DNA from: a virus
IMG/VR virus record: IMGVR_UViG_3300030004_000001
Coordinates: 62,001-126,000 of that record
Direction: 5' to 3' (one strand)
Length of the DNA: 64,000 bases
Shown here: piece after piece, positions 1 to 64,000 of the stretch
Layout of the letters: each line of letters starts with the position of its first letter
Position numbering within the stretch: position 1 is the first letter of the stretch
The notes under the pieces: generated by a model
Database searches by the model: none
The model's input: only the letters and a program-made list of their open reading frames with translations
What the model was told of the DNA's origin: nothing
Translations under genes and position numbers: made by a program

Positions 1-609
1 TCTTAAAATTCCCTGACCTTTAAGAATATTAAATACTACATCATACTTTGGAACAATACCTAATTTCATAGGTTTAATAAAATCTGCTTCAAATGGAATA
101 TTTCTATTTTCAAAAAATTTTACAATTCCAATAGGACGCCTAGATGGATTATTAATTAAAAAATCCATATTATTTTCACAGGCTTCCCAGACTTCTTTAA
201 TTTTAGAACCAAGATTAAAAGGTGTATGTCCAAGTTTCTCAATACCTTTTTTCTTAATATTTTCTGGCCATTGTACTTGAGCAAGATCACATGCCATTTG
301 CAAGGCATGAGCAAAATTAATAGCTCCACCACATTTCTGTAATATATCAAGGACATTATAAGACTTTCCAGCCTTTTCAGATCCTTCGTTTTTATCGGTG
401 AAATCGGTGAGAAGATTTTTATCAGGAACATAACATAAACTTGGACTATTATCTTCGCGCCAAGAGATTTTAGCTCTCGGCCTTGACTCCACTCTTACAA
501 ATTCTTCTCCAGTTAATTTTGTGTAAAGTTGATCAATCGGAATTTTTGATTTTACACTTTCCACAAATTTATTAAATTCAGAAGTTACCTTATCTTCTTC
601 GTCTGACAC
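1..609 (-). CDS. DNA primase-like protein, N-terminal part (runs off the window)
   Basis: GTG start at 609 with GGAG five bases upstream; the reading frame stays open to the window edge (about 203 residues visible). The region around residues 40-110 follows the layout of the DnaG zinc-binding domain: a WREDNSPS segment resembling the 'FHxxxxPSF' motif, then a glycine and a 'GGAINFAHAL' segment like 'GGDxxxFV'. The cysteines that bind zinc in DnaG are not in the expected places, so the finger is degenerate. It lies 11 bp downstream of the helicase gene in the same direction, consistent with a replication operon. The catalytic TOPRIM part would be outside the window, so the assignment rests on the N-terminal pattern only. 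Confidence 0.6.
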   Translation of the reverse strand, partial: MSDEEDKVTSEFNKFVESVKSKIPIDQLYTKLTGEEFVRVESRPRAKISWREDNSPSLCYVPDKNLLTDFTDKNEGSEKAGKSYNVLDILQKCGGAINFAHALQMACDLAQVQWPENIKKKGIEKLGHTPFNLGSKIKEVWEACENNMDFLINNPSRRPIGIVKFFENRNIPFEADFIKPMKLGIVPKYDVVFNILKGQGILR

Positions 610-620
610 TAGGACTCCAA

Positions 621-2381
621 TTAAAGTGATTTTGCTTTTTCTAGATAATAATCTTTTAGGAATTTATCAAGTTTCTTACGTGATTTTACTGCTGCCCATA
701 TTTTACTTTCAATAGTGTTTGATGTGACTAATTTATACTCAGTAACTTCTCTTGTTAAACCACGTCTATAGTTTCTATCATGCGACTGTGCATAAAACTC
801 ATAATTTTCAGTACATGAATAGTAGAATGATGCATTAGATTTTAACCACGTATGGCCGAACATGGCTGCTTGTGGCATGGCTACCATAATTCTACAACTT
901 TTATCATTTAGCCATCTATCTAGTAATTCATTGCGTTTAGTATCATTTAAACCACCATAAATATAAGAAGCTATATCCTTATACTTATTATAGATTGTTT
1001 CGATTTCCCACCTAAAGGTTGCCCATACTATAATGTTATTGTCATCAGATTCAGCTAAGAACTTAGTAATAAAGTTATCTAATGCTTCTAGCTTAGCATT
1101 CCATGGTAAAGATACTCGATGTATCTTACCATTTTTATCTTCTACTACCGTGAACCCATTCATAATCTGCATTAAACGAATTCTGACCGCAACTTCATGT
1201 TGAATTCTTAATTTACCATCTATTATTTCTCCATCATCTCCAAAACCTTGTACGGCACTTATATAATCTTTCTCTATCTTTTTATAAAGCTTCATATGAT
1301 CTTCATGAAGATCTACGTTTATAGTAACGAAGCTCCTAAGAGGGAGGTCGTAAACGTCTGAGCGTTTAATAAAGTAAGAAACAAGATCTATGCGCTTACG
1401 AATTTCTTGTTCTGCGTTATATCTTGGGAAATATTTCATAACTGGACCAATTGATCTTTGAGCACCATATCTAGATTCAAATTGACTATATGAATCTCCT
1501 AGAACTGATCCTAAAGCCTTCATTTGTCCCCAGATTTGGAAAATTGAATTTGGAGCAACAGTTCCTGATGCTAGAGATATATATTTTGCATATTTACTTA
1601 TTTTTATAAATGCACGAGTTCTATAAGATGAATGTCCTTTTAATGAAGAAGATTCATCATAGTAAATTGCATCAAATTTTTGCATTTCGAAAAAATTATC
1701 TTTGATATAACTATGTTCTCCAGTTTTAGTTTTTTCAAAACACCAATTTTGCAGTTTATCATAATTAATGAATGATATTTGACCATCGCAAAATAAATTG
1801 TCAGGATCTCGTAGATTGAATGGTTTAAAATCGGAAAATTGACGCAAATCTTTAAACCATACATTATCATTTAATAACGATAAAGGTGCAAATACTATTG
1901 GTTTACGAATTAAACCATCATGTAATAATTTACCTAAAATGAATATACCTATTGGAGTTTTACCAGTACCTTGCTCAGCAAAACATCCAACCTTCTTTGC
2001 TTTTAATGCCCAAAGCACCATACGTTTCTGGTGCATATCAGCTTCGATTTTAGGAAATAAATAAGGGAAGCTTTGTTCCTCCCACATATCATTAATATCA
2101 TCTATAGGTAAATTTTTAATACTTGCTGCATCTTTGTACAATTTAATTTCATTACGTAGATTTTCGATAATTGGTAAAACTCTGTCATCATAAATAATAG
2201 TGTGTCCAAGTTTTGTCTTATTAGTCGTAAATAAATCCGATAAATTCCATGGGGACATGTTCATATAATAGGAACAGAATTTAGATTTAGTTTCCCATCC
2301 AAATAATGAAACGTCCGCATCGGTTTCTATTAAAAATTGATCTGGACGTTTTTCATCCATGGATATATTTATTTTAGACAT
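621..2381 (-). CDS. SNF2/DEAD-like superfamily 2 helicase
   Basis: 586 aa. The Walker A motif (QGTGKT) is at residues 137-142, a Walker B-like YYDES at about 240-244, and a C-terminal helicase lobe ends with an arginine-rich motif (NYRRG) followed by 'TIESKIW', typical of SNF2-type ATPases. Expected role: ATP-driven DNA translocation or remodelling in phage replication or recombination. The gene overlaps the upstream nuclease gene by 13 bp and is followed 11 bp later by the primase-like gene, so the three are probably co-transcribed. Family assignment is good; the exact substrate is unknown. Confidence 0.85.
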   Translation of the reverse strand: MSKINISMDEKRPDQFLIETDADVSLFGWETKSKFCSYYMNMSPWNLSDLFTTNKTKLGHTIIYDDRVLPIIENLRNEIKLYKDAASIKNLPIDDINDMWEEQSFPYLFPKIEADMHQKRMVLWALKAKKVGCFAEQGTGKTPIGIFILGKLLHDGLIRKPIVFAPLSLLNDNVWFKDLRQFSDFKPFNLRDPDNLFCDGQISFINYDKLQNWCFEKTKTGEHSYIKDNFFEMQKFDAIYYDESSSLKGHSSYRTRAFIKISKYAKYISLASGTVAPNSIFQIWGQMKALGSVLGDSYSQFESRYGAQRSIGPVMKYFPRYNAEQEIRKRIDLVSYFIKRSDVYDLPLRSFVTINVDLHEDHMKLYKKIEKDYISAVQGFGDDGEIIDGKLRIQHEVAVRIRLMQIMNGFTVVEDKNGKIHRVSLPWNAKLEALDNFITKFLAESDDNNIIVWATFRWEIETIYNKYKDIASYIYGGLNDTKRNELLDRWLNDKSCRIMVAMPQAAMFGHTWLKSNASFYYSCTENYEFYAQSHDRNYRRGLTREVTEYKLVTSNTIESKIWAAVKSRKKLDKFLKDYYLEKAKSL

Positions 2382-2752
2382 TCAATCCATTTCTCCCGTA
2401 AGCCTTCCCAACTAAATGGAATTGCTTTATTCCAATCTACAAATTCCTCTAAATCATAATACATTAAATATCTTATCTGTTTTTCTAAATAAAGTAACCC
2501 AATACACATAGCTCCACTTTTAGCTCGCTCCTCTAAGGTATCTAGCTGTAATTCCTTAAATGGATAAAGGTTCCGATAGCTAAAAGTATTAATTAATTTA
2601 GCTTCAGCATATACGGGCATTGATTTATATATCGCAAAGATATCCGGCTCACCCTTCATATCGGGTTTTATTACTTTTTCTATAAACAGTAATTTTCCAT
2701 ACTTATCTTTTTGTTCTTTTATAAATATTTGTGATCCATTAGATTCGCTCAT
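2369..2752 (-). CDS. PD-(D/E)XK nuclease, VRR-NUC/RecU-like
   Basis: 127 aa from the ATG at 2752. A 'GEPDIFAIY...VYAEAKL' stretch gives the PD...ExK nuclease signature, followed by 'ELQLDTLEERAKSG', which resembles the glutamine-containing helix of Holliday-junction resolvase-like and VRR-NUC nucleases. Likely role: structure-specific cleavage during replication or recombination with the overlapping helicase gene. A longer start at 2788 is possible but lies inside the hairpin that precedes the gene, and neither start has a good ribosome-binding site. The family call is by motif only. Confidence 0.7.
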   Translation of the reverse strand: MSESNGSQIFIKEQKDKYGKLLFIEKVIKPDMKGEPDIFAIYKSMPVYAEAKLINTFSYRNLYPFKELQLDTLEERAKSGAMCIGLLYLEKQIRYLMYYDLEEFVDWNKAIPFSWEGLREKWIECLK

Positions 2753-2761
2753 ATACACAGT

Positions 2762-2793
2762 TAAAAAATAAAGGGTGCGTGATTGCACCCTTT
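2762..2793 (-). terminator. Intrinsic terminator / 5' hairpin
   Basis: Perfect 9-bp stem (2770-2778 with 2785-2793), six-base loop, then a U-rich tract on the minus strand. It follows the stop codon of the 2815-3408 gene. The TACAAT box at 2794-2799 sits directly against it, so the same hairpin would also form the first nucleotides of a transcript starting here. Confidence 0.75.
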
Positions 2794-2802
2794 ATTGTAG
2801 CA
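2794..2802 (-). promoter_or_regulatory. Extended -10 promoter (TGCTACAAT)
   Basis: Minus strand reads TGCTACAAT, the same nine bases as in the promoters at 25673 and 45161. No good -35 box is seen 17 bp upstream. It would drive the nuclease-helicase-primase genes. Confidence 0.45.
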
Positions 2803-2814
2803 CGATTCTAGTTC

Positions 2815-3408
2815 TCAGGAAACAGCTACTTCCTGAAGCTCTCGGTTATTCGGTCGTTCTTCAACTTCCTTACCGAGTTTCTTATCGAACCACTTCTTTT
2901 CAATGGGAGCAACATCCGTAGCCTGCTTCCCATAATAAAGCTTGTCGGGACGATATACCGAAGTTCGATCAAGACCGGCACAGAAAGCGTTGAACAGAAT
3001 TCCATTCAACAGTTCCTTTGCGCTTTCGGAATTCTCCATTTCTGAAGATTCCACAAATTGGGCGATATTGGTCTTTTGATTATACAGAAATCCAATTTCG
3101 AACATTTGGACTTCCATATTGATCGCATCGACCCGCTTCACCCTGATCGTTCCACCACTCATTGTAGTAGTATTGCGAACAATCTTTAATTCAAAAATTA
3201 CTTCCTTGTCATTAATGTCACTGGAGCTATACTTATCGATACGTTCCTTAAGAGGTACGATGGTAAGCTGACCGCCAATGGACTTATTCGGGGTAATGAC
3301 GGTTCGCAGCGTTACCGGTTCCCCATTGGGGCCAGCAATGATAACTGCTTCTCCGTGCTTCGAAGTTCCGAAGCCCCGTTCAGTAAGAAAAATGTTTTTA
3401 GAAGCCAT
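2815..3408 (-). CDS. Unknown protein, probably highly expressed
   Basis: 197 aa, not recognised. Start supported by GGAAAGGAAG upstream. Base composition is clearly richer in G+C than neighbouring early genes and resembles the major capsid gene, which suggests codon optimisation for high expression. It has its own strong promoter with a 5' stem-loop (3452-3511) and its own terminator, so it forms a single-gene transcription unit. The protein is charged and soluble, with no membrane segment and no clear catalytic motif. Its place beside replication genes could fit a DNA-binding accessory protein, but that is only inference. Confidence 0.75.
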   Translation of the reverse strand: MASKNIFLTERGFGTSKHGEAVIIAGPNGEPVTLRTVITPNKSIGGQLTIVPLKERIDKYSSSDINDKEVIFELKIVRNTTTMSGGTIRVKRVDAINMEVQMFEIGFLYNQKTNIAQFVESSEMENSESAKELLNGILFNAFCAGLDRTSVYRPDKLYYGKQATDVAPIEKKWFDKKLGKEVEERPNNRELQEVAVS

Positions 3409-3451
3409 TACAACTTCCTTTCCAAACTACTCTCAAACGAGAGATATTATG

Positions 3452-3511
3452 GTGAATAGCGATATGCATTCACTCCATATATATTATAACAAAAAAGTGG
3501 CTTGTTTTGCG
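3452..3511 (-). promoter_or_regulatory. Promoter of the TGCAAA-N17-TATAAT family with 5' stem-loop
   Basis: -35 CGCAAA at 3506-3511, 17-bp spacer, -10 TATAAT at 3483-3488. An inverted repeat (GTGAAT/ATTCAC, 3452-3473) lies just past the expected start site. The -10 box overlaps the stop codon of the HNH gene. Confidence 0.8.
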
Positions 3512-4419
3512 CGGTTATTTAAATAATCTTCAATCCATGGTTCAATTATATTTTTAACTATTTGATCATATTCTTCTTGAATATCTTTTGGAACATAACG
3601 CATTGATGTTAAGAGCTGTAATTCTTTTTGAACTTCTTTATTCAGTTCACATCTACCATTTCCATTATGGGCATCTTTCCTATGGCATTCTTCACATAAT
3701 GTAATTAAATTATTAATATCATAAACCGAATAAAAATCTTCTTTTTTATCAAATTTAAAATCAGAGTTTAATTTTATTGGAACTATATGATGCATGTTAA
3801 AATACATATTTTTATTACCATAACATAAATTACATGTATAATTATCTAATTTAAAAATTAATTGTTTAATAGGATTACATATACCCATTCTCAAAGAGTT
3901 ATTTAAATCGGTTAATCTTATTCCTCCATTTTCTAAACGAATTCTTTCATCTCTTGCTTTTTTAGCGGCAATCATATTGTTATATTGAGAACATTTACAT
4001 GATTTAGTTTTACTATTAATTACATCTCGTGGTTTTGTTTGAAATATTTGATTACATTTTGGACATAATACATTCCAATAATCCATACCAGAATCTTTTT
4101 CTGGAATAACCGGATCAATTATTTTAAGATTATTTTCAGATATATAATTTCTATAATTTATTTTTTTAGTTCCTATACTAAGACCATTATTATTTTCAAT
4201 TTGTTTATTCATTCTTATAGTTGATGCTTCTCGTCTATAACATCCACAAGAAACAGTTTTTCCTCGTTTAACTTCAGAAGGTTGAGTGATAAAAATTTTT
4301 CCACAAAAACATTTAAGATACCACATATCGTGGCCTCCAAGTTTTGTTTCATCATAAGGTTTTATTACTTCACAATTATGATATACTTGACCCTGCCAAT
4401 CGTTGGGATGTCTAGACAT
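3484..4419 (-). CDS. HNH homing endonuclease with zinc-ribbon DNA-binding domains
   Basis: 311 aa. Two N-terminal CxC / CxxC...CxC ribbon units (C37, C39, C58, C60 and C119, C122, C141, C143) resemble the DNA-recognition modules of free-standing phage HNH endonucleases. The C-terminal HNH domain shows C196xxC199, H210-H211, N237 and C242xxC245-H246. Expected role: site-specific DNA cleavage promoting its own spread. It sits between the promoter of the 2815-3408 gene and the divergent terminase gene. Its stop codon lies inside the TATAAT box of that promoter, which suggests precise insertion next to a pre-existing promoter. Confidence 0.88.
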   Translation of the reverse strand: MSRHPNDWQGQVYHNCEVIKPYDETKLGGHDMWYLKCFCGKIFITQPSEVKRGKTVSCGCYRREASTIRMNKQIENNNGLSIGTKKINYRNYISENNLKIIDPVIPEKDSGMDYWNVLCPKCNQIFQTKPRDVINSKTKSCKCSQYNNMIAAKKARDERIRLENGGIRLTDLNNSLRMGICNPIKQLIFKLDNYTCNLCYGNKNMYFNMHHIVPIKLNSDFKFDKKEDFYSVYDINNLITLCEECHRKDAHNGNGRCELNKEVQKELQLLTSMRYVPKDIQEEYDQIVKNIIEPWIEDYLNNRAKQATFLL

Positions 4420-4439
4420 TTTTCACTCTCCATAAAAAA

Positions 4440-4448
4440 TGGTATCAT
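4440..4448 (+). promoter_or_regulatory. Extended -10 promoter for the terminase/head operon
   Basis: TGGTATCAT; TTTTCA lies 17 bp upstream as a poor -35. It shares the TGnTATNAT signature with 14188, 42579 and 46123, all upstream of plus-strand genes. Confidence 0.5.
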
Positions 4449-4460
4449 AAGGAATGACAC

Positions 4461-6038
4461 GTGTCAATTAAAATTTCAAATTCAGACTTCATACAAAAAG
4501 TTATGAGACTTGATGGAAGGTTATGGAGATTTGTAGATAGACCATATATTTTTCCAATTATAAATAATCAAGCCAAAAGAACTCTTCTGCTTGCAGCTAG
4601 ACAGACTGAAAAATCTACTACAATGAGTGGAAATCAAATTGCTAATGCATGTTTAAATCCATATACTAGTTCATTGTATGTTGCACCTACATTCAAGCAA
4701 AGTGGGGTCTACTCACGTAAGAAAATAGATGAAATATTTGAAACATCTCAACTTTTAAATAAAACTTTTTATCCGGGAGTCAAAGGTTTTAGAATAGAAG
4801 AAAAGCGTTTAAAAAACCTATCCACTTTATATTTTCGATCTGCATTTCACGATGCAGATAGCATTCGGGGATTGACGATCGATTATCAGTATCATGATGA
4901 GATACAAGACCAGTTAGAAAATGTGGCACCGATAATCGAAGCTTGTTCTCAGAAACGTAAAAATGCCAAATATATGTATGCTGGAACTCCTAAAACTCTA
5001 GATAATAATATACAAAAAAAATGGGAAAAATCTTCACAGAATGAATGGCATGTAAAATGTATGCATTGTGGATATTATAATAAATTAGGAATAGAAGTTG
5101 TATTATTAGACAAGCCAGGTTTATGGTGTAGAAAATGTAAAAAAGAAATTCATACCAGATATGGATGTTGGGTATCTGCACAACAGTCTGAAATTCAAGG
5201 GTTTAGGTTACCTTATATTATTCTTCCAACTGAAGATATTGATTGGAGGGATTTGTATTTTAAAATGCGCAATTTTGACACAGGCGCATTAATGAATGAA
5301 ACTTTTGGCGAATCCTACGACAACGGCCAAAAACCCCTATCCAGAGATCAGTTAATATCATCTTGCAGTCTAGATAGACCCATGTGGAACATAATGCCAA
5401 CCAGTATTTCAGGTGTAGAATTATATGCTGGAATAGATTGGGGTGGTGGTAATACTGGATTTACAATTTTAACAATTGGATATTTTGATACCATTGCTAA
5501 TAAATTTAAAATTATCTTTGCCAAAAGATATATTGGTAGAGAAGCAGAACCTGAGAACTTAGTATTTTCTATTACTAAAACTTTAATGGATTTTCATGTT
5601 TCATTTGTTGGAGCAGACTTTGGATTTGGTTTTGATTTAAATTCGAGAATGCGTGGATTATTACCTAAGCATGTTGTATATGTAACCTATAGACATAGTA
5701 TTATTAAAAAAGCTTTAGCATGGGATGACCAAGGTAATACTTATGTGACTAATAGAACTGAAGTTATGACAGATTTATTTAATGCTATTAAAAGTAAAAA
5801 AGTAGAACCTTATCAATGGTCAGAATTCGAAGATATTGGAAAAGATTATTGTAATATTAATTCTGAATATTCTGATAGATTAAGACAGATGAGATATATT
5901 CATAGTCAACCCGATGATGCGTTTCATAGTCTTTTATATGCACGACTCACCTGGATGAAACGTACTGATCAGATAATTAGTACGCGATTGGATCCAGGTG
6001 ACTCTGATGTTAGTGTGAATATGAACGAAAATGATTGA
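4461..6038 (+). CDS. terL: Terminase large subunit
   Basis: 525 aa. GTG start with AAGGA seven bases upstream. ATPase domain: Walker A-like ARQTEKST at residues 46-53 and Walker B with D146-E147. A zinc-ribbon pair (C200, C203, C223, C226) follows. The C-terminal RNase H-fold nuclease shows D326 (GIDWGGG), D386 (GADFGFG) and a late 'DDAFH' acidic motif near residue 497. It packages DNA into the prohead by ATP hydrolysis and makes the packaging cut. Walker A has glutamate where most terminases have glycine before the lysine. No small subunit is recognisable nearby. First gene of the plus-strand head operon. Confidence 0.93.
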   Translation: MSIKISNSDFIQKVMRLDGRLWRFVDRPYIFPIINNQAKRTLLLAARQTEKSTTMSGNQIANACLNPYTSSLYVAPTFKQSGVYSRKKIDEIFETSQLLNKTFYPGVKGFRIEEKRLKNLSTLYFRSAFHDADSIRGLTIDYQYHDEIQDQLENVAPIIEACSQKRKNAKYMYAGTPKTLDNNIQKKWEKSSQNEWHVKCMHCGYYNKLGIEVVLLDKPGLWCRKCKKEIHTRYGCWVSAQQSEIQGFRLPYIILPTEDIDWRDLYFKMRNFDTGALMNETFGESYDNGQKPLSRDQLISSCSLDRPMWNIMPTSISGVELYAGIDWGGGNTGFTILTIGYFDTIANKFKIIFAKRYIGREAEPENLVFSITKTLMDFHVSFVGADFGFGFDLNSRMRGLLPKHVVYVTYRHSIIKKALAWDDQGNTYVTNRTEVMTDLFNAIKSKKVEPYQWSEFEDIGKDYCNINSEYSDRLRQMRYIHSQPDDAFHSLLYARLTWMKRTDQIISTRLDPGDSDVSVNMNEND

Positions 6039-6089
6039 CACTAGACGAATTTGTTGAGACAATAAAAGTATCTTGAATTGGACCCTCCT

Positions 6090-7289
6090 ATGGATTTAGA
6101 ACTTACAGCAAATAAAATAGCTTCGAAATATCTCAAGTCAAACGTAGATATGAATGAATCTATAGCTAAGTATGCTGCTGAAAATAAGTTAAATATTGAG
6201 CAAACTAAAAGATTAGTAGAAGAGTCCAATAAAACTTGTTATTTACAGAAATTTGCATCTACTGGTGATCAGATTTTTGATGTAGCACAATTTAATATAG
6301 TTAAAGAAAAAATCGGTTTATTAGATAAAGTAGAAAAAACTGCTGCTATTAAATTTACGGAATATAGTGATTTAGAAAAAGTAGCAGAAGAAAATCAGGT
6401 TGATACTCTTGAATATCAACTTGCTATTGATAAATGTAGAAAAGAAATTGGAGAAGAATTAACTAAAGTAGCTTCTTATTATAGACGTTTAGTTTATGAA
6501 AATCCTTCTTTAGAAAAGTTAGCTTATAGTGAAGTTCCCGCATTAAAGAAAGATATGGATAAAATTGCTCATAAAGAAAAAGTAATTGACTATTTAGTTG
6601 AAAAACGTGCGGGAATCATTTCTGGTTTAGCTGGTGGAGCATTAAAAGGTTCTGCTAAAGTAGTTGGTAAGGTTGGTGGTTATGTTGCCGAAGCTCCAAT
6701 TAAAAGAGGCTTAATGCCGGCTAGTTATATTGGATCATTTAAGGAGGGGATGAAAAAAGTGCCTGATAGTACTGGTAAATTTATTATGAATAAAGCCGCT
6801 GAAGTTACTAAAGAAGCTGGCGTATTTGATAAGGTTATACAAGCATTAGGTGAAAATTTAGTTCCAGCTTTAGCGTTAGGTTCTGTTGGAGTAGGTATTG
6901 CTGCTGCTAGAGGCGCTGGTGGTATCGTTTCAAGAATGATGCAGGAACGACAGTTAAATGATTCATTTAATACAATTGCTAAAGCTAATGCTGATATTCG
7001 TAATATTCCTAATGCTAGAGATTATTTTGATGTAATTGCGCGGCATAGTCCTTCTTTAGCTTTAGATCCAATGGTTGCCCCATCATTAATTCGTCAATTC
7101 GATACATTTAATGGAGTTGATGTTAATACAGTTGGTAAACTTCGTGAAATTCAGGATCGTGGCAGTAGAAATGATAGTCCTTCTATTTTAGACATGGCTG
7201 GTAGTTTCACTAAGGGATTTGATGCATTTAAAAAGAAAGATGTTAAACCCGTTGTAGTAAATACTTATTATAATGGCAAACCTGAATAG
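6090..7289 (+). CDS. Virion-associated protein rich in K-x-A motifs
   Basis: 399 aa from the ATG at 6090; a TTG at 6078 is an alternative, and neither has a clear ribosome-binding site. Residues 1-180 are helical and charged and carry about eight K-x-A tetrapeptides (NKIA, QKFA, EKTA, EKVA, TKVA, EKLA, DKIA, EKRA). Two Gly/Ala-rich hydrophobic stretches follow, around residues 180-210 and 255-285. Function is not recognised. Position between TerL and the capsid protease, and motifs shared with the major capsid N-terminus, suggest a head-internal or scaffold-like protein. Confidence 0.75.
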   Translation: MDLELTANKIASKYLKSNVDMNESIAKYAAENKLNIEQTKRLVEESNKTCYLQKFASTGDQIFDVAQFNIVKEKIGLLDKVEKTAAIKFTEYSDLEKVAEENQVDTLEYQLAIDKCRKEIGEELTKVASYYRRLVYENPSLEKLAYSEVPALKKDMDKIAHKEKVIDYLVEKRAGIISGLAGGALKGSAKVVGKVGGYVAEAPIKRGLMPASYIGSFKEGMKKVPDSTGKFIMNKAAEVTKEAGVFDKVIQALGENLVPALALGSVGVGIAAARGAGGIVSRMMQERQLNDSFNTIAKANADIRNIPNARDYFDVIARHSPSLALDPMVAPSLIRQFDTFNGVDVNTVGKLREIQDRGSRNDSPSILDMAGSFTKGFDAFKKKDVKPVVVNTYYNGKPE

Positions 7290-7319
7290 TAACCAAACTC
7301 ACACATAGGAGACATTTAA

Positions 7320-7997
7320 ATGTCGAAGCTTTTAATTGATAAACTCACTGAAGAAGTAGAAAAGACAGCTTCTGAAGTTGAAAAGACTGCCGAGGAACAG
7401 GCCCTTGAAAAGGTAGCTGGTGAAATTGGCGTTCTGGATGATTCGCGTTCTCTGATTGCTATTGGCGAGGAAATGTATAAGATCGCTGAAGAGTTAGAGA
7501 ATGATAATCTGAAAGCTCTTGCTGCTGATACTTATCAGCTTGGCGAAAGAATGGGAGCTTGCCTTACCAAGACTGCTTCTGAAGATGGTTCAGCTTTAGA
7601 AGAAGCTCTTGACATTGCTGAAGATATGAATAAGATCGCTTCAGTTTATGCTGAGATTGCTGATGAGGTTAAGGAAGACGAAACTCTTAATAAGATGGCT
7701 GAAACTCTTATTAATATTTCCAATGAACTTACTGAAGAGGCCAATGAGGTTCATACTCAGTTAGATAAGATGGCTGAGGAAGAAGTAGAGAAGGATGCTA
7801 GTGCTAAAGATAAGGCTAAGGAATATGCTGAGAAAGCCAAAGAAGCTGGTAAGAAAGCCGGTGATTATGCTGGTCAGAAAGCTAGTGCTTTAAAGGCTTT
7901 AATTAAAGCTCATCCTAAAGCCGCAATGGGTGCTGGCGGTGCCGCTGCCGCTTTAGCTGCTCTTGGTTATGGAGCTAAGAAACTTCACGATAAGTAA
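7320..7997 (+). CDS. Helical protein with nine K-x-A repeats and a glycine-zipper tail
   Basis: 225 aa, start preceded by TAGGAGAC. Acidic helical protein with EKTA (twice), EKVA, YKIA, TKTA, NKIA, NKMA, DKMA and EKDA, most followed by S or E. The C-terminus has an Ala/Gly-rich hydrophobic segment that could insert into a membrane. Codon use is slightly richer in G+C than the neighbours. Candidate internal head or scaffold protein; no homologue recognised. Confidence 0.72.
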   Translation: MSKLLIDKLTEEVEKTASEVEKTAEEQALEKVAGEIGVLDDSRSLIAIGEEMYKIAEELENDNLKALAADTYQLGERMGACLTKTASEDGSALEEALDIAEDMNKIASVYAEIADEVKEDETLNKMAETLINISNELTEEANEVHTQLDKMAEEEVEKDASAKDKAKEYAEKAKEAGKKAGDYAGQKASALKALIKAHPKAAMGAGGAAAALAALGYGAKKLHDK

Positions 7998-8006
7998 TAA
8001 TTACGG

Positions 8007-8034
8007 AAATGCCTAGTCTATTTGATAGGCATTT
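8007..8034. repeat. 9-bp inverted repeat, intergenic stem-loop
   Basis: Arms 8007-8015 and 8026-8034 (AAATGCCTA/TAGGCATTT) with a 10-base loop, between two head-region genes. No U-tract follows, so an mRNA-stabilising or processing hairpin is more likely than a terminator. Confidence 0.5.
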
Positions 8035-8059
8035 CAGCAATTATTATCTAGAGGATCAC

Positions 8060-8407
8060 ATGAGTTTAATTAAATTAGCTATGCGAACTGGTAAAGCTAT
8101 TAGAGGTTTATTTAGTGCCGTAGAAGCTGATGTTAAAAATTCTAGAAATGCAACTAAAAAAGCTATTCAGGGCGCTTATGAAGGTGCCAAGAATGGTGAT
8201 TTAGGTGCTGCTTATTTAAAACAACGTAAAATGAATAGTGATTTAGGTAAGAAGATTCGTAAATTAAGAGATCAGATTAAAGGTCATGAATCTGAAATTA
8301 AATCTCATAAATTAAAAGAAAAGATTATCGGTGGAGTTGGATTAGGAACTACCATTGGCGCTGGAAGTCTAGCTTTTCGTCATAAAAAGAATGTGGAGAA
8401 ATTATAA
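8060..8407 (+). CDS. MSLIKLA-family small protein
   Basis: 115 aa. The ATG at 8060 has GAGG eight bases upstream and begins the shared MSLIKLA peptide; an upstream ATG at 8009 would run through the intergenic stem-loop and is rejected. Basic helical middle, glycine-rich hydrophobic stretch near the C-terminus (about residues 90-105). The stop overlaps the next start by one base. Function unknown, probably a virion or membrane-associated structural component. Confidence 0.72.
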   Translation: MSLIKLAMRTGKAIRGLFSAVEADVKNSRNATKKAIQGAYEGAKNGDLGAAYLKQRKMNSDLGKKIRKLRDQIKGHESEIKSHKLKEKIIGGVGLGTTIGAGSLAFRHKKNVEKL

Positions 8408-8682
8408 TGTCTATCGTAAAACTTGCTTTTAATCTTTCAGGGATTAAAGATGCAGTAGTTAATGCTGCTAAAGGTACTGCTATTAAATCTGAGGCTCATC
8501 GCCTTGAGAATAGTACCTTAACTTCATTACGCAGACTTCCTACTGCTGCTGATAAACTTAAACATTTTGCTACTACTAAATCTGGCTTAAAATCTTTAGC
8601 TCCTAGTGCTGCTCTTTATGGAGGGGCTGCTTTAGGTGTTGGCGCTGCGGCAAAAGCTTTAACTGGCAAAAAGAATGATTAA
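8407..8682 (+). CDS. MSLIKLA-family small protein (MSIVKLA variant)
   Basis: 91 aa starting MSIVKLAF, with one-base overlap to the gene before and eight bases to the next. C-terminal Ala/Gly-rich hydrophobic segment (about residues 65-85) like its neighbours. Unknown function; grouped with the same putative structural set by its N-terminus. Confidence 0.68.
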   Translation: MSIVKLAFNLSGIKDAVVNAAKGTAIKSEAHRLENSTLTSLRRLPTAADKLKHFATTKSGLKSLAPSAALYGGAALGVGAAAKALTGKKND

Positions 8683-9028
8683 AGAAATTGCATTAAAATA
8701 TGATGATTTAGGATTATTTAAACTTGCATCTATTCTTGAAAAAGATGGTGCGGTTAATCCTATGCAGATGGCCATTAGTAAGACTATGAATCCTGAACAG
8801 GGATTACATTATAATCTTGCTACCGATGCTGCCGCTGCTGCTAAAAAAGATCCTTCTAAATTAGGATTAATGAGACAGCGTTTACAGGGATTAAAAAAGA
8901 CTGGACCGTTAAGATTAGATGATGCTGTTAAATCTGGCATTGTTAATTCCTTAAAGAAACCTACTCCTATAGCAGAAGTTATTCCATTTGCTAATAAACT
9001 TAAATCTATGGCTTTAAAAGTGAAATAA
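8675..9028 (+). CDS. Small head-region protein with FKLAS motif
   Basis: 117 aa. Has FKLAS around residues 15-19 after a short N-terminal helix, then a basic, alanine-rich body. Eight-base overlap with the previous gene. No family recognised; the FKLAS motif follows the K-x-A pattern of the operon. Confidence 0.65.
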   Translation: MIKEIALKYDDLGLFKLASILEKDGAVNPMQMAISKTMNPEQGLHYNLATDAAAAAKKDPSKLGLMRQRLQGLKKTGPLRLDDAVKSGIVNSLKKPTPIAEVIPFANKLKSMALKVK

Positions 9029-9029
9029 T

Positions 9030-9245
9030 ATGAGTTTAATTAAATTAGCATTTAAAGACTCAAAAGAATTAGATAGTGAATATATAGATAATAGATGGCT
9101 TGGAAGACGGGCAAGAGGTAAGTTATTAACTTATCCATTAGCTGCATTTGGAATGTTACCTGCTCCATTACTTGGACATTACTTAGATCATAGACGTAAA
9201 GAGAAAGATTTTATGAATCATCCTGAAAAATTTAAAAAGAAATAA
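9030..9245 (+). CDS. MSLIKLA-family small protein
   Basis: 71 aa; the first 18 nucleotides of the gene are identical to those at 8060, 48589, 50053 and 50199. Contains a short hydrophobic stretch near residues 35-50 and a basic tail. Immediately precedes the protease gene. Function unknown. Confidence 0.65.
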   Translation: MSLIKLAFKDSKELDSEYIDNRWLGRRARGKLLTYPLAAFGMLPAPLLGHYLDHRRKEKDFMNHPEKFKKK

Positions 9246-9247
9246 TA

Positions 9248-10972
9248 ATGTATAAATTAATAGAATCATCAAATATTCCAGAAGATCAACAAATATCTAT
9301 CTCATTAGAAGATAGATATGAAAATGATTTTATTAAAACTGCTTCTAAAAGAGATTTACCAAAAGAAGTTGATGAGGCTATTAAAAATTTAAAACGTAAA
9401 AAAGATCATAGCTATATGTTAGTAACTGCTATGGGTGATGGTGAAACATGGTCTGATAATAAAAATCATGATTATTTTCCATATGATTCATTGTTAGGAT
9501 TACAAAATACTCCTGTTTGGAATGAAGTCTCACCTAAAGATGAAAGATTAAATAATAGAATAAAAGCTAAGTTACGTTATCAAACATTTAGTGACGCTGG
9601 CTGGTTTCATCATCATCATAACAAACCAGAGCGTGGAGATCAAATTTATGGTGAGGTTCCAAATGCTATTTGGAATCCAAAAATGCATACAGTACTTCTT
9701 ATTATTGGAGTAGATAATAAAAAAGATCCTGAAACTGCTGAAATGATTAAAAGAAATCAATTAGTTGCAGTTTCTATGGGAGCTAAACTTCCATGGGATC
9801 GTTGTTCTATTTGTCATCAACATAATACTTCTATTATGAAATATTGTCCTCATCTTAAATTTCAAATGGGTAAAATTTTAGATGATGGTCGTAAAATTTA
9901 TGCTGAAAATTTATTTCCTAGATTTTTTGATATTAGTAAAGTAAATCGACCTGCATTTTTAGCCGGTATGCAATTAGAAAAAGTTGCTAGTACAGATTTT
10001 GAATTTAGTTTAGATCTTGCTGATTATTATGATATTGGACAATTTGATAAAGAGGCAGAAGAAATAGAAAAACATTCTACCATTTACAAAGAAATGCCAA
10101 CTCATATTGAAGGTGCAATAGCTAAAGTATGTAATACTGAAAGAGATCTTCCACATAAATTAATGGAAGAATTAGCTAAACTTAAACCTTCTGAAGCTTG
10201 GGGTGCTTTAACTCATGCCGGTATTATTGCTAAGCCAAATGAGTTTGCTTATATTTTATTAAAGAATTCTAATCGTGATGATTTAGCTCAAGAATTTTAT
10301 CATACTAAAGCAGTAATTAAAAATCCTGACGTAAAAGGATTAGATGAAGAATTGCATTCTTTAGCTGATATTGATATTACACATAAAGCCGTTAAATTAT
10401 CTAATGAAATTCCTACTCATATATTAGATGAAAGATCTATTGGATGTGTTGGAGATAGAATTTACAATACTGAAAAAGGTTTACGTAAAGAAGCCGAAAT
10501 AACTAGAACTATAGGTCTTGGATCTATTCTTTCTGCATTATATTTATTATATCGTAATAACGCTGAAAGTAAATTTAGCGCTTATGGTTTATTAGGTTCT
10601 GGTATTTCTCAAATGATTAGAGACAATAAAGAGTCTGATAAATATATTAGTAATAATCCATTTACTAATGAAGAGTTAAATAAACAAGCTGCCGCAGTTC
10701 CTGGTTTCTGGAATTCAGGCAAAGGATTATTAACTAAAGGAGCTATTGGTTTTGCAGCTCCATATATTGCTAGTGCCCACTACCAAAATAAAATGCAACA
10801 AGGATATCCTGTTGGAGTTTTAGGTAGAACTATTGCTAACAACCCTGGTAAAATGGGAATTGTTGGTGCCGCAATGGGAATGGCTGGTGCAAAGAATAGT
10901 TATAAAGCTATTAAGAATGTATCTAATGATTTAACAACTGGCGTAAGCAAAATTTTTAAGGATAAAAAATAA
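9248..10972 (+). CDS. Capsid (prohead) maturation protease, multidomain
   Basis: 574 aa. Residues 50-240 resemble phage prohead proteases: a histidine cluster H121-H124, a conserved 'YGEVPNA' strand, 'VAVSMGA' with candidate nucleophile S176, a zinc-like set (C186, C189, H190/H192, C200, H202), and 'FFDISKVNRPA', typical of the family. It would cleave scaffold and capsid propeptides during head maturation. The region after 250 is helical with K-x-A motifs and hydrophobic Gly/Ala segments near 490-510 and 540-560, so it may be a fused internal-head domain. IKTA (29-32) and EKVA (244-247) flank the protease domain and could be autocleavage sites. Catalytic residues are inferred by pattern. Confidence 0.75.
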   Translation: MYKLIESSNIPEDQQISISLEDRYENDFIKTASKRDLPKEVDEAIKNLKRKKDHSYMLVTAMGDGETWSDNKNHDYFPYDSLLGLQNTPVWNEVSPKDERLNNRIKAKLRYQTFSDAGWFHHHHNKPERGDQIYGEVPNAIWNPKMHTVLLIIGVDNKKDPETAEMIKRNQLVAVSMGAKLPWDRCSICHQHNTSIMKYCPHLKFQMGKILDDGRKIYAENLFPRFFDISKVNRPAFLAGMQLEKVASTDFEFSLDLADYYDIGQFDKEAEEIEKHSTIYKEMPTHIEGAIAKVCNTERDLPHKLMEELAKLKPSEAWGALTHAGIIAKPNEFAYILLKNSNRDDLAQEFYHTKAVIKNPDVKGLDEELHSLADIDITHKAVKLSNEIPTHILDERSIGCVGDRIYNTEKGLRKEAEITRTIGLGSILSALYLLYRNNAESKFSAYGLLGSGISQMIRDNKESDKYISNNPFTNEELNKQAAAVPGFWNSGKGLLTKGAIGFAAPYIASAHYQNKMQQGYPVGVLGRTIANNPGKMGIVGAAMGMAGAKNSYKAIKNVSNDLTTGVSKIFKDKK

Positions 10973-11544
10973 TGGATCTCAAAGAATTTATAGAAAAAAC
11001 AGAGCCAGAGGTCTTGCAAAAACTCGCGTCTGAAGCTCAAGATGAAATGGTTAATAAAGTAATAGATGCTATCTTTCCTTTGTTAGAAAAGACCGCAAAT
11101 TATACAGCACAGCTTGTCTTAGAAAAGATTGCCGAAGAATTATCTGAAAAGAAAGAACCTAAAGAAGAAAAGGAAGAGGTTGAAAATACCGATAATCCTA
11201 ATGAGGAAAGTGCAGAACAAGCTGCTGTAGAAGATGAAAATGTTAAAATAGATAGTACTCCTGCTACTGGTAATAAAACTAATGAAACTATGGACCCAAC
11301 TAATACTCCAGGTGGTATGCGGGCTCAGGATATTAAAAATGCGGTAAGTGAAGCTTGCGAGGCTGGTCAATCTAATAAAATTATTCCATTTGTTAAAGCT
11401 GTAGGTGAACAATATCCTGATGCTATTCAGGAATTAATTAAAATGGTTAAAGTAGAATTACAAGCTGCTTTTTTAAATAAATCTATTGATGAGGAAACTG
11501 CTACTGCTCTTTCCGATGAATTAAATGCGATGGTGGGAGCTTAA
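10972..11544 (+). CDS. Acidic scaffold-like protein
   Basis: 190 aa. N-terminal helices with QKLAS, EKTAN and EKIAE motifs, a strongly acidic low-complexity stretch (about residues 60-95), and a helical C-terminus. Composition and position between protease and capsid genes fit a scaffolding or internal core protein. It overlaps the protease stop by one base. Confidence 0.65.
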   Translation: MDLKEFIEKTEPEVLQKLASEAQDEMVNKVIDAIFPLLEKTANYTAQLVLEKIAEELSEKKEPKEEKEEVENTDNPNEESAEQAAVEDENVKIDSTPATGNKTNETMDPTNTPGGMRAQDIKNAVSEACEAGQSNKIIPFVKAVGEQYPDAIQELIKMVKVELQAAFLNKSIDEETATALSDELNAMVGA

Positions 11545-11949
11545 ATGAGTGATAGTTTTATTGATAAACTTTTAGCAGAAGCCGAATCTGAGATTGGTTC
11601 GGATTTAGAAAAGTCAGCTAATGATGAAAATGGTGCGCCCGATGCTCCATCTAATCAGGAACAGGGTGGTGGTGATATTTTAACTACTGCTCAAGCCTTT
11701 TTACAGAAAGTAGAACAGTTTAAAGCTGCTTTATCTCAGGGTGGGACTCCAGCAGAAGGTGATCCTAATGCGCAGCCTAATCAGGAAGATCAACCTGCCG
11801 AAGCTGCCGCTGCTCAAGCTGTAGGAGCTACTACTTCTGGTAATAGCACAGTAATGATTCAAAGACCTGATGGAACGCAAATTAAATTAGCCTCTTTAGC
11901 TTCGTTAGTTTCGGCTAGAGGATCTAAACTTTTTAAAGAGGTAAATTAA
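11545..11949 (+). CDS. Acidic Gln/Ala-rich head-region protein
   Basis: 134 aa, adjacent to the previous gene. EKSA motif near residue 24, a Pro/Gln/Gly/Ala-rich disordered middle, and IKLAS near residue 112. Likely scaffold or core component; not recognised by family. Confidence 0.62.
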   Translation: MSDSFIDKLLAEAESEIGSDLEKSANDENGAPDAPSNQEQGGGDILTTAQAFLQKVEQFKAALSQGGTPAEGDPNAQPNQEDQPAEAAAAQAVGATTSGNSTVMIQRPDGTQIKLASLASLVSARGSKLFKEVN

Positions 11950-11950
11950 A

Positions 11951-12334
11951 ATGGACCCAGTTCAGCAAGGTCAATCAGATCCGCTTCAGGATGCTTTACA
12001 GCTTTTAGATGAATCTGCTGCTATTATTCAAGAATTAACTGCTCAGATTCAGTCTAAGGGAAAAGACGAAGATATGTCCAAGAAAGCGGAGGAAGTGGCC
12101 GTTAAATTAGGCGTGTCTTTTAATCAGGCTTCTGATATGATTAAGACTGCGAGCGAATCAGGTGAAAGTATCGATGCCATGGTAAAAATGGCCTCTATTA
12201 TGAGACAGAATAGATCTTTTGGTTCCGTATATACAGAAGAAAAAGTAATTCCAATTTCAGGCTCTAAAGCAATTGATTCATTCATGGAAAAGCAAGCTGC
12301 GTTAATGGGTGAATTAGGACTTGACGAAAATTAA
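11951..12334 (+). CDS. Small head-region protein with repeated K-x-A motifs
   Basis: 127 aa, helical, with KKAE, IKTAS, VKMAS and EKQA spaced through residues 45-115. One base after the preceding stop and before the decoration-like gene. Candidate scaffold or maturation substrate; function unknown. Confidence 0.62.
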   Translation: MDPVQQGQSDPLQDALQLLDESAAIIQELTAQIQSKGKDEDMSKKAEEVAVKLGVSFNQASDMIKTASESGESIDAMVKMASIMRQNRSFGSVYTEEKVIPISGSKAIDSFMEKQAALMGELGLDEN

Positions 12335-12359
12335 CCATTATATCAAGGAGATATAAAAT

Positions 12360-12794
12360 ATGTTTAACATTCTCAGTGGCCTTCAGGAAGGTTCTCACTC
12401 AGTAATGATCACTAGCCGTTCTGGCCCCGCCGGACTGGTTAAAGGTACGGTTGTTCAGTTAACTGGTACTTCTAATACTATTGCTAAATCTGATAATAGC
12501 ACCGTAGGTCTTGGATCTTCAATTGGTTTCATCTTTGAAGATCTGTTAAGTCAGACTTCCGGTTCTTATACCGTAGTTTATGGTGTCATGGAAGCTGAAA
12601 CTGATCAGGTTTCTGGATCACCTGCCATTGGTTCTTATCTTAAGCCTGGCACTGGTGCTACTGCCGGTTTACTTATTGCAGCTAGTCTTCCTGGCGATGC
12701 TAATTTGGTTAAAGGTCAGGTAGCTGATAGTTACAGCATTGCTAATGATGCTCAGGGTATTAGCACTTCGGTTTATCGTATCGTAACCTTTTAA
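12360..12794 (+). CDS. Capsid decoration-like protein
   Basis: 144 aa, start with AAGGAG nine bases upstream. Predicted beta-rich, small and G/S/T-rich, with 'GLVKGTVVQL' and 'GSYLKPG' turns as in small head-decoration or capsid-fibre proteins placed just before the major capsid gene. G+C-richer codons match the capsid gene, suggesting high expression. Function inferred mainly from position and composition. Confidence 0.6.
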   Translation: MFNILSGLQEGSHSVMITSRSGPAGLVKGTVVQLTGTSNTIAKSDNSTVGLGSSIGFIFEDLLSQTSGSYTVVYGVMEAETDQVSGSPAIGSYLKPGTGATAGLLIAASLPGDANLVKGQVADSYSIANDAQGISTSVYRIVTF

Positions 12795-12827
12795 GATAAA
12801 TTAAAAATTAAATAGGAGATTTTAATT

Positions 12828-13748
12828 ATGAGTAATATGATGGCTTCCCAGCTTTGGGATGTATTTACCGGAAAATCAGCTTCCGGTATGGAGAAGGTAG
12901 CCGCTCTTACTGAGGATTTTATTCGTGATCGCCTTCGTGAGACTAGCGTATTAAATCGCGCTATTCCTCCTGTAGTACTTACCGAAGCACAGATTGAACG
13001 TAATACTACTAATGACTGGCCTCTGAAGCGCGTTGAGATTGAGCCCGATTCTAAGGCTTTCACTCTTGGCTTCCGTGGTAAGGGTTCTGCTAACTTTATG
13101 GAAGGCAGAAAGTATGAAGTTTACTTTACCAAGATTGAAACTCAGCACTTTAAGAAGACCCGTGAAGAATTAATGACAATGCGTTATCCTCTTATGGATG
13201 TTGTGAATAACAACTTCGTACTGGATATGCAGGAACAGCTTGATGCTCTCTTTAAGATTAGACTTGATGCTTCCGTAGCCGCTTCCGGTAATACCTCTGC
13301 TGCTACTGCTGGTGCCGTAAAAGATAACTTTAAGAATGCAGTTATTACAGCGGTTCGTCAGGTGCTTGGTAAACGGCGTAGAGTTGCTCGCCTTATTATG
13401 ACAGAATCAACTTGGCTGGACCTGGCTAAGCTCGAACCTGATAAGATTGGTTATGAGAATGTTGGACGTATTGCGCTGAATGGCGTTGCTGCGGAAAAGA
13501 CATTCTTAGGTTATGAAGTTATCACTTCGATTAACTCCACTACCGCTAATAGCGTATGGCCTGATGATAGTATCTATGCCATTGCAATGCCTGAATTTTT
13601 AGGTTCTAACTTTATCCTGGGTGATGTTCAACAGGAAATGAAGCGTGAAGCTAATATTCTCGAATGGTATTCATGGGCTGATCAGGGTGCTGAAATTGGT
13701 AACGTTGCCTCAGTTGCTAAGGTTACTGGTATTGCCTCTCTCACTTAA
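12828..13748 (+). CDS. Major capsid protein (HK97 fold)
   Basis: 306 aa, start with TAGGAG. The central part contains 'RRRVARLIMTESTWLDL' and 'GYEVITSI' followed by a C-terminal beta region, typical of HK97-type major capsid proteins in this gene order. Residues 1-25 form a short N-terminal arm ending in EKVA (22-25), the same K-x-A motif as in the scaffold-like proteins. This could be a cleavage site releasing a very short propeptide. Codons are the most G+C-rich of the window, as expected for the most abundant virion protein. Confidence 0.88.
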   Translation: MSNMMASQLWDVFTGKSASGMEKVAALTEDFIRDRLRETSVLNRAIPPVVLTEAQIERNTTNDWPLKRVEIEPDSKAFTLGFRGKGSANFMEGRKYEVYFTKIETQHFKKTREELMTMRYPLMDVVNNNFVLDMQEQLDALFKIRLDASVAASGNTSAATAGAVKDNFKNAVITAVRQVLGKRRRVARLIMTESTWLDLAKLEPDKIGYENVGRIALNGVAAEKTFLGYEVITSINSTTANSVWPDDSIYAIAMPEFLGSNFILGDVQQEMKREANILEWYSWADQGAEIGNVASVAKVTGIASLT

Positions 13749-13761
13749 ATAGGAGTTACAT

Positions 13762-14133
13762 ATGTCGTATGTCAAAGCTTTGTTTGGTCATATTACTGGA
13801 GAAGGTCTTTCGTTAAAAGAGGGGCAGATTGGATTTATTGAAGATAGTAAAAAGCATATCTTAAATGATCTAGTTAAACGCGGTCTCGTTATTGTTAAAG
13901 ATTCTCATGAAGAGGCTGAAGCTTTTAAGTTTATTTCTCGTCAGGAATTATTTAATAAAAGTTACAAATCTTTAAATCCTCCTGAAGGCGAAAATGCTCC
14001 TGTTAGTTTAATTGATTGGGAAAATACTCAACCTACTATTATTAATGGAATCCCATCTAATTATATTGTTGAAGAGCCTAAGAAAGAAGTTAAAAAAGTA
14101 GTAACTCCTCCTTCTTCAGATGATAAAAAGTAA
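13762..14133 (+). CDS. Small protein following the major capsid gene
   Basis: 123 aa, start with TAGGAG. Beta/alpha N-terminal part and a Pro/Lys-rich C-terminal tail. Last gene before a terminator. Possibly a head-completion or minor capsid protein by position; not recognised. Confidence 0.65.
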   Translation: MSYVKALFGHITGEGLSLKEGQIGFIEDSKKHILNDLVKRGLVIVKDSHEEAEAFKFISRQELFNKSYKSLNPPEGENAPVSLIDWENTQPTIINGIPSNYIVEEPKKEVKKVVTPPSSDDKK

Positions 14134-14155
14134 ATTGTTATAATATGAAACAACT

Positions 14156-14179
14156 AAAAACCGCTTCTAGCGGTTTTTG
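14156..14179 (+). terminator. Intrinsic terminator after the head operon
   Basis: CCGC/GCGG stem extended by A-T pairs, TTCTA loop, T5 tract. Downstream of the gene ending at 14133. Confidence 0.85.
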
Positions 14180-14187
14180 TTGTTTTA

Positions 14188-14196
14188 TGATATAAT
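14188..14196 (+). promoter_or_regulatory. Extended -10 promoter (TGATATAAT)
   Basis: TGA-TATAAT lies 19 bases upstream of the 14215 start, directly after a terminator; no clear -35 box. Same TGn extension as the other plus-strand promoters. Confidence 0.6.
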
Positions 14197-14214
14197 CAGA
14201 TAGAGGTAACTCAC

Positions 14215-15051
14215 ATGATTAATCCACCCCAGACCTTTCCAAATGGTCAAATGACTCCACAAATTTTAATTAATCTTATTCGCATGTTTCTTCGAGATAA
14301 ACCTAAATTAAATGCTTTAATTAAAAAAGAAGAAACAGATGATGATGAAATTAAATTAGCTATTAATATGGCTATTAGTGATTGGAATAGCACTCCACCA
14401 CTTTTAACTCACGTTGGATTAACTAATTTTCCAGTTATGGATTGGTTAATTGTGGCAAGTGCTATGTTTATTTTGCAGTCTGCTGGTGTATTACAATATA
14501 GAAATGAATTGCAATTTAATGATAGTGGTATTACTACTAGTCCATGGACGAAGGGTCCAGCTTATATGGGCGTAGCTGGTATGTGGGCTCAATTAGTAGA
14601 AAAGAAAAAATATGAATTTAAACTTGCAATTAATTATGGTCGTACATTTGGTATTGTTAAAAGTGCTGAATATATGCTTTGGGATTACTCAGGACTTTAT
14701 ACTGGTCCAGACTATTTAACCGCTACAGGAACCTCCTCTATGTCTGCCGTCCCTGGTGGTATTCTAGGCCCGAATGGTCCCAGCGGTAGACCCCAGACCC
14801 CCCAGAAAACCGACCCATTTGTATTTGTAATGAGCAATTGGACCCTCGATCCGGTGAATAATCGTTACGTGATAAATTTCTATCACAATTTAAATTCAGA
14901 TGTAGATGTTAGAATTACAGATCCAGTTACCGGAACTGATTTACGAAATAAAGTTAATATTGTTTTTCAGAATAAGAATGTATTATTTATTTGGGTTCCG
15001 ATAGTACCTGATACTCGAATGGAAGGCCAGATGATTGCATTTAAACTTTAA
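14215..15051 (+). CDS. Probable head-tail connector/neck protein
   Basis: 278 aa, start with GAGG. The N-terminal 170 residues are alpha-helical with a 'DDEIKLAINMAISDWN' helix and a hydrophobic 'MDWLIVASAMFIL' helix, as seen in connector/neck proteins of large myoviruses. A Gly/Pro-rich linker near 180-200 joins a C-terminal beta domain. It is its own transcription unit, with promoter 14188 and the terminator at 15066. The function is an inference from helix pattern and context. Confidence 0.5.
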   Translation: MINPPQTFPNGQMTPQILINLIRMFLRDKPKLNALIKKEETDDDEIKLAINMAISDWNSTPPLLTHVGLTNFPVMDWLIVASAMFILQSAGVLQYRNELQFNDSGITTSPWTKGPAYMGVAGMWAQLVEKKKYEFKLAINYGRTFGIVKSAEYMLWDYSGLYTGPDYLTATGTSSMSAVPGGILGPNGPSGRPQTPQKTDPFVFVMSNWTLDPVNNRYVINFYHNLNSDVDVRITDPVTGTDLRNKVNIVFQNKNVLFIWVPIVPDTRMEGQMIAFKL

Positions 15052-15065
15052 TTAATAGTTAAAAA

Positions 15066-15094
15066 ATAAAGCCCCGGTTAAGGGGCTTTTTATT
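15066..15094. terminator. Bidirectional terminator between convergent genes
   Basis: AAAGCCCC/GGGGCTTT stem (15068-15075, 15082-15089) with A and T tracts on both sides. Serves the plus gene ending at 15051 and the minus gene ending at 15093. Confidence 0.85.
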
Positions 15095-15284
15095 ATTTAG
15101 TTTCTAAAAGAACTGAATCTAAATCTGGCCATATCTTATCTGGGCGTTTACTCAATTCAATTAATATATCATGGGATATTTTAGGTCTTTTAAAAATAAC
15201 TAATTCTTTTCTATTAATCCAATAAATTCTACCAAAAATTAATACTAAAGAAGAAAACCAGATTATTATAATTATATACCACAT
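15093..15284 (-). CDS. Small single-span membrane protein
   Basis: 63 aa. Very hydrophobic N-terminal helix (residues 2-20, Trp/Ile-rich) followed by a basic cytoplasmic-type tail. GGAAG precedes the start and a promoter of the TGCAAA-TATAAT family lies 20 bp upstream, so it is expressed on its own, unlinked to the tail genes. Function unknown. Confidence 0.65.
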   Translation of the reverse strand: MWYIIIIIWFSSLVLIFGRIYWINRKELVIFKRPKISHDILIELSKRPDKIWPDLDSVLLETK

Positions 15285-15303
15285 ATTATATTACTTCCAT
15301 TTA

Positions 15304-15332
15304 TATTATAACAAAATTATTCTAATAATTGC
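15304..15332 (-). promoter_or_regulatory. Promoter, TGCAAT-N17-TATAAT
   Basis: -10 TATAAT 15304-15309, -35 TGCAAT 15327-15332, exactly 17-bp spacer ending TGT. Member of the minus-strand family, but without a 5' stem-loop because the leader is short. Confidence 0.8.
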
Positions 15333-15337
15333 AGATA

Positions 15338-15366
15338 ATAAAAAAGACCTCAATAAGAGGTCTTTT
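15338..15366 (-). terminator. Terminator of the tail operon
   Basis: GACCTC/GAGGTC stem extended by A-T pairs (15341-15350, 15356-15365), followed by T6 on the minus strand. Downstream of the tube gene. Confidence 0.85.
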
Positions 15367-15388
15367 ATATTTAAGATATAATCTATAA

Positions 15389-16108
15389 TTAAGATGAAGA
15401 AGTTCCCGTACCCTTTACCGGAACTAAACGATCGAATGCAAAACTAATACCTTCAACCATAATCAACTGTCCAGCAGATTGATTAAAGTTATGAGAATTG
15501 ATTTTAACTCCTTCTGCATAAATTCCACCTACTGCATGATTAGCTATGTCTTGCATATAAATACAGATTCCGAAGGGTGTGCGAAGCCTAATGTCCCACA
15601 TTGACATCCACAAATTCGTATTTGAATCTGCCTGCATTACCTTATCAGGATTGCTAGTAATATTACTCCATGCATTAGCAACGTACGTCTGTGCAGTTCC
15701 TGAGTCAGTCATCATACCAGTAATACCAATTGATGTTAAGTTTCCATTATCATCATAGATATTACCATAACAAGAACGAGCTAATGATGGTCCGTTATAT
15801 ACAAGACGTGACATTGAGCCACCACCAACTGGAGTGCCATTTAAAATATGCACTCTCATTGATCCAATCTCAGGTAATCGTTGCTGTGGAATCTGTTGAC
15901 TAATTGCAATATTTGGAGTTAAACCAATTCTAACTACATCAAAAGCGGCAGTAGCCTTAGCTGGTCCAAAAGCAATAAGTGTAGATTCAGCAGCAATAAA
16001 CAATCCAGGGGTGGCCATATTTTCATCTAACTGGACGAAGTTCTCTTTCCAACTCCAAGTTGAAGTGCCATCCCCAGATCCTAAAACATCAGCAATAGAA
16101 AGAGTCAT
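15389..16108 (-). CDS. Probable tail tube protein
   Basis: 239 aa, beta-rich, compact. It directly follows the two sheath-like genes, the usual place for the tube of a contractile tail. No signature that I can name; the call rests on size, composition and position. Confidence 0.6.
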   Translation of the reverse strand: MTLSIADVLGSGDGTSTWSWKENFVQLDENMATPGLFIAAESTLIAFGPAKATAAFDVVRIGLTPNIAISQQIPQQRLPEIGSMRVHILNGTPVGGGSMSRLVYNGPSLARSCYGNIYDDNGNLTSIGITGMMTDSGTAQTYVANAWSNITSNPDKVMQADSNTNLWMSMWDIRLRTPFGICIYMQDIANHAVGGIYAEGVKINSHNFNQSAGQLIMVEGISFAFDRLVPVKGTGTSSS

Positions 16109-16120
16109 ATCTAATCCTTT

Positions 16121-17143
16121 TTAATTAACGTAAAGCAGAATATTTACAAAGTTTGCAGGATATCCAATTTCGACAGTTACGGAAATTTCAATAGTACCTA
16201 CAGTAAGATCGGTATTAGCACCATCTAAATTAGCGCGAAGAGTTGGCGTAGCATAACTAATAATCAAAGCACCACAATAAGCAGATTTATTAGACTGAGC
16301 ACTATACATATATAAATCAAGTACTGAAGCTATCTGGGTAAGTAAGTCCTGATTAATATTATACTTACCGATATAAGGTTTGGTAGATGAGTATAAGTCT
16401 AACGAAAGTTTATCTACTGCTTTAGTAATACTGAATTCTTGTTCCTGAATAGAAACCGTACTAGTTGTTTTCTGATGACGACTATAGATATTGCCACCTG
16501 GAGTATCTTGTACTAAAACGAAAACTCCATTTTCGCTAAGTTTATTTAACTGAGTAGGTGTAAAATAAGTATTTGAATAAAGTAATTTATAAGGTCCACC
16601 AAAACCTAAATTGGTAAATGATTGCTGTGCGGGGTAAGTTGCCATAGCAGCAGCGGTACAAGCAGCAAGAGCAGATCCGTTCACGGTTTCAGTTAAAGCT
16701 GAATCCCAATATGCTTCTGGAGGCCAAATATAAAGAACGCGTTTTGAAGCATAAGAAGAAGCTGTAGCTGCAATAGAAGTTACTTGTTCATCTTTGGTAA
16801 GATAATGTATAACTTGATAAGTGAAAGTATCACCAGTTCCTAATGCTAAATTATACTGGGCAGACTGTGAAGAATCTGTAATTCCAACTCCATTTACATA
16901 TGGAATGGCCTTTAAAGAAGTCTCACTTGTAACTTCGCTTACTAAAATAGAATCGTAAGCAAAAACTGCTACATTTGGTGTAGCTCCTACTGATAATAAT
17001 TTACCACTAACTAATGGATTTCCTGAATTAGTAGTAGTGTAGGCAGTATTAGTTACACTTATCGTAGCTACGGTATCGCCAATCTTAACACCAGCAGTGA
17101 GAAATCCTGTTCCAGTTATAACTAATGGTTGTAATGCAGTCAT
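16121..17143 (-). CDS. Tail sheath, C-terminal part (split gene)
   Basis: 340 aa with its own start (ATG after AGGAGATACATA). 'KRVLYIWPPEAYWD' followed by an Ala-rich helix and 'NGVFVLVQDTPGGNIYSRHQ', then 'FSITKAVDKLSLDLYSSTKPYIGKYN', resembles the C-terminal half of contractile-tail sheath proteins, with the conserved arm and helices before a final beta segment. The N-terminal half is encoded by the adjacent 17160-18128 gene. Both would polymerise around the tube and contract during infection. Confidence 0.7.
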   Translation of the reverse strand: MTALQPLVITGTGFLTAGVKIGDTVATISVTNTAYTTTNSGNPLVSGKLLSVGATPNVAVFAYDSILVSEVTSETSLKAIPYVNGVGITDSSQSAQYNLALGTGDTFTYQVIHYLTKDEQVTSIAATASSYASKRVLYIWPPEAYWDSALTETVNGSALAACTAAAMATYPAQQSFTNLGFGGPYKLLYSNTYFTPTQLNKLSENGVFVLVQDTPGGNIYSRHQKTTSTVSIQEQEFSITKAVDKLSLDLYSSTKPYIGKYNINQDLLTQIASVLDLYMYSAQSNKSAYCGALIISYATPTLRANLDGANTDLTVGTIEISVTVEIGYPANFVNILLYVN

Positions 17144-17159
17144 TTATGTATCTCCTAAT

Positions 17160-18128
17160 TTAGCTATGAGTATAAGTTTCTGAAACCAATATAGAAGATA
17201 CTGGTAAAGTTGCATTAAGTAAGGTCGCTCTAAAATAACTAGAAGCTGGTTCTGACATTGTAGTAACATGAGCGGCATAGGCTTCTGCTACATTTGTACT
17301 ATTACTTAAAGGAACTAGTAAATAGATATCCTGTCTAGTAGATAAGTCACTTAATGCCGTTATGTAAGAAGTGTCAGTTTCGTCAGTTAAGATATAAGCT
17401 AAAGTTTCTGATCCACCATTAGCGGTAGGAGCAACGGTTCCTAAATAGAAACCCAATGGATTACTAATCGTTACATCCATATCTACTTTTAAATCATCAA
17501 GATTAGTTACATCGTAAAAACCAGTAAGATCTTTTCTAAGGGCTATATAAGAAATATAAGGTGTTCCAGCTATAATATTATAAGTACCATATTCAAGAGA
17601 AGTAAAAGTAAATGAAGATGAGGCATAAGAAGCTCCTCCAATTATAGCAGTTACATTTCCAACACTTCTTTGAATTGTAAAGGCGTCAGCTATTGCAGCG
17701 GGATATGAAATAATTTCATTAATAGTAGCCACATCGCCATTGATTGATTTAATTGTATAACTACCATGAGTAAGAGTATTAAATATGATGGAATCACCAG
17801 CTACGGCATTTAAGAACGAACCTGTCGTTCCCTGAATAATATTTCCACTAGCAACTAAGGCCGATCCAGTAACGGCACTTGTTCCGATCTGCACATATGC
17901 ATTATTAATAGTAATTGCAATACTGGAAGTTTTAATAATAGCAGATAAAGCTAACCCTGGATAAACTATAGTTGCACTAGTTATTGGAAAAGTTAAATTA
18001 ATAGGTGAGTTAGTTACTACCTGATTAATTGATCCAACGAAACAAGGTAACATAGAACTATTAGCCAGATTCTGACTAGAACGAAGTAAAATCTGAGTAA
18101 CAGAAACGCCGGGTAATGTATAAGTCAT
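17160..18128 (-). CDS. Tail sheath, N-terminal part (split gene)
   Basis: 322 aa. Begins with 'MTYTLPGVSVTQ', the classic sheath opening (YxxPGVxVxE/Q), followed by beta-rich insert domains. 'YLLVPLSNSTNVAEAYAAHVT' near residues 270-290 matches the segment before the sheath core. It stops where a normal sheath would continue. The next gene begins 16 bp later with its own ribosome-binding site, so the break is not a simple stop mutation. Confidence 0.72.
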   Translation of the reverse strand: MTYTLPGVSVTQILLRSSQNLANSSMLPCFVGSINQVVTNSPINLTFPITSATIVYPGLALSAIIKTSSIAITINNAYVQIGTSAVTGSALVASGNIIQGTTGSFLNAVAGDSIIFNTLTHGSYTIKSINGDVATINEIISYPAAIADAFTIQRSVGNVTAIIGGASYASSSFTFTSLEYGTYNIIAGTPYISYIALRKDLTGFYDVTNLDDLKVDMDVTISNPLGFYLGTVAPTANGGSETLAYILTDETDTSYITALSDLSTRQDIYLLVPLSNSTNVAEAYAAHVTTMSEPASSYFRATLLNATLPVSSILVSETYTHS

Positions 18129-18137
18129 ATTAAAATC

Positions 18138-18767
18138 CTATTCAATATTTAAAGCAGTTGAGCCATTAAGTTTAAGTTGAATGTTAGTTAATTTATCTTT
18201 ACTCAGCAATCTAGCAATGTAAGATCTTTCCATTTGAATCTGTAATATAGTAGAAGCTGTAAAAGATGTGTTACCCTTCTCAAATATTTGCGGTGCAGTA
18301 TTTGTTACAGTTCCCTGCACTTGAAGTCCCAAATCTCTATAAGATCTAAGATCTAAAGAAATAAAAGAAGTTACCATTGCACTTAAAGCTTCTGCTTCCA
18401 AATCACTCTCTGATATACATTCTACCACAATTGGGAAAGAAACATAATCCTTATATGCAGTTTTTTCATTAGTTCTACTTACCGAAAAAACTCTACCTTG
18501 ACCCAAAGTACCATTTGCTCCATTTATTAAATTTCCTCTATATATTAATGCTGCTGGTCTTTTATTTCTATATTTTTCTTCCCATTGAAATTTAGTTCCA
18601 ATCCATAAAGATTGATATGACTCTTCTTTATTGGTATCGTCACTATATAATATATAACCTAAATCTTTATTTATAGAAAACATCTCTTGTAAATAAAGAA
18701 TAGTAGCAGTTACACCATAATAACCCGGATTAAAATTCTTACTATATAAAAATTGTTTATAATCCAC
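18138..18767 (-). CDS. Probable tail terminator/completion protein
   Basis: 209 aa from a GTG at 18767 with GGAG eight bases upstream; an ATG at 18806 is an alternative but would overlap the neighbour by 50 bp. Alpha/beta protein with 'YKDYVSFPIVVECISESDLEAEALSAMV', as in tail-completion proteins that encode a periodic cap of the tail. Lies just upstream of the sheath genes, the expected place. Assignment tentative. Confidence 0.5.
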   Translation of the reverse strand: MDYKQFLYSKNFNPGYYGVTATILYLQEMFSINKDLGYILYSDDTNKEESYQSLWIGTKFQWEEKYRNKRPAALIYRGNLINGANGTLGQGRVFSVSRTNEKTAYKDYVSFPIVVECISESDLEAEALSAMVTSFISLDLRSYRDLGLQVQGTVTNTAPQIFEKGNTSFTASTILQIQMERSYIARLLSKDKLTNIQLKLNGSTALNIE

Positions 18768-19587
18768 AGGAGATTCTCCAGTCTCTTCTAAAGATATTAA
18801 ATTCATCTAATGTATAAGCTGTAATATCTATAGGAAGTAATTGAGCTGGATTATCTGCTCTTAATTGTGTCATGTTTAATATTTGACGTACCGTATTACT
18901 ACTGATAGATGTAGGAACTATTCTATCAATTTTATATCGCTGAGAAGGTTTCTTTAAAAATGCCAAAATATCATCAGCAGCAATTAATACTTCGTTAGAT
19001 GTCCATGCCGATAAAGCTACAGCTTCAGATACTCCATAATCGGTTTTATCTATTTGAATTGGTTGCTGATCGGTATTTATATATATTTTTACTGGAGCAA
19101 AATAACCTCCAACAAACGTTGTACCGAAACAAACAGGACATTTTGGAAGAATTGATTTTTTCTGAACTTTATCATAGCATAAAGTACAACGATCACCAAA
19201 TTTTCTTCTAGCAAAATGTAAACATTCTTGACCAAATCTTTTTAAATATAATATTTCTTGTTCAGAAATGTAATCGCTAATAAAATTATCAGCTTCATTA
19301 AATAAACAAAGATTATCAGAATAAAATACAGCATCTGAATCTATATCTACCGCTTTTACTCTATAAAAAATTCTTTGATCTATCATACCTCTTTGCGTTA
19401 CTGTGTCTACAAATCCAAAAGCATAAATTGGATCTGTATATAAATCAGTCCATGGACCTAATTCGCCTTCCGAAATCTGAACTATATATCCAAAATGAGA
19501 TACGGTTTCCTTACTCTCTGGTTCTATATTCCAATAAAGAGTTGTTGCTGCATATGTTAAATTTTTGCATTCAAGATATATGAGCAT
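18757..19587 (-). CDS. Neck/connector protein with zinc ribbon
   Basis: 276 aa. The N-terminal 90 residues look like a fibronectin-III-type beta domain. A zinc ribbon near residues 130-160 follows (CTLCYD...CPVCFGTTFVGG), then a beta domain. Similar zinc-containing proteins occur between portal and sheath in myoviruses. Overlaps both neighbouring genes by 10-17 bp. Confidence 0.5.
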   Translation of the reverse strand: MLIYLECKNLTYAATTLYWNIEPESKETVSHFGYIVQISEGELGPWTDLYTDPIYAFGFVDTVTQRGMIDQRIFYRVKAVDIDSDAVFYSDNLCLFNEADNFISDYISEQEILYLKRFGQECLHFARRKFGDRCTLCYDKVQKKSILPKCPVCFGTTFVGGYFAPVKIYINTDQQPIQIDKTDYGVSEAVALSAWTSNEVLIAADDILAFLKKPSQRYKIDRIVPTSISSNTVRQILNMTQLRADNPAQLLPIDITAYTLDEFNIFRRDWRISCGL

Positions 19588-20035
19588 CTAATTCTCTTAC
19601 TAAAAGATCATTCAACTGCTTTCCAACTTTAGCAGTATGTTGCTTAATAAAATCCATATCACCCATTAAAGCTGGATAATACTTAGTAAACATTAAATCT
19701 AAACTATTAAGTTTATTAGCTGAATCTAGTTCACCAATAAAACTTGCATTAAGTGATTCGAATTTACCAATACGATCTCTGATAAATTCTGTAGCAAAAT
19801 CAAAAAATCTAGGATTACGAAACGCGGGAGGAAGATGTTTTAAATGAATAACCAAAGCATTATCCAATGGTCTGATTACTGATTCAAATAAAAAACAAGT
19901 CATTTGATCTGAAAATAATTCTGGCATACTATTTGAATCAATTGGATTTTCTGTAAACTTCTTCATTAATTCTTGGTCACGTTCTGTAATTTTATTCTGA
20001 CCAGCTTTTAATCTTAGATCTGACAATGACGACAT
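19571..20035 (-). CDS. Unknown helical protein of the neck/tail operon
   Basis: 154 aa, mostly alpha-helical and charged, start with AGGAGAATGAA. Situated between portal-side and neck genes. Not recognised; probably structural. Confidence 0.6.
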   Translation of the reverse strand: MSSLSDLRLKAGQNKITERDQELMKKFTENPIDSNSMPELFSDQMTCFLFESVIRPLDNALVIHLKHLPPAFRNPRFFDFATEFIRDRIGKFESLNASFIGELDSANKLNSLDLMFTKYYPALMGDMDFIKQHTAKVGKQLNDLLVRELDAHIS

Positions 20036-20044
20036 TTCATTCTC

Positions 20045-20503
20045 CTATTTCTTTACATTCTTATCGTTAGGCATATATTGATTTAATAAAGAACCATCTA
20101 ATACATTCTTATCATTTATTTTATAATAAATGACTATACGATAAAACATTGGATTTTCTTTATCTTTAGTTGTAAATTCTCCAATATAACATAACTTAAT
20201 TTCTTTAGCCCAATCCTTATTTATTAAATCATCATATTCGTCTAAGTGAATTCTAGAAATAATCTCACCAAAAAAACTAAATTTCTTTTTTAATTTCTTT
20301 TCTTCTAAATCAGTAATATCGCTATACTGAAAAATAATAAAAGGATTGCCAAACATATCTAATCTAATATCATTATCAACTATATGATATTTATGATTAT
20401 TATTAGCAATCTTATCTAAAAGTAATACATATTCACCTAATTCATCAGTATTAGTTAATTCAAAATATTCGGAATGAGATTTTACGACTGGCGTTTTTTC
20501 CAT
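20045..20503 (-). CDS. Unknown protein of the portal-neck region
   Basis: 152 aa, alpha/beta, acidic, no motif recognised. Overlaps the MSLIKLA gene upstream by 22 bp, so it is translated with it. Likely structural by position. Confidence 0.58.
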   Translation of the reverse strand: MEKTPVVKSHSEYFELTNTDELGEYVLLLDKIANNNHKYHIVDNDIRLDMFGNPFIIFQYSDITDLEEKKLKKKFSFFGEIISRIHLDEYDDLINKDWAKEIKLCYIGEFTTKDKENPMFYRIVIYYKINDKNVLDGSLLNQYMPNDKNVKK

Positions 20504-21309
20504 GGACCCAAATCCCTTACGTTAGTATTCATTAACTTCTGCCAATTATCGAATCTGGCTATACGACGCGCTCTGGCTTCAGGAGTTGACATTAAGCGAT
20601 CTGCTAATATATGTTTTCCAATTAATTTATTATAAAAAGGTTTATTAGCAGCCTCTAATTGAGATCTCCAATAATTATCTTTAAAATATTCTTTATGAAT
20701 TTTAGGCATCATAGATAATTTACCATGTGTAAAATTCATCATTTTCTTAACAGATCCACCTAATGCGCCACCAATTAATCCACCTTTAGCCATACCTTTT
20801 AATTTTTCATGCTCATTATCTCCCTGAGTATATCCAATAGCGGCACCACTAATAGTTCCTAAATGAGCGGTTGGAACTTTCTTAGCTACACTTAAAAATT
20901 TATGAGCATCATTACCTAAATTAATCATTCCCTCAATATTTTTAATTTTAAATTGACCATCATCTGAAATGGAATGTTTTAATATACTTTTAGCAATTCT
21001 ATTAGTTCCCGTGGGAACATTATGAATATCTTCTAATGCATTAATTCCCATACGTCCAAACTGTCCAAGTAATGCACCATCTATAAAAGCGCCTCTTAAA
21101 GTAGTTGAGTCTTGAACTAATCCTTTTCTTATATTAGCTTCAGCTTGTGCTACTCCAGCTAAAGCTGATCTTTGTATAATATTTTTTCTAATAGGACCAT
21201 TAGTTCTAGACATCATAAATTTTAATGGATTCCCAGATCTAGCTGCTCTCATACTATAAAAACTAGGGAATAAACTACCCGGATTAAATGCTAATTTTAT
21301 TAAACTCAT
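20482..21309 (-). CDS. MSLIKLA-family protein with glycine-zipper segments
   Basis: 275 aa starting MSLIKLAFNPG; its first 18 bases differ by only one from the other copies. Basic, with Gly/Ala-rich hydrophobic stretches near residues 150-165 and 175-190 that could insert in a membrane. Four-base overlap (ATGA) with the portal stop. Candidate head-internal or ejected protein. Confidence 0.68.
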   Translation of the reverse strand: MSLIKLAFNPGSLFPSFYSMRAARSGNPLKFMMSRTNGPIRKNIIQRSALAGVAQAEANIRKGLVQDSTTLRGAFIDGALLGQFGRMGINALEDIHNVPTGTNRIAKSILKHSISDDGQFKIKNIEGMINLGNDAHKFLSVAKKVPTAHLGTISGAAIGYTQGDNEHEKLKGMAKGGLIGGALGGSVKKMMNFTHGKLSMMPKIHKEYFKDNYWRSQLEAANKPFYNKLIGKHILADRLMSTPEARARRIARFDNWQKLMNTNVRDLGPWKKRQS

Positions 21310-23129
21310 ACCTTCGCCTTTTCGGGAGTAGATTTTGGACCTTTAACTTCAGGTAATGGATCTGCTGAAACCCCATTTAATTCTGCCATAACTTTCATAT
21401 AAACTTCTGGATCTTTAGCTTGCAAATTTCTTAATTCTTTTTGTCTATCAGCATAAGATAAATCTTTAAATTTATTCACAAATCCACGAGTAGTTGTAGC
21501 CATAAATCCATCACCTATATTAGATTGAGCAGATTGAGTTTCTTGACCTTGTAATAATTGTGTTCTTAAATTAACATCAACTTGACCTTCATTAGTAACT
21601 TGAGAAACTTCTTTATTAACTTCAGCAGCAGCCAATTGTCTAGCTGCTTGAATTCTCTCAAGGAAGGGTTTATCATCTTCCATTTGCTTAGCTTCATCGG
21701 CAATATTAATACCAACTTGAGCCAAAGCTGTACTTTCACTAATACGACCCTGCGCACCAAGATTTGAAAGCATTTGAATTTGCTGAATATCATCAGCCAT
21801 TTTAAATGGTTTAAGTTTAACACTACTTGGAGCTTGCTTATTGGTCATACGTGCTAAATAACGTACTAAAAATCTAATAAATGTATTTTGTTTATTAATA
21901 TAATATAAAAATAAATTCTCTAACATACGTAAAGAAATATTAGATCCGCTCCAAGTCATACCACCATAAATTAATTCTGGTGGAATTCCTAATTGAGTAA
22001 GAATTCTACGATCCTGTAATTCAATTTCTTCCCGTAAAGACATAGCTTTTCCTTGGCCACCCAAAGCCTGATAGCCAACAGGAAAAGGAACAACTCCAAT
22101 TTCATTGGGATCATTTTGCTGTCTCTTTAATTGAGTAGCTACAATACCCATCCATGCAGCACCATCAATTTTACTTAACGGATCAGTGCCACTAGACGAC
22201 GTTGGAAATATAAATCTATTAGGAAGAAAATGATCTGAAGCAATACATTCCTGAGCCTTACGTAAAATAAAACTCATAAATAAATCGTTCCATGCTGAGA
22301 AGAAAAATGGTTTTGATAATCCTTCCCATTCTGGTTCTGTAATGCCTTCATGCTGATAATGAAAAGTTAATTCAGCAGGTAATTCTATTACTGGATTAAT
22401 TGGATTTTGTTTGCAAGCTAATATGAAAGTTTCTGGAACATTAGCTACTACAAATTTATCACCCTTCATAATTGGTTTAGAATATTTATCTTCGATACGA
22501 TAATAAATTTTCTTTTTACCAGCAATACCTAAATCTCTTACTTTAATAAACTGAACAGGCCATCTCTGAATTCTAATATTTTTAATGAATTCATCGCCTT
22601 CTAACAATTCATCTTTAACCTTCATTACACCTTGAAATTTACAATTTTTATTAGAACATTTAGCTAGAAATTTATAATCCCTAAATTGCCATTCAAATTT
22701 ACGATCTTCATCAGTAATACAATGTGCTTTATAAGTATTACAATCAGGACAAGCTAAATAACGTTTAAATGGAGGAACTATAGATACTATAGCATTTCCA
22801 AAAGTATAATAATCTTTTCCATTTTTAACTAATTCATCTTGAATACATAATTCATCATTAAGTAATTTAGACCAATAATTTTTATCTTCTCCAATATCAT
22901 TATCTACTACCACGGGAGTAATAGGATATCGTGACATAGTATCGGTAATACGATCTAAAAGACCAGAAGATTCGTTTAAAACAATAGCCCATTTAAAAAT
23001 TTCATTTAAAGTCTTTGGTCTTTGAAGATGTAATAAATTATAAAATCTTTGAGGATACTGCAAGCCGTTCATTGGATAACGACGACCAGTCTCCGGTGCT
23101 ACTACTGATGTTGTAGATACATTAGTCAT
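21306..23129 (-). CDS. Portal protein
   Basis: 607 aa. 'YYTFGNAIVSIVPP' near residues 107-120 and 'QLGIPPELIYGG' near residues 395-410 are typical of phage portals, followed by helical crown-like segments. A zinc-binding insertion with C127, C130, C137 and a second CxxxxC pair around 160-165 interrupts the wing region. It forms the dodecameric DNA channel at the head vertex and binds TerL. Unusually, it is encoded on the opposite strand and 15 kb away from TerL. Confidence 0.88.
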   Translation of the reverse strand: MTNVSTTSVVAPETGRRYPMNGLQYPQRFYNLLHLQRPKTLNEIFKWAIVLNESSGLLDRITDTMSRYPITPVVVDNDIGEDKNYWSKLLNDELCIQDELVKNGKDYYTFGNAIVSIVPPFKRYLACPDCNTYKAHCITDEDRKFEWQFRDYKFLAKCSNKNCKFQGVMKVKDELLEGDEFIKNIRIQRWPVQFIKVRDLGIAGKKKIYYRIEDKYSKPIMKGDKFVVANVPETFILACKQNPINPVIELPAELTFHYQHEGITEPEWEGLSKPFFFSAWNDLFMSFILRKAQECIASDHFLPNRFIFPTSSSGTDPLSKIDGAAWMGIVATQLKRQQNDPNEIGVVPFPVGYQALGGQGKAMSLREEIELQDRRILTQLGIPPELIYGGMTWSGSNISLRMLENLFLYYINKQNTFIRFLVRYLARMTNKQAPSSVKLKPFKMADDIQQIQMLSNLGAQGRISESTALAQVGINIADEAKQMEDDKPFLERIQAARQLAAAEVNKEVSQVTNEGQVDVNLRTQLLQGQETQSAQSNIGDGFMATTTRGFVNKFKDLSYADRQKELRNLQAKDPEVYMKVMAELNGVSADPLPEVKGPKSTPEKAKV

Positions 23130-23550
23130 TTAAATATCTTTCAACAGCCTTATGTTTTAAATCTTGCATTTTTTGTTGATCTATATCTAATTTAACTTCG
23201 TTTGATATTTCATCTAATTCATCTTGTGCGAATTTTAAAATATCAGGAAGTTGGCACCAACCTTCTTCAAAAGCAATTTCTGCTATATACTTCTTTACTT
23301 CACGATGCCAGTTCTGTTCACCTAATAGTTTAACAGCTTTAGCTATGTGAAGTATAGTAGAAGGTTCGAGAATATCTATGTTGGGTTTAAATCCATTTAG
23401 TACATAAACTAATTTTTCAAAAGTAAATACATTACCTAATATTCCAGGGTTGGATTTAAGTGCTTGAAGTGCAAAAATCTTTTCAAGCTGATTTTCATAT
23501 AACCGGCCATCATTAAGTAAGACGATTGTGTCATTCTCTAAGTTATTCAT
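23122..23550 (-). CDS. Unknown helical protein next to the portal gene
   Basis: 142 aa, helical, acidic C-terminus. Overlaps the portal start by 8 bp and the upstream stop by 8 bp, implying translational coupling. Not recognised. Confidence 0.62.
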   Translation of the reverse strand: MNNLENDTIVLLNDGRLYENQLEKIFALQALKSNPGILGNVFTFEKLVYVLNGFKPNIDILEPSTILHIAKAVKLLGEQNWHREVKKYIAEIAFEEGWCQLPDILKFAQDELDEISNEVKLDIDQQKMQDLKHKAVERYLND

Positions 23551-24469
23551 TTATCTTACGAATCACAATTACACGAATGTTAGGATTAATTTCACGTAAA
23601 GCATCCACTGGATTACTCTTTAATTTGTCCAAGACTTTATCTTCAAGAATATCTTTTAAAGAATTAAAGTCAAATTTATTTATTTTATGTAAAGGAAGTG
23701 ATTCTTCTCCAATATTAACATTTTCATTAGCGTTAGTTTCAAATGGAGTCAATAAACCAGCGTAAGGATCTTCCAATTCGTTATCATAAAATTTATGTAA
23801 ACCAGTTCTATGATCGAATATACCTAAAGCTTTAGCTACTAATTCTGGAATATGTGATTCTGATTCTTCCTGCATTTTAAGTAAGTGAGTCCGTTCTGGA
23901 GCATCGCTTTTAAAATATTTCATACGATCGGCAAATGCATGTCCATAATTTTTCTTAAAGTGATCGCCAGCATATCTATATACTGAATCATGCAAAGAAG
24001 ACTGTTTACCTAACGAATGAGCATGATGTAAAATTTCTTTAGCCTTCTCCCTACGTTCCTCTATAGGATATCGTTTATGATTATCAATAAATTTGTTTAA
24101 TTCAATAGATAAAGAATGTAAAGCATCTAAATCATCTTCCTCAGAAGCAGTTTTGGAAAATTCAACTTCTGGTAATTCAAAAGTTTTATAAGCATCACTA
24201 ATTCGATCTCTAATTTCAGAAACTTCACGTTCGTCAAATTCATGTGCAAATTTTTCAAAATAAGCATTACTAAACCATGTATGTTCAGGAGTATGAATTG
24301 GAAAATATCTATTAATACCATCAGAGTAAGCAAAACAACCATCTGCTAATTTTTCTAAATTTTCAGATACAATATTATCTTCTGCTACCTTAATAAACTC
24401 TGGCATTGCTTCATTAATAGCACCAATTCTATATCTACCTAATTGATCATGAATATGGTCAGTAAACAT
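23543..24469 (-). CDS. Head/neck-associated protein with K-x-A motifs
   Basis: 308 aa, charged and helical, with IKVA, EKLA, EKFA and SKTAS in the N-terminal 110 residues, the same pattern as the head-operon proteins on the other strand. Sits two genes before the portal. This links the two distant head-gene clusters through a shared motif. Function not recognised. Confidence 0.65.
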   Translation of the reverse strand: MFTDHIHDQLGRYRIGAINEAMPEFIKVAEDNIVSENLEKLADGCFAYSDGINRYFPIHTPEHTWFSNAYFEKFAHEFDEREVSEIRDRISDAYKTFELPEVEFSKTASEEDDLDALHSLSIELNKFIDNHKRYPIEERREKAKEILHHAHSLGKQSSLHDSVYRYAGDHFKKNYGHAFADRMKYFKSDAPERTHLLKMQEESESHIPELVAKALGIFDHRTGLHKFYDNELEDPYAGLLTPFETNANENVNIGEESLPLHKINKFDFNSLKDILEDKVLDKLKSNPVDALREINPNIRVIVIRKINE

Positions 24470-24479
24470 TTTATGTCCT

Positions 24480-25655
24480 TTACAGAGAAACTACCGCTAA
24501 ATCAAAACCATCATAAACTGGAGCGTTATATTGATTAGTATTAGTTGTATCTAATTTAACACTTATAATATCACCAGCATTTACATAAATAGGTGAACTT
24601 ACTTGAATTCTAGGTTCTAAGGTCATATTCGTATTATCTGTATCTATTGAAATTTGAGTAGATTGAATGTATATAGAATTAATCTGTATACTAACCTTAA
24701 TAGTTAAAAGACCAGAGTAATGTTTGGATAAGTTAATTCCAACACTTCCAAATGCTATACCTAAGAAACTTTTAACGGCCACAAAACCATTTGAAGTAAC
24801 TGTTATATATTCTCCAGAATTAGCACTTTTTGATATAGATCCATCTAAATATATTGTACTATTTGTCAATCTTGCATAAAATTTATCAGTAGCAGTGGCA
24901 ATAGCATTTGTTACATAATTTACATTTACAATATTATCGCCATTAGAAACTATACCATCATATCTAACATCTGTATTAGCGCCAAATGCCCATGTTAAAT
25001 AATTAAAAGTATATGAATATTCAGATCCAAGGGTACCAGCTACTGAATCTCCATTACGTTGAATAGCATTCTGGGCTCGTACCATTACTGGATTAACTGA
25101 TTTTTGAACAAATGATATATTTACAATATCATTTGGTTGAGACATTCTACCATAATGTTGAAATGTACTACCTTGAATTACTGAACCATTAAAAATATTA
25201 CCATTTAAAATACCAAAATTAAAATCACCAGTTAGTACTTCTTTAGTGGCATTTTTTACTATAGCATAAATAACATTAGAGTAAGATCCAGTTAATGCTG
25301 GACTTACTGTAATAACCGTATCACTAGTGACTGCTGTAATATAAGTAGTTTCAGAACCTATTCTAATTCCGTTTCCAGTTTGAGTTTCGGCTGTAAATAA
25401 AGTACCAGTTCCAGTAACCGTAACTCCATCAGTTGAAACAGAACTAATAATACCAGATCCTACTTTAGTCACCACGGTAGAACCATCTTGCATGGCTGAC
25501 GTAAGATCTACTTTCTCACTTAAGGCTTCATATATAGCTGTTATATTTTCTTTAATATTAGAAACTTGACTACATAAAAAATGCAATTGATCCATTGCAG
25601 ATTTTATATCGCCAATCTTAATTTTTTCTATAGCTGATATTGACTTTAAATCCAT
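24480..25655 (-). CDS. Tail-fibre-like protein
   Basis: 391 aa. The N-terminal helix (about 1-50) could be a trimer coiled coil. Ser/Thr/Gly-rich beta repeats follow, ending in a compact beta domain, the usual plan of fibre or receptor-binding tips. A TACAAT promoter lies 18 bp upstream, so it starts a transcript. Receptor-binding role is an inference. Confidence 0.6.
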   Translation of the reverse strand: MDLKSISAIEKIKIGDIKSAMDQLHFLCSQVSNIKENITAIYEALSEKVDLTSAMQDGSTVVTKVGSGIISSVSTDGVTVTGTGTLFTAETQTGNGIRIGSETTYITAVTSDTVITVSPALTGSYSNVIYAIVKNATKEVLTGDFNFGILNGNIFNGSVIQGSTFQHYGRMSQPNDIVNISFVQKSVNPVMVRAQNAIQRNGDSVAGTLGSEYSYTFNYLTWAFGANTDVRYDGIVSNGDNIVNVNYVTNAIATATDKFYARLTNSTIYLDGSISKSANSGEYITVTSNGFVAVKSFLGIAFGSVGINLSKHYSGLLTIKVSIQINSIYIQSTQISIDTDNTNMTLEPRIQVSSPIYVNAGDIISVKLDTTNTNQYNAPVYDGFDLAVVSL

Positions 25656-25672
25656 GTTTTCGCTCTAAGCAT

Positions 25673-25701
25673 ATTGTAGCACTAAATTTTTACTTACACA
25701 A
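25673..25701 (-). promoter_or_regulatory. Promoter TTGTGT-N17-TACAAT (extended TGC)
   Basis: -10 TACAAT 25673-25678 preceded by TGC, -35 TTGTGT 25696-25701. Overlaps the end of the upstream fibre gene. Confidence 0.6.
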
Positions 25702-26683
25702 GCTTTTTGATTGTGATGTATCTAGGATATCCTATTGTACGAGTGTCGTTTCCAACAACTTCCATAATATTACTAGTTGCAGTTAATGATACGTTAGTAC
25801 TAGTAATATCAAAAATCGTATTAGAATAAATAGGTAAACTATTTAAAGTAAATACTATTGTAGAATATCCAGTATAAGCAATTGGATATATACCACTATA
25901 ATAAGAATAACCTACTATTTCATAAGTTCCCGTATTATTGAAAGTTATATTTCCATTACCTAATATAGTAACCCAACTTGTAGATCCGGAAGTTGATAAT
26001 GTAGTTACTGTAGTTCCGTCTACTGAAACTGATATATATCCAGCATATGGAGAAGTTCCAGCAGCACCTTGAGGAATAGTAAAATTTAATACTGCTGCAC
26101 TAGAAGATCCTGAATTAGTAATAATAACACTAGATCCTGCTGCACCAGTAGTTACAGTTCCTAAAGCTACCGTTGCTGCTGCACCATTTGTACCTTGAGG
26201 AATAGCAAAATTGAACACAGCCGCATTCGAAGTACCTGAATTAGTAACTGTTACCGAAGACCCAGCACTTAAAGTTGTTACGGTACCAATTCCAATAGTT
26301 GCCGCTGCACCAGGATCTCCTGCATACACTGTATTACTATTACTTAAATAATTAACCATTGTCTGGAAATTAACAACTTCAGTACCATCCGATTGATCAA
26401 ATGGTAATGTTTTTAAATATTGTAATGTACAACCAGAATTAAAAACAAATTGTCTTACTTCCGTGTCTGTAGTATCTGAATTTCCAAAAGTTGTAGATAT
26501 ACTTATAATTTGAGATAAACGACTATCGGTCTCTTGATTAATGACTGAATAAGTATTAAATTTTGATAATAAATCTGCATATAAAAGATATGTAGATTCA
26601 GCAGAAGTATTAACGAATCTAACTGCATCGTAAATAGCTTTATAATATAATGTATTATTATCAAAACTTTTTATATCTGTCAT
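25694..26683 (-). CDS. Collagen-like/fibre protein
   Basis: 329 aa from the ATG at 26683, which overlaps the preceding TGA; an ATG at 26695 is an alternative. Residues about 130-215 carry two copies of a pseudo-repeat (GAAATI-GIGTVTT ... GSSVTVTNSG ... AVFNFAIPQG) that is widespread in phage fibre shafts. It ends in a beta-sandwich-like domain. Probably part of a tail fibre or receptor-binding complex. Confidence 0.75.
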   Translation of the reverse strand: MTDIKSFDNNTLYYKAIYDAVRFVNTSAESTYLLYADLLSKFNTYSVINQETDSRLSQIISISTTFGNSDTTDTEVRQFVFNSGCTLQYLKTLPFDQSDGTEVVNFQTMVNYLSNSNTVYAGDPGAAATIGIGTVTTLSAGSSVTVTNSGTSNAAVFNFAIPQGTNGAAATVALGTVTTGAAGSSVIITNSGSSSAAVLNFTIPQGAAGTSPYAGYISVSVDGTTVTTLSTSGSTSWVTILGNGNITFNNTGTYEIVGYSYYSGIYPIAYTGYSTIVFTLNSLPIYSNTIFDITSTNVSLTATSNIMEVVGNDTRTIGYPRYITIKKLV

Positions 26684-27669
26684 GCTATTGTCCATCCAGT
26701 TATAGTATTTGTCTGATAATATTTATAATCAGATAAAATATTATCAGGATCAGTAGCTATAACATCTGAAGATAAAGTGCTATTATAATCTAAAAGATAA
26801 GGTATACTATAAATAGTAGGAGTTAAAGATCTATTTAATGTGATTGTTCCTAAATTATAAACAAGATTACCAGAACCATCTATAGCATTTACTGTAAAAC
26901 CACTAATTAAACTAACCGTTTCTGTGGTTAAAGTTGTATAAATTCCACTTCTTAATTGCAATCTATTTAGTGTATAATTTGCATAAGTATAGGAAATAAT
27001 AATATTCTGAGTTCTTGGTCTAGAAGTATTTCCGTATGTTGTAGTGATTGTTGCTACTTGACCGCTAGTATTATAAGTTACTGTAGAAGTAGATGATTCA
27101 TAACTAGAACCTGCTGCTATAGCAAAATCAATAATATCATTCAGATATTTTTCTTTATATGAATAATATTTAATATAATTATAAGCTTGATTTAAACCTG
27201 TTAATGCAGATTGAAGTAATGATCTTAATTTATTATTTAAAGGAAGTGAACTAAGGCTTGACTTATTATCTAAGTCTGCTACTAATAAAGAAGAGTTTGT
27301 AGTATTAGTCCAATTAGTATCACTATAATTATTTGCATAATTTACTATTACTGACAATGTATAAGTGCTAGCATCAGCACCAGTAATGGTTAACGTATAG
27401 GTGTTACCAAAATGAACACTAGTAATTGGTTGATTAAATGTTAAAGTTAATACACAAACTTTACCATCTATACTAGTTGCTAATATTGGCGTAAATGGTA
27501 AAGTGGTATCAGTATTAGCAGATACCGTTACTGTAAAAGAAGTTAAAGCGGTAGAATTACTTCTTTGATCTATAGTTAAATTACTAGTAAGAGTATTATT
27601 ACTACTTCCACCAATAGTTAAACCAGAAGCATCTAATAATAAACCAGTTTCTAAGAAAGCTAAGGACAT
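26680..27669 (-). CDS. Tail-fibre-associated protein
   Basis: 329 aa, Ser/Thr/Asn-rich beta domains (Ig-like look in residues 30-120), a helical middle (about 135-185) and a beta C-terminal part. Overlaps the next gene by four bases. Adjacent to other fibre genes; specific role unknown. Confidence 0.6.
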   Translation of the reverse strand: MSLAFLETGLLLDASGLTIGGSSNNTLTSNLTIDQRSNSTALTSFTVTVSANTDTTLPFTPILATSIDGKVCVLTLTFNQPITSVHFGNTYTLTITGADASTYTLSVIVNYANNYSDTNWTNTTNSSLLVADLDNKSSLSSLPLNNKLRSLLQSALTGLNQAYNYIKYYSYKEKYLNDIIDFAIAAGSSYESSTSTVTYNTSGQVATITTTYGNTSRPRTQNIIISYTYANYTLNRLQLRSGIYTTLTTETVSLISGFTVNAIDGSGNLVYNLGTITLNRSLTPTIYSIPYLLDYNSTLSSDVIATDPDNILSDYKYYQTNTITGWTIA

Positions 27670-27696
27670 ACTTCAATCTCCACATAATAATCAGAT

Positions 27697-28083
27697 TTAT
27701 CGTCTATTTCTGTGTACATAGTATCCAGATCCTTCTAAGTAAAATTCAGTAATAAGAAATCTAGTTACTTCTTCATTTTTCATAATTCCAAATAATTCAA
27801 GATTTCTAATTCTTTCCTCATATGAAGGATTGAGTGTCATGTTAGCTGTATCTTCTTTTTTAAATTTAACTTCGATAATATAATTAGAATATTTATCTGG
27901 ATTATCTGAAAATACTTTAATATCATTTGTGCTAAATTTTTTCTCTATTAAAACAGTTCCGTAACCTTCAGTTACAGCACAAATAAATTCGTTATATACG
28001 GTTAAGTCAATAGGATTTTTTTGTAAAATATTATCATATACTTTAAATCTAACTGACTTATCAGTTCCTTTAATTAATATCAT
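27697..28083 (-). CDS. Small beta-rich baseplate/fibre protein
   Basis: 128 aa. The opening 'LIKGTDKSVRFKVYD' followed by 'PIDLTVYNEF' resembles the N-terminal domain of baseplate upper (BppU-type) proteins. This may anchor fibres to the baseplate; the similarity is weak and visual. Confidence 0.5.
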   Translation of the reverse strand: MILIKGTDKSVRFKVYDNILQKNPIDLTVYNEFICAVTEGYGTVLIEKKFSTNDIKVFSDNPDKYSNYIIEVKFKKEDTANMTLNPSYEERIRNLELFGIMKNEEVTRFLITEFYLEGSGYYVHRNRR

Positions 28084-28084
28084 A

Positions 28085-28300
28085 TTAATATCTCGGAAGT
28101 AATCTTTTTAAAGTTACTAAGAAATTATCAAATTTAGAAAAATCACTAGTAGAGTATTTATGCAATAATTTCTTGTTTAATTCTTCTTCTATCTCAAAGT
28201 TGAAATTAAACTTTCCATCATTGGTTCTAGTGGGCGTATCTAATAGTTTATAATCTTTTAGCATTAGATATGCGGCATATCCTAAATTTGATACAATCAT
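28085..28300 (-). CDS. Unknown small protein in the fibre cluster
   Basis: 71 aa, charged, helical; two bases from the next gene. Not recognised. Confidence 0.55.
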   Translation of the reverse strand: MIVSNLGYAAYLMLKDYKLLDTPTRTNDGKFNFNFEIEEELNKKLLHKYSTSDFSKFDNFLVTLKRLLPRY

Positions 28301-28308
28301 GATATCAC

Positions 28309-29526
28309 CTACGATGGATTATATATTATGTATTTAGAAGTTAAAGGTTTAAATCTATTTAAAAAATTTGCTACATTAGTTATAGTTTGGGTGGATTGAT
28401 TTGTTGTAAATTCTAATATAAATAAATTTCTAAACATTTCATATATTTTATTACTTTGAAATCTAGAATCATCATAAGAACTAAAATTAGTAATCAATCC
28501 AGCGCTAGGTAATGAATAAATGGTAGCATCTCCTGGTAATGTATGACTTACTCCAGTATTATCTCCCATATCCCAATAAAGATTTGCATCATCATAATAA
28601 AGATTACTATCAAAATCTAAATGTGCATATTTTTCTTGATCTGTTACGTCTATATTTAAAAGACTTAAAAGATATTGTGATCCATTAGCTAATATGAATT
28701 GAGTAAATCTTGCCGGATCTGCAAACTGATCATATAAATTAAAGTTCTTTGTTTCTAAAATTGTATATTTAGGAATGATGGTACCAACAGTTAAGGTAGA
28801 ATCTATATTTCCAGTAATTGTAGTTAAAGTTCCATCAGAACTACTTTCCAGGGTTATGCTGGTTGTAGTAAGATTTCTTACTGTATCATTTATGGTTGAA
28901 TATTGCAAATTTAAAAAGATGGACAATCCTATATTGATTGATTCTAACGTTTGTCCTTTAACGGAAGTGTATAGTAATCCCAATAACTGATTTTTATAAT
29001 TCTGTTGTTGAGTTAGAAATTCTGTACCATATTGTAAAAAGGAAAATACTGGTTGATAGTTTAATAATTTACCAAAAATATTATATAATAAATTCTTCTG
29101 ATGATAACAGGTTTTGGTAAATAAAGTTATTACTCTAGGATCAAAAGCTGCTGGAAAAGTAATATATCTTACACCTGTAACTGAATTATTATTGATAGTA
29201 AAATTAGAAGCTGAACATGCTAATGATGTTAAATTTCCATCATAATATAAATCTGAAAATCCAATAATACTAGATTCGATTGCATAATTATTTCCACCAA
29301 TATTATTACCAACTGAAACATCAACTGTTTTGTAATATTCTTTAATAAATAATGGACATGTTTCTAAATAAGGTGCTTGGGATAATTGCTGAGTTTCATA
29401 GATCATACTTCCAATACAATTCGTGTATTGGTTAAAAAGAGGGATTAAAGTGTTATCTCCGTTAGAGTTTATTAAATTATCTTTATATGTTGAGGGAAGA
29501 TAATCAAATAGAAAATCGACATTCAT
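28309..29526 (-). CDS. Unknown structural protein, probably baseplate-associated
   Basis: 405 aa, Asn/Ser/Thr/Tyr-rich with an N-terminal 'DFLFDYLPSTYKDN' helix, a pattern seen in tail proteins of the P2 gpI/wedge type ('LP..Y..'). The rest is beta-rich and divergent. Role inferred from context only. Confidence 0.55.
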   Translation of the reverse strand: MNVDFLFDYLPSTYKDNLINSNGDNTLIPLFNQYTNCIGSMIYETQQLSQAPYLETCPLFIKEYYKTVDVSVGNNIGGNNYAIESSIIGFSDLYYDGNLTSLACSASNFTINNNSVTGVRYITFPAAFDPRVITLFTKTCYHQKNLLYNIFGKLLNYQPVFSFLQYGTEFLTQQQNYKNQLLGLLYTSVKGQTLESINIGLSIFLNLQYSTINDTVRNLTTTSITLESSSDGTLTTITGNIDSTLTVGTIIPKYTILETKNFNLYDQFADPARFTQFILANGSQYLLSLLNIDVTDQEKYAHLDFDSNLYYDDANLYWDMGDNTGVSHTLPGDATIYSLPSAGLITNFSSYDDSRFQSNKIYEMFRNLFILEFTTNQSTQTITNVANFLNRFKPLTSKYIIYNPS

Positions 29527-29528
29527 AA

Positions 29529-30944
29529 TTAACCTTTTAAAACATTTGTAAATTGGTCATTTAATTGCTGTTTTTCCATGCTTCTATTGCGCATATATTC
29601 ATCAATTCCAATTTTATGTATATTTGGATTAAAGTATCTCTTAATTTTTCCGAACATCCCAAGTCTAGGTTCTGAAAGATATTGTATAACTTTTAATTTT
29701 CTTTCTTCTTCGGGTAATGATTTATGAGAATCGTATCTAGCCGCTCTTCCAATGGCCTGTAAAGTTTTTTGAGGATTCCAGCTTTGGTCAACAATTCCCA
29801 TCATCTTTGTATTATGAAGATCTAAACCTTCACCACCTGCCGGTGAAATTAATAAAGTTTTTAATTTTCCTTTATTATAATCAGTTACCATTTGATTTCT
29901 TTCTTCTTTACTCTGTTCTCCTGTAAACATACCATATGGTATATTTCTTTTTTTTAATTTTCGAGCTATCGGATCTAATCCTGATTCCAAAAAGCCAGAA
30001 TAAATAGCAGCCTTGAAATTCTTATCCTTTTTCATTCCTTGTTGAATATCGCTCATTATAGCATCTATTTTAGGTGTATGTGTAGAACCACCATAACCCT
30101 CAACACTATTTGAAATTTGTCTACCTGCAATAGAGAAAGCATTTAAATTAACTGATTCGCGTTTATTTAAAGGCAAATTGTGATTAATCTTGTATTTAAC
30201 CCAGCCAGGGGCTTGTTTAAATGCGTAGTCATAATATCCTTGCTGTTCTTTGCTCATTCCAATTCTTTGAATTTCTTCTTCTACTTTTGGTAAATGCTTA
30301 TTATAATCTTCATTACCAGAAAAAGTATTAATATAAGGAGAGGCTAATTCTTTAAACTTATCTAAGTTTTTAGCCTCCTGAATCGTGCCGCCTTTTCGCC
30401 CCATTAATCTTCCAATAAGTCCTGGTCCAATTTTACGTTCTTTAATAAAGTTAGCTCTAAATTCTTTCTCTGTACCAAGAACTGGTTTACCCGCTACTGT
30501 ATGTAGTAATGAAGCTATTTCAGTTGGACTATTTTGGGCAATCGAACCACTTAAACCCAACATTTTATTAACTTTAGATCTAGAATATCTAAGTGTATCT
30601 CCAGTAAGAGAACTTTCATTTTGAGCACGATGTAATTCATCGGCAATAATCATCTTTGGCTTATATTTGCTTAAATAAAAATCTGGATTAAGACGATATT
30701 TTTCGTAAGATACTAAATGGTAGTTATCTAAAGGTACGTTAAACTTTTTTAATTCTTTAATATAATTATGACTAAGAGATGCTGGAGTTAAAACTAATTT
30801 AGATTCAGAAGGATCTTGCTCTCCAATAGCAATTGATGATAAACTTTTTCCACTTCCTAAACCATGGAATAAAATCTGTGACTTAGTTTTATTAAATTGC
30901 TTTACAGCATCATTTTGATGCTCTTGTAATTTATAATCAGGCAT
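29529..30944 (-). CDS. SNF2/DEAH-type helicase within the tail operon
   Basis: 471 aa from the ATG at 30944 (AAGGG upstream, two bases after the preceding gene). Walker A GLGSGKS at residues 28-34, DELH at 102-105, 'GLSGSIAQNSP' like motif III, and 'GGEGLDLH...SWNPQKTLQAIGRAARYD' covering motifs V-VI. It is a complete helicase core without an obvious extra domain. Its location among fibre genes, far from the replication operon and its own helicase, suggests expression with virion genes. It may be a virion-packaged enzyme that acts on incoming DNA, but that is inference. Confidence 0.85.
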   Translation of the reverse strand: MPDYKLQEHQNDAVKQFNKTKSQILFHGLGSGKSLSSIAIGEQDPSESKLVLTPASLSHNYIKELKKFNVPLDNYHLVSYEKYRLNPDFYLSKYKPKMIIADELHRAQNESSLTGDTLRYSRSKVNKMLGLSGSIAQNSPTEIASLLHTVAGKPVLGTEKEFRANFIKERKIGPGLIGRLMGRKGGTIQEAKNLDKFKELASPYINTFSGNEDYNKHLPKVEEEIQRIGMSKEQQGYYDYAFKQAPGWVKYKINHNLPLNKRESVNLNAFSIAGRQISNSVEGYGGSTHTPKIDAIMSDIQQGMKKDKNFKAAIYSGFLESGLDPIARKLKKRNIPYGMFTGEQSKEERNQMVTDYNKGKLKTLLISPAGGEGLDLHNTKMMGIVDQSWNPQKTLQAIGRAARYDSHKSLPEEERKLKVIQYLSEPRLGMFGKIKRYFNPNIHKIGIDEYMRNRSMEKQQLNDQFTNVLKG

Positions 30945-30945
30945 A

Positions 30946-32511
30946 TCAACCCTTAATTTCAATAACTGAAGGATTGGCAAGAATAGTCGAAGAAGTAGTA
31001 GCTGTTGCGGTCTGGAAACTACAACCAATAGTATTTGCTACTGTGGTAGTGATAGCTGTAGTTGATGGAATATTAATAGTTCCATAACTAGTAATTGAAG
31101 ATCCACCTTGTAACTGAATTATTAATTTACCCATTCCTTGCAGATATCCAGCCGCTGTTAAGCTTGCTCTAATTTCTAAATCAAAATTATAAGTACCAGC
31201 GGCTAATGAAGCTGATGCGGGAAATGTAATATTCGTAGATCCAATCTGAACTTGTGCTGTGACGGTAGAGGCTGTAGTTACTATAGTAATAACTCCATTA
31301 ATTGGAATTATAACTGTTTTGCCGACAACTAATGAATTAATTGGAAGCGTTAAAGTGCCAAGTAACGTGCTTGTTAAAATAGGATAATAAATTGTAGCTG
31401 CTGCGAAAGTAATTGCAGAAGTAGATTTTACTATTGCAATTACTCCTGATTTATAAGTAGTAATCGGATTACCACTAGCACCTTCAGATGTACAGAAGGT
31501 TTGCTGAGTTGAGTTAAACCACATATCTCCTAATGCCGCAGTATTAGAATAAGCTGTAAAGTTAACCTTTTGTGTAAAAGTAGTAGTTGTAAATTGTCCA
31601 GTACTAGGAGTAGTAGCTCCAATAGGTCCAGGTGTTGTTAGGGCGGTTGCTATATCTGACGTTACGATAGTATTCCATGCAGGAATAGCACCATTTGTTC
31701 CTGTACCTGTTTGAGTATAGAATTTCTTAGTGGTGGTTGTATTTGGAGCTAATAATGTTGTTGTATCAGTATTTGATTGATAGGGAACCGATCCTAATAA
31801 TGTAGTAGAGTTACCGCCTACTAAATTAGTAGATTTAGTTACCGCACTATTTATTGCAGTTCCCGGAATACCACTAAAATTAGTTCCGGTTAAAGTTGGT
31901 GTTATAGACCATGCAGGAATCGCCGAAGCCGATCCAACCAATACGCCCGTAGCCCCTGCAAGTATTGACGGAACACCGGTCGCACCGGTCGTTAATATGC
32001 CGTAATTAGCCGGAGATATGTAGGCTGAAGTTCCGGCGGCTGACTGGTAAACTATTTGATTTGCACCACCACCAACTAGGGAAGTTGCTGTACTAGCGTT
32101 TCCGGTTAATGGTCCTACGAATAAAGCTGATGTTACCGAAGTTAAACCTACTAACGTGGTGGCTGTTGTTCCAAGTAATATATTAGTAGTTCCAATAGTT
32201 ACACTTTCATTAGCTATACCATCTACTTTTTCCCAAATAGTTCCATTAAAGAAAAGTAAATCACCAACATTCCATTGAGATATTCCATCTATTAGTGTAC
32301 TTCCTGAAGTTCCAACCCTATAATAAGTTCCCTGTATTCCAGTTCCCGATGCTAAAGTTGGACTATTAGTATTAGCATTCCATACACCGCCAAATATATT
32401 TAACCCATTTAATGCATTAATAGCATTTTCGATTATGGTCCAGTTAGAATCTAACTGAGCCCAAGTTAATTCAACTGTATAATCTGTACGTCTATATAAT
32501 GATAATGTCAT
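30946..32511 (-). CDS. Tail fibre protein
   Basis: 521 aa from the ATG at 32511 (GAGGA upstream, ATGA overlap). N-terminal 'YRRTDYTVELTWAQLDSNW' and 'GGVWNANTNSPTLASGTGIQGTYYRV' are typical fibre-head motifs. A long low-complexity beta shaft rich in T, G and A follows, with a terminal beta domain (residues about 400-521). Expected to bind the host surface. Confidence 0.78.
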   Translation of the reverse strand: MTLSLYRRTDYTVELTWAQLDSNWTIIENAINALNGLNIFGGVWNANTNSPTLASGTGIQGTYYRVGTSGSTLIDGISQWNVGDLLFFNGTIWEKVDGIANESVTIGTTNILLGTTATTLVGLTSVTSALFVGPLTGNASTATSLVGGGANQIVYQSAAGTSAYISPANYGILTTGATGVPSILAGATGVLVGSASAIPAWSITPTLTGTNFSGIPGTAINSAVTKSTNLVGGNSTTLLGSVPYQSNTDTTTLLAPNTTTTKKFYTQTGTGTNGAIPAWNTIVTSDIATALTTPGPIGATTPSTGQFTTTTFTQKVNFTAYSNTAALGDMWFNSTQQTFCTSEGASGNPITTYKSGVIAIVKSTSAITFAAATIYYPILTSTLLGTLTLPINSLVVGKTVIIPINGVITIVTTASTVTAQVQIGSTNITFPASASLAAGTYNFDLEIRASLTAAGYLQGMGKLIIQLQGGSSITSYGTINIPSTTAITTTVANTIGCSFQTATATTSSTILANPSVIEIKG

Positions 32512-33518
32512 CAAATATCCTCATAACCCGGTATTGGAAAATTTGGTGGAACTGGAACCGTCACAGAATAACCATCGATTACATATCCACTTAAAACATA
32601 ACGATCTGGTTCTATATAATATCCAGCACCTAAAGTTAAATCTGCCGGCATTACTGCTGGAATTAACAAACTTAAAAATCTATTATCTACAATAGATTTT
32701 ACATATGCAGATAATATATTTATTGAAGTAGTTGATAAATTAATTGGTACTATATAGTATCCAACTGTTTGATATTTAATTAAGTCAATAGCATTGTTAA
32801 TGTAAGTTTCATCTGGTATCGAAACCACTATTGCTTGTGATGAGTAATTTAATCCTTTAGAAAGTTCTAAATTTTTCTCATTTGAAATATCAGTAGCGGT
32901 TACAGGATTGTAAATTGTAAGAGTTGAAGTATTTATAGTCGTATTATAAGTAATGATAGAATCTGCATTAATTACAGTTGGAAATGACACTATATTTGAT
33001 CTATTACTAAAAGTTAAACTTACCTGCTGACTACTTATATTATATGCATACGGAATTACTTCACTTACTTTTTCTATTAATTTATAAGTTAAAGTTCCTG
33101 TTAAAGTTAAAGTTGTAGATAATGTAAATGAAATTAAAGAAGTTAAATTATAAGTAAAAGAACTTATATTAGATGCAAATAATAAATTATTACTACTATC
33201 GTAAATTACAAATAAACAATTAGGATTAAATTTAGCAGTAATAGGAATAGAACATGTGATAATATTAGTAGAACTACTATTAGTTAAAGATATTTCTGTT
33301 GTTAATTCTTGCCAATATGAAATAGTTGGTACTATAGAAGTTGGATCTAATATTTGATTACTATTGGGACTCAATTGAATTGTATTATATGTACTATCAG
33401 TAAAAACTGGAATACTAGATGTTTGAGTTTTGGATATACCTATAAATATAGGTATCATAGTATCCACTGTTGTTGTAGTAGAAGTATTTTCTGCTAATTG
33501 TTTTACGCTAACGGTCAC
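32511..33518 (-). CDS. Tail/baseplate protein, unknown
   Basis: 335 aa, GTG start with GAGGA eight bases upstream. Ser/Thr/Ile-rich beta protein, first gene of the minus-strand structural operon after the polymerase terminator. 'IPGYEDI' at the C-terminus. Probable fibre or baseplate component by neighbourhood. Confidence 0.58.
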   Translation of the reverse strand: MTVSVKQLAENTSTTTTVDTMIPIFIGISKTQTSSIPVFTDSTYNTIQLSPNSNQILDPTSIVPTISYWQELTTEISLTNSSSTNIITCSIPITAKFNPNCLFVIYDSSNNLLFASNISSFTYNLTSLISFTLSTTLTLTGTLTYKLIEKVSEVIPYAYNISSQQVSLTFSNRSNIVSFPTVINADSIITYNTTINTSTLTIYNPVTATDISNEKNLELSKGLNYSSQAIVVSIPDETYINNAIDLIKYQTVGYYIVPINLSTTSINILSAYVKSIVDNRFLSLLIPAVMPADLTLGAGYYIEPDRYVLSGYVIDGYSVTVPVPPNFPIPGYEDI

Positions 33519-33538
33519 AGAATTAGTCCTCGACTTCC

Positions 33539-33567
33539 ATTATATATGAAAGCTTGAGAATATAATA
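33539..33567 (-). promoter_or_regulatory. Possible promoter of the tail operon
   Basis: TATAAT at 33539-33544 on the minus strand, 21 bp before the GTG of the first tail gene and just after a terminator. No recognisable -35 box, unlike the eight conserved promoters, so it may belong to another temporal class. Confidence 0.35.
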
Positions 33568-33569
33568 GC

Positions 33570-33601
33570 TAAAAAAAATAGCGCCCAATTAGATTTGGGC
33601 A
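33570..33601 (-). terminator. Terminator of the DNA polymerase gene
   Basis: GCCCAA/TTGGGC stem (33583-33588, 33595-33600), then a U8 tract on the minus strand. It follows the polymerase stop codon. Confidence 0.85.
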
Positions 33602-33607
33602 CTATCT

Positions 33608-36600
33608 TTAAAATACATTTAACTCAATTCTAAATCCCATTTCTTTTACTTTTTCATGAATACTTTTATCATAATTCATATTTTCGTATAATTTAAATAA
33701 TAAATTACTTTCTCCATCAAGATCACTTTCATAAATATTAATATCACAACAACCTGGTTTGATAAAACCTAACAAAGCTGATTTATCTATATCTTTTACC
33801 TTAATTTTATTATCACTATACAAATTAGCTTGTGTTACTACAATTCCTAATTCATTAACCATTTCATAAATAATTAATGAAGTTTCGTTTTCATCCTCAC
33901 TATTAGTATTGGTTTTTAAGATTCCTCTAAATGCATATGTTTGTTCTTTTTCAAGTATAGTTCCATATTCTGCATATTGTTTTGTAAAAAGTACTGCTTT
34001 CATTTTACCTCTAACCGTCTCGATAGTAAGAATAGCCATATCCTTACCATCCTTCTTAGTTTTAGTTCTTTTTATTTCACTAATAATTCCAATATGTATA
34101 TCTTCTTTTAGAGATTCAATCAACCATTTATTTTCGTTGAGAAATCCACTATGTACGTTGAATCCATAGCAAGTTTTCTCCATATATGCATCTGAAGGAA
34201 CATTGGCTTTTTTACCATAATCTAATGCGAATATCTCACTTGGTTCAAATAAATTAAAAATATCTGAATTTTCATTCGACTTATTAAATTTTAAAATTCT
34301 ATCAATATTACCCAAAAGAACTGCTTTGTTTTTTTCGAAATGATCAAATGCTCCACTATAAATTAATGTTGCTAATTGAGTTTTATCTAATTTATTTTTT
34401 TCGAATACCTGAATAATAGACGAATATGGTTTATTATTAGCTAAACCTATTGAGGCATTTCCCATACCTTTAATAGAACCATATCCCATCATTACGCCAT
34501 CTTTAGTTAATTTAAAAGATTCCTCAGCTTCATTTAATAATGGAGGTAAAAATTCTACTTTATCTTTTAAATTAAAAAAATGAGATCTAAGTTTTGCACT
34601 ATCTTTTAAATCTAAAGATAGTAATGATGCTGCGAATTCTTTTGGATAATAGATTTTTAAATACATAGTCCAATAACTCAATAGAGCATAGGCATAACTA
34701 TGGCTTTTGTTAAAGCAATAATCTGCAAATTTGAGGATCTGTAGCCAAAGCTTCTGTATTAACTCTTTATCATATCCATTATTTATAGCTCCATTAATAA
34801 AAGCATTTTCCATAGTTTTCATTAATATTTTATCTTTTTTACCAATTGCTTTTCTGAGATTATCCGCTTTTGCTAAAGTAAAGCCTGCGATTTTCTGAGA
34901 AACAAGCATTACCTCTTCCTGATAGACAAATACCCCATAAGTTTCAGCCATCAAATCCTTAAATTCTGGCAATGTATATTCAGGATTAACAGAATGCTTA
35001 TTGTGAATAAAATCATCTGTCAGACCGCTCATGAGAGGTCCAGGGCGATAGAGTGCTGTCGCCGCGGCAATATCGGCAAAATTTGTTGGTTTAATTCTAG
35101 TTAAGATTTTCTGCATTCCGTCAGATTCAAATTGAAATATCCCATGCGTTTCTGCTCTAGCAAATGCTTCAAATATTTTTGGATCATTTAGAGGAATATT
35201 TTCCATATCATAATAAGATTTACCTAATAAATTCATAGTATCTTTAATTAATCCTAAAGTAGCTAATCCTAAAAAGTCCATTTTTAATAGACCAAACTTT
35301 TCAGAATCTTTTTTATCTAACTGACATATTCGTTCACCTTTTTCATAAGATACGCCAGTTAGTTCATTAATTGGTTTCGGTGATATAATTAAACCAGCAG
35401 CATGAATACCAGTTTGTCTAATAAATCCTTCTAACTCTAATGCTTCTTTCCAAACAGATTTATTATTCTCTGCCCAATCTTTAACTAATTCAATTTCATA
35501 AGCCTCATTTAATGTAGGAGGAGTTCCAAATTTAGATGGTGGAAAATAAGAAGTAATTCTATTAATTTCTTCAGGATTTATATTATATAAACGTGCAGCA
35601 TCTTTTAGAGCAGATTTAGATTTTAATTCAGAAAATGTAACAATTTGTGAAACATATTCCGTACCATATTTTGTTTTAATATAATCAATAACGAACTGTC
35701 TATCATTAGTACTAATATCTGTGTCAATATCTGGTGGAGAGACTCGCTCTGGATTAAGAAATCTTTCGAAATAAAGACCATTTTGAATAGGGTCAAGTTT
35801 AGTAATATCGAGACAATAAGCAACAATAGAACCGGCGGCTGAACCTCTTCCGGGACCAATAGGAATATTATGTTTCCTAGACCAATTGATAAAATCAAAA
35901 TTAATAAGGAAGTAGTTTTCATAGTGTAAAGTTTTAATAACAGAAGTTTCATAATTTAATCTTTCTCTATATTCTTTTGATTCTGGGCATTTACGTTTAA
36001 AACCAGCTTCGACTAATACATCAAAATAATCTGAAGCGTTTTTGCAATAAATAGGATATCTATCTTTACATTCTATAATAGGTTTAGAATGTCGAGTTAA
36101 TAGATTTTTATAATTAGTTATAGCATCTGGAATTAAAGATGCTAATTGATAATGAGATTCATCATAATACCACTTATGCCCTTCATGTTTATATCCACGA
36201 GCAGAAAGTAATTCTACAATATTCATATCTCGTTCGGTGAGACCATATGAATCGTAGAAAAATACTGGATTATATTGTAAATAAATTTTATTAGCTATAT
36301 CTTCATTTGCATTAACTGCTATGAATATTTTTTCTTTTGGTAGTTCATTGATAAAAAGAAAATCTGGATCAACAATCACCACAATATTACCTTCCAGAAT
36401 TAAATCTGAAATAGTAATACGTGGTGAATAGTACTTATGAAAATTGGCTAAATCCGTCATTAAGCAAAGTGATTTATAAGCTTCTTCATTATAAGCAAAA
36501 AAACGTGCCCTTTGAGTAGGGACACGTTTTTCGTTATATGAATTTACTACAAATAACTCTACCGATGGAATATTAAGCGGATTTAATCCTATAGAACTAA

Positions 36601-36730
36601 CTACGGATGACATATTACCATTTTCACATATTGAAATTGGTGTATCAAATTTCATCTTTTTTAATTGTTTAAATCTAATAGCACTTTTAGATAATGTAAA
36701 ATCAGTTTTAAAACCCAGATTGCATAGCAT
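33608..36730 (-). CDS. dnaE: DNA polymerase III alpha subunit (DnaE-like)
   Basis: 1040 aa. GPGRGSAAGS at 292-301, catalytic PPDIDTD with D336 and D338, and a third motif 'LLKMDFLGL' near 490-500 identify a C-family replicative polymerase. Fingers ('RPGPLMSG', 'YQEEVM') and an OB-like C-terminal part ('AILTIETVRGKMKAVLF') follow. The N-terminal PHP domain (residues 1-260) lacks the HxH and ITDH motifs of proofreading PHP enzymes (NLGFK and ICENG instead), so it is probably inactive. It would replicate phage DNA with the phage SSB and primase-like protein. Promoter at 36784-36812, terminator at 33570. Confidence 0.93.
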   Translation of the reverse strand: MLCNLGFKTDFTLSKSAIRFKQLKKMKFDTPISICENGNMSSVVSSIGLNPLNIPSVELFVVNSYNEKRVPTQRARFFAYNEEAYKSLCLMTDLANFHKYYSPRITISDLILEGNIVVIVDPDFLFINELPKEKIFIAVNANEDIANKIYLQYNPVFFYDSYGLTERDMNIVELLSARGYKHEGHKWYYDESHYQLASLIPDAITNYKNLLTRHSKPIIECKDRYPIYCKNASDYFDVLVEAGFKRKCPESKEYRERLNYETSVIKTLHYENYFLINFDFINWSRKHNIPIGPGRGSAAGSIVAYCLDITKLDPIQNGLYFERFLNPERVSPPDIDTDISTNDRQFVIDYIKTKYGTEYVSQIVTFSELKSKSALKDAARLYNINPEEINRITSYFPPSKFGTPPTLNEAYEIELVKDWAENNKSVWKEALELEGFIRQTGIHAAGLIISPKPINELTGVSYEKGERICQLDKKDSEKFGLLKMDFLGLATLGLIKDTMNLLGKSYYDMENIPLNDPKIFEAFARAETHGIFQFESDGMQKILTRIKPTNFADIAAATALYRPGPLMSGLTDDFIHNKHSVNPEYTLPEFKDLMAETYGVFVYQEEVMLVSQKIAGFTLAKADNLRKAIGKKDKILMKTMENAFINGAINNGYDKELIQKLWLQILKFADYCFNKSHSYAYALLSYWTMYLKIYYPKEFAASLLSLDLKDSAKLRSHFFNLKDKVEFLPPLLNEAEESFKLTKDGVMMGYGSIKGMGNASIGLANNKPYSSIIQVFEKNKLDKTQLATLIYSGAFDHFEKNKAVLLGNIDRILKFNKSNENSDIFNLFEPSEIFALDYGKKANVPSDAYMEKTCYGFNVHSGFLNENKWLIESLKEDIHIGIISEIKRTKTKKDGKDMAILTIETVRGKMKAVLFTKQYAEYGTILEKEQTYAFRGILKTNTNSEDENETSLIIYEMVNELGIVVTQANLYSDNKIKVKDIDKSALLGFIKPGCCDINIYESDLDGESNLLFKLYENMNYDKSIHEKVKEMGFRIELNVF

Positions 36731-36754
36731 TTATATATTCTCCATTCAGAGCAG

Positions 36755-36812
36755 GCCATCGGAATAATGGCGACCCTAGAATAATTGTAACACAAAAATT
36801 CCTAAATGTCAC
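36755..36812 (-). promoter_or_regulatory. Promoter GTGACA-N17-TACAAT with 5' stem-loop
   Basis: -10 TACAAT 36784-36789, -35 GTGACA 36807-36812 (one mismatch to consensus). GCCAT/ATGGC inverted repeat at 36755-36771 lies just downstream. It drives the polymerase gene. Confidence 0.65.
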
Positions 36813-37018
36813 TCATCTTTATTATAAGAAAGTGGAATGGTATTCACAAAATTTTCATCAACTTCAAGATCCTCATAATCAAAAGTATCCATAGCTTCTG
36901 TATAATCCATATTTTCAATTAAAATAGTTTTAATATAAATCTTCTTTCCATGATCCATTTGATGTTCAATATAACCATCTCGTGGATTTTCACAAGCTAG
37001 AATAATTACACTATCCAT
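36809..37018 (-). CDS. Unknown small acidic protein
   Basis: 69 aa, acidic, no motif recognised. Overlaps the gene upstream by eight bases. The polymerase -35 box covers its last codons. Confidence 0.55.
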   Translation of the reverse strand: MDSVIILACENPRDGYIEHQMDHGKKIYIKTILIENMDYTEAMDTFDYEDLEVDENFVNTIPLSYNKDE

Positions 37019-37424
37019 TTTTAAATCCTCTCTTTTCCCATTCAGTTCTGCATATAGGATGATATATTTCCCATTTGCTCATATCTGGATCATTTTCCTG
37101 AGCATACTTTTGAAATTCTAAAGTTTCTTCTTCATTCAAATCTCGAAAATACATACACGACCCCAGTTTAGTTTTTCGAATTATTGAGAGTTTTGGTTTA
37201 TATGGGATTTTAGATTCTATGGAAATTTTCTTAGCTAATTCAATTAATTCAGTTGATGGAAATAATCCTTCAATTGGTTTATTTCTCCACTTTTTAAATT
37301 CCCAATAATAATGACCATCATTATTTTTAATTGCTATAAATATACAAATATCCCAATACCAAATTCCATCTGGAGATTCGGAATGTTTAATTGTTAATAC
37401 TTTATCTGAGATTACGTTTATCAT
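37011..37424 (-). CDS. Unknown protein
   Basis: 137 aa, Trp-rich alpha/beta protein ('WYWDICIFIAI', 'YYWEFKKWRNKP'). Coupled to neighbours by short overlaps. Not recognised. Confidence 0.58.
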   Translation of the reverse strand: MINVISDKVLTIKHSESPDGIWYWDICIFIAIKNNDGHYYWEFKKWRNKPIEGLFPSTELIELAKKISIESKIPYKPKLSIIRKTKLGSCMYFRDLNEEETLEFQKYAQENDPDMSKWEIYHPICRTEWEKRGFKNG

Positions 37425-38131
37425 CCTAAAGTTGCTTTAGGTCTATAAGTAGAATTTAAATCTACGCTTTTACCCGCCTTATGACCTTGATTGTAGGCTT
37501 CGCTATTAATCTTAGTATTACTACCAGTTCCTTTACGTAACTTACCAACACTTTCTGAAATAAAATCATCTACATCATCAAGCTGATGCTCTACTTTAAT
37601 AATGGTAAATTTAGAAAAACCTACTTGAGCACGTTTCTTGCCTTCGTATAATTTTTCCGAAATGCCGGCTACTGCTCCAAGAAACCAAGACTGAGCGTAA
37701 CTATGTCCTCCACCAATAATGGCAAATACAGAAAGATTAGTTAATGTTACTACTGCATATCCAAGTAAGAATCTGACATTATCAATATCGGTTTGTCGTC
37801 CAAAGATAATTAGCTTAGTACCACGTTTTTGATCTGCGCTTGGAGAATAACCATATTTTACTAAACGACAATTATTAAAAGTTGCTAACATGGTTGCTAG
37901 TTGACTCTTCCACCCTGGAATTCTACCAGCCATAAATAGAGGTTCTTCGTCCTTAATAATAGGTTCATTATTTATGATAATCGAATCATGCAATTCTGCT
38001 TCAGTTAATCGATATTTAATTAAAAGTTCCTGAGCAAAACCCATAGCAAGAGCGGCTTCATTTTCATTAGCCGAAGCCGCCATTGCTAAGAGTTTCCGAA
38101 TACGTTCTTTAATTGTTTCCGTAGTATCCAT
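37421..38131 (-). CDS. DUF2786-domain protein
   Basis: 236 aa. Residues 6-45 (ERIRKLLAMA...NENEAALAMGFAQELL) match the DUF2786 helical pattern found in many phages, followed by an alpha/beta region with a Gly/His turn (GGGHSYAQSW, about residue 145). Biochemical function of this family is unknown. ATGA overlap with the next gene. Confidence 0.75.
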   Translation of the reverse strand: MDTTETIKERIRKLLAMAASANENEAALAMGFAQELLIKYRLTEAELHDSIIINNEPIIKDEEPLFMAGRIPGWKSQLATMLATFNNCRLVKYGYSPSADQKRGTKLIIFGRQTDIDNVRFLLGYAVVTLTNLSVFAIIGGGHSYAQSWFLGAVAGISEKLYEGKKRAQVGFSKFTIIKVEHQLDDVDDFISESVGKLRKGTGSNTKINSEAYNQGHKAGKSVDLNSTYRPKATLG

Positions 38132-38438
38132 TAGCGTTCAATTGCCTCTTAGCTTCATCATCCCAAAATTTAGGAAATTCATTATCTACTTTATAAACAT
38201 ATTCTTCTGCGGCTTCATTATTCTCATCATACTTAATCATGAGTTGATAGTATGTTCCAAAATCATGAGGACATCCTTTGAGTCTAAAACTTACAGTTTC
38301 TGGAATTAATCCAAAAGTACGTTCAATCTGATTTACTAAGGTGTAATATTCTAATTTAGATTTAGTATAGTAATCATCTTTACCATTCTGAATACATTCT
38401 TCTTCTGAAGGCACTGTGTCGAATTCAATATAATCCAT
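38109..38438 (-). CDS. Unknown acidic protein
   Basis: 109 aa, Tyr/Glu-rich, no motif recognised. Overlaps the DUF2786 gene by 23 bp. Confidence 0.55.
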   Translation of the reverse strand: MDYIEFDTVPSEEECIQNGKDDYYTKSKLEYYTLVNQIERTFGLIPETVSFRLKGCPHDFGTYYQLMIKYDENNEAAEEYVYKVDNEFPKFWDDEAKRQLNANGYYGNN

Positions 38439-38747
38439 TTAATTATTTACCAAATTCAAAAAGTCACTTACAATCTTTGTACGATTTACATAACGGGTAT
38501 CAAGATCTATTAAGAATGCAATAAACTGCTGAATAGTATTCTTACTATTTTCATTCAAAGGAATGTCAGTTTTATAAATTCCCAGATTATCACTATTAAG
38601 CTTAAGTTTGTAAGTAGAATCAGTTTCCCTAATATAATTGATAATAGTAGTGTTGTCTGGCGGAAAAATGACATTCAATTCAATAGAATCAATATCTGAC
38701 CTATCGACCAAATCTACTGTAGTTTTGATATTTTCGAAAGTCTTCAT
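38439..38747 (-). CDS. Unknown protein
   Basis: 102 aa, alpha/beta ('IDSIELNVIFPPDNTTI'), directly adjacent to both neighbours. Not recognised. Confidence 0.55.
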   Translation of the reverse strand: MKTFENIKTTVDLVDRSDIDSIELNVIFPPDNTTIINYIRETDSTYKLKLNSDNLGIYKTDIPLNENSKNTIQQFIAFLIDLDTRYVNRTKIVSDFLNLVNN

Positions 38748-39137
38748 TTAGCACCCCATCCTTCGTTCCATTTCAGATTCCATATCCATTTCATAAATAA
38801 CTTGACTAGTTAATTCAATTTCATTTAAAATCTCTTTATCACATAATTCTTTATCTATAACAATCAATCTTCCTTCGCCTTTACAAATATCACATCTTTG
38901 ATCATAACATCCTTCTCTCATTTCTTCCATAAAATCTGGATCATAGTCTTCATCTTCAGAACTAAATGCAATATCTCTCAAACTAGTTCTAAGATGTCTA
39001 CCTTCTCCATTACAGTTTTCACAAAGTTCAATCTTGTGAGGTACTACTTCTGCGCCATTTTCAAAATATAAAATAAGTTCATTTTGTTTAAATTCTGCGT
39101 CAAAATTTTCTACAAGAAAAGGATCAATTGGAATCAT
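38748..39137 (-). CDS. Zinc-finger protein with DnaJ-like CxxCxGxG motifs
   Basis: 129 aa from the ATG at 39137 (ATGA overlap). Two CxxCxGxG-type motifs (CENCNGEGR and CDICKGEGR) about 45 residues apart form a DnaJ-like zinc centre. Probably a zinc-binding adaptor; partner unknown. Confidence 0.65.
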   Translation of the reverse strand: MIPIDPFLVENFDAEFKQNELILYFENGAEVVPHKIELCENCNGEGRHLRTSLRDIAFSSEDEDYDPDFMEEMREGCYDQRCDICKGEGRLIVIDKELCDKEILNEIELTSQVIYEMDMESEMERRMGC

Positions 39138-39325
39138 TCTTCTATATATCCTAAAAACCAAGGTCCACGTTCTTTAGTTCTACGTTTAAGATATGGTTTG
39201 TTACAAGTTTTCCAAGATGATTCTAGATCTTTACAAATATCTTGTGCTTCTTGTAAAGTTAAATTAGAATAGATTGTAGACTTTTTTAATTTTTCATTCA
39301 TATAGAAAACTTTGACTTTATACAT
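39134..39325 (-). CDS. Unknown small protein
   Basis: 63 aa, good ribosome-binding site (GGAGAAGAG). 'LTLQEAQDICKDLESSWKTCNK' resembles short phage proteins that process input from sequence-like indices, but no function is known. Basic C-terminus. Confidence 0.55.
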   Translation of the reverse strand: MYKVKVFYMNEKLKKSTIYSNLTLQEAQDICKDLESSWKTCNKPYLKRRTKERGPWFLGYIEE

Positions 39326-39597
39326 TGCTCTTCTCCATTAGCAAGATATTTAGCATATTCCAACATTAACTTTTTACTCGGCATACTATATGGATTTCCC
39401 ATAGCAACCTGTTCTTCCAAAAACTTTGCTAAATACTTATACATTAACGAAAGATATGCTTCAGCAAAATATTCTTTTGACTTATTGAACGTTCTAGCTA
39501 ATTTAACTACTTTAAGATCTGTGATTTTAAGTTCTAAATAGAATTGAACTTCATTTGAATAAAAGATATCTAAATTTTCGAATGTAGTTTTAATCAT
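39298..39597 (-). CDS. Unknown helical protein
   Basis: 99 aa, helical. Start overlaps the previous gene's stop as ATGA. Not recognised. Confidence 0.55.
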   Translation of the reverse strand: MIKTTFENLDIFYSNEVQFYLELKITDLKVVKLARTFNKSKEYFAEAYLSLMYKYLAKFLEEQVAMGNPYSMPSKKLMLEYAKYLANGEEQCIKSKFSI

Positions 39598-39770
39598 TTG
39601 ATTTGAAGTCCAATAAAAGCAGCGTGATCTACAACTTCGATATACTCTTCAAAAGGTCCATATGTTGCAAATACTTTTTTAGAAATAACATCTATATCTA
39701 GAAGAAAAAGTAGTAATTTTCCATCAATATTTTTAATCTCAACTAATCCGATATGTTGATGTTTAGTCAT
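39594..39770 (-). CDS. Unknown small protein
   Basis: 58 aa beta-strand-rich protein starting MTKHQHIGLVEI. Chained by ATGA-type overlaps to both neighbours, which supports that it is translated. Not recognised. Confidence 0.6.
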   Translation of the reverse strand: MTKHQHIGLVEIKNIDGKLLLFLLDIDVISKKVFATYGPFEEYIEVVDHAAFIGLQIK

Positions 39771-40029
39771 TTTTGATCATTCCTTTAGCGAAGTTGTACA
39801 TTATCTCATTAGCTTTAATGAATTTTACATGAGATTCAGTAAAAGATTTAAATAATAATTCTAAATCTTGTTTAAATTTATAACCTTTTGCTAAATCTAC
39901 TTCGGCCCCAATTCTTAAATCTTCACAACTCCATCTATTATCAAAATCAAAAACTGCATCAAGTTCATTTGAGTTGACTTCACAAATATACTTCTTTGGA
40001 TAACCTTCTCCATAACCTAATATTTTCAC
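39763..40029 (-). CDS. Unknown protein
   Basis: 88 aa, alpha/beta, overlaps its neighbours by four to eight bases. Not recognised. Confidence 0.57.
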   Translation of the reverse strand: MKILGYGEGYPKKYICEVNSNELDAVFDFDNRWSCEDLRIGAEVDLAKGYKFKQDLELLFKSFTESHVKFIKANEIMYNFAKGMIKND

Positions 40030-40463
40030 ATTATCTCCTGTACACGAGCATGATAATAGTCTTTTTCGAGAGTGATAATTCTAGTAAAAATAAAATTCTC
40101 AATAGTAAACTCATTTAAAGATCTAATTGAAGTATAAAGAAAACTATAACTAATATTTAGTTCTCTAGCAAGTGCAGCAAGATTGGTGAATGTTTGACCT
40201 TTATTGGTTTTTTTATTATATATAATCCATTCATTATAATTAATATATTTTCCACGATCAAGATTATTATTTTTCTTAACCTTTTCTTTCCAAATTTCTT
40301 TTTCGGTTGGTTTATAATCAATACGTTCAATTTTAAGAAAATCATTATTATAAGGAGTTCTAGGACTACTACTAATCCTATTATAGATATGATTGTAAAA
40401 ACCTTTATTTCCATTCGGAAAATGATTTTTTAGTTCAGTCATCAATTGATGCTGTTCAATCAC
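40026..40463 (-). CDS. Homing-endonuclease-associated DNA-binding-like protein
   Basis: 145 aa from a GTG at 40463. Residues about 80-115 ('IYNKKTNKGQTFTNLAALARELNISYSFLYTSIRS') resemble the NUMOD-type helix-turn-helix found in homing endonucleases. The reading frame continues upstream, in the same frame as the 40506-40694 gene, separated from it by one TGA. Therefore the start is uncertain and the two may once have been one protein. Confidence 0.5.
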   Translation of the reverse strand: MIEQHQLMTELKNHFPNGNKGFYNHIYNRISSSPRTPYNNDFLKIERIDYKPTEKEIWKEKVKKNNNLDRGKYINYNEWIIYNKKTNKGQTFTNLAALARELNISYSFLYTSIRSLNEFTIENFIFTRIITLEKDYYHARVQEIM

Positions 40464-40505
40464 ATAGGATTCTTCAGTATTCTTTACTGTAATCTTATAC
40501 TCATT

Positions 40506-40694
40506 TCAATCATGCCTTTCAGGTGGTCGATATTTAATTACGTATTTCTTATCCATTAGATCTTTCATGATTTTTTGCTTAATAAGTTCGCAAGTATATT
40601 GATTAATTCCATTATTATTTCCTAAATTAACTTGTTCTATAATGGTAATTACTTTCTGTAAAAATTCTTCTTTAACATCTCTTATAGTTCTCAT
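40506..40694 (-). CDS. Small protein before an in-frame TGA
   Basis: 62 aa, helical, GGAG ribosome-binding site. Its TGA at 40506 is followed in the same frame by 14 sense codons leading into the 40463 start, so the pair may be a split gene or a readthrough unit. It lies directly downstream of the structured RNA, so its expression may depend on termination there. Confidence 0.5.
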   Translation of the reverse strand: MRTIRDVKEEFLQKVITIIEQVNLGNNNGINQYTCELIKQKIMKDLMDKKYVIKYRPPERHD

Positions 40695-40708
40695 TATTCT
40701 CCATAGCT

Positions 40709-40940
40709 AAAAAAGGCACCGTTTCGCCATATAGGCCGGGTCGGTGGTTCCCTTATTACAACTAATCGTTAGTCCCCTTTGCGAACTTAAACGTTAGCTT
40801 TTCTATGCTCTTATTTCCCCGAAGGTTATAGAGATTGCATAGAAGACTCTATAGAGGTTTAGCTATACTAGCCAGTTTACTCCGTCGCTTTCGCTGTTGA
40901 GGTACTTACGACAAGACCCGGTTAACCTCTAAACCGTTCC
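40709..40940 (-). ncRNA. Structured non-coding RNA with own promoter and terminator
   Basis: About 230 nt between the promoter at 40947-40975 and a U6 terminator at 40709-40714. Pairings read on the minus strand: CGGTT/AACCG near the 5' end (40919-40936); CCGGGTC with GACCCGG near the 3' end, closing about 170 nt; a long hairpin TCTATGC/GCATAGA (40803-40845) topped by a UUCG tetraloop; a GC-GAAA-GC tetraloop hairpin; ACTAA/TTAGT; and CACCG/CGGTG in the terminator. An 8-nt pairing of TAGAGGTT with AACCTCTA would cross the long closing stem, so a pseudoknot or a switch is possible. No open reading frame of note. It does not match tmRNA, RNase P or tRNA as far as I can tell. Confidence 0.65.
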
Positions 40941-40946
40941 ATATAT

Positions 40947-40975
40947 ATTATAACAAAAAAATGTCTAATTTTGCA
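40947..40975 (-). promoter_or_regulatory. Promoter TGCAAA-N17-TATAAT for the structured RNA
   Basis: -10 40947-40952, -35 TGCAAA 40970-40975, spacer 17 bp. The CGGTT/AACCG inverted repeat follows at 40919-40936. The -35 box lies next to the stop codon of the upstream gene. Confidence 0.85.
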
Positions 40976-41126
40976 AAGCAATCATGCATCCAGGGTGTAG
41001 TTCTCTCGCCAGACGCATTGCGCTTTGAATTGAAAGATTCAAATCTCTTTGAAGTTCTTCGACTTCTAAATTCAATTGATTGGTTGCAAAAACAAACAAC
41101 TGCCTATCACTTTCCATTAAGGTCAT
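40965..41126 (-). CDS. Unknown small helical protein
   Basis: 53 aa with a GGGAG ribosome-binding site, starting MTLMESDRQ. Amphipathic helix in residues 18-45 ('LNLEVEELQRDLNLSIQSA'). Single gene between the promoter at 41165 and the RNA promoter. It may be a small regulator; not recognised. Confidence 0.6.
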   Translation of the reverse strand: MTLMESDRQLFVFATNQLNLEVEELQRDLNLSIQSAMRLARELHPGCMIALQN

Positions 41127-41140
41127 TTCATCTCCCAATA

Positions 41141-41193
41141 GAAAACATAATTGTTTTCATATATATTATAACAAAATATAGGACTTATTTGCA
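41141..41193 (-). promoter_or_regulatory. Promoter TGCAAA-N17-TATAAT with 5' stem-loop
   Basis: -10 41165-41170, -35 41188-41193. Inverted repeat GAAAACA/TGTTTTC (41141-41158) with a four-base ATTA loop. The loop is the same as at 41515. Confidence 0.85.
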
Positions 41194-41197
41194 TAGC

Positions 41198-41219
41198 TAA
41201 AAAAAGCCCCGAAGGGCTA
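41198..41219 (-). terminator. Terminator
   Basis: AGCCC/GGGCT stem (41205-41209, 41214-41218), CGAA-type loop, U7 tract. Ends the 41217-41492 gene. Confidence 0.75.
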
Positions 41220-41492
41220 ACCTTTACGAAACATTCGTGTATTATTTGCAGATACTAATATTTCTTTAGTTCCCCAAGATGTAATAATTTGTTGAAATCC
41301 ATTATATTTATAATCATTAAATTTATTTTCAGGACTGTTACGAAGATATTCCATCATAATAGAAAATGTCTTAAATTTAATTGCTTCAAATATATCTTCA
41401 GTCCAACCACTCTCTGAAAGATAAAGTGGATCAGATTTTCTTTTTACATTAGCGGTGAAAACAAATCCAAGACTTTTTTGACCTAAAAGCAT
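41217..41492 (-). CDS. Unknown small protein
   Basis: 91 aa from the ATG at 41492, which has GGAG eight bases upstream; an ATG at 41504 is the alternative. Not recognised. Monocistronic, with promoter at 41515 and terminator at 41198. Confidence 0.62.
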   Translation of the reverse strand: MLLGQKSLGFVFTANVKRKSDPLYLSESGWTEDIFEAIKFKTFSIMMEYLRNSPENKFNDYKYNGFQQIITSWGTKEILVSANNTRMFRKG

Positions 41493-41514
41493 GATTTTCT
41501 CCATAAGTAGTTTA

Positions 41515-41566
41515 AAGACATAATTGTCTTCATATATATTATAACATAATATTAGTTATTTTTGCA
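41515..41566 (-). promoter_or_regulatory. Promoter TGCAAA-N17-TATAAT with 5' stem-loop
   Basis: -10 41538-41543, -35 41561-41566. Inverted repeat AAGACA/TGTCTT (41515-41530) with ATTA loop. Leader of the 41217-41492 gene. Confidence 0.85.
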
Positions 41567-41573
41567 TAGCTAA

Positions 41574-41600
41574 ATAAAAAGCCCTTTCGGGCTTTTTATT
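41574..41600 (-). terminator. Terminator after the ParB-like gene
   Basis: AAAAAGCCC/GGGCTTTTT stem around a TTTC loop, U-rich on both sides. Immediately upstream of a conserved promoter. Confidence 0.8.
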
Positions 41601-41602
41601 TT

Positions 41603-42550
41603 TTAAGATGGACTAATCTCTTCTCCAACTTCATTAAATACAGTAAATCTCCTACGTGTATTTTTATAATTGATTGCATAGAGAATAAATTTAATAAATT
41701 CAGAAAACTGACCAGCATGACAAAATTTAGCTAATTTCATAAAACGAGGAAAACGAATAATCTTCTCTCCATCTTCTGGTTTAATGGTTCTCTGATTTTC
41801 AAGCCAGATAAGATATCCCGCCGTCATAAATGGAACTGAATACAAAGTTCCAATTTTATATTCTTTTTTTGCCATTTCGGAAATTGGAATCCACCACATA
41901 AGAAATACCTGAAAATCAAGCATATTTCCCTTATCGCCATTAATAAATTCCTCTAACAATTCTTCCCTACTATAACCACGTAAAGCATTACTAATAGATT
42001 TGTTCTTTAACATTTTTCGCGCATTAAGATTAGTATTAATTACATTTGTCCAAGAGAGTTTCTTGGTAGCCTGTTCAAAACCAATTTGAAATTTATTATT
42101 TTTATTAAAATACTCTACCCAATTACTTTGAAATGCATTAGCCTCTAAAACATTAATATTACTTTGTTTGCGCATATTATTAATATTTGTTTCATAAAAT
42201 TTAATAACATTTTCTAACTTATAATCAAAATAACCCCAATCATAAATGGTAGGTCTAATAATAAACTCTATATTTGCTTCAATTGCTTTTTCATATTCTG
42301 CCGTAGTTCGATGATTTCCGTCAACTACAGTATACGCAGTTTTGGAATATTTTGGATCTTTAGTGGTTGAATTATCAATAAAATGATAAGCTGAATTTTC
42401 AATTCCTTCCATATTTTGTTTTAATTTATTAATATGTTCTCTAGCAGTTTTATTGTTTAAATTTCGCGTGACATTTAAAAACATTTTATTATAATCAGTT
42501 TTGGCATTAATTTTAATAGTTTTAATGTATGGTTTAAAATCTTCGGTCAT
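41603..42550 (-). CDS. ParB/sulfiredoxin-like nuclease-fold protein
   Basis: 315 aa. 'VVDGNHRTTAEYEKAI' (D77, G78, N79, H80, R81) is the core motif of the ParB N-terminal (ParB/Srx) domain. The C-terminal 200 residues are helical and unfamiliar. Similar phage proteins bind DNA or nucleotides; a partitioning role is not implied. The gene ends in a terminator and is divergent to the 42608 gene. Confidence 0.7.
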   Translation of the reverse strand: MTEDFKPYIKTIKINAKTDYNKMFLNVTRNLNNKTAREHINKLKQNMEGIENSAYHFIDNSTTKDPKYSKTAYTVVDGNHRTTAEYEKAIEANIEFIIRPTIYDWGYFDYKLENVIKFYETNINNMRKQSNINVLEANAFQSNWVEYFNKNNKFQIGFEQATKKLSWTNVINTNLNARKMLKNKSISNALRGYSREELLEEFINGDKGNMLDFQVFLMWWIPISEMAKKEYKIGTLYSVPFMTAGYLIWLENQRTIKPEDGEKIIRFPRFMKLAKFCHAGQFSEFIKFILYAINYKNTRRRFTVFNEVGEEISPS

Positions 42551-42578
42551 TATATTATGCCTCTCTTTTTCATTTTCA

Positions 42579-42587
42579 TGGTATGAT
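42579..42587 (+). promoter_or_regulatory. Extended -10 promoter (TGGTATGAT)
   Basis: TGG-TATGAT, 20 bp upstream of a GTG start with AGGAG. Same plus-strand signature as 4440, 14188 and 46123. Confidence 0.45.
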
Positions 42588-42607
42588 GTAGGTTAGGAGT
42601 GTGAAAC

Positions 42608-42820
42608 GTGGGTTCAAAAAAAGAGAAAAAAGAAATAGATTCTCTTCCTATTCGAGAACAATTACCACCTATCGACAAAAATTATGCTAAGCCATGTAAA
42701 GATTGTAGAAAAAGGGATTCCTGCATCTTACTCCGTCCCATTAAAGAACAATGTTCCAGTTTTGATGAAGGAACCCCTTGGTCTATTCTTTATGAGAATT
42801 CGTTGCCTTCTCTACGGTGA
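42608..42820 (+). CDS. Small cysteine-rich protein
   Basis: 70 aa, GTG start with TAGGAG. Four Cys/His-like cysteines (CKDCRKRDSC...C) suggest zinc binding. It lies alone on the plus strand between minus genes and overlaps the convergent 42783-43001 gene by 38 bp. Plausible because promoter, ribosome-binding site and frame agree, but weaker than the neighbours. Confidence 0.5.
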   Translation: MGSKKEKKEIDSLPIREQLPPIDKNYAKPCKDCRKRDSCILLRPIKEQCSSFDEGTPWSILYENSLPSLR

Positions 42821-43001
42821 AGGCATTTTCTACTATACCAACAAGTTGATCGTGGTCAATCTTATACAATCTATCATTATGAATCAATTCTACAATTCTT
42901 TTTTCTGAAACAGAAAGTTCAATTGCATCTAAAATACAATTGTATAAATTAGCACCAATTTTTGCATTAATTTTAACTTTATCGATAGTAATTGATTCCA
43001 T
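42783..43001 (-). CDS. Unknown small protein
   Basis: 72 aa, alpha/beta, Ile/Glu-rich. Converges on the small plus-strand gene with a 38-bp overlap. Not recognised. Confidence 0.55.
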   Translation of the reverse strand: MESITIDKVKINAKIGANLYNCILDAIELSVSEKRIVELIHNDRLYKIDHDQLVGIVENAFTVEKATNSHKE

Positions 43002-43031
43002 TTTTTATTCCCCAGATTCAGTATAGGTATA

Positions 43032-43334
43032 CTAAATAAATTTAACTATATCAGTTTGTGGAATTGCATACCATTGAGACCAATACTTTTTAATTTCTCG
43101 CAAAGATTCATCTGGTTCAAAATAACCAATACCGACAAGAGTGATTTCATTAAACCATATATGATTTTGCAAATCATTCCAATCTGGTTCTTCAAATATA
43201 AATCTATATTTTGGATTTATTACAATTTTATTATTATTAATTACTACATAACCTTTATCTAATGCTAGATTAATATCTTCACAAATTTTCTTTACTTTAA
43301 AATAATTAATTTTTATTTGTTTATCTGAAATCAT
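43032..43334 (-). CDS. Unknown protein
   Basis: 100 aa from the ATG at 43334 (GGAG upstream, ATGA overlap). 'PDWNDLQNHIWFNEITLVG' has no known match. Not recognised. Confidence 0.57.
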   Translation of the reverse strand: MISDKQIKINYFKVKKICEDINLALDKGYVVINNNKIVINPKYRFIFEEPDWNDLQNHIWFNEITLVGIGYFEPDESLREIKKYWSQWYAIPQTDIVKFI

Positions 43335-43525
43335 TTCAAACTCCATGTATAACAATCCCATTGTTTTACAGCGAGAGGATTTCTGACTATTCTACCTTGA
43401 TCCATAAGTTCTTGCAAATCTTGAGTAATATGATCTGGCCAATGTTCCGAATCAATAACTTCTCCAATCTCACGACCCGTTAAGGCTTTGTGAGATTGGA
43501 GAAGTTCTAGAATTAGTGGTAACAT
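43331..43525 (-). CDS. Small winged-helix-like protein
   Basis: 64 aa from the ATG at 43525 (GGAAG upstream). 'ALTGREIGEVIDSEHWPDHITQDLQELMDQGRI' follows the helix-turn-helix and wing of small DNA-binding proteins. Candidate transcription regulator. Confidence 0.5.
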   Translation of the reverse strand: MLPLILELLQSHKALTGREIGEVIDSEHWPDHITQDLQELMDQGRIVRNPLAVKQWDCYTWSLK

Positions 43526-43860
43526 ATTCTTCCGACCAATTCTGGTAAAAGTCCATGTTCTTTCAACCAAACTTCATTACTATGCCTTCTATTTTTTTGC
43601 TTAATAATTGCTGTAGTAGAAATCTTTTTATCAATTACTAATTTCTCTAAAGATTCCAATGGATCATTATAGAACCAAGAAATTTTCCATCCATCAATAG
43701 TGGTGGAATCTTCTTTATATTTTTTAGCTTTTGCAATTTGACTATAAATATATATTGGTTCATAATTATATTTTCGAATAAATATTGCTAAATTACAAAG
43801 TTTTACTGTAACTCCATTTGCAATTGCGGTAATTTCCCAATGACCAGTTCTCTTTTTCAT
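43513..43860 (-). CDS. Unknown protein with homing-endonuclease-like motifs
   Basis: 115 aa. Arg/Lys-rich C-terminus, 'TTAIIKQKNRRHSNEVWLKEHGLL'. Overlaps the neighbour by 13 bp. Not confidently recognised. Confidence 0.52.
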   Translation of the reverse strand: MKKRTGHWEITAIANGVTVKLCNLAIFIRKYNYEPIYIYSQIAKAKKYKEDSTTIDGWKISWFYNDPLESLEKLVIDKKISTTAIIKQKNRRHSNEVWLKEHGLLPELVGRICYH

Positions 43861-44126
43861 TAGAATTCAACCTCATGATTTAATACTCGACGCATGATTT
43901 CAGGATGTTCATTTTTCGAAAAATCAAGAAAACATGTGAAACAGTCAAAATCTTGAGTTACACAATATTGAATTGAAATAATTTCTAATACTGGTAATTT
44001 ATTTCCAATTTTAATTTGACCATAAAAAGGAACCTTATCACCAATCATTGGTCTAAATGGAAGTTCTGAAATATAAGGTTTATCAGAATATGCATCGATA
44101 TTTGTATGAAAGAAAACCTTAAACAT
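43860..44126 (-). CDS. Unknown protein
   Basis: 88 aa, beta-rich ('FRPMIGDKVPFYGQIKIGNKL'). One-base overlap with the next gene. Not recognised. Confidence 0.55.
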   Translation of the reverse strand: MFKVFFHTNIDAYSDKPYISELPFRPMIGDKVPFYGQIKIGNKLPVLEIISIQYCVTQDFDCFTCFLDFSKNEHPEIMRRVLNHEVEF

Positions 44127-44366
44127 TTAATCCTCCGGATTAATCGTAAAGTCTACTACGTCATGTTTTCCATATTTGTCAATAAGAAGTGATCTACGCC
44201 AGAAAAATCTATTACCACCATCTGTTATAAAATCTCCATATACTGGATCATTTTCGTGTGGAGATTCCGAAATAGCAATTTGAATAATTAGTTTTTGAGG
44301 AATTCTAATATGATTATCTAGAAAATCATTTAATTCTTCTTTTGTGTATTCTTCTAACTTTTTCAT
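44127..44366 (-). CDS. Unknown protein
   Basis: 79 aa, acidic. A TATAAT box at 44376-44381 may drive this operon, but without a clear -35. Not recognised. Confidence 0.55.
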   Translation of the reverse strand: MKKLEEYTKEELNDFLDNHIRIPQKLIIQIAISESPHENDPVYGDFITDGGNRFFWRRSLLIDKYGKHDVVDFTINPED

Positions 44367-44394
44367 TTTAGATCCATTATATCTCTCTATGAGA

Positions 44395-44424
44395 AATGAA
44401 AACAGGCACCTAATTGGTGCCTGT
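44395..44424 (-). terminator. Terminator after ssb
   Basis: ACAGGCACC/GGTGCCTGT stem (44402-44410, 44416-44424), five-base loop, U-rich tail on the minus strand. Could also work in reverse. Confidence 0.8.
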
Positions 44425-44456
44425 TATTATTTTACATTTACTAGAACCTTATTATA

Positions 44457-44906
44457 TCAGAATGGGATATCTGAATCATCTTCAACGGTATTAGTTCCAG
44501 ATCCACCATTATTATCACTATCTGCATAACCAGTCTGTTCGGGATCTGGTTCGTGATGACCCCCACTCTCGCCCTTCTTACCACAGAAATCAAAAGCATT
44601 CAACTTAATATGAGTATACCAAATCTTCTTATTTTCATCTGCGGGATTCTTACCTTCGGTATACTCAATCTTACCTTCGATAATAACTTCAGCACCCTTC
44701 TTAAAAAACTTTTCAATTGCTTCGCCTTGCTTACCCCAGGCTACAATATTATGCCATTCAGTCTTGGACTTAGCACTTCCATCCTTGTCCTTCCAATTTT
44801 CAGTAGTGGCTACCGAAAAACGACAAAGAGTTGCACCACCTGGAGTTGCCTTCAATTCAGGATCTTTACCCAGAAATCCATGAAGGATAACCTTATTAGT
44901 TGACAT
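44457..44906 (-). CDS. ssb: Single-stranded DNA-binding protein
   Basis: 149 aa from the ATG at 44906 with GGAG upstream; an upstream ATG at 44948 lies in the inverted repeat and is rejected. OB fold: 'NKVILHGFLGKDPELKAT', 'WHNIVAWGKQGEAIEKFFKKG', 'EGKIEYT'. The C-terminus has a Gly/Asn/Asp-rich linker and ends DDSDIPF, the acidic tip through which SSB recruits partners. Coats ssDNA for the phage polymerase. The gene has a 5' leader with an inverted repeat and is followed by a terminator. Confidence 0.93.
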   Translation of the reverse strand: MSTNKVILHGFLGKDPELKATPGGATLCRFSVATTENWKDKDGSAKSKTEWHNIVAWGKQGEAIEKFFKKGAEVIIEGKIEYTEGKNPADENKKIWYTHIKLNAFDFCGKKGESGGHHEPDPEQTGYADSDNNGGSGTNTVEDDSDIPF

Positions 44907-44927
44907 ACTTTCTCCGTTAAGAGTTGA

Positions 44928-44947
44928 TGGCCATGTCTCAATGGCCA
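44928..44947. repeat. Inverted repeat in the ssb leader
   Basis: TGGCCAT/ATGGCCA with a six-base spacer, about 20 bp upstream of the ssb start. It could be an operator or a leader hairpin for control of ssb. Confidence 0.55.
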
Positions 44948-44991
44948 ATTGTTATGTTATTTTATAATAATATCAAACTTTATTAGTTTGA

Positions 44992-45135
44992 TTATTGAGC
45001 GAGAACTAATTCGCGCACGTATGTAGATACGTCCTTATTAGCCTCTGATGCAATCTTTTCAAATTGCTCTTTTTCTTCACTTGTCACTCTGATTGTGACA
45101 AATTTTCTTCTGTGTAATTTACATAACTCTGACAT
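44992..45135 (-). CDS. Ribbon-helix-helix (CopG-like) regulator
   Basis: 47 aa starting MSELCKLHRRK. 'FVTIRVTSEEKEQFEKIASEA' followed by 'NKDVSTYVRELVL' is the beta-strand, helix, turn, helix pattern of CopG/Arc-type repressors. Strong own promoter (TTGCAC-N17-TACAAT). Probable regulator of nearby genes such as ssb, possibly through the inverted repeat; target inferred. Confidence 0.7.
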   Translation of the reverse strand: MSELCKLHRRKFVTIRVTSEEKEQFEKIASEANKDVSTYVRELVLAQ

Positions 45136-45160
45136 GGTGTATTCCTCGTAATCATACTAT

Positions 45161-45189
45161 ATTGTAGCACGATTCTGAGGACGGTGCAA
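45161..45189 (-). promoter_or_regulatory. Promoter TTGCAC-N17-TACAAT (extended TGC)
   Basis: -10 TACAAT 45161-45166 preceded by TGC, -35 TTGCAC 45184-45189. Drives the ribbon-helix-helix gene 26 bp downstream. Confidence 0.78.
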
Positions 45190-45191
45190 GT

Positions 45192-45368
45192 TTAATTTAA
45201 CAACACTCTCATTAATGATTCTCTATCAAGTTCTTTTGTAGTGCATTTATAACAATTTTCTCCAGTACCTTGAAAAGTAATATTTTCTCCTAAAACATAA
45301 ATAGATTCAATTAATTTTAAATTTACGAAAACTTCTCCATTAGATTGAACAATTTTAATAAATTCCAT
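45192..45368 (-). CDS. Unknown small protein
   Basis: 58 aa from the ATG at 45368 (AGGA upstream). Beta-rich, two cysteines. Not recognised. Confidence 0.55.
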   Translation of the reverse strand: MEFIKIVQSNGEVFVNLKLIESIYVLGENITFQGTGENCYKCTTKELDRESLMRVLLN

Positions 45369-45615
45369 CTGCAATCCTATTCTTTGCAACTAATTGCTGA
45401 AGAGACTGACCTGCTTTTTTAATTGTTCGATATCGGTCTTTTGGATCTTTATGATTTAGACAGATTGATTTATTATCATTAAGACAACTTGCGATAATAG
45501 AAATCTTATTTTTAATACTAATTCCTCGCATTGAAAAAACCTTATTGTTTACTTCTTCTGGATTAAGATTCAGTAAACTATAAATTTCCTGTACACGATC
45601 TTCATTATCGGTCAT
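45355..45615 (-). CDS. Unknown protein
   Basis: 86 aa, charged; 'KDPKDRYRTIKKAGQSLQQL' basic helix. Not recognised. Confidence 0.55.
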   Translation of the reverse strand: MTDNEDRVQEIYSLLNLNPEEVNNKVFSMRGISIKNKISIIASCLNDNKSICLNHKDPKDRYRTIKKAGQSLQQLVAKNRIADGIY

Positions 45616-45889
45616 TTATGATTTCCATTTCAGTCTCTAATAGAAAAGGATATTTCTCTAATTTATTTAAAAGATCTTCATAAGAACAATCTACTATCTT
45701 TCTTATAGATCTCCATGTCTGAAAAAGAATCATTGGTTGTTTTAAGAAGAATAATTTAATTTCAAGACCTGATTTTTTATAAAAAGTGAGTCGTACTTTA
45801 TCAGTATCTTCTTCGATGTCAAGTACAATTTTCCAATTTTTTGCCACTCCAAACTCATTTATTTTATTTATAATTTTATCTCTACACAT
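45605..45889 (-). CDS. Unknown protein
   Basis: 94 aa, alpha/beta. Starts after a short leader peptide and overlaps the next gene by 11 bp. Not recognised. Confidence 0.57.
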   Translation of the reverse strand: MCRDKIINKINEFGVAKNWKIVLDIEEDTDKVRLTFYKKSGLEIKLFFLKQPMILFQTWRSIRKIVDCSYEDLLNKLEKYPFLLETEMEIINDR

Positions 45890-45891
45890 TT

Positions 45892-45933
45892 TTAATCCTC
45901 GTCTGAGTCGCCATTATAATATGGCCAAGACAT
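45892..45933 (-). CDS. Possible 13-aa leader peptide
   Basis: ATG with CAGGAG eight bases upstream, encoding 13 residues ending in DSDED; stop 3 bp before the next gene. Could couple translation to the 45605 gene. Another frame gives a 30-aa peptide without a ribosome-binding site. Confidence 0.35.
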   Translation of the reverse strand: MSWPYYNGDSDED

Positions 45934-46013
45934 ATTTTACTCCTGTATATATTGTGTTTCAAACACCCTCCCATATGTAAGGATTATATAGTTATTAGGA
46001 TGATAAGTCGCTA

Positions 46014-46042
46014 TTGCTTATCAAGTATTTTTTGATAAACAA
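46014..46042. repeat. 10-bp stem-loop in the leader of the 45605 operon
   Basis: Arms 46014-46023 and 46033-46042 pair over 10 bp (one G-U), nine-base loop. About 35 nt after the transcription start predicted from 46087. The stretch 45934-46080 carries no convincing gene. Confidence 0.5.
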
Positions 46043-46056
46043 TAACTACTTACCAA

Positions 46057-46115
46057 GAGAAATAATATAATATTATCTCCATATATATTATAACAAAAAA
46101 GGAAGACTTTTTGCG
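46057..46115 (-). promoter_or_regulatory. Promoter CGCAAA-N17-TATAAT with 5' stem-loop
   Basis: -10 46087-46092, -35 46110-46115. ATAATAT/ATATTAT inverted repeat at 46062-46076, flanked by GAG/CTC. Overlaps the plus-strand promoter at 46123, so the two directions may interfere. Confidence 0.8.
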
Positions 46116-46122
46116 ACACCTG

Positions 46123-46131
46123 TGTTATCAT
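46123..46131 (+). promoter_or_regulatory. Extended -10 promoter (TGTTATCAT)
   Basis: TGT-TATCAT, 19 bp before the 46150 start. Divergent from, and close to, the promoter at 46087-46115. Confidence 0.5.
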
Positions 46132-46149
46132 TAAGGAAAGGAGATTCTT

Positions 46150-46539
46150 ATGTGGAAGTTAGTCGGAGCTATTTCTATTGTTTTATCAACAAGTTTATTT
46201 ATTGAAATGTTAATTCGTAAAGTAGTTACCCTTACTCAATTACGAGATTGTGTAATTTCTTTATTCCAGGGTGTAGTTAGTAGATTTGATCGTTCTGTAA
46301 CTGGGAATGATGGATCTTATTCTAGTACAAGATTATTAGATTATCTTTGGGGTATTGGTGGATTTTGCTTAGTATGTCTTTGTACTTTAAGAAAAATTAA
46401 TATTCCCGATGGTGTATATTATTTGATTGGAACAGCAATAGGTGTTGGCGCTACAAAAGGTGTATTTAATAAAATTCAAGAAATTAAAACTGTTGCTGGT
46501 AAAATAATTGGAGATCATAATGATTCAGATAATCAGTAA
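46150..46539 (+). CDS. Membrane protein, holin-like
   Basis: 129 aa, AAAGGAG ribosome-binding site. Three hydrophobic segments (about 4-22, 70-83, 87-103) and a charged C-terminal tail. Size and topology resemble holins, and a second membrane protein follows. No catalytic motif, so holin is an inference. Confidence 0.5.
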   Translation: MWKLVGAISIVLSTSLFIEMLIRKVVTLTQLRDCVISLFQGVVSRFDRSVTGNDGSYSSTRLLDYLWGIGGFCLVCLCTLRKINIPDGVYYLIGTAIGVGATKGVFNKIQEIKTVAGKIIGDHNDSDNQ

Positions 46540-47251
46540 ATGTAAAAGTTATTTATATACAATTTTAATTACTGCATTAGTAACGAGTGGAGTTTATACT
46601 TATATATTAAATAGATCAACAAATAAAGATGCTGTAAAAATTGCTACTTTAAGTGGAGAAAATACAAAATTAAATGATTCTCTTAAAGATCAAACTGCTA
46701 AAAATCAAATTTTGCAAGCTAAAGTTGATCAAGCAACTACTAATGTAAATAATGCTCATCAAGTTACTATTACTGCAGATAACCATCTTAATTCTACACC
46801 TTCAACAGTTAATATAACTCCAGTTAAAGAAGTACAAGAAGTAAAAGATGCAATAGCTAAAAATTATAATGATTCTACTGTAGGATTTGATGGTACAAGA
46901 TTTAATATTATTCAACCTACAGTAGTTAGTTTAACTAATGATGCTATTCAATGGAAAGTTAATGGTCCTATTTTAACAACAAAATTAGCTGCTACCGAAG
47001 AAAGTTTAGATGCTACTAGAAAAGAAAATACTGCTAATCAAACTTTAGTTACTACGCAAACTGATTTAAATAATGGTTTAACTAACTCTAATAAATTACT
47101 TACTGAAACTAATAATAATAAGGATAAACAGATTAACTTATATGAGAAAGACTTGAAAGTTCAATCAATGAATGGTAAGATTAAATTTGTCCTTGGTATT
47201 GGTATTGGTGGTGGTGGTTATTGGATCTATGACCATTACATTAAAAAATAA
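46520..47251 (+). CDS. Membrane-anchored coiled-coil protein (spanin-like)
   Basis: 243 aa from the ATG at 46520 (GGAG upstream; a TTG at 46508 is the alternative). One N-terminal transmembrane helix (about residues 12-30), then a long extracytoplasmic Asn/Thr/Lys-rich coiled-coil with heptads, and a short hydrophobic Gly-rich segment (about 220-238) near the C-terminus. Two membrane anchors with a linker in between is the plan of some unimolecular spanins. Its role in lysis is an inference. Confidence 0.5.
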   Translation: MIQIISKCKSYLYTILITALVTSGVYTYILNRSTNKDAVKIATLSGENTKLNDSLKDQTAKNQILQAKVDQATTNVNNAHQVTITADNHLNSTPSTVNITPVKEVQEVKDAIAKNYNDSTVGFDGTRFNIIQPTVVSLTNDAIQWKVNGPILTTKLAATEESLDATRKENTANQTLVTTQTDLNNGLTNSNKLLTETNNNKDKQINLYEKDLKVQSMNGKIKFVLGIGIGGGGYWIYDHYIKK

Positions 47252-47269
47252 TGTTATTTTAAAGAGATA

Positions 47270-47956
47270 ATGATGGATGTGATAGAAATATTAGGTGAAA
47301 TAATAAAAAAATGGGGACTTGTAGCTGGATTTCATTTTTTGTTATTTAGTACAATTATATATATATTAATTCATAAGACCATTAATGGTAAAACTCTTTG
47401 GAATAAATTATTTAATAAAACTAAAACAAAATATAATCTATCTAATCACGTAATGTTTGTTAATTTAAGAAAATATATAAACTACGACATTAAACATTTT
47501 ACATTAGGAGAAAGGTTACGAGAAGCTATTTTCCGTGATTTTCTCCTAATTAAATTTACGATTGTAGAAGATGAATTTAAGAAAGTTATAGAAGATAATA
47601 CTCTTGAGTTAATGTCTAACGAAGTCTATTCTAAAAGAATGTTAGACTGTATTGTTAATATTGTAAAGTTATATGAAATAAAAGCTAAGGAAGCTGGTAT
47701 ACCTGATATTGCTATAACTAGATTTACCGAATGGTATGATGATAAGGTTCAGGCTATTTATGCTTTTATAATTAATGTTTGTGAAGATACTGATATTTAC
47801 AATGATAATAACATTAAGACTAAAGTAATATTTGATTTTATGAATCATATTAATAACTTTACTATTTTAGGTATTCGTAAAGTTCTTTTAGACTTTAATG
47901 GTGAGTTAAGTAAACTTACTTATAAAGGTATTACTTATAATAGGTATGGAAAATAA
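47270..47956 (+). CDS. Membrane-anchored protein of unknown function
   Basis: 228 aa. An N-terminal transmembrane helix (about residues 15-35), then a soluble helical domain. No endolysin motif seen. Third gene of the membrane cluster; unknown. Confidence 0.6.
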   Translation: MMDVIEILGEIIKKWGLVAGFHFLLFSTIIYILIHKTINGKTLWNKLFNKTKTKYNLSNHVMFVNLRKYINYDIKHFTLGERLREAIFRDFLLIKFTIVEDEFKKVIEDNTLELMSNEVYSKRMLDCIVNIVKLYEIKAKEAGIPDIAITRFTEWYDDKVQAIYAFIINVCEDTDIYNDNNIKTKVIFDFMNHINNFTILGIRKVLLDFNGELSKLTYKGITYNRYGK

Positions 47957-48006
47957 ATCTCATAAATATTATAAAGAAACAAGATTTCTTTGAATATTGT
48001 GAAACT

Positions 48007-48102
48007 ATGAATGATTTAATTAAGAATATGCCAAAACATGAGCAAGACAAAATGAATAAGTTAATGAAGAAATTTATTGAGAACTATAATGGGTCTAATT
48101 AA
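48007..48102 (+). CDS. Small basic protein
   Basis: 31 aa, helical and Lys/Met-rich, ends GSN. Its stop overlaps the start of the next gene. No good ribosome-binding site; weak. Confidence 0.35.
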   Translation: MNDLIKNMPKHEQDKMNKLMKKFIENYNGSN

Positions 48103-48241
48103 ACTAGCATTAGAAACATCTCCACTAGTAGAGAGTGACAAAGATCCTCGTCTACTTCCTGATACGGTAAGACAAAAACCTCAATTAAGAACCAAACCAA
48201 ATAAAACAATGATGAACTGGGGAATGAAGAATACTGGTTAA
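48089..48241 (+). CDS. MSLIKLA-family small protein (MGLIKLA)
   Basis: 50 aa. Begins MGLIKLALETS and has a basic tail. It overlaps the previous gene by 14 bp and belongs to the group of short proteins sharing the N-terminal peptide. Confidence 0.6.
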   Translation: MGLIKLALETSPLVESDKDPRLLPDTVRQKPQLRTKPNKTMMNWGMKNTG

Positions 48242-48266
48242 CTAATATATTAATTGGAGAAATAAA

Positions 48267-48587
48267 ATGCTTAGTATTATACTTTCTGTATTTCTATCTA
48301 TTTCTCCAACAGCCTCTTCTATTCCTCCTGTGGATATACAGAGTAAACAAATAGTAGAAGATCCTAATTTTCAACCACTAGTTGATCTAATTAATTCTCG
48401 TATTAAAGATAATAAAGCTTCTATCAAAATACAAGATGGAGATTATAATGGTGAATTTTCTCTAAAGTTTATTCAACTAATAATGAACCTTTCTAAATAT
48501 TATAAAGATCAAGGATTTAAAGTAAATATTTATCATGATGATGAACCTGACATTATTATATTTTCTATTAGTAAGATTGTGAGTTAA
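48267..48587 (+). CDS. Secreted or periplasmic-type small protein
   Basis: 106 aa. Starts with a hydrophobic signal-like segment (residues 1-18, ending ASSI) and continues as a charged soluble domain. Start follows TTGGAG. Unknown function. Confidence 0.55.
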   Translation: MLSIILSVFLSISPTASSIPPVDIQSKQIVEDPNFQPLVDLINSRIKDNKASIKIQDGDYNGEFSLKFIQLIMNLSKYYKDQGFKVNIYHDDEPDIIIFSISKIVS

Positions 48588-48588
48588 A

Positions 48589-49332
48589 ATGAGTTTAATT
48601 AAATTAGCTTTAGTTGTTCCTCAGACTAAATTTAATAGTTTTAAAGATAACCTTGCAGCATTGCCGGTTAGAGGTTATGCCACTATGTCTAATAGTGGGA
48701 ATATAATCGCTGGCGATGTGCGTAATCCATTACTTAGATTCACTTCTCCATTACATAAAATTTTTGATAGCAAACAAAATATAAAAGATTTACACAGAAT
48801 AGGAATTAAGCATGAATTATCTGAAAGAAAATATCTTAATCAATATAATGAAGGTAAAGGTCCTTTCGAAAGAATGTTTTCTAATCCTGTAAAAGCAGAT
48901 ATAAGACAAGGTATTTTTAATGCACCAAAAGGTAGGCATGCTACTTTAGCCGTTTTGGGCGAAGAAAGTAATAATTTATCTAAATTAAAAAATAAAAATG
49001 CAATTAATAGAATGCAAAAGATACGATATTTAACTGGTGAATCTGATATTATTAAAAATATAACTAGTAAAACTTATGGTAAAGATTTACTTTCTGCTGC
49101 TGATATAGATAAATTACATCAATCATCATTAAAACAATCTTTATATCACACAAAATCAAAATCTGCTATTGGTAGAGTAGCAGGCATGGCACTTGCTCCA
49201 TTTTTAATAAAAGGGGAAAATGATCAAAATACTGTAGGAAAGAGAATTGATGCTTCTATATTAGGTGGAATGGTTGGTGCTAAAGGTGAGAAATTCTTAC
49301 GAACTAATATTTTAAAACTACATAAGAGATAA
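48589..49332 (+). CDS. MSLIKLA-family protein
   Basis: 247 aa with the shared N-terminus, then a basic helical body and a Gly/Ala-rich hydrophobic segment near residues 200-235. Resembles the 20482-21309 protein in plan. Possibly virion-associated. Confidence 0.66.
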   Translation: MSLIKLALVVPQTKFNSFKDNLAALPVRGYATMSNSGNIIAGDVRNPLLRFTSPLHKIFDSKQNIKDLHRIGIKHELSERKYLNQYNEGKGPFERMFSNPVKADIRQGIFNAPKGRHATLAVLGEESNNLSKLKNKNAINRMQKIRYLTGESDIIKNITSKTYGKDLLSAADIDKLHQSSLKQSLYHTKSKSAIGRVAGMALAPFLIKGENDQNTVGKRIDASILGGMVGAKGEKFLRTNILKLHKR

Positions 49333-49336
49333 TAAT

Positions 49337-50056
49337 ATGCCCTGGTCATATCCTGATAATGTACCAACTTCAATGAAATATTTTAAACCTTCTATTCAGA
49401 AGAAAGCAATTTCTATTGCAAATGCCATACTTAAAAATGGTGGTTCAGAAGGCACGGCCATTGCAACTGGAATTAAACGAAGTAAAGGATTGGTTAAATT
49501 AGCATCAGCTTTTACCAATGTTAAAGATTTTGTTAAATCTAATAAATTTGCTTTAGGTGCTGCTGGTTTAGGTGCTGGACTGGCTGGATTAGAAAGTAAA
49601 AATCAAATAACTGATAAAAAATTTACAAAAGGTCAAAGAGTTAAAAATGCGATTGTAACAGGTGCTCTTTTCGGTGCTTCAGGATGGGGATTAGACAGAC
49701 TCTCTGGTATGAGAAAAAATATTATAAATAGAATAGAAGAGGATTTAGGAGACCCTAGAGATATCAACTCTAAGATTAGATCTAAAATTACAGAAGCAAT
49801 GAAACAAGAAAAAGTTCCAGTTAAACCTGGAGGTTATCATAGATTTCCTATTGAAGCAAAAGTTCATGAAAAAGGTAATTATAGAACTCAATTAATAAAA
49901 TTTACGCATGGTAAGGATGGTATTGAAAAACTATCCTTTATACGGGATGGTAAATTTTTAAAAGAATTTATTAAACAATTAAATAAAGGTAATAAGAAAT
50001 ATTTAGTAGATAATTATAATAAACTTATTGAGAAAACGCAGGAGTCTATATTATGA
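49337..50056 (+). CDS. Protein with N-terminal 'PWSYPDNVP' domain and glycine-rich hydrophobic segment
   Basis: 239 aa. Residues 1-48 match a short domain seen by eye in many bacterial and phage proteins ('YPDNVPxSMK...KKAISIANAIL...EGxAIA'), function unknown. VKLAS (about residues 53-57) follows the K-x-A pattern. A Gly/Ala-rich stretch (75-90) and a charged C-terminus follow. Start with GAGATAATA. The stop overlaps the next gene. Confidence 0.65.
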   Translation: MPWSYPDNVPTSMKYFKPSIQKKAISIANAILKNGGSEGTAIATGIKRSKGLVKLASAFTNVKDFVKSNKFALGAAGLGAGLAGLESKNQITDKKFTKGQRVKNAIVTGALFGASGWGLDRLSGMRKNIINRIEEDLGDPRDINSKIRSKITEAMKQEKVPVKPGGYHRFPIEAKVHEKGNYRTQLIKFTHGKDGIEKLSFIRDGKFLKEFIKQLNKGNKKYLVDNYNKLIEKTQESIL

Positions 50057-50202
50057 GTTTAATTAAATTATGTTCAGTTATAATTCCTGATTCTCATTTA
50101 AAAGAAGATCATGAAGAATTAGAAAAAATGAAAAAGAATTCGAAAGGAATTCTTAAAACTGTAAAAGAAATGGAAGAAGAAGATAGTAAGGCTAAAAAAT
50201 GA
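50053..50202 (+). CDS. MSLIKLC-variant small protein
   Basis: 49 aa. First 18 bases identical to the other copies, then Cys replaces Ala. The rest is a charged helix, ending KAKK. Short overlaps with both neighbours support translation. Confidence 0.6.
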   Translation: MSLIKLCSVIIPDSHLKEDHEELEKMKKNSKGILKTVKEMEEEDSKAKK

Positions 50203-50528
50203 GTTTAATTAAATTAGCATTAGATCAACAAAAAACTGGTATCGCTGGCTTTACTCAACGTCATCCTTATTTGACCTCAGGAATTGCGTTAACTGGTGGA
50301 CTTGCGGCAGCCGACGCTGGTTTAAATGTATTTAAAACTTTAAAAGGAACGGGTGGTAGCCTCATTTCGGGTTTAAAGCAAATTAAGGGTAATCCTGGGC
50401 TCAGGAATGAGCTAGGTCACGGCATCAAGAAAGGTCTGGTGGAGGGTGGGCTTTATGGCTCGATTCTGGGGACTGTAGAACCTGCTATTGGTAGGGGAAT
50501 ATTTAGAAAACCTAAAGGTGAGGAATAG
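50199..50528 (+). CDS. MSLIKLA-family protein
   Basis: 109 aa with the shared N-terminus and Gly-rich segments (about residues 30-60, 80-100). G+C-richer second half. Last gene before a bidirectional terminator. Confidence 0.65.
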   Translation: MSLIKLALDQQKTGIAGFTQRHPYLTSGIALTGGLAAADAGLNVFKTLKGTGGSLISGLKQIKGNPGLRNELGHGIKKGLVEGGLYGSILGTVEPAIGRGIFRKPKGEE

Positions 50529-50530
50529 CT

Positions 50531-50558
50531 AAAAAAAAGACCCGAAAGGGTCTTTTCT
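50531..50558. terminator. Bidirectional terminator
   Basis: AAAAGACCC/GGGTCTTTT stem with GAAA loop (50535-50543, 50548-50556). Flanked by A-run and T-run. Serves the plus gene ending at 50528 and the minus gene ending at 50560. Confidence 0.85.
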
Positions 50559-50559
50559 C

Positions 50560-50682
50560 TTAGTGACTTGAAATTTTAATTACAATACAAGATACAATAA
50601 ACATTCCAAACAAAATCCAACCCATATGAAGTCTAAGGGTTGGAATAAGTTTGGGCTGTTCTCGTAACCATTGCTTCCTCAT
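50560..50682 (-). CDS. Small membrane protein
   Basis: 40 aa, starting MRKQWLREQPKL with AAGGG upstream. A hydrophobic helix covers residues 20-36. Transcribed from the promoter at 50738 and ended by the bidirectional terminator. Function unknown. Confidence 0.6.
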   Translation of the reverse strand: MRKQWLREQPKLIPTLRLHMGWILFGMFIVSCIVIKISSH

Positions 50683-50707
50683 AACCATCCCTTAATAAAT
50701 AAATTTT

Positions 50708-50766
50708 GAGATTACACGATGTAATCTCTTCATTTATATTATAACAAAAATATCTTAATATTTGCA
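50708..50766 (-). promoter_or_regulatory. Promoter TGCAAA-N17-TATAAT with perfect 9-bp palindrome
   Basis: -10 50738-50743, -35 50761-50766. The palindrome GAGATTACA/TGTAATCTC (50708-50728, three-base centre) begins at about +1. It can act as a 5' RNA stem-loop or as an operator. Confidence 0.85.
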
Positions 50767-50772
50767 ATACTT

Positions 50773-50806
50773 AAAAAAAATAAGCCCGTGAGGGCTTATT
50801 TTTTTT
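50773..50806 (-). terminator. Terminator downstream of the repeat gene
   Basis: AATAAGCCC/GGGCTTATT stem with GTGA loop, A8 and T8 tracts. Placed just after the stop of the 50808 gene. Confidence 0.85.
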
Positions 50807-50807
50807 A

Positions 50808-51056
50808 TTAACCATTGCCATTGCCATAGCCATAGCCATCGCCATAGCCATCGCCATCGCCATAGCCATCGCCATTGCCATCGCCATCGCCATTGCCATA
50901 GCCATAGCCATTGCCATTGCCATCGCCATAGCCATTGCCATAGCCATAGCCATTGCCATTGCCATCGCCATCGCCATAGCCATCGCCATCGCCATAGCCA
51001 TCGCCATCGCCATTGCCATTGCCATTGCCATTATTTCCTAATAAAAGTTCTTTCAT
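50808..51056 (-). CDS. Glycine-Asn/Asp/Tyr repeat protein
   Basis: 82 aa: MKELLLGNN followed by 36 dipeptides G-N, G-D or G-Y. No other residue occurs in the repeat. It is probably translated, because the frame is intact over all units, the start has GGTGAT upstream, and a terminator follows. The gene may be read from the 51060 operon. Highly flexible and polar; it may be an adhesive or self-associating protein. Function unknown. Confidence 0.55.
   Translation of the reverse strand: MKELLLGNNGNGNGNGDGDGYGDGDGYGDGDGNGNGYGYGNGYGDGNGNGYGYGNGDGDGNGDGYGDGDGYGDGYGYGNGNG
50812..51031. repeat. Hexanucleotide repeat array (DATGGC)n
   Basis: About 36 copies of a 6-bp unit, minus-strand form A/G/T-ATGGC. 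Only the first base varies (A, G or T; never C). The other five bases are invariant. Confidence 0.9.
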
Positions 51057-51059
51057 AAA

Positions 51060-51371
51060 TCACCATCCTGAAACTACAGAAATAGAGACAACTGGAACGC
51101 AACGAACCGTTCCATAATTATCATATTTCGTTTCAGAAAGAGGTCCATTAACTAACTGACCAAGACCTTGCGTAGTTCCCCAACGACGAATATTTTTTGC
51201 ATTCGTGATAGTTACAGAACCATCACCTTCATCTTTGCAAAATCCAACAAAAACCCAACCTTTATCTGCCACAATAATACGAATATCACCAAGAACACCT
51301 TCTTTCTGAATCGAATCCTTTCGGATGTATTCGATTCCATTAAGTGTGACAACTTCAGTATTAAGTTCCAT
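51060..51371 (-). CDS. Small phage protein, DUF6948-like
   Basis: 103 aa, start with GGAGG. 'KGWVFVGFCKDEGDGSVTITNAKNIRRWGTTQGLGQL' resembles a small phage family (DUF6948-type) with 'TNAxxIRRWG' and 'GLGxLA' motifs. Function unknown. Starts 19 bp after the TATAAT box of its own promoter. Confidence 0.65.
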   Translation of the reverse strand: MELNTEVVTLNGIEYIRKDSIQKEGVLGDIRIIVADKGWVFVGFCKDEGDGSVTITNAKNIRRWGTTQGLGQLVNGPLSETKYDNYGTVRCVPVVSISVVSGW

Positions 51372-51389
51372 TATATTACCTCCATTTAT

Positions 51390-51418
51390 ATTATAACAGA
51401 ATTGTTAACTATTTTGCA
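51390..51418 (-). promoter_or_regulatory. Promoter TGCAAA-N17-TATAAT
   Basis: -10 51390-51395, -35 51413-51418, spacer 17 bp. No stem-loop; the ribosome-binding site follows almost at once. Confidence 0.85.
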
Positions 51419-52839
51419 TAATACTCTTTATAAATATTCCACTTTCTAACACAGTGAGGAAATCCATAAACTTTTTTTGCAAATTCATAAGCATAATTAC
51501 CATTAAACTTAAACTCCATAAGAGTTTCATATTTTTTATGATTATTATAACAATGTTGAATAGATATTTCTTTTGTTAACCAATCCCCAATTTCTTTAGA
51601 AGTTAAAAAACTAATATTAAAACTTTGTCGTCCAGTATCTTTATGATTATTTATAAAAACACTTCCATCACCATCTATAATTCCACGTAACCAATCATAT
51701 AAAAATTCCATATTATTTATAATCATATAAGGTATTTGTTCTTTCATACTTTTACGTGGAGCTAAATTCCATTTTTTTAAATTTTCTAAAATAAAGGGAT
51801 TTTCATTTATTATATAATAAAATTCTTTAGCCAAAATTGCGTTATCGTAAATAAATTCTATTCGTTCTTTTTTAATATAAATTGGTTTTTCTGTTTTTAA
51901 ATATAATCTCATATTATCTACTAGTTCTTTATCTATCGAGCCAAAATCAAGAACATATCTACTAATAGAAGGACCTGAACATTTAATACATCCATCTGCC
52001 GATAAAAGACCAGCAAGATATGCTGTAGTTGGATCTATATCATTAAAAGCATTATTATCTGAACTATATTCAGTTCTTTTATTTTTAAAATTTAATCTAT
52101 TAGACCACCAAACTATTTTATCCCTAGAACAGTCCATTCGTAGACCGATACGATAATTCTCTATACCTTCTTCTAAATATTCAAATACCTCTCCACCAAC
52201 TAACTCGTGCCATGGATCTGGATGATCTACTAAACGAGTAAAGAATGCTTTATAATATTTTTGTATTTGAATTAATTTTCTATCATTAATTATAATATGT
52301 TGTTGATTAAAGTTTTGCCACTGAATAGATACTTCACTTATATGATTTGAAATATCCCAATTCCATGGGGATATTACAAAAAATACTTGACCACCTAATT
52401 TTTCTAAACTTTCTTTTTCATTCAAAAACCTTATGTCGTCACATACATATTTAATATTAGGATTATTTTTAATTATTTGGATAGTTTTTTTAACATGCCA
52501 ATCAAAATCTATAACTCTACAAACATCAGAACCAAACCATTGTAAAAATTCTCTATAACTAGTAAATGTTTTGGTTTCTAAATTTTCCTTAAATTTAATC
52601 AATTCTGGATTATTTATAATTAATTCAGTAATTTTTAATTCTGAAATTTTAAATGGTTCTAAAATGTTATTTTTTATATTATCTAATTCAGCTCTATCTA
52701 AACTAAATATATTACAAGTAGTATCTTTGAGCCAATCTGCAAATGAAATTCTCTTAAAGCCTAATTCTATTAATATATTTGCAATAGTAGTCTTTCCTGA
52801 TCCTTTTCTACCAGCAAAACCAATAATGTTAGAATTCAT
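51409..52839 (-). CDS. Deoxynucleoside monophosphate kinase fused to LAGLIDADG homing endonuclease
   Basis: 476 aa. Residues 1-205: dNMP kinase (P-loop GRKGSGKTT at 10-18; 'SYREFLQWFGSDVCR' at 94-108; 'CDDIRFLNEKE' at 133-143; 'HISEVSI' at 166-172), which would phosphorylate dNMPs. Residues 270-476: a LAGLIDADG endonuclease with two motifs, LAGLLSADG at 275-283 and LRGIIDGDG at 384-392, both with the acidic residue. No intein splice motifs are seen at its end ('NIYKEYYAK'), so it is a C-terminal fusion rather than an intein. One continuous frame. The kinase part seems complete. Confidence 0.87.
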   Translation of the reverse strand: MNSNIIGFAGRKGSGKTTIANILIELGFKRISFADWLKDTTCNIFSLDRAELDNIKNNILEPFKISELKITELIINNPELIKFKENLETKTFTSYREFLQWFGSDVCRVIDFDWHVKKTIQIIKNNPNIKYVCDDIRFLNEKESLEKLGGQVFFVISPWNWDISNHISEVSIQWQNFNQQHIIINDRKLIQIQKYYKAFFTRLVDHPDPWHELVGGEVFEYLEEGIENYRIGLRMDCSRDKIVWWSNRLNFKNKRTEYSSDNNAFNDIDPTTAYLAGLLSADGCIKCSGPSISRYVLDFGSIDKELVDNMRLYLKTEKPIYIKKERIEFIYDNAILAKEFYYIINENPFILENLKKWNLAPRKSMKEQIPYMIINNMEFLYDWLRGIIDGDGSVFINNHKDTGRQSFNISFLTSKEIGDWLTKEISIQHCYNNHKKYETLMEFKFNGNYAYEFAKKVYGFPHCVRKWNIYKEYYAK

Positions 52840-53042
52840 ATGATTTCTTCCATTAACTTCCTATATTCTAAAGCATCATGAAGAAGCGCATTGATAATTT
52901 CTAATGATACTTTACGGGCAATAATACCATGAGCATTTGGAATTTCTAATTCCCTACAAAGTTCATCATTTTCATGATTCCATTCTTCAATATGAAGATC
53001 TTTGATAAATTCATCCGTTAACTTTGGTTTAGGATAAATCAT
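52836..53042 (-). CDS. Unknown small protein
   Basis: 68 aa, acidic, helical; 'IIARKVSLEIINALLHDALEYRKLME' is typical of small phage proteins of unknown role. Overlaps the kinase start by four bases. Confidence 0.57.
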   Translation of the reverse strand: MIYPKPKLTDEFIKDLHIEEWNHENDELCRELEIPNAHGIIARKVSLEIINALLHDALEYRKLMEEII

Positions 53043-53366
53043 TTAATAAAGATTAATGCGAGACTTTAGATTTTGAAGACGAGCGTTTTGAGTTTGTAAA
53101 GTATCTACAAAACCATCTATTCTTTGATTGAGTTCGGTTATATAACCTTCTTTAAGAGATGAATCTTCTTCACTACAAGTTACATATTCTGGATTCAATA
53201 CCGGAGCTAATTTACTGTAAATATCTGAAATCAACTCTTGATTTATTGAAAATTCTTTATCAAACATTACAAATAAATGTTTAAGATCAGAATCTTTTTT
53301 AGGACTAGCTTCATTTGTTTCATAACAATCCTGCTTAACAGGATAATCAACGGTTTTTTTATTCAT
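53043..53366 (-). CDS. Unknown protein
   Basis: 107 aa from the ATG at 53366 (GAGGA upstream). Helical and charged, with C-terminal heptads (about 75-105). Not recognised. Confidence 0.57.
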   Translation of the reverse strand: MNKKTVDYPVKQDCYETNEASPKKDSDLKHLFVMFDKEFSINQELISDIYSKLAPVLNPEYVTCSEEDSSLKEGYITELNQRIDGFVDTLQTQNARLQNLKSRINLY

Positions 53367-53367
53367 T

Positions 53368-53739
53368 TTATTTTTCCTCGATATAGATGATTTGTTTATT
53401 GAGATCCATAGTTTTTCTAATAGTATCTCTAGTTCCATTACAGGGTAAATGGTTAACTAAACATGCTACCAAAATATCACACTTTTGAGCAATTGTGGTA
53501 TTCCTTAAAAATGGCGCATATCTACCCTTAGAATAGTCAGGTAGATATTCAATAAGATTAAGACTATGTGAATTTGCATAATTTTTAGCCATAGTATCTG
53601 CACCATTAGCTCCGCCTGATACTATGGTTATAAATTCATATTGCTTATGTAATTTATCTAAATGTTCAAAAAGTAAATCTTCTCTAGTAAATTTTCTGGA
53701 GCCAGAAACTCCAATGTATTTCACTTCTTCTTTGCACAT
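53368..53739 (-). CDS. SLOG/DUF2493-like nucleotide-binding protein
   Basis: 123 aa. 'IGVSGSRKF' at about 9-17 and 'VSGGANGADTMA' at 40-51 form the Rossmann-like nucleotide-binding motifs of the YspA/DUF2493 group of the SLOG superfamily. Some SLOG proteins sense nucleotide-derived signals in phage defence. Here the role (counter-defence or nucleotide-linked) is only suggested. Confidence 0.75.
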   Translation of the reverse strand: MCKEEVKYIGVSGSRKFTREDLLFEHLDKLHKQYEFITIVSGGANGADTMAKNYANSHSLNLIEYLPDYSKGRYAPFLRNTTIAQKCDILVACLVNHLPCNGTRDTIRKTMDLNKQIIYIEEK

Positions 53740-53894
53740 CTAGAACAAGTGTGTTTTAAATTGACGATATTTAAACTAGAGCCGGTAATATTATAATTTG
53801 GCTTATAAAAAGTAATACTGGATTTACAAGTATCGCACTTTGTAAAAAGATGATGATGGTTACCGGTTGGGGTGATTACTTCGATGACGGACAT
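53721..53894 (-). CDS. Small zinc-ribbon protein
   Basis: 57 aa from the ATG at 53894 (GGAG upstream). Two CxxC pairs (CDTCKS... CSRCAKKK) form a probable zinc ribbon. Unknown function. Overlaps the 53368 gene by 19 bp. Confidence 0.65.
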   Translation of the reverse strand: MSVIEVITPTGNHHHLFTKCDTCKSSITFYKPNYNITGSSLNIVNLKHTCSRCAKKK

Positions 53895-53895
53895 T

Positions 53896-54324
53896 TTAAA
53901 CTCCAGTACTTCCAAATCCACCAATTCCACGTTCTACAGGTGTAACTTCATCATAGGCCCATTCTCTAACTATAGAAGCCACAATGAATTGTGCTATTCT
54001 GTCACCAGGATTAATCGTATACATCTTATTAGAACAGTTATACAGAATTACATTAATTGAACCTGAATATGCGTTATCAACCGTTCCGGGTGCATTCAAA
54101 ACAATAATTCCATGATTTAGAGCCAATCCACTTCTAGAACGAATCTGACCCTCATAACCAGGTGCAAGTTTGCACTTATAGCCCGTAGGAATCATAGCCC
54201 GTCCACCAATATCCAGGGTGAATGGTGCATCAATCTGAGCAGGTAAATCAATTCCTGAATCACCAGCAGTTTTATAACTTAACTTATAAGGATTTTCTAC
54301 TAATGGAATAAACTCGACCAACAT
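53896..54324 (-). CDS. dut: dUTPase
   Basis: 142 aa. All five trimeric-dUTPase motifs: DSGIDLPA (22-29), RSRSGLA (62-68), 'GTVDNAYSG' (80-88) with the catalytic Asp/Tyr, NPGDRIAQ (105-112) and RGIGGFGSTG (132-141). Hydrolyses dUTP to dUMP, keeping uracil out of phage DNA and feeding dTMP synthesis together with the dCMP deaminase. Confidence 0.95.
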   Translation of the reverse strand: MLVEFIPLVENPYKLSYKTAGDSGIDLPAQIDAPFTLDIGGRAMIPTGYKCKLAPGYEGQIRSRSGLALNHGIIVLNAPGTVDNAYSGSINVILYNCSNKMYTINPGDRIAQFIVASIVREWAYDEVTPVERGIGGFGSTGV

Positions 54325-54325
54325 A

Positions 54326-54631
54326 TTACCGACTCCTTTTATTTTTGATTATCTCCACGGCATCTAATAGAGCTTGCTTATTTAAGATACCCGTAGATCT
54401 AACTCCATAGGTTTTACCTGTTGACTTAATTTCTCGTTCAAATAATTTTTGTAATTCTAATATTTGTTTTTCATAATAAAATGTAAGTGTATACATATCT
54501 TTTATATCATCATGATATAGTAAGATAGGTACATCGCCTGGATTCATTGGGGCATTCTTACTTATATAGAACTGTTGAGTTCTAATAAGATCTTCTGCTA
54601 AATTAGAGGAATCAATTTCGTCCTGATACAT
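54326..54631 (-). CDS. Unknown protein
   Basis: 101 aa, alpha/beta. Directly before dut. Not recognised. Confidence 0.57.
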   Translation of the reverse strand: MYQDEIDSSNLAEDLIRTQQFYISKNAPMNPGDVPILLYHDDIKDMYTLTFYYEKQILELQKLFEREIKSTGKTYGVRSTGILNKQALLDAVEIIKNKRSR

Positions 54632-54920
54632 CCCAATGTTCTTTCCAAATATTGATCAATTTTTGGAAATGAGTTCTAGCAGCCAGATCAGAATTAGCAT
54701 TATAAGCAAATACTGCTTTCTGCATAATATCACGAATATTTAGAAATTCACGTTCTTCTATTGGTTTATGCAAATCTTCGGCAAAGTTATAAATTCTAAA
54801 ATGCCAAACACCTTCAAAATCTTCTTCTTTTGAAATTGCAAATGCTTTAGACAATTCAGGAATAGTAACCCTAGAAAATATCTCTTCAAATTGATCTATT
54901 TTTTTATCGCTAACTGACAT
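54612..54920 (-). CDS. Unknown protein
   Basis: 102 aa from the ATG at 54920 (AAGGAAAA upstream). Helical. Overlaps both neighbours. Not recognised. Confidence 0.55.
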   Translation of the reverse strand: MSVSDKKIDQFEEIFSRVTIPELSKAFAISKEEDFEGVWHFRIYNFAEDLHKPIEEREFLNIRDIMQKAVFAYNANSDLAARTHFQKLINIWKEHWDVSGRN

Positions 54921-55050
54921 CTTGTATTTTCCTTGAACATCTGTCACAACGACATTCTAAATCTTGACTATACCACAGAAGTTTCTGAGCGATTAAATCT
55001 TCTTTATTCTCTAAAGTACATTTATAGCAAAAGGTCCAACCACCTTTCAT
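54910..55050 (-). CDS. Small zinc-ribbon protein
   Basis: 46 aa from the ATG at 55050; an ATG at 55113 would give 67 aa. CYKC and CRCDRC pairs form a zinc ribbon. Start codon lies in one arm of a perfect inverted repeat (55042-55067), so translation may be regulated. Confidence 0.55.
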   Translation of the reverse strand: MKGGWTFCYKCTLENKEDLIAQKLLWYSQDLECRCDRCSRKIQDVS

Positions 55051-55067
55051 AATATAACATGAAAGGT
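55042..55067. repeat. 9-bp inverted repeat covering a start codon
   Basis: ACCTTTCAT/ATGAAAGGT with an eight-base loop. In the minus-strand transcript the second arm contains the ATG of the 54910 gene. Confidence 0.5.
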
Positions 55068-55090
55068 AGTTTTCCTTATACTTTTTTATA

Positions 55091-55543
55091 TTAATCGTTG
55101 AGGAACTTATCATTTGGATTGGAATATGGAAACCTTATAGGAGGATCAATAAACTTTAGTAACCACTTAAACTTTAATTTTCTATGTAGAAATTCGGTGA
55201 ATGGAGAATGATAATTTAAATTATACCATGTCGCACCGGAATTTGAGCTAAATAATTCAGGCGCTCTAGTAGATTGCCATCTGGATTTAGTATGGGCAAT
55301 ATACTCACCAGTAATAGTAGGATTATCTACTGGAGTTAATGGTCTATTTGAATTTAATTGTTTACATATGTCTAAAATAATATCATTAGAATAAAAGCCA
55401 TAAGTAGAATATTTGTTTAAGATCTGCATTATTTCTAGAATTACAGAAACTTCTATCTTATCTGGAGTTAATCCATATAATGATAACTCTTTGATATAAG
55501 AACCACTAGTTGGTTTATTAAGAAGATATTTAATTAGCGACAT
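55091..55543 (-). CDS. Unknown protein (MSLIKYL start)
   Basis: 150 aa, basic alpha/beta. Begins MSLIKYLLN, a near match to the MSLIKLA peptide, but lacks the Lys-x-Ala part. Not recognised. Confidence 0.55.
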   Translation of the reverse strand: MSLIKYLLNKPTSGSYIKELSLYGLTPDKIEVSVILEIMQILNKYSTYGFYSNDIILDICKQLNSNRPLTPVDNPTITGEYIAHTKSRWQSTRAPELFSSNSGATWYNLNYHSPFTEFLHRKLKFKWLLKFIDPPIRFPYSNPNDKFLND

Positions 55544-56003
55544 ATATAGTTTTCAGATAAGGATCATTTTGTATTTTATTATATTCGTTAGTTGTAAAAT
55601 ATGTCATAAATTGAGCGCCAGAAGTAGCAAAATCGATTGCATCTTTTGCTTCTTTTAATCCAATGTCAATAATATTTCTATAAGCTTTAATTGCATCTAA
55701 TTTATTGATACCAATAGATGAAGCTGCTTTAAAATGCCAATTTTTAATTTTATTTTCATCTATCTTTGGATTAATGTAATTTTTAGTAATTCTAATATTA
55801 TATTCTTCTTTAATAATAGAACCTTTAATTGGTTTAAAGTCTGATTGGATAACTTTTTTAACAATATCTCGTATAGTAAGATTATATCCATATTCTGAAC
55901 TAAGTTCAGTTTCATTTTTAATAAGTTTCGTTCCAAAAATATCATCTTCAGTGATAATATAAAGAAAATTATTTTCATAAATATATTTACCGATTATTGA
56001 CAT
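55530..56003 (-). CDS. Protein with L7/L12-like C-terminal domain
   Basis: 157 aa. 'KLDAIKAYRNIIDIGLKEAKDAIDFA' (about 101-126) closely follows the helix-loop of the ribosomal stalk protein L7/L12 C-terminal domain ('KxxxIKxxRxxTGLGLKEAKxxV'). The N-terminal 90 residues are beta-rich and unfamiliar. Family match is by pattern; this could be a phage protein that meets the ribosomal or translation-factor surface. Confidence 0.6.
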   Translation of the reverse strand: MSIIGKYIYENNFLYIITEDDIFGTKLIKNETELSSEYGYNLTIRDIVKKVIQSDFKPIKGSIIKEEYNIRITKNYINPKIDENKIKNWHFKAASSIGINKLDAIKAYRNIIDIGLKEAKDAIDFATSGAQFMTYFTTNEYNKIQNDPYLKTIYVAN

Positions 56004-56014
56004 TTATCCATCTC

Positions 56015-56212
56015 CTAAAAAATTAACTTAAAATAAATTTTACCAACAACCTTTTCATCCTCTGAAATTAAGTTTCGTTTTACTTCATTTTTAATTATTG
56101 CCAAAACTGCATCAAATGACCAATTTGGATTAATAAAAGTAAAATTAGTCCTACGTCTAATTAATTTACCGTCTTCTAAAACTTGGCAATGTCCAATAAC
56201 ATCAAACCGCAT
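56015..56212 (-). CDS. Unknown small protein
   Basis: 65 aa, beta/alpha, one-base overlap with the upstream gene. Not recognised. Confidence 0.55.
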   Translation of the reverse strand: MRFDVIGHCQVLEDGKLIRRRTNFTFINPNWSFDAVLAIIKNEVKRNLISEDEKVVGKIYFKLIF

Positions 56213-56493
56213 TATTCTCCTTCTGAGAAAATGGGAGACTCTATTTTGATAGAAAATAATGTCTCAGTTACTTTAATTAATTTTATACCACATTCGTTGC
56301 AAAAGTGAAGATCGCCGAATAACCCGTTATACTTAGTATTATAGCCGAAATTAAAGTCGAGTGCAACCGAAAATTCTTTATGAGTTTCAGGAACTTCATC
56401 CTCTGGTAAACCTTCAATTAAAACAAGAGAATGGCAGCCATCACAGTAATATTCTGTGATGGCCGCTTTGCCTGGATCAATTAGTTTCTTCAT
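56212..56493 (-). CDS. Zinc-ribbon protein
   Basis: 93 aa from the ATG at 56493. CDGC and CNECG pairs form a zinc site around a beta domain. Overlaps the next gene by 17 bp. Unknown function. Confidence 0.57.
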   Translation of the reverse strand: MKKLIDPGKAAITEYYCDGCHSLVLIEGLPEDEVPETHKEFSVALDFNFGYNTKYNGLFGDLHFCNECGIKLIKVTETLFSIKIESPIFSEGE

Positions 56494-56728
56494 AGCATTT
56501 AATATTCCAATCAAAAGTTTCGAATTCTTTAATAAAATCTAAAAGTTTATTAATTGTATTTGTACGAGGAATTTTATATTCAAGTTTACGACCCTTGCAT
56601 TCACTAACATTATTATTAATTAAACCTTTTTCTAACATTAATTTTCCAAATAATTGAGTAGAATAACCATTTTCCATCATTAAAACAAAACAATCTGAAT
56701 ACCACATGAAATCTGAAAGTTTTAACAT
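56477..56728 (-). CDS. Unknown protein
   Basis: 83 aa, alpha/beta. Not recognised. Confidence 0.52.
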   Translation of the reverse strand: MLKLSDFMWYSDCFVLMMENGYSTQLFGKLMLEKGLINNNVSECKGRKLEYKIPRTNTINKLLDFIKEFETFDWNIKCYEETN

Positions 56729-56764
56729 TTATTCTCCCTTATATTAGATATAACTGAAATGATA

Positions 56765-56959
56765 TTAATCATAGATTGGTGAATAACTAATTATTTTATG
56801 ATAAGGATAACTATTATTATTAAATATAGATTCCCATTCTTCTAAAGTTTTTAATGTAACAAGATCTGGGCCATCTAATATTTCAGTATCAATATCAGGT
56901 ATTTGCATAGTTGCATAATTATCATTGTGAGTTGTCCAAACTTTATTTAGAATTGACAT
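56765..56959 (-). CDS. Unknown small acidic protein
   Basis: 64 aa, Asp/Tyr-rich. Overlaps the broken MazG gene by 17 bp. Not recognised. Confidence 0.5.
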   Translation of the reverse strand: MSILNKVWTTHNDNYATMQIPDIDTEILDGPDLVTLKTLEEWESIFNNNSYPYHKIISYSPIYD

Positions 56960-57248
56960 TATTTTTACCTATTGTATTATGATGTAACCATTGATTAATT
57001 TTTTCTTGTTTATGATTAGCAAAATTAACAATATCTTTTATTATAATATCTTTAGCAAATCCCAAAAATCTAATAGCAAATAATACATCTCCTAACTCTT
57101 TTTCTAACATTTTTCTATTTGTATCACTATCAATTATTGGATTACGACTTTCATAACCATGACGAAGAATCTTTCCAATAACTTGCTGTGCTTCGCCCAA
57201 CTCTTCAGATAGAATTGCTAGGCGTTCTAATTCTTCTGGAGGTGAATA
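56943..57248 (-). pseudogene. MazG-like pyrophosphohydrolase, 5' end cut by the TnpB element
   Basis: The frame reads YSPPEELERLAILSEELG, then GEAQQVIGKILRHGYES, later EKELGDVLFAI, the EExxE...E-x-x-D helices of MazG NTP pyrophosphohydrolases. No ATG exists in the frame; the nearest upstream stop lies inside the transposon end hairpin. A TTG at 57200 could start a shortened protein, but would lose the first helix with two metal-binding glutamates. Best explained as a gene truncated by the insertion at about 57250. Confidence 0.7.
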
Positions 57249-57279
57249 CTCCCCTCCCTAAAGGGAGGGGCTTCTAGGA

Positions 57280-58383
57280 TTATTTCAAATCCAAAGACGC
57301 CATTCCACGTCTCAAAATATTTATGCTTGCATTAAGATCTCGATCCAAAACTAGTCCGCATGAACATGAATGAGTTCTTTCGGAAAGTTCCTTTGGAATG
57401 AGCGATCCACATCTAGAACACATTTTACTAGTATTCTTAGGATCTATTAATACAACCCTCTTACCGGCCCATTCTGCCTTGTATTGGGTAAATTGTACGA
57501 ATTGATTCCAGGCTACATCGGCGATGCCTTTACGAATATTCTTCATTTTAGTATCTTGCATTTTATCAATAGAAAGATCTTCAAAAACTATTAGATCATA
57601 TTTGTTTACTAAATTTAACGCTGCTTTATGCGCAAAATCTTTACGAATATTTGCTAACTTTTCATGGATTTTAGATTCTATTAAACGTGCCTTATTTCGT
57701 TGTTTGGAACCTTTAGGTTGAAGTTCTCGTTTTCTAGAAGCACTTGCTAAACGTTTTTTATATTGATCAAAGAATCGCTGTCTTGGAATTACCGTTCCAT
57801 CTGACATAGTAGCAAATGTGGTTAGACCAAGATCAATGCCAACGGAATTATCAACAGGTTGAACAATATTTAAATCTTCCAATTCACATGAGAAGGTAGC
57901 AAACCACTTTCCTGTAGAAGTCTTTTTGATTGTGAGAGTTTTGATCTTACCTTGAAGAGGACGATGTAAAGTAATAGAAATTTCACCAACCAATGAGATT
58001 TTAAGTTTACTATCAAGTAGTTTAAATCCAGATTGAGGAAAGGTGAAGCTGTCGTAATGTCCTTTTCCTTTGAAGCGTGGATAACCTGGAGTTTCACCAG
58101 ACTTGCAACGGCGAAAAAATGCCTTGAAAGCTAGATCGACTCTTGTTTGAACTTGCTGCAAAACTTGACTATGAACTTTATATAAATCTAAATGAGATGA
58201 TTTCCATTGGGTTAAATAACTTGATGAATCATAGAGACTAATATTTTCTTGATTTTTCTCCCATGCATTTTTACGAAGTTCTAATGTTTTATTGTAAAGC
58301 CAACGGCATGATTCTAAGATAGACTCTAACCTAGTCAATTGTGACTTGGTGGGATAGAGTCTATATTGGAAAGATTTACGCAC
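57280..58383 (-). CDS. tnpB: TnpB RNA-guided nuclease (OrfB family)
   Basis: 367 aa, GTG start with GAGG eight bases upstream. RuvC-like sites: D184 (VGIDLGL), E268 (VFEDLS) and D349 (DRDLNAS), with zinc finger C322, C325, C340, C342. All catalytic residues are present and the frame is complete, so the nuclease could be active. TnpB uses an omega RNA made from its 3' end and the right end of the element to cut the matching target. The guide would read into the MazG remnant. Own promoter at 58404-58431. Confidence 0.92.
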   Translation of the reverse strand: MRKSFQYRLYPTKSQLTRLESILESCRWLYNKTLELRKNAWEKNQENISLYDSSSYLTQWKSSHLDLYKVHSQVLQQVQTRVDLAFKAFFRRCKSGETPGYPRFKGKGHYDSFTFPQSGFKLLDSKLKISLVGEISITLHRPLQGKIKTLTIKKTSTGKWFATFSCELEDLNIVQPVDNSVGIDLGLTTFATMSDGTVIPRQRFFDQYKKRLASASRKRELQPKGSKQRNKARLIESKIHEKLANIRKDFAHKAALNLVNKYDLIVFEDLSIDKMQDTKMKNIRKGIADVAWNQFVQFTQYKAEWAGKRVVLIDPKNTSKMCSRCGSLIPKELSERTHSCSCGLVLDRDLNASINILRRGMASLDLK

Positions 58384-58403
58384 TTAACGAACCTCTAACA
58401 ACC

Positions 58404-58431
58404 AGCATAACATGAAGAGAAAAAATGTCAA
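58404..58431 (-). promoter_or_regulatory. Promoter of tnpB (TTGACA-N16-TATGCT)
   Basis: -35 TTGACA at 58426-58431, perfect; 16-bp spacer; -10 TATGCT at 58404-58409. Different from the phage promoter family, consistent with foreign origin. Confidence 0.65.
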
Positions 58432-58527
58432 GACAAGCTCGACATTTTCACCCCTTATATCCCCGCCCTAAAGGACGGGGTTTTACGGGGCTTACCGATA
58501 AAGAACTGAATTTTCATCCCAAAGTCC

Positions 58528-58659
58528 CTAATTATTTCTAATCCATCTTCCTAATGTATCATGGACTGATCCAGAACCTTCTAATTGAATATAAACTTTA
58601 TCTGTTTCGTTTAATATTTTATCTAACTCAATATGGCATTCATTTAGATTCGTTGGCAT
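58528..58659 (-). CDS. DUF6794-like protein, shortened by an amber stop
   Basis: 43 aa starting MPTNLNECH and ending HDTLGRWIRNN. The amber TAG at 58528 is one base from TGG, and the frame continues GLWDENSVLYR before running into the transposon. Related phage proteins (from memory) have W at this spot ('WIRNNWGLW'), so the gene is probably a pseudogene or an amber-suppressed one. The next residues are lost to the insertion. Confidence 0.55.
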   Translation of the reverse strand: MPTNLNECHIELDKILNETDKVYIQLEGSGSVHDTLGRWIRNN

Positions 58660-58670
58660 CTTTATTTACC

Positions 58671-59096
58671 TTATTCTAAACATACAATTCTAATTCCAAA
58701 ATGTTTACAAATTTTAGAACGTTCATCCTTTTCTCGCTGAGGCATTGAATTATATGGATTTTTAAAACAGATCCACTTCACACCCCTGAGTGCCATATCA
58801 CGCGTACAGTTCAAACACGGCTCATGCGTGAGGTATGCACGGTAAATGTCTCCAGTTGAAAACCGGAGAGCGTTTTCTTCGGCATGAAGTGTATGAATAC
58901 AACGATTCTCAGAATTGCAAGTCTCATCCGTACAATGATCCATACCACTTGGAGCGCCATTATAACCCATTGATGCTACAGAACCATCTTTACGCAATAA
59001 AACTGCTCCAACTTTTAATCGTTTACATGTTCCCAAATTTGCAATCTCATGAGCGATATTCATAAAAGTTTCGTTTTTAAGATCGAATCTATTCAT
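58671..59096 (-). CDS. dCMP deaminase
   Basis: 141 aa from the ATG at 59096. Zinc-dependent cytidine-deaminase motifs: HAE at 71-73 and PCLNC at 93-97, with extra cysteines (C55, C60, C66) as in dCMP deaminases of phages. Converts dCMP to dUMP, which dUTPase and thymidylate synthesis complete. Longer starts up to 59138 overlap the neighbour and are less likely. Confidence 0.9.
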   Translation of the reverse strand: MNRFDLKNETFMNIAHEIANLGTCKRLKVGAVLLRKDGSVASMGYNGAPSGMDHCTDETCNSENRCIHTLHAEENALRFSTGDIYRAYLTHEPCLNCTRDMALRGVKWICFKNPYNSMPQREKDERSKICKHFGIRIVCLE

Positions 59097-59259
59097 TACA
59101 CTTATCTCTCCAAGCACCATCAATAACATGTCCATCATAATAAGTTAAAGCAAGATTACATTTTTTACAAAAACAGACTGGAAGAAATCCTTGAATTCCA
59201 CCAAAAATATAACCTGGCTCATGATTATTTGATTTAGCAATTTCCAATTCTTTATCCAT
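59089..59259 (-). CDS. Small zinc-ribbon-like protein
   Basis: 56 aa from the ATG at 59259, which has AGGAG. 'FCKKCNLAL' and a final C give a partial zinc site; function unknown. Overlaps the neighbours by eight bases each. Confidence 0.6.
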   Translation of the reverse strand: MDKELEIAKSNNHEPGYIFGGIQGFLPVCFCKKCNLALTYYDGHVIDGAWRDKCNE

Positions 59260-60892
59260 TATTATCTCCTGGCACCAACGTTTCCGGTTGCAACAATTCA
59301 TCAGGAAATGCAGTTAGAATACTATTAGCATTATTAAGCCAGTAAGTATTCTTATCTGCACCAATAGATTTAAACAAAGAAATCAATCTAACAGCATCTA
59401 TAATGCTAATCATAGATACTTTCATATCAGCATCATTGTCCCAATTAAATAAAGATCTACGATAATCCCTAGATACATGATATATAGAGAATATGGTATC
59501 TAATGATTTAAAAATATTAGCATTAAACCAATTCATTTCTAGAAGATTTCTAATTGCTGGAATATGTATTCCAAATGTTGCTAAAAATTCATAAAGATTA
59601 ACAAAAGTTTCAGTTTCGTAAATATCTTCATCAGAACCATAAATTGGAACATGATATAATGTGAGATTATCTACTGTATTTTTACTATTAGCTTTATGAG
59701 AAACTGAAATTTTAGAAATACGAGGAGAATAACCCATATTAACACGTAACCATTGTCCCATAAGTTTAGATAATTTAATAGATTGAGCTATTGAAATATT
59801 ATTTTTTACATATTGAATAACTTGTTTAGTATTTATAAAATCATCATAATCAATTTGTGAAGTTACAAAATTATATTTTCCATTAATACTAAAGTTTGGT
59901 ATTCCTGGAATTAAATAAGATAAATCTTTTTTACGATCAACCGTAAATACATCATCGTAATAAATAATTTTAAAGTTAGATGTATCCTGTAAATCAAAAT
60001 GAATACAAAACTCATTTTGCTTAAAGTTTTTAGGTCCAAGTAAAGTACTAGTAGACTGTTTTCTCTTTGGACCCATCATATGTTTAGTAAAATTAAAATA
60101 TTCGTACAAATATCGTAATGCTTGATTCTTTTTTATGTATTTGTGTAAAATAATTTGTCTAATATATTTATTTCCACAATCCTCTTTCAAGAAATCTAGA
60201 GTTTTATCATAATAGAAATTCAGGTGGTAGTTGAGTGGGGTGAGAATGAATTGCTTTTTAGCTTTTTTAGCAATCATGTATAAACTGTTCTTTTCTGGGT
60301 ATGCTAAATCAGTATCTATTACTTTAAGTAAACTATTTAAATCAAAAATATCACTACCATTATCAGTTACACCATGAATAATGTTAATGTTATTATATAA
60401 ATCAGCTTCCATAAGACAAGTTAATGTAGGCATTTTATCTTTAAGTGCTGATTGATATTGAATAAAATAAAGATCATCTATTTGATATTTAAATAAACTA
60501 AACTCTGGTTCAGTAAAAACTTTAGTCTCAAAATAAGCATCATCTCTATATGGAATTAAATCTGCTACTATCTCATAATTACCTGAATAGTCGTAAGGAC
60601 CAATATCTGAAGCAGTAAAGTCTTTTCCATTACGATCGATTAATTGTGATTCTCTCCATAAAGGTTTTTCACGACTGCACAAATATGGAGAGAAATGTTC
60701 CTTCTTAAATGAAAATAATGGACCTGAATCTGATTCAATTAAAAGTTTATCAAATCCTTTTGTGCTAATAAACTTCTTAAAGATTGTACCATCAGTTGAT
60801 TGACCTAATGCGAAAAAACGTTGATTCCAAAATTGTAGATTGTAAAGAAAAATTGTATATTCTTGATTATTTAAAATGATGTTTATATTCAT
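59252..60892 (-). CDS. Large unknown protein
   Basis: 546 aa, the largest unrecognised protein in the window. Alpha/beta, Asn/Tyr-rich, with no P-loop, signal, or membrane segment. It is adjacent to the macro-like gene (no gap) and to nucleotide-metabolism genes, with no ribosome-binding site separating it strongly. A folding prediction is the natural next check. Confidence 0.75.
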   Translation of the reverse strand: MNINIILNNQEYTIFLYNLQFWNQRFFALGQSTDGTIFKKFISTKGFDKLLIESDSGPLFSFKKEHFSPYLCSREKPLWRESQLIDRNGKDFTASDIGPYDYSGNYEIVADLIPYRDDAYFETKVFTEPEFSLFKYQIDDLYFIQYQSALKDKMPTLTCLMEADLYNNINIIHGVTDNGSDIFDLNSLLKVIDTDLAYPEKNSLYMIAKKAKKQFILTPLNYHLNFYYDKTLDFLKEDCGNKYIRQIILHKYIKKNQALRYLYEYFNFTKHMMGPKRKQSTSTLLGPKNFKQNEFCIHFDLQDTSNFKIIYYDDVFTVDRKKDLSYLIPGIPNFSINGKYNFVTSQIDYDDFINTKQVIQYVKNNISIAQSIKLSKLMGQWLRVNMGYSPRISKISVSHKANSKNTVDNLTLYHVPIYGSDEDIYETETFVNLYEFLATFGIHIPAIRNLLEMNWFNANIFKSLDTIFSIYHVSRDYRRSLFNWDNDADMKVSMISIIDAVRLISLFKSIGADKNTYWLNNANSILTAFPDELLQPETLVPGDNNG

Positions 60893-61276
60893 CTATTCAA
60901 ACCTTATTGGAAGAATGATATTTTTAACATTCTTAGCTTCTTTAAATAAAGGTGCTATATCTTCAACTTTATATCCAGCTAATCCACAACCAATTTCAGT
61001 TACATAAAAAATAAGATCTTGATGATTAAATGCATAAGTTATAAATTTATCTATATATTCCTGAATTTTATATATAGGTAATTTATTTTTAATCCATTGA
61101 TCTACTGTTGGAATACCATAAGACTGTCCCTGTAATCCGGCAGGCTGCCCGTAGACGGCTCCAAATTTACGTAGCGCGGTCAGGGCCGCACCCTTACCAT
61201 GCCTACCAGCCTCATTAGATCCGAATACAAAAATTTCGTTTGGTTTAAGTGATTGGATATTGTCTGGTGTGTTCAT
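60893..61276 (-). CDS. Macro-like (ADP-ribose-binding-fold) phage protein
   Basis: 127 aa, AGGATTAATAA ribosome-binding site. 'IFVFGSNEAGRHGKGAAL' (15-32) and 'TEIGCGLAGYKVEDIAPLF' (about 94-112) match a group of small phage/bacterial proteins related to macro domains. Macro domains bind or remove ADP-ribose, which could counter host NAD-based defence, but that is speculative. Confidence 0.7.
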   Translation of the reverse strand: MNTPDNIQSLKPNEIFVFGSNEAGRHGKGAALTALRKFGAVYGQPAGLQGQSYGIPTVDQWIKNKLPIYKIQEYIDKFITYAFNHQDLIFYVTEIGCGLAGYKVEDIAPLFKEAKNVKNIILPIRFE

Positions 61277-61467
61277 TTTTTATTAATCCTAGCAGTTCTA
61301 CGTGGTGATTGAATAAGTAGTTTTTGATTATCGTTAAGTAATTTAAGTATTTTATCTAAAACTTCTTCTTCTGCACCTGTAAAATCAATAGTACAAACTC
61401 CATGAAGAAACATTTCTGTATTAATTGCATTAATATCTGTATATTTAATAACTCGATAGTCATTCAT
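61273..61467 (-). CDS. Unknown small protein
   Basis: 64 aa with GGAATAG upstream, four-base overlap with the macro-like gene. Not recognised. Confidence 0.55.
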   Translation of the reverse strand: MNDYRVIKYTDINAINTEMFLHGVCTIDFTGAEEEVLDKILKLLNDNQKLLIQSPRRTARINKK

Positions 61468-61650
61468 TTTCTATTCCAGCACATTCCATACAAACCGCAG
61501 GACCATCCCCTAATGGTGACACGCAATATAATGTGTAATCAACTTTCTTTCCACATTCCATACAAGTAAATTCATCTATATATCTATCAATTAATTTATC
61601 TATTTTCTTTCTGATAATTCTATTGGATCTGGAATTTCAATATTATTCAT
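61460..61650 (-). pseudogene. Zinc-ribbon gene broken by a frameshift
   Basis: The first frame, starting MNNIEIPDPIELSERK at 61650, ends in TAG at 61600. One base back, the frame continues KIDKLIDRYIDEFTCMECGKK to a second CMEC pair and ends at 61460. The shift lies in an A-rich run (AGAAAATAG). Could be a true indel, a sequencing error or a programmed -1 shift. Confidence 0.5.
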
Positions 61651-61804
61651 TTGCTTCACTATCATGTATCCATAAATCTATCATTTGTTTAATTAGATCT
61701 GATGGAGTTGTACCTTTATTTTCATAACGTAATATATCCATAAATTTTATTGCATGTTCGGCATCTAATGTAATTTCAAGTTTTTGATTAATTAGTTTTT
61801 TCAT
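61643..61804 (-). CDS. Small ribbon-helix-helix-like protein
   Basis: 53 aa, starting MKKLINQKLEIT. The beta-strand then two helices ('DAEHAIKFMDILRY', 'TPSDLIKQMIDLW') resemble short CopG/Arc-like proteins. Overlaps the next gene by eight bases. Confidence 0.5.
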   Translation of the reverse strand: MKKLINQKLEITLDAEHAIKFMDILRYENKGTTPSDLIKQMIDLWIHDSEANE

Positions 61805-61952
61805 TATTGATCCTTAATTTATATTTAGCTGCACATGACTTAGAACAGAATAAACCCCATCCTCTATCAACATCTGCCTTTCGCGCTTCAAATTCAATTT
61901 TACAAAATTTACATTTTTGAATTACTTTTTGACCTCTCGTCGGTTTATTCAT
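61788..61952 (-). CDS. Small zinc-finger protein
   Basis: 54 aa from the ATG at 61952. 'KCKFCKIEFEARKADVDRG' then 'FCSKSCAAKY' is a zinc-ribbon of the kind found fused to HNH-like proteins. Unknown function. Confidence 0.62.
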   Translation of the reverse strand: MNKPTRGQKVIQKCKFCKIEFEARKADVDRGWGLFCSKSCAAKYKLRINNEKTN

Positions 61953-61953
61953 C

Positions 61954-62571
61954 TTACTCTTTGTTTTCCTCGAACCATTCACTAACTCTGTCTATAATTA
62001 CTTGAGGAATTTTATTATCAATAAATTGTTGTTGCCAATTCTCATTTGGAATAGTTCCATTACCAACAATTAATGGAATTGGATCACAATAAATATTAAT
62101 AGATCCATCCTCTAAACAATAAGGCCAAATTTCAATTGGACTATCAGAACAACATCCACAATTATGCCTAATTTCTACTTCATTAATTTTTTCATTAACT
62201 TCTTTTGTATATATTCTTTTAGTATTCCAACGATTTATATAAACTTTGACATTATCATATTTTTTAAATATTTCAGGATATAATTTAGCTACTTCTAATT
62301 GTGATTTTAAATCTCTAATAATCTTATCATTATTATGATATGAAATAAGTAAATCTTGATATTCTTTTTTAGAAGTTTTGAGTTGATCATTTAATTTAAT
62401 AATTGTATTATTTTCAACTCTAATCGTCTCGCATAAATTATGAATAACAACTTCTGTATCAGTTCCAGTAAATGGTTTTTTATTTTTACAATCTTCACAA
62501 TATAAAGGATAAATATTAGTTCTTGTAGCTGATTCTATTTTTGCATTACATACACAGCAATATTTAATCAT
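61954..62571 (-). CDS. Protein with N-terminal zinc ribbon and coiled coil
   Basis: 205 aa. CCVCNA and CEDCKN near the N-terminus make a zinc site. A coiled coil covers about 45-95. A CGCC motif near 138 and an alpha/beta C-terminus follow. Not recognised. Confidence 0.65.
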   Translation of the reverse strand: MIKYCCVCNAKIESATRTNIYPLYCEDCKNKKPFTGTDTEVVIHNLCETIRVENNTIIKLNDQLKTSKKEYQDLLISYHNNDKIIRDLKSQLEVAKLYPEIFKKYDNVKVYINRWNTKRIYTKEVNEKINEVEIRHNCGCCSDSPIEIWPYCLEDGSINIYCDPIPLIVGNGTIPNENWQQQFIDNKIPQVIIDRVSEWFEENKE

Positions 62572-62783
62572 TAATACCTCTTATCATTATAGAAGGAATT
62601 GATATTCGTTCGTATATATTCTAATAATTGATCTTGTAATTGTAGATTTCTTTCTGCTAAATTAATAACTATTTGTTCAAGAATTTCATAATCATTCATA
62701 TATTTTTCATTACAATAATTATACGTATTATAAACTGTTTCATTATCATTAATTAACTGTTTAATGATTAGGTTGTTAATCAT
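62571..62783 (-). CDS. Unknown small protein
   Basis: 70 aa, helical. Overlaps the next gene by four bases. Not recognised. Confidence 0.55.
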   Translation of the reverse strand: MINNLIIKQLINDNETVYNTYNYCNEKYMNDYEILEQIVINLAERNLQLQDQLLEYIRTNINSFYNDKRY

Positions 62784-62893
62784 TTTTTATTTTCTTTAAA
62801 ATATTCACATAAAGTTATAATTGCCCAACAAATAATAACAATTAAAGCAATACTACCAATTAAAAGATGAGTTATTATTAAATTATTAATCAT
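62780..62893 (-). CDS. Small membrane protein
   Basis: 37 aa, starting MINNLIITHLLIG; a single transmembrane helix of about 22 residues with a charged tail ending KENKK. Short overlaps with both neighbours support translation. Confidence 0.58.
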   Translation of the reverse strand: MINNLIITHLLIGSIALIVIICWAIITLCEYFKENKK

Positions 62894-63053
62894 ATCTAGT
62901 TATACCCATAAGAGCATCTTCTTCTTTAAGAGAATTTTTATGAGAATATTTTTCTTTACAATTACTACAAATGAAACAATAAATTGGTGGATACATATCT
63001 AAAGTATAGCTTTCTGAATTAATTGTTTGGCATTTAGGACATTCTTTCTGCAT
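62886..63053 (-). CDS. Small zinc-ribbon protein
   Basis: 55 aa, GAGGAAAAATA ribbon start. CPKC and CSNC pairs with a loop of beta strands. Unknown function. Confidence 0.65.
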   Translation of the reverse strand: MQKECPKCQTINSESYTLDMYPPIYCFICSNCKEKYSHKNSLKEEDALMGITRYD

Positions 63054-63054
63054 T

Positions 63055-63297
63055 TTATTTTTCCTCGGTAGTTCCACGTTTAAAATAACAAGTCATTCCT
63101 TCTAATTCATCTTGATCTATAGTTCTACCAGCAGCTATACATTCTGGATGAAAGTAATTACAATAGAATTTTCCATCAAATACTCCCTGACATTTAGTTG
63201 CTGGTGTAAAAATTAAAATTGTTTCATTACACCAATCGCAAGTATGAGATTTTCTACAACTCTTAATATGTTTTGAGTCAAATATTATATCAGTCAT
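63055..63297 (-). CDS. Small cysteine-rich protein
   Basis: 80 aa from the ATG at 63297; an ATG at 63306 is the alternative. 'CRKSHTCDWCNETI' and 'FYCNYFHPEC' hold four or more zinc ligands. Unknown function. Confidence 0.57.
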   Translation of the reverse strand: MTDIIFDSKHIKSCRKSHTCDWCNETILIFTPATKCQGVFDGKFYCNYFHPECIAAGRTIDQDELEGMTCYFKRGTTEEK

Positions 63298-63583
63298 TAT
63301 ATACATTCAGATTTGGTAATTCGTCATATGGTATTATAGGATTAAGAGCTTTATAATGTTCCTGACAAGTCCACATATCAGGTTCTAATTTATGCCAACA
63401 TGAATGACAAAGTGTGACATTTTTCCAATTTTTCTCTTCAAATCCAACTCCACCTGGCTGACAATCTATATTAAGTAATGGTTCAATAGGTCTTTTTGTA
63501 ATACCTTCTTCTTCAGCCCATGGATATTTTTCTAAAATATTCATATCTTTTTCAATACCACATACATTACACTTAGCTATCAT
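63290..63583 (-). CDS. Cysteine/histidine-rich protein
   Basis: 97 aa. CNVC and CHSCWHKL pairs suggest a zinc site. Trp-rich. Possibly an HNH-like remnant. Not recognised. Confidence 0.55.
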   Translation of the reverse strand: MIAKCNVCGIEKDMNILEKYPWAEEEGITKRPIEPLLNIDCQPGGVGFEEKNWKNVTLCHSCWHKLEPDMWTCQEHYKALNPIIPYDELPNLNVYND

Positions 63584-63592
63584 AATATTTCC

Positions 63593-63793
63593 TTATAATT
63601 CCACAACTAACAATTCTTTAATCTTACGTTTTGCTAATTCCTGTAATTCGGTATACATATATCTATCCTTTAAATTTTCAATAATTTCTTCTTTAGTAAC
63701 AGTGCTTTCTCTTTTAGAATAAAATTCATATTCCCTATCAATCTCTGTTAATGTATTTGGATTAAGACTACTAATATTTATTGAGAAATTCAT
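63593..63793 (-). CDS. Unknown small protein
   Basis: 66 aa, charged and helical. Adjacent to the next gene without a gap. Not recognised. Confidence 0.55.
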   Translation of the reverse strand: MNFSINISSLNPNTLTEIDREYEFYSKRESTVTKEEIIENLKDRYMYTELQELAKRKIKELLVVEL

Positions 63794-64000
63794 TTATAGA
63801 TCTCCAAATTCATTATATTTGACCGAATCTTCCGGCTCACAATTAGGACAATGATAATATTGAGTATCTAAATAGTGACAATCACATTTTTCACAAATAA
63901 TAATTTTATTATGAAGATGAAAATCATTTTGACTTAATTGATATGCAGACTCACAATCTGGACAATCTTTTCCAGTTCCACCAGAACATTGATTTAATCC
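63794..64000 (-). CDS. Zinc-ribbon protein, C-terminal part (start outside the window)
   Basis: About 68 residues visible, open to the window edge. Pairs CPDC, CEKCDC and CPNC with His residues form one or two zinc ribbons. Start outside the window. Confidence 0.6.
   Translation of the reverse strand, partial: GLNQCSGGTGKDCPDCESAYQLSQNDFHLHNKIIICEKCDCHYLDTQYYHCPNCEPEDSVKYNEFGDL

Follow-up and report, generated by a model that had tools for sequence, protein, structure and literature searches.

The window analysed here is a stretch of 64,000 nucleotides (positions 62,001 to 126,000) of the virus record IMGVR_UViG_3300030004_000001. In this window, a terminase gene is followed by scaffold-like genes, a prohead protease gene and then the capsid gene (Table 1). 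In Salmonella phage Arash and Vibrio phage D69, too, the protease gene has scaffold-like genes on one side and capsid genes on the other, and scaffold-like proteins with a repeated motif adjoin 48 of 51 homologous proteases.

Table 1. Features of the window that bear on head assembly (arrows, predicted cuts; "motifs", copies of the Lys-x-Ala motif)
Feature	Position	Strand	Basis
Scaffold/core-like protein, 6 K-[ILVTM]-A	6078..7289	+	6 vs 1.2 expected; Arash Gp220 homologue
Scaffold/core-like protein, 8 motifs	7320..7997	+	8 vs 1.3 expected
Predicted internal head protein, propeptide MSLIKLA	8060..8407	+	Tag; start probably 8060 instead of called 8009
Predicted internal head protein, propeptide MSIVKLA	8407..8682	+	Tag
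Predicted head protein, site LFKLA at residues 14-18	8675..9028	+	Motif
Predicted internal head protein, propeptide MSLIKLA	9030..9245	+	Tag
Prohead (head maturation) protease, 574 aa	9248..10972	+	PHROG_18299, profile match, invariant residues
Predicted N-terminal self-cleavage site FIKTA↓S, residues 28-32	9329..9343	+	Homologues; linker in model
Predicted C-terminal self-cleavage site LEKVA↓S, residues 243-247	9974..9988	+	Directly after core; homologues
Scaffold-like acidic protein, 3 motifs	10972..11544	+	Between protease and capsid genes; homologues
Head protein, 1 strict motif IKLAS (K at residue 114) and LEKSA	11545..11949	+	Motif, homologues
Head/scaffold-like protein, 2 strict motifs MIKTAS, MVKMAS	11951..12334	+	Motif, homologues
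Major capsid protein, HK97 fold, 306 aa	12828..13748	+	PHROG_2522 7e-7; AF2 model
Predicted capsid propeptide cleavage site MEKVA↓A, residues 21-25	12888..12902	+	K-x-A at homologous position
Predicted internal head protein, N-terminal MSLIKLA	20482..21309	-	Tag; adjoins portal gene
Portal protein	21306..23129	-	25% identical to Arash portal Gp204, E 6.6e-59
Predicted head protein, 3 motifs within residues 1-110	23543..24469	-	3 vs 0.38 expected
Small tagged ORF, MGLIKLA	48089..48241	+	Tag
Predicted internal/ejected protein, N-terminal MSLIKLA	48589..49332	+	Tag
Protein with one motif GLVKLAS, K at residue 54	49337..50056	+	Motif
Predicted internal/ejected protein, N-terminal MSLIKLA	50199..50528	+	Tag

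The protease consists of a core (approximately residues 50-241) and a long C-terminal extension. It matches the head maturation proteases of PHROG_18299 (3.4e-11), as do 43 of 46 homologues, and its BLAST and profile matches are annotated as prohead or capsid maturation proteases, which bears out an earlier description of the gene as protease-like. In addition, hhalign aligns it with the putative prohead core protease of Dickeya phage JA29 (prob 97.9, E 3.5e-13), and N71, D75, H123, S176, D184, C186 and D228 are invariant in the 46 homologues; H123 and S176 are candidates for the catalytic His and Ser. Similarity to T4 gp21 is weak in both sequence and fold. The hhalign comparison with gp21 alone is marginal (E 0.083), and in the weak alignment, the serine of the gp21 VSS motif falls on S176, and the histidine region of NHPP on that of HHHH. 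Foldseek, run with the AF2 model (pLDDT 84.5), lists T4 gp21 (5jbl) among its matches (E 0.4, TM 0.32/0.49); as this falls short of significance, Foldseek was dropped as proof of the fold. A search of PDB sequences with the protease and its profile gave nothing relevant, and Pfam S78 matches weakly in four homologues only (best 0.0056).

The proteins encoded at 6078-13748 are strongly enriched in a short motif. They contain 25 copies of hydrophobic-x-K-[ILVTM]-A, where shuffles of the same composition give 2.0; elsewhere in the window there are 3 copies, with 5.0 expected. For K-[ILVTM]-A the count is 27 (expectation 7.5, highest of 1000 shuffles 18), and for K-[ILVTM]-A-[SE] it is 18 against 1.1. 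By contrast, the other 79 proteins of the window have K-[ILVTM]-A 16 times against 15.9 expected, and the K-x-A-[SE] form is absent from them. The mirror motif A-[ILVTM]-K-x-hydrophobic is found 3 times against 1.9 in the 6078-13748 proteins, where variants with Glu or Arg in place of Lys, or Gly or Ser in place of Ala, are as frequent as expected. The motif and its location, as given in a preliminary description of this DNA, hold, as does the enrichment; the tally there of more than thirty copies is slightly too high. Its version of the motif lacked the hydrophobic residue two positions before Lys, which is part of the signal. Its individual sightings were also correct: EKVA at capsid residues 22-25, copies in the 23543-24469 and 49337-50056 proteins (three, and one VKLA, respectively) and no K-x-A-[SE] in the 1040-aa polymerase, whose one KIA precedes Gly. 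It had overlooked the MSLIKLA N-termini and the motifs around the protease domain, as well as the fact that some of the called gene starts are too early; for 6078-7289, the likelier start is the ATG at 6090.

The positions of the motif are also conserved. A hydrophobic-x-K-x-A lies shortly ahead of the protease core in 50 homologues, and in the AF2 model of the window protease the corresponding FIKTA region is a low-confidence linker. After the core, the motif is found in 50 of 55 homologues, in 44 of the 55 exactly 10 residues past the FFDIS-x-V core motif. Six homologues have lost this usual site and carry a replacement 13-35 residues downstream, a shift that fits a site in a linker better than a part of the fold. 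In the major capsid protein, whose AF2 model has clear Foldseek matches among capsids of the HK97 type (best E 4.8e-10), K-x-A is present at the homologous point of the N-arm in all 62 capsid proteins read, as well as in Arash and D69. Homologues of the 7320-7997 protein that are 53-66% identical to it keep most of its motifs.

The K-x-A signal is shared between this uncultured phage and relatives that form a large group. In 51 diverse homologous protease loci, the motif occurs 1132 times against 236.5 expected, and an excess at p<0.01 recurs in 48 of these loci taken singly. When all gapped residue pairs are compared without bias, K..A comes out on top (2247 vs 1145, z 32.6), while other ORFs of the same loci have no excess (411 vs 429). 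A logo of 2145 sites has a hydrophobic residue at K-2 and Ala at K+2, followed by Ser, Glu or Ala, with Arg disfavoured after Ala. In the distant homologues Mycobacterium phage Myrna and Gordonia phage Pupper, K-x-A is only mildly in excess (22 vs 11.9 and 19 vs 10.8). The open-access literature searched yielded no report of K-x-A as a phage protease motif.

The nearest named relatives are Arash and the Vibrio phages D69, D148 and D181, which have a homologous protease and capsid (26% identity between the major capsid protein and Arash Gp226) and the same motif; Arash is also homologous in portal, terminase, sheath, RNA polymerase and scaffold. These phages differ in a broader second motif residue (E, Q, S, A) and in having few N-terminal tags. 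In Arash, proteins with at least 6 virion peptides in mass spectrometry have 73 motifs against 35.8 expected, and proteins undetected in virions have 12 against 16. The excess is limited to virion-detected proteins, and it rests on a handful of head genes. Gp220 has 9 motifs and is found in virions. Arash proteins with tag-like starts are likewise present in virions: Gp95 (5 peptides), Gp100 (9) and Gp206 (128), the last being the RNA polymerase and the most-detected virion protein, which starts with MPKSASE (MPKKASD in its D69 counterpart). The published Arash coverage was unusable as a check for missing N-termini because it is listed as 100% for two-peptide proteins. Further away, gp19 of Bacillus phage G is a homologous protease whose core is preceded by LVKTA and followed by ILEKVAS, although the deposited major capsid protein gp27 of that phage lacks K-x-A.

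In the phage of the window, MSLIKLA or a close variant starts at least 13 mostly unrelated proteins, and with its near relatives it has 23 unrelated protein families with MS[LI][IV]K[LIV]A-type starts, many of them encoded upstream of the protease, in a cassette that varies. Such starts number 14 in this phage and 22 in eight fragments of closer relatives, against 0 in both controls. Outside near relatives, the excess is modest (38 vs 17 in the control, 27 records), and the tag was rejected as a feature of the whole family. Other lineages have tags of their own (MIIKLA, MKYFEKxA, MPKxA), with K-x-A as the sole common part. The L038 homologue of the 9030-9245 protein retains the tag at only 34% identity; for a conservation test of distant tagged proteins, the orthologue search gave near-identical copies or none. 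Being short N-terminal stretches that end in the motif and are common to unrelated proteins, these starts look like the propeptides of T4 internal proteins, and by this analogy they may combine targeting and cleavage.

Several features recall known maturation systems. As in the T4 gene order, the protease gene lies among core or scaffold genes near the capsid gene. The scaffold, as in T4, has multiple sites, and the protease is expected to cut itself (PMC9026906). T4 internal proteins, although divergent and poorly conserved, have in common short N-terminal propeptides that direct them to the core (PMC9026906). The T4 enzyme, however, cuts after Glu at [LI]-x-E, and the capsid propeptide predicted here, of about 25 residues, is a further difference. 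With respect to giant phages, the JA29 protease is a clear profile match, and systems of the phiKZ/SPN3US type have a C-terminal propeptide on the protease, such as is predicted here, and also a multisubunit RNA polymerase in the virion (PMC5694885, PMC10052503). The A-x-E motif of SPN3US gp245 resembles K-x-A in its P3-x-P1 spacing and in favouring Ser next (PMC10052503); nevertheless, P1 is Glu in that group and Ala, with Lys at P3, here, and propeptides there mostly exceed 100 residues. Judged by the enriched motif alone, the present system would not be one of Glu-directed cleavage of the T4/phiKZ type, as sites at processing positions end in Ala. To our knowledge, few phages have a known prohead protease motif, and the mapped ones of the T4/phiKZ type (T4, phiKZ, SPN3US) are Glu-directed. 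Herpesvirus assemblins are capsid-maturation serine proteases that free themselves from the scaffold, with maturation sites that end in Ala before Ser; the likeness to the present system, compared by description only, lies in such Ala-then-Ser sites and in self-release.

The 9248-10972 product is in all likelihood a prohead protease that recognises [L/M/F/I]-x-K-x-A with S, E, A or G as the next residue; most sites of this lineage have the form [L/M]-x-K-[V/I/L/T]-A. Hydrophobic-x-Lys-x-Ala is very probably its cutting site, because the motif flanks the protease core, marks the boundary between capsid propeptide and N-arm, recurs in scaffold-like neighbours and is enriched in Arash virion proteins. 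These observations of enrichment, position, conservation and a link to virion proteins give strong comparative support to the cleavage proposed in the preliminary description, which we infer from them. That the motif is a by-product of helical scaffold proteins rich in Lys, Ala and Glu hardly deserves credence: the motif-densest proteins do have this composition, but shuffles, mirror motifs and near-variants, and other genes rule it out as the cause, and in the capsid and protease proteins, which are not repetitive, the motif is likewise present, always at a fixed place. The preliminary description offered a packaging signal as an alternative. Such a role is compatible with cleavage, and the tags on unrelated proteins resemble targeting signals, as the core-targeting propeptides of T4 would suggest (PMC9026906). 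As a sole role, however, with the motif docking to core or capsid and itself uncut, it is very improbable, since the protease-core flanks and the capsid boundary are typical processing positions. Moreover, the tags of different lineages differ except in K-x-A, so that the common piece is the cleavage-like part.

Within the cleavage-site reading, the cut is probably made after Ala, unlike those of the Glu-directed T4 and phiKZ enzymes. Conservation alone places the scissile bond, and a cut after Lys or a few residues downstream, or the action of a host protease, is an unlikely but not negligible prospect; the preference for S, E or A right after Ala, the spacing of the SPN3US A-x-E motif and the co-occurrence of sites with a 9248-10972-type protease gene across the family speak against it. 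Hydrophobic-x-K-x-A can also arise by chance, and some copies may stay uncut. With regard to the tags, MSLIKLA starts might have arisen recently, through duplicated genes or through recombination within a conserved start region, the peptide itself having no function. In agreement with this, tag codons are at most positions somewhat more uniform than genome usage, and L004 has identical 18-nt upstream regions in two tagged genes. Yet the proteins after the tag are unrelated, synonymous and conservative variants occur at nearly every tag codon and the different tags of other lineages retain K-x-A, which makes this origin rather improbable.

If K-x-A is indeed the cutting site, a prohead would first be built jointly from multi-site scaffold proteins, tagged cargo, protease and capsid protein. 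The protease would then release itself by cutting at its two flanking sites, shred the scaffold, trim the 25-residue capsid propeptide and remove the short N-termini of internal proteins, after which the fragments would exit and DNA would enter. The propeptide of the small tagged proteins would target them to the core and end in the cleavage site. Injected internal proteins of T4 include an inhibitor of host restriction and a modifier of RNA polymerase. Here, we lean towards the view that a lineage-specific tag ending in K-x-A serves as a plug-in packaging code, by which fast-changing, unrelated small proteins may be loaded, trimmed and injected; with the same leaning, the coding cassette would lie mainly just upstream of the protease gene, plus a few scattered loci.

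As the motif is very probably a protease cutting site, the protein content of the virus head can be predicted from it. Being readable from sequence in dozens of diverse phage lineages, it predicts mature capsid N-termini, scaffold proteins and internal proteins. Should the MSLIKLA-type starts prove to be targeting propeptides, they would mark injected proteins in phages so far uncultured, and if the tags do act as a packaging code, the tag alone would bring to light an arsenal of injected proteins that now lies hidden in a large group of uncultured phages.

Motif density, compared with a composition-based expectation from shuffled proteins, is in excess in the twelve proteins encoded at 6078-13748 and at or below expectation in the other 79 window proteins. 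In the former, K-[ILVTM]-A occurs 27 times (7.5 expected), its form followed by S or E 18 times (1.1), and the stricter hydrophobic-x-K-[ILVTM]-A 25 times (2.0), while the corresponding counts in the latter are 16 (15.9), 0 (2.1) and 3 (5.0). Mirror motifs and single-residue variants were at or near expectation. Every motif place named in the preliminary description was right on checking the proteins; the recurrence that it reported between the terminase and capsid genes holds, although its "more than thirty" motifs is slightly too high. The closest named relatives of this phage, whose source record has 157,395 bases (the window is its bases 62001-126000), are Salmonella phage Arash and Vibrio phages D69, D148 and D181.

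Genes of the window with an assigned or suggested identity
Feature	Position (strand)	Basis
HNH endonuclease-like	3484-4419 (-)	C-terminal HIVPIKL...CEECH, resemblance by eye
Large terminase	4461-6038	
Head maturation protease	9248-10972	family match 3.4e-11; profile vs Dickeya phage prohead core protease E 3.5e-13
Capsid protein, HK97 fold	12828-13748	
Apparent tail sheath, split over two genes or interrupted	16121-17143 and 17160-18128 (-)	each matches a different part of Arash Gp236 (706 aa), for which a weak Pfam match suggests a sheath
Portal	21306-23129	homology to Arash Gp204
SNF2-like helicase	29529-31028 (-)	homologue of Arash Gp217 (35% identity; abundant in virions, 38 peptides)
TnpB/IS605 OrfB-like	57280-58383 (-)	N-terminus MRKSFQYRLYPTKSQLTRLE, resemblance by eye

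The K-x-A motif is a trait of the phage family. From viral contigs, scanning recovered 80 loci each for the protease and the capsid protein. When every residue pair one to four apart was counted, without bias, in 591 ORFs near protease genes, K..A ranked top (2247 versus 1145, z 32.6), an excess absent from 402 other ORFs at those loci (411 versus 429). Enrichment reached p<0.01 in 48 of 51 loci (overall, 1132 versus 236.5). Across 2145 distinct sites, the logo reads M/L/F/I at K-2, E/Q/V at K-1, T/Q/V/E/I at K+1 and A at K+2, followed by S/E/A. Mycobacterium phage Myrna gp97 (annotated as tape measure, 1211 aa) and Gordonia phage Pupper gp94 (records L196 and L197) match the protease core, and the capsid proteins of both carry, around residues 41-56, a shared EKQxKLAHILSDKVGG that may be a related site.

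Of 55 protease homologues with an FFDIS-type core motif, 44 have hydrophobic-x-K-x-A exactly 10 residues past that motif and 6 more have it 13-35 residues past; 50 homologues also carry it shortly upstream of the core. In the capsid N-terminal arm, all 62 proteins compared have K-x-A at one homologous point, usually as R/L/M-x-K-E/V-A; K and A do not vary in the alignment with Arash and D69. A prohead protease that processes itself would be expected to cut its own chain and its capsid substrate at these places. In the protease family, a conserved CSIC-x(9)-YC-x-HL-like insertion (protease residues 184-203) follows the invariant Ser and precedes the FFDIS motif; it resembles a zinc site and is also present in Bacillus phage G and Dickeya phage JA29.

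The motif is also associated with virion proteins. Arash virions have been analyzed by mass spectrometry in a paper that mentions neither protease nor cleavage (PMC10585845). Arash virion proteins with at least 6 peptides hold 73 motifs versus 35.8 expected, and those undetected in virions 12 versus 16; the excess is mainly in Gp4, Gp218, Gp220-223, Gp225 (only two virion peptides) and Gp242. RNA polymerase Gp206, which of all virion proteins was detected most, begins MPKSASE (MPKKASD in its D69 counterpart), Gp95 MSLHKLA and Gp100 MEKQASF.

At least 13 ORFs of the window phage genome begin with the tag MSLIKLA or a close variant. Searched with a loosely defined DNA pattern of the tag, the genome has 14 matches, one being the protease's internal LEKVA site, and 0 with the pattern reversed. 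The proteins behind the tag are unrelated: once it is removed, 28 ORFs that carry it in this phage and near relatives sort into 23 families. In near relatives, tagged genes form a variable block directly upstream of the protease gene, with five in a row in one record (L040). Other lineages have a like arrangement with different starts, MIIKLA/MIVKLA (L041, L042) or MKYFEK[ITNQ]A (L050, L053), and K-x-A is the sole part common to the tags of all lineages. Outside the window, a tagged ORF (MSLVKLA, 23267-23566) directly precedes a 1995-aa ORF (L024:3576-9563, record 23576-29563) with beta-like (Rpb2) and beta-prime-like (Rpb1) domains, residues 22-1399 matching Arash Gp206 and 1425-1995 Gp216; it is predicted to be a single-chain phage multisubunit-type RNA polymerase.

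The proposed system would work like those of T4 and the giant phages, and its protease is related to the giant-phage prohead proteases. However, the phiKZ, SPN3US and T4 enzymes cut after Glu (PMC5694885, PMC10052503, PMC9026906), whereas Ala is the last residue of the sites here and Lys stands two residues ahead of it; judging from sequence, the difference lies in the specificity-defining residues. No K-x-A type phage protease motif was described in the literature searched. T4 uses propeptides of internal proteins much as tags may be used here (PMC9026906).

In the favoured mechanism, scaffold, tagged internal proteins, protease and capsid protein would co-assemble, the tags targeting their proteins. 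The protease would activate itself by cutting at FIKTA|S and LEKVA|S, the bond cut at motif sites probably being that after Ala. It would then break the scaffold into fragments, remove the capsid propeptide after MEKVA and trim MSLIKLA from the internal proteins, which may finally be ejected.

Follow-up and report, generated by a model that had tools for sequence, protein, structure and literature searches.

The window is the whole stretch of DNA analysed here: 64,000 bases, which are bases 62001-126000 of a virus record of 157,395 bases in total. Genes were called on the whole record with the author's own script, which gave a set of 234. Several genes in the window start with the peptide MSLIKLA or something very close to it. 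This peptide is called the leader, the rest of the protein is called the body, and a slash separates the two in the list below.

8060..8407, + strand: leader gene, MSLIKLA/MRTGK..., 115 aa; leader at 8060-8080, basic body with a Gly/Ala segment
8407..8682, + strand: leader gene, MSIVKLA/FNLSG..., 91 aa; peptide type kept, codons different
9030..9245, + strand: leader gene, MSLIKLA/FKDSK..., 71 aa; body exchanged in the phage L016
20482..21309, - strand: leader gene, MSLIKLA/FNPGS..., 275 aa; glycine zipper, adjoins the portal gene
48089..48241, + strand: leader gene, MGLIKLA/LETSP..., 50 aa
48589..49332, + strand: leader gene, MSLIKLA/LVVPQ..., 247 aa
50053..50202, + strand: leader gene, variant MSLIKLC, 49 aa; non-basic body
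50199..50528, + strand: leader gene, MSLIKLA/LDQQK..., 109 aa

A possible hairpin (ATGCCTA...TAGGCAT) lies at 8009-8040, just 5' of the 8060 leader gene. Because of it, a longer ORF start at 8009 is less likely.

An earlier, sequence-only reading of this DNA had reported five genes identical over their first 18 bases, and the exact 18-mer ATGAGTTTAATTAAATTA is indeed found at all five (8060, 9030, 48589, 50053 and 50199). The 21309 gene, said to be one base off, does have a single mismatch on the minus strand, and the copy at 48089 has three. Allowing up to 3 mismatches there are 7 matches, versus 1.36 expected and a shuffle maximum of 5. The 15 bases that follow the ATG are confined to those five gene starts in a search of the 157-kb record. 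Upstream of the leader genes no obvious common sequence is seen when they are compared by eye, in line with the earlier observation that conservation starts at the ATG.

The same reading assigned nine genes to this family. The looser versions at 48089 and 8407 do belong, but 55543 (MSLIKYL) was rejected, being an early minus-strand gene without K-x-A. Genome-wide, 14 genes start with M-x-[LIV]-[IV]-K-L-[A/S/C]. Those beyond the window are at genome positions 1133, 3152, 4502, 19756, 23267 and 153275. All 14 are late genes, in a genome where 90 of the 234 genes are late or structural (hypergeometric P 8e-7).

Some DNA identity is to be expected from the peptide itself. Given SLIKL, codon bias yields AGT TTA ATT AAA TTA with a probability of 0.045. 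These codons are found in 5 of the phage's 8 own MSLIKL leaders (binomial P 9e-6), and AGT encodes Ser2 in 27 of the 34 leaders, versus 7 of 35 other own genes. Leader DNA identity above codon bias suggests common descent, by copying or recombination. In the 8407 gene the leader DNA is ATGTCTATCGTAAAACTTGCT, which keeps the type of peptide with synonymous codons changed, and several relatives retain the peptide with quite different codons. Because it is kept despite this, it is the peptide that is selected.

This bears on whether the block could serve late genes as a translation-initiation or mRNA element, being AT-rich and unstructured so as to allow an efficient start. It starts at the ATG, is AT-rich, and is carried by late genes only. 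The majority of late genes do without it however (14 of the 90 carry the leader), and the motif described below also occurs internally, away from gene starts. The sequence-only reading had listed translation control as an option; since synonymous codons vary while the peptide stays, in 8407 as well as in the relatives, a pure element of this kind is unlikely, and we give it next to no chance.

The bodies were said to differ after the peptide, with several carrying Gly/Ala segments. This is borne out: with the leader removed, 40 distinct leader proteins, those of relatives included, form 30 body clusters, and Gly/Ala-rich hydrophobic segments occur in many of the bodies. The body pI is over 9 in 13 of 14 leader proteins, versus 7 of 76 other late proteins (P 6e-10). 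The odd gene is 50053, with MSLIKLC and a body pI of 6.1. Pfam and PHROGs searches on the tested leader bodies gave only the glycine zipper of 20482 and one insignificant PHROG. On the related contig L037, at 1656-2648 (-), there are five consecutive short genes that each start with MSLIKLA, with bodies that are all different.

In one case a body can be seen to have been swapped. L016, a near-identical phage, shares 88% identity with the window as far as 9044 and 97% from 9236 onwards. In the interval between, it has a different protein body directly after the leader, which there reads MSLIKLS. One reading is that the repeated DNA is only a 5' cassette copied recently, or an anchor for recombination, that has been kept by descent, and that the peptide has no shared role. 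The five identical copies exceed codon bias, and this, the AGT preference at Ser2 and a body exchanged exactly behind the leader all fit such a cassette. It accounts for the DNA identity, but not for the amino-acid constraint: the peptide is kept with other codons, and the wider motif recurs in proteins that lack this stretch of shared DNA, and in phages whose capsid identity is about 25%. The cassette that the earlier reading proposed holds up where leader and body shuffling and the L016 swap are concerned. As the sole explanation it falls short, and we see a slim chance for it.

Going by the sequences, hydrophobic-x-Lys-x-Ala (hxKxA) is a more general motif with the extended pattern [LIVMF]xK[LTIVSEMQ]A[SAENTDG], and MSLIKLA is the form that it takes at the N-terminus. 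The pattern was picked after seeing examples, which biases toward the motif the counts of 40 extended motifs in + strand proteins (5.6 expected, z 15) and of 75 hxKxA in late proteins with the 14 leaders removed (32+-5.6 expected). The controls for this bias are the early genes, the undetected proteins of the phage Arash, and the phage JA29. Early proteins have 4 extended motifs versus 4.0 expected; the other two controls are given below. In an unsupervised pair test on late proteins, K.A and L.K are among the top gapped pairs, with a small lead; it is the combined motif, rather than single gapped pairs, that stands out there. The motif is found in these genes:

6090..7289, + strand: probable core protein; 7 hxKxA sites, similar by eye to Arash gp220
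7320..7997, + strand: scaffold-like protein with 9 hxKxA sites
8675..9028, + strand: protein with one hxKxA site near the N-terminus, LFKLA/S, residues 14-18
10972..11544, + strand: scaffold-like protein with 3 hxKxA sites
11545..11949, + strand: scaffold-like protein with 1 hxKxA site, N-terminal
11951..12334, + strand: scaffold-like protein with 3 hxKxA sites

It is also found in the protease and in the major capsid protein:

9248..10972, + strand: prohead (head maturation) protease, 574 aa; hxKxA flanking the catalytic domain
9329..9343, + strand: putative N-terminal self-cleavage site FIKTA, protease residues 28-32
9974..9988, + strand: putative self-cleavage site LEKVA after the catalytic domain, protease residues 243-247
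12828..13748, + strand: major capsid protein, 306 aa, phrog_2522
12888..12902, + strand: putative capsid maturation site MEKVA, residues 21-25

In the capsid protein, then, the motif is N-terminal; the scaffold-like proteins have it repeatedly, and in the protease, which is encoded in the same cluster, it lies at either end of the catalytic domain. This matters for one more way to read the leader, as a signal for membrane insertion or for ejection after injection that is unrelated to head proteolysis. The many bodies with Gly/Ala hydrophobic segments would suit such a signal. But the capsid protein, the scaffold-like proteins and the protease also have the motif and none of these are ejected membrane proteins, and the leader is too short to span a membrane. 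We hold this to be highly improbable.

The protease matches the family phrog_18299, head maturation protease, with an E of 3e-11, and has seven hxKxA sites. An alignment-based search gave 148 relatives, of which 80 were kept. Across 43 non-redundant domains, the columns that never vary include two neighbouring His and one Ser, which are His 122/123 and Ser 176 of the protein (H98, H99 and S152 of the domain); judged by this invariance they are probably its active-site residues. The K and A of the site before the catalytic domain are likewise invariant in the 43 proteases. This N-terminal site is present in 57 of 57 extracted proteases, and the site after the domain in 32 of 57, using a fixed search window. 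The capsid site, MxKVA, keeps its M, K, V and A in all of seven relatives. In Arash and the Vibrio phage D181, at 26-27% identity, the site reads GLVKEA and GLTKEA, and its Lys and Ala are among the few columns that stay invariant with these two included. Neither residue varies in the capsid and protease homologues with identities of 25-40%.

The model of the protease domain has a pLDDT of 87.7, while the full 574-aa protein, folded from 4 sequences, reached a pLDDT of 30. The closest solved structure is T4 gp21 (5jbl), with a Z of 9.4 and 2.9 A over 126 residues. Next come the herpesvirus proteases, or assemblins, at Z 6-8.5, a predicted fold similarity for which no sequence similarity was found. 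A structure Z of 7-8 is possible by chance; the gp21-like fold is nonetheless credited because gp21 ranks top and there is an independent family match. Foldseek alone gave no significant match to the domain model in the PDB, and gp21 emerged on re-alignment. A viral structure library returned named prohead proteases at E 1e-5 to 1e-8, amid many unnamed proteins. A search with the protease profile found nothing among PDB sequences, gp21 included, and Pfam S78 is a weak match in 4 of 43 relatives. By fold, the 9248-10972 protein is modelled as a prohead protease of the gp21, S78 and herpesvirus type, with predicted activity. Herpesvirus assemblins cleave after Ala. We know of no short leader on their cargo proteins.

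Relatives of this phage have been cultured. Arash, a Salmonella phage, and the Vibrio phages D69, D148 and D181 have a capsid protein, portal and protease homologous to those found here, at only 25-34% identity and with different bodies. Arash and D181 have the same hxKxA sites as this phage. The leader peptide, which the sequence-only reading suggested looking for in related genomes, is present there, as MSLHKLA in Arash and, on a protein of the same type, MSLVKEA in D181. More distant phages have leader forms of their own, like MIIKLA, MSFEKTA and MNKYIEKIA; at N-termini hxKxA has 55 occurrences, versus 9-16 if other residues replace the K. D181 (contig L056) also has a small, very Arg/Lys/Gln-rich protein starting MNMEKVAQLVKLA, possibly a DNA-binding head protein. 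In Bacillus phage G the hxKxA sites of the protease are present and there is a moderate excess of the motif (20 vs 7.5), while its capsid protein is without the site. In the control phage, Dickeya phage JA29, hxKxA is not in excess; a prohead core protease is annotated there, and this protease is a distant relative. A cutting signal of the form hxKxA seems to be common to a broad phage group.

For Arash, mass spectrometry of the virion has been published (PMC10585845). Proteins with at least 5 unique virion peptides contain 60 hxKxA, versus 24.4+-4.9 expected, and undetected proteins contain 11, versus 13.3 expected. The MSLHKLA protein, gp95, is a virion protein with a Gly/Ala segment and a basic body. 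The paper mentions neither a protease nor cleavage, and its table comes without termini (PMC10585845). Its coverage values were left out for placing N-termini because they look implausible; one 965-aa protein, for instance, is given 90% on the basis of 2 unique peptides. Full-length paralogy and absence from virions had been named as what would speak against a shared leader; the bodies are not full-length paralogues, and this relative's gp95 is in virions.

The record has some further features that stand apart from the leader. There are 16 copies of CAT[AT]TATATTATAAC, all in one orientation, with TTGC about 20 bases on in nearly all of them (3476, 15298, 40940, 41158, 41531, 46080, 50731, 51383, and 8 more in the record). 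Seen from the minus strand (GCAAA...TGTTATAATATATATG), they resemble an early promoter that is conserved. The leader gene at genome position 23267 is immediately followed by a single 1994-aa polypeptide with Rpb2 (beta) and Rpb1 (beta') RNA polymerase domains (L010:3579-9563, genome 23579-29563). It is possible that this fused polymerase is packaged, because polymerase subunits are abundant in Arash virions. A TnpB/OrfB_IS605-like protein with a Cas12f1-like domain is at 57280-58383 (-), and by eye there is a second TnpB-like protein at genome 47630-48691. Finally, 50782-51068 is a repeat array with a spacing of 12 or 18 bases, within a short minus-strand gene.

Removable N-terminal sequences that target proteins to the head are known from T4, where they direct the internal proteins (PMC9026906). 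IPI, IPII, IPIII and Alt, all cut by gp21, carry a short N-terminal peptide on unrelated basic proteins, and as here the bodies behind the common leader are diverse (PMC9026906, PMC12373910). T4 also uses one protease specificity for scaffold and capsid protein, much as the motif is shared in this phage. The differences are in the details. The T4 signal is L/I-x-E and not hxKxA, its targeting sequences have 10-19 residues versus 7, and it has about 4 leader genes versus 14. Given that K-x-A replaces x-E, the processing signal puts this leader outside the T4 type, though it would act in the way that the T4 sequences do. Prohead protease systems are also known from the large phages SPN3US and phiKZ (gp175), which have many internal head proteins, N-terminal propeptides, self-cleavage of the protease and, in SPN3US, a packaged RNA polymerase (PMC10052503, PMC7411985). 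These proteases cut after Glu (AXE in SPN3US), and SPN3US propeptides often exceed 100 residues. No paper on a K-x-A prohead motif or an hxKxA protease specificity was found among open papers, which is weak evidence of novelty.

It is also conceivable that the leader is never cut, and is a docking or packaging signal that binds scaffold or protease, with hxKxA as the binding motif. The cut at the motif is a prediction, and positions 2, 3 and 6 vary less in the leader than in the general motif, which is what one would expect of a peptide that binds. This uniformity of S2, L3 and L6 is more than a bare cleavage site would need, and it means that shared DNA descent also contributes. Against an uncut signal, the motif sits where the prohead proteases of T4 and SPN3US cut, which is at the capsid N-terminus, in the scaffold and at the ends of the protease domain (PMC9026906, PMC10052503). 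We regard an uncut docking signal as unlikely.

The reading we prefer, and as a whole consider quite probable, is that MSLIKLA is a short capsid-targeting propeptide that includes the site at which it is cleaved in maturation. As the prohead assembles, the leader would take proteins that are mostly basic, and whose bodies are unrelated, into the core of the scaffold. The gp21-like protease (9248-10972) would then cut after the Ala in hydrophobic-x-Lys-x-Ala, and the same cut would trim the capsid protein and the protease itself, and shred the scaffold. The freed bodies would remain in the head beside the DNA, and would probably be delivered to the host. Leaders may spread, or bodies be exchanged, as cassettes by recombination. 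What was observed or computed is the leader, the enrichment of the motif, its conservation, the family and predicted fold of the protease, the diversity of the bodies, one body swap, and one relative's leader protein in virions; from these we infer the cut after Ala, its exact bond, the targeting role and the ejection into the host. Gene 50053, which ends its leader in Cys and is not basic, is at odds with this. The earlier suggestion of a targeting or maturation leader with K-x-A is well supported: capsid protein, scaffold-like proteins and protease all conserve K-x-A, and in Arash it is tied to virion proteins.

More broadly, we lean towards a broad phage group that has an undescribed hxKxA maturation specificity, and a seven-residue tag through which many interchangeable proteins are loaded into the head. 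Most of this group would be uncultured, its cultured members being Arash, the Vibrio D-phages and, in part, Bacillus phage G. Phage proteins that are packaged in the head are difficult to spot, since there is nothing that their bodies have in common. A readable tag would make candidate head proteins visible from the genome alone, in a group that is mostly unannotated. If true, a scan for N-terminal hxKxA would list many phage proteins that are packaged in the head and probably injected; the head-packaged proteins of T4 turned out to be restriction-enzyme inhibitors (PMC12373910). The tag may also serve as a short address that removes itself, with which proteins could be loaded into phage heads.
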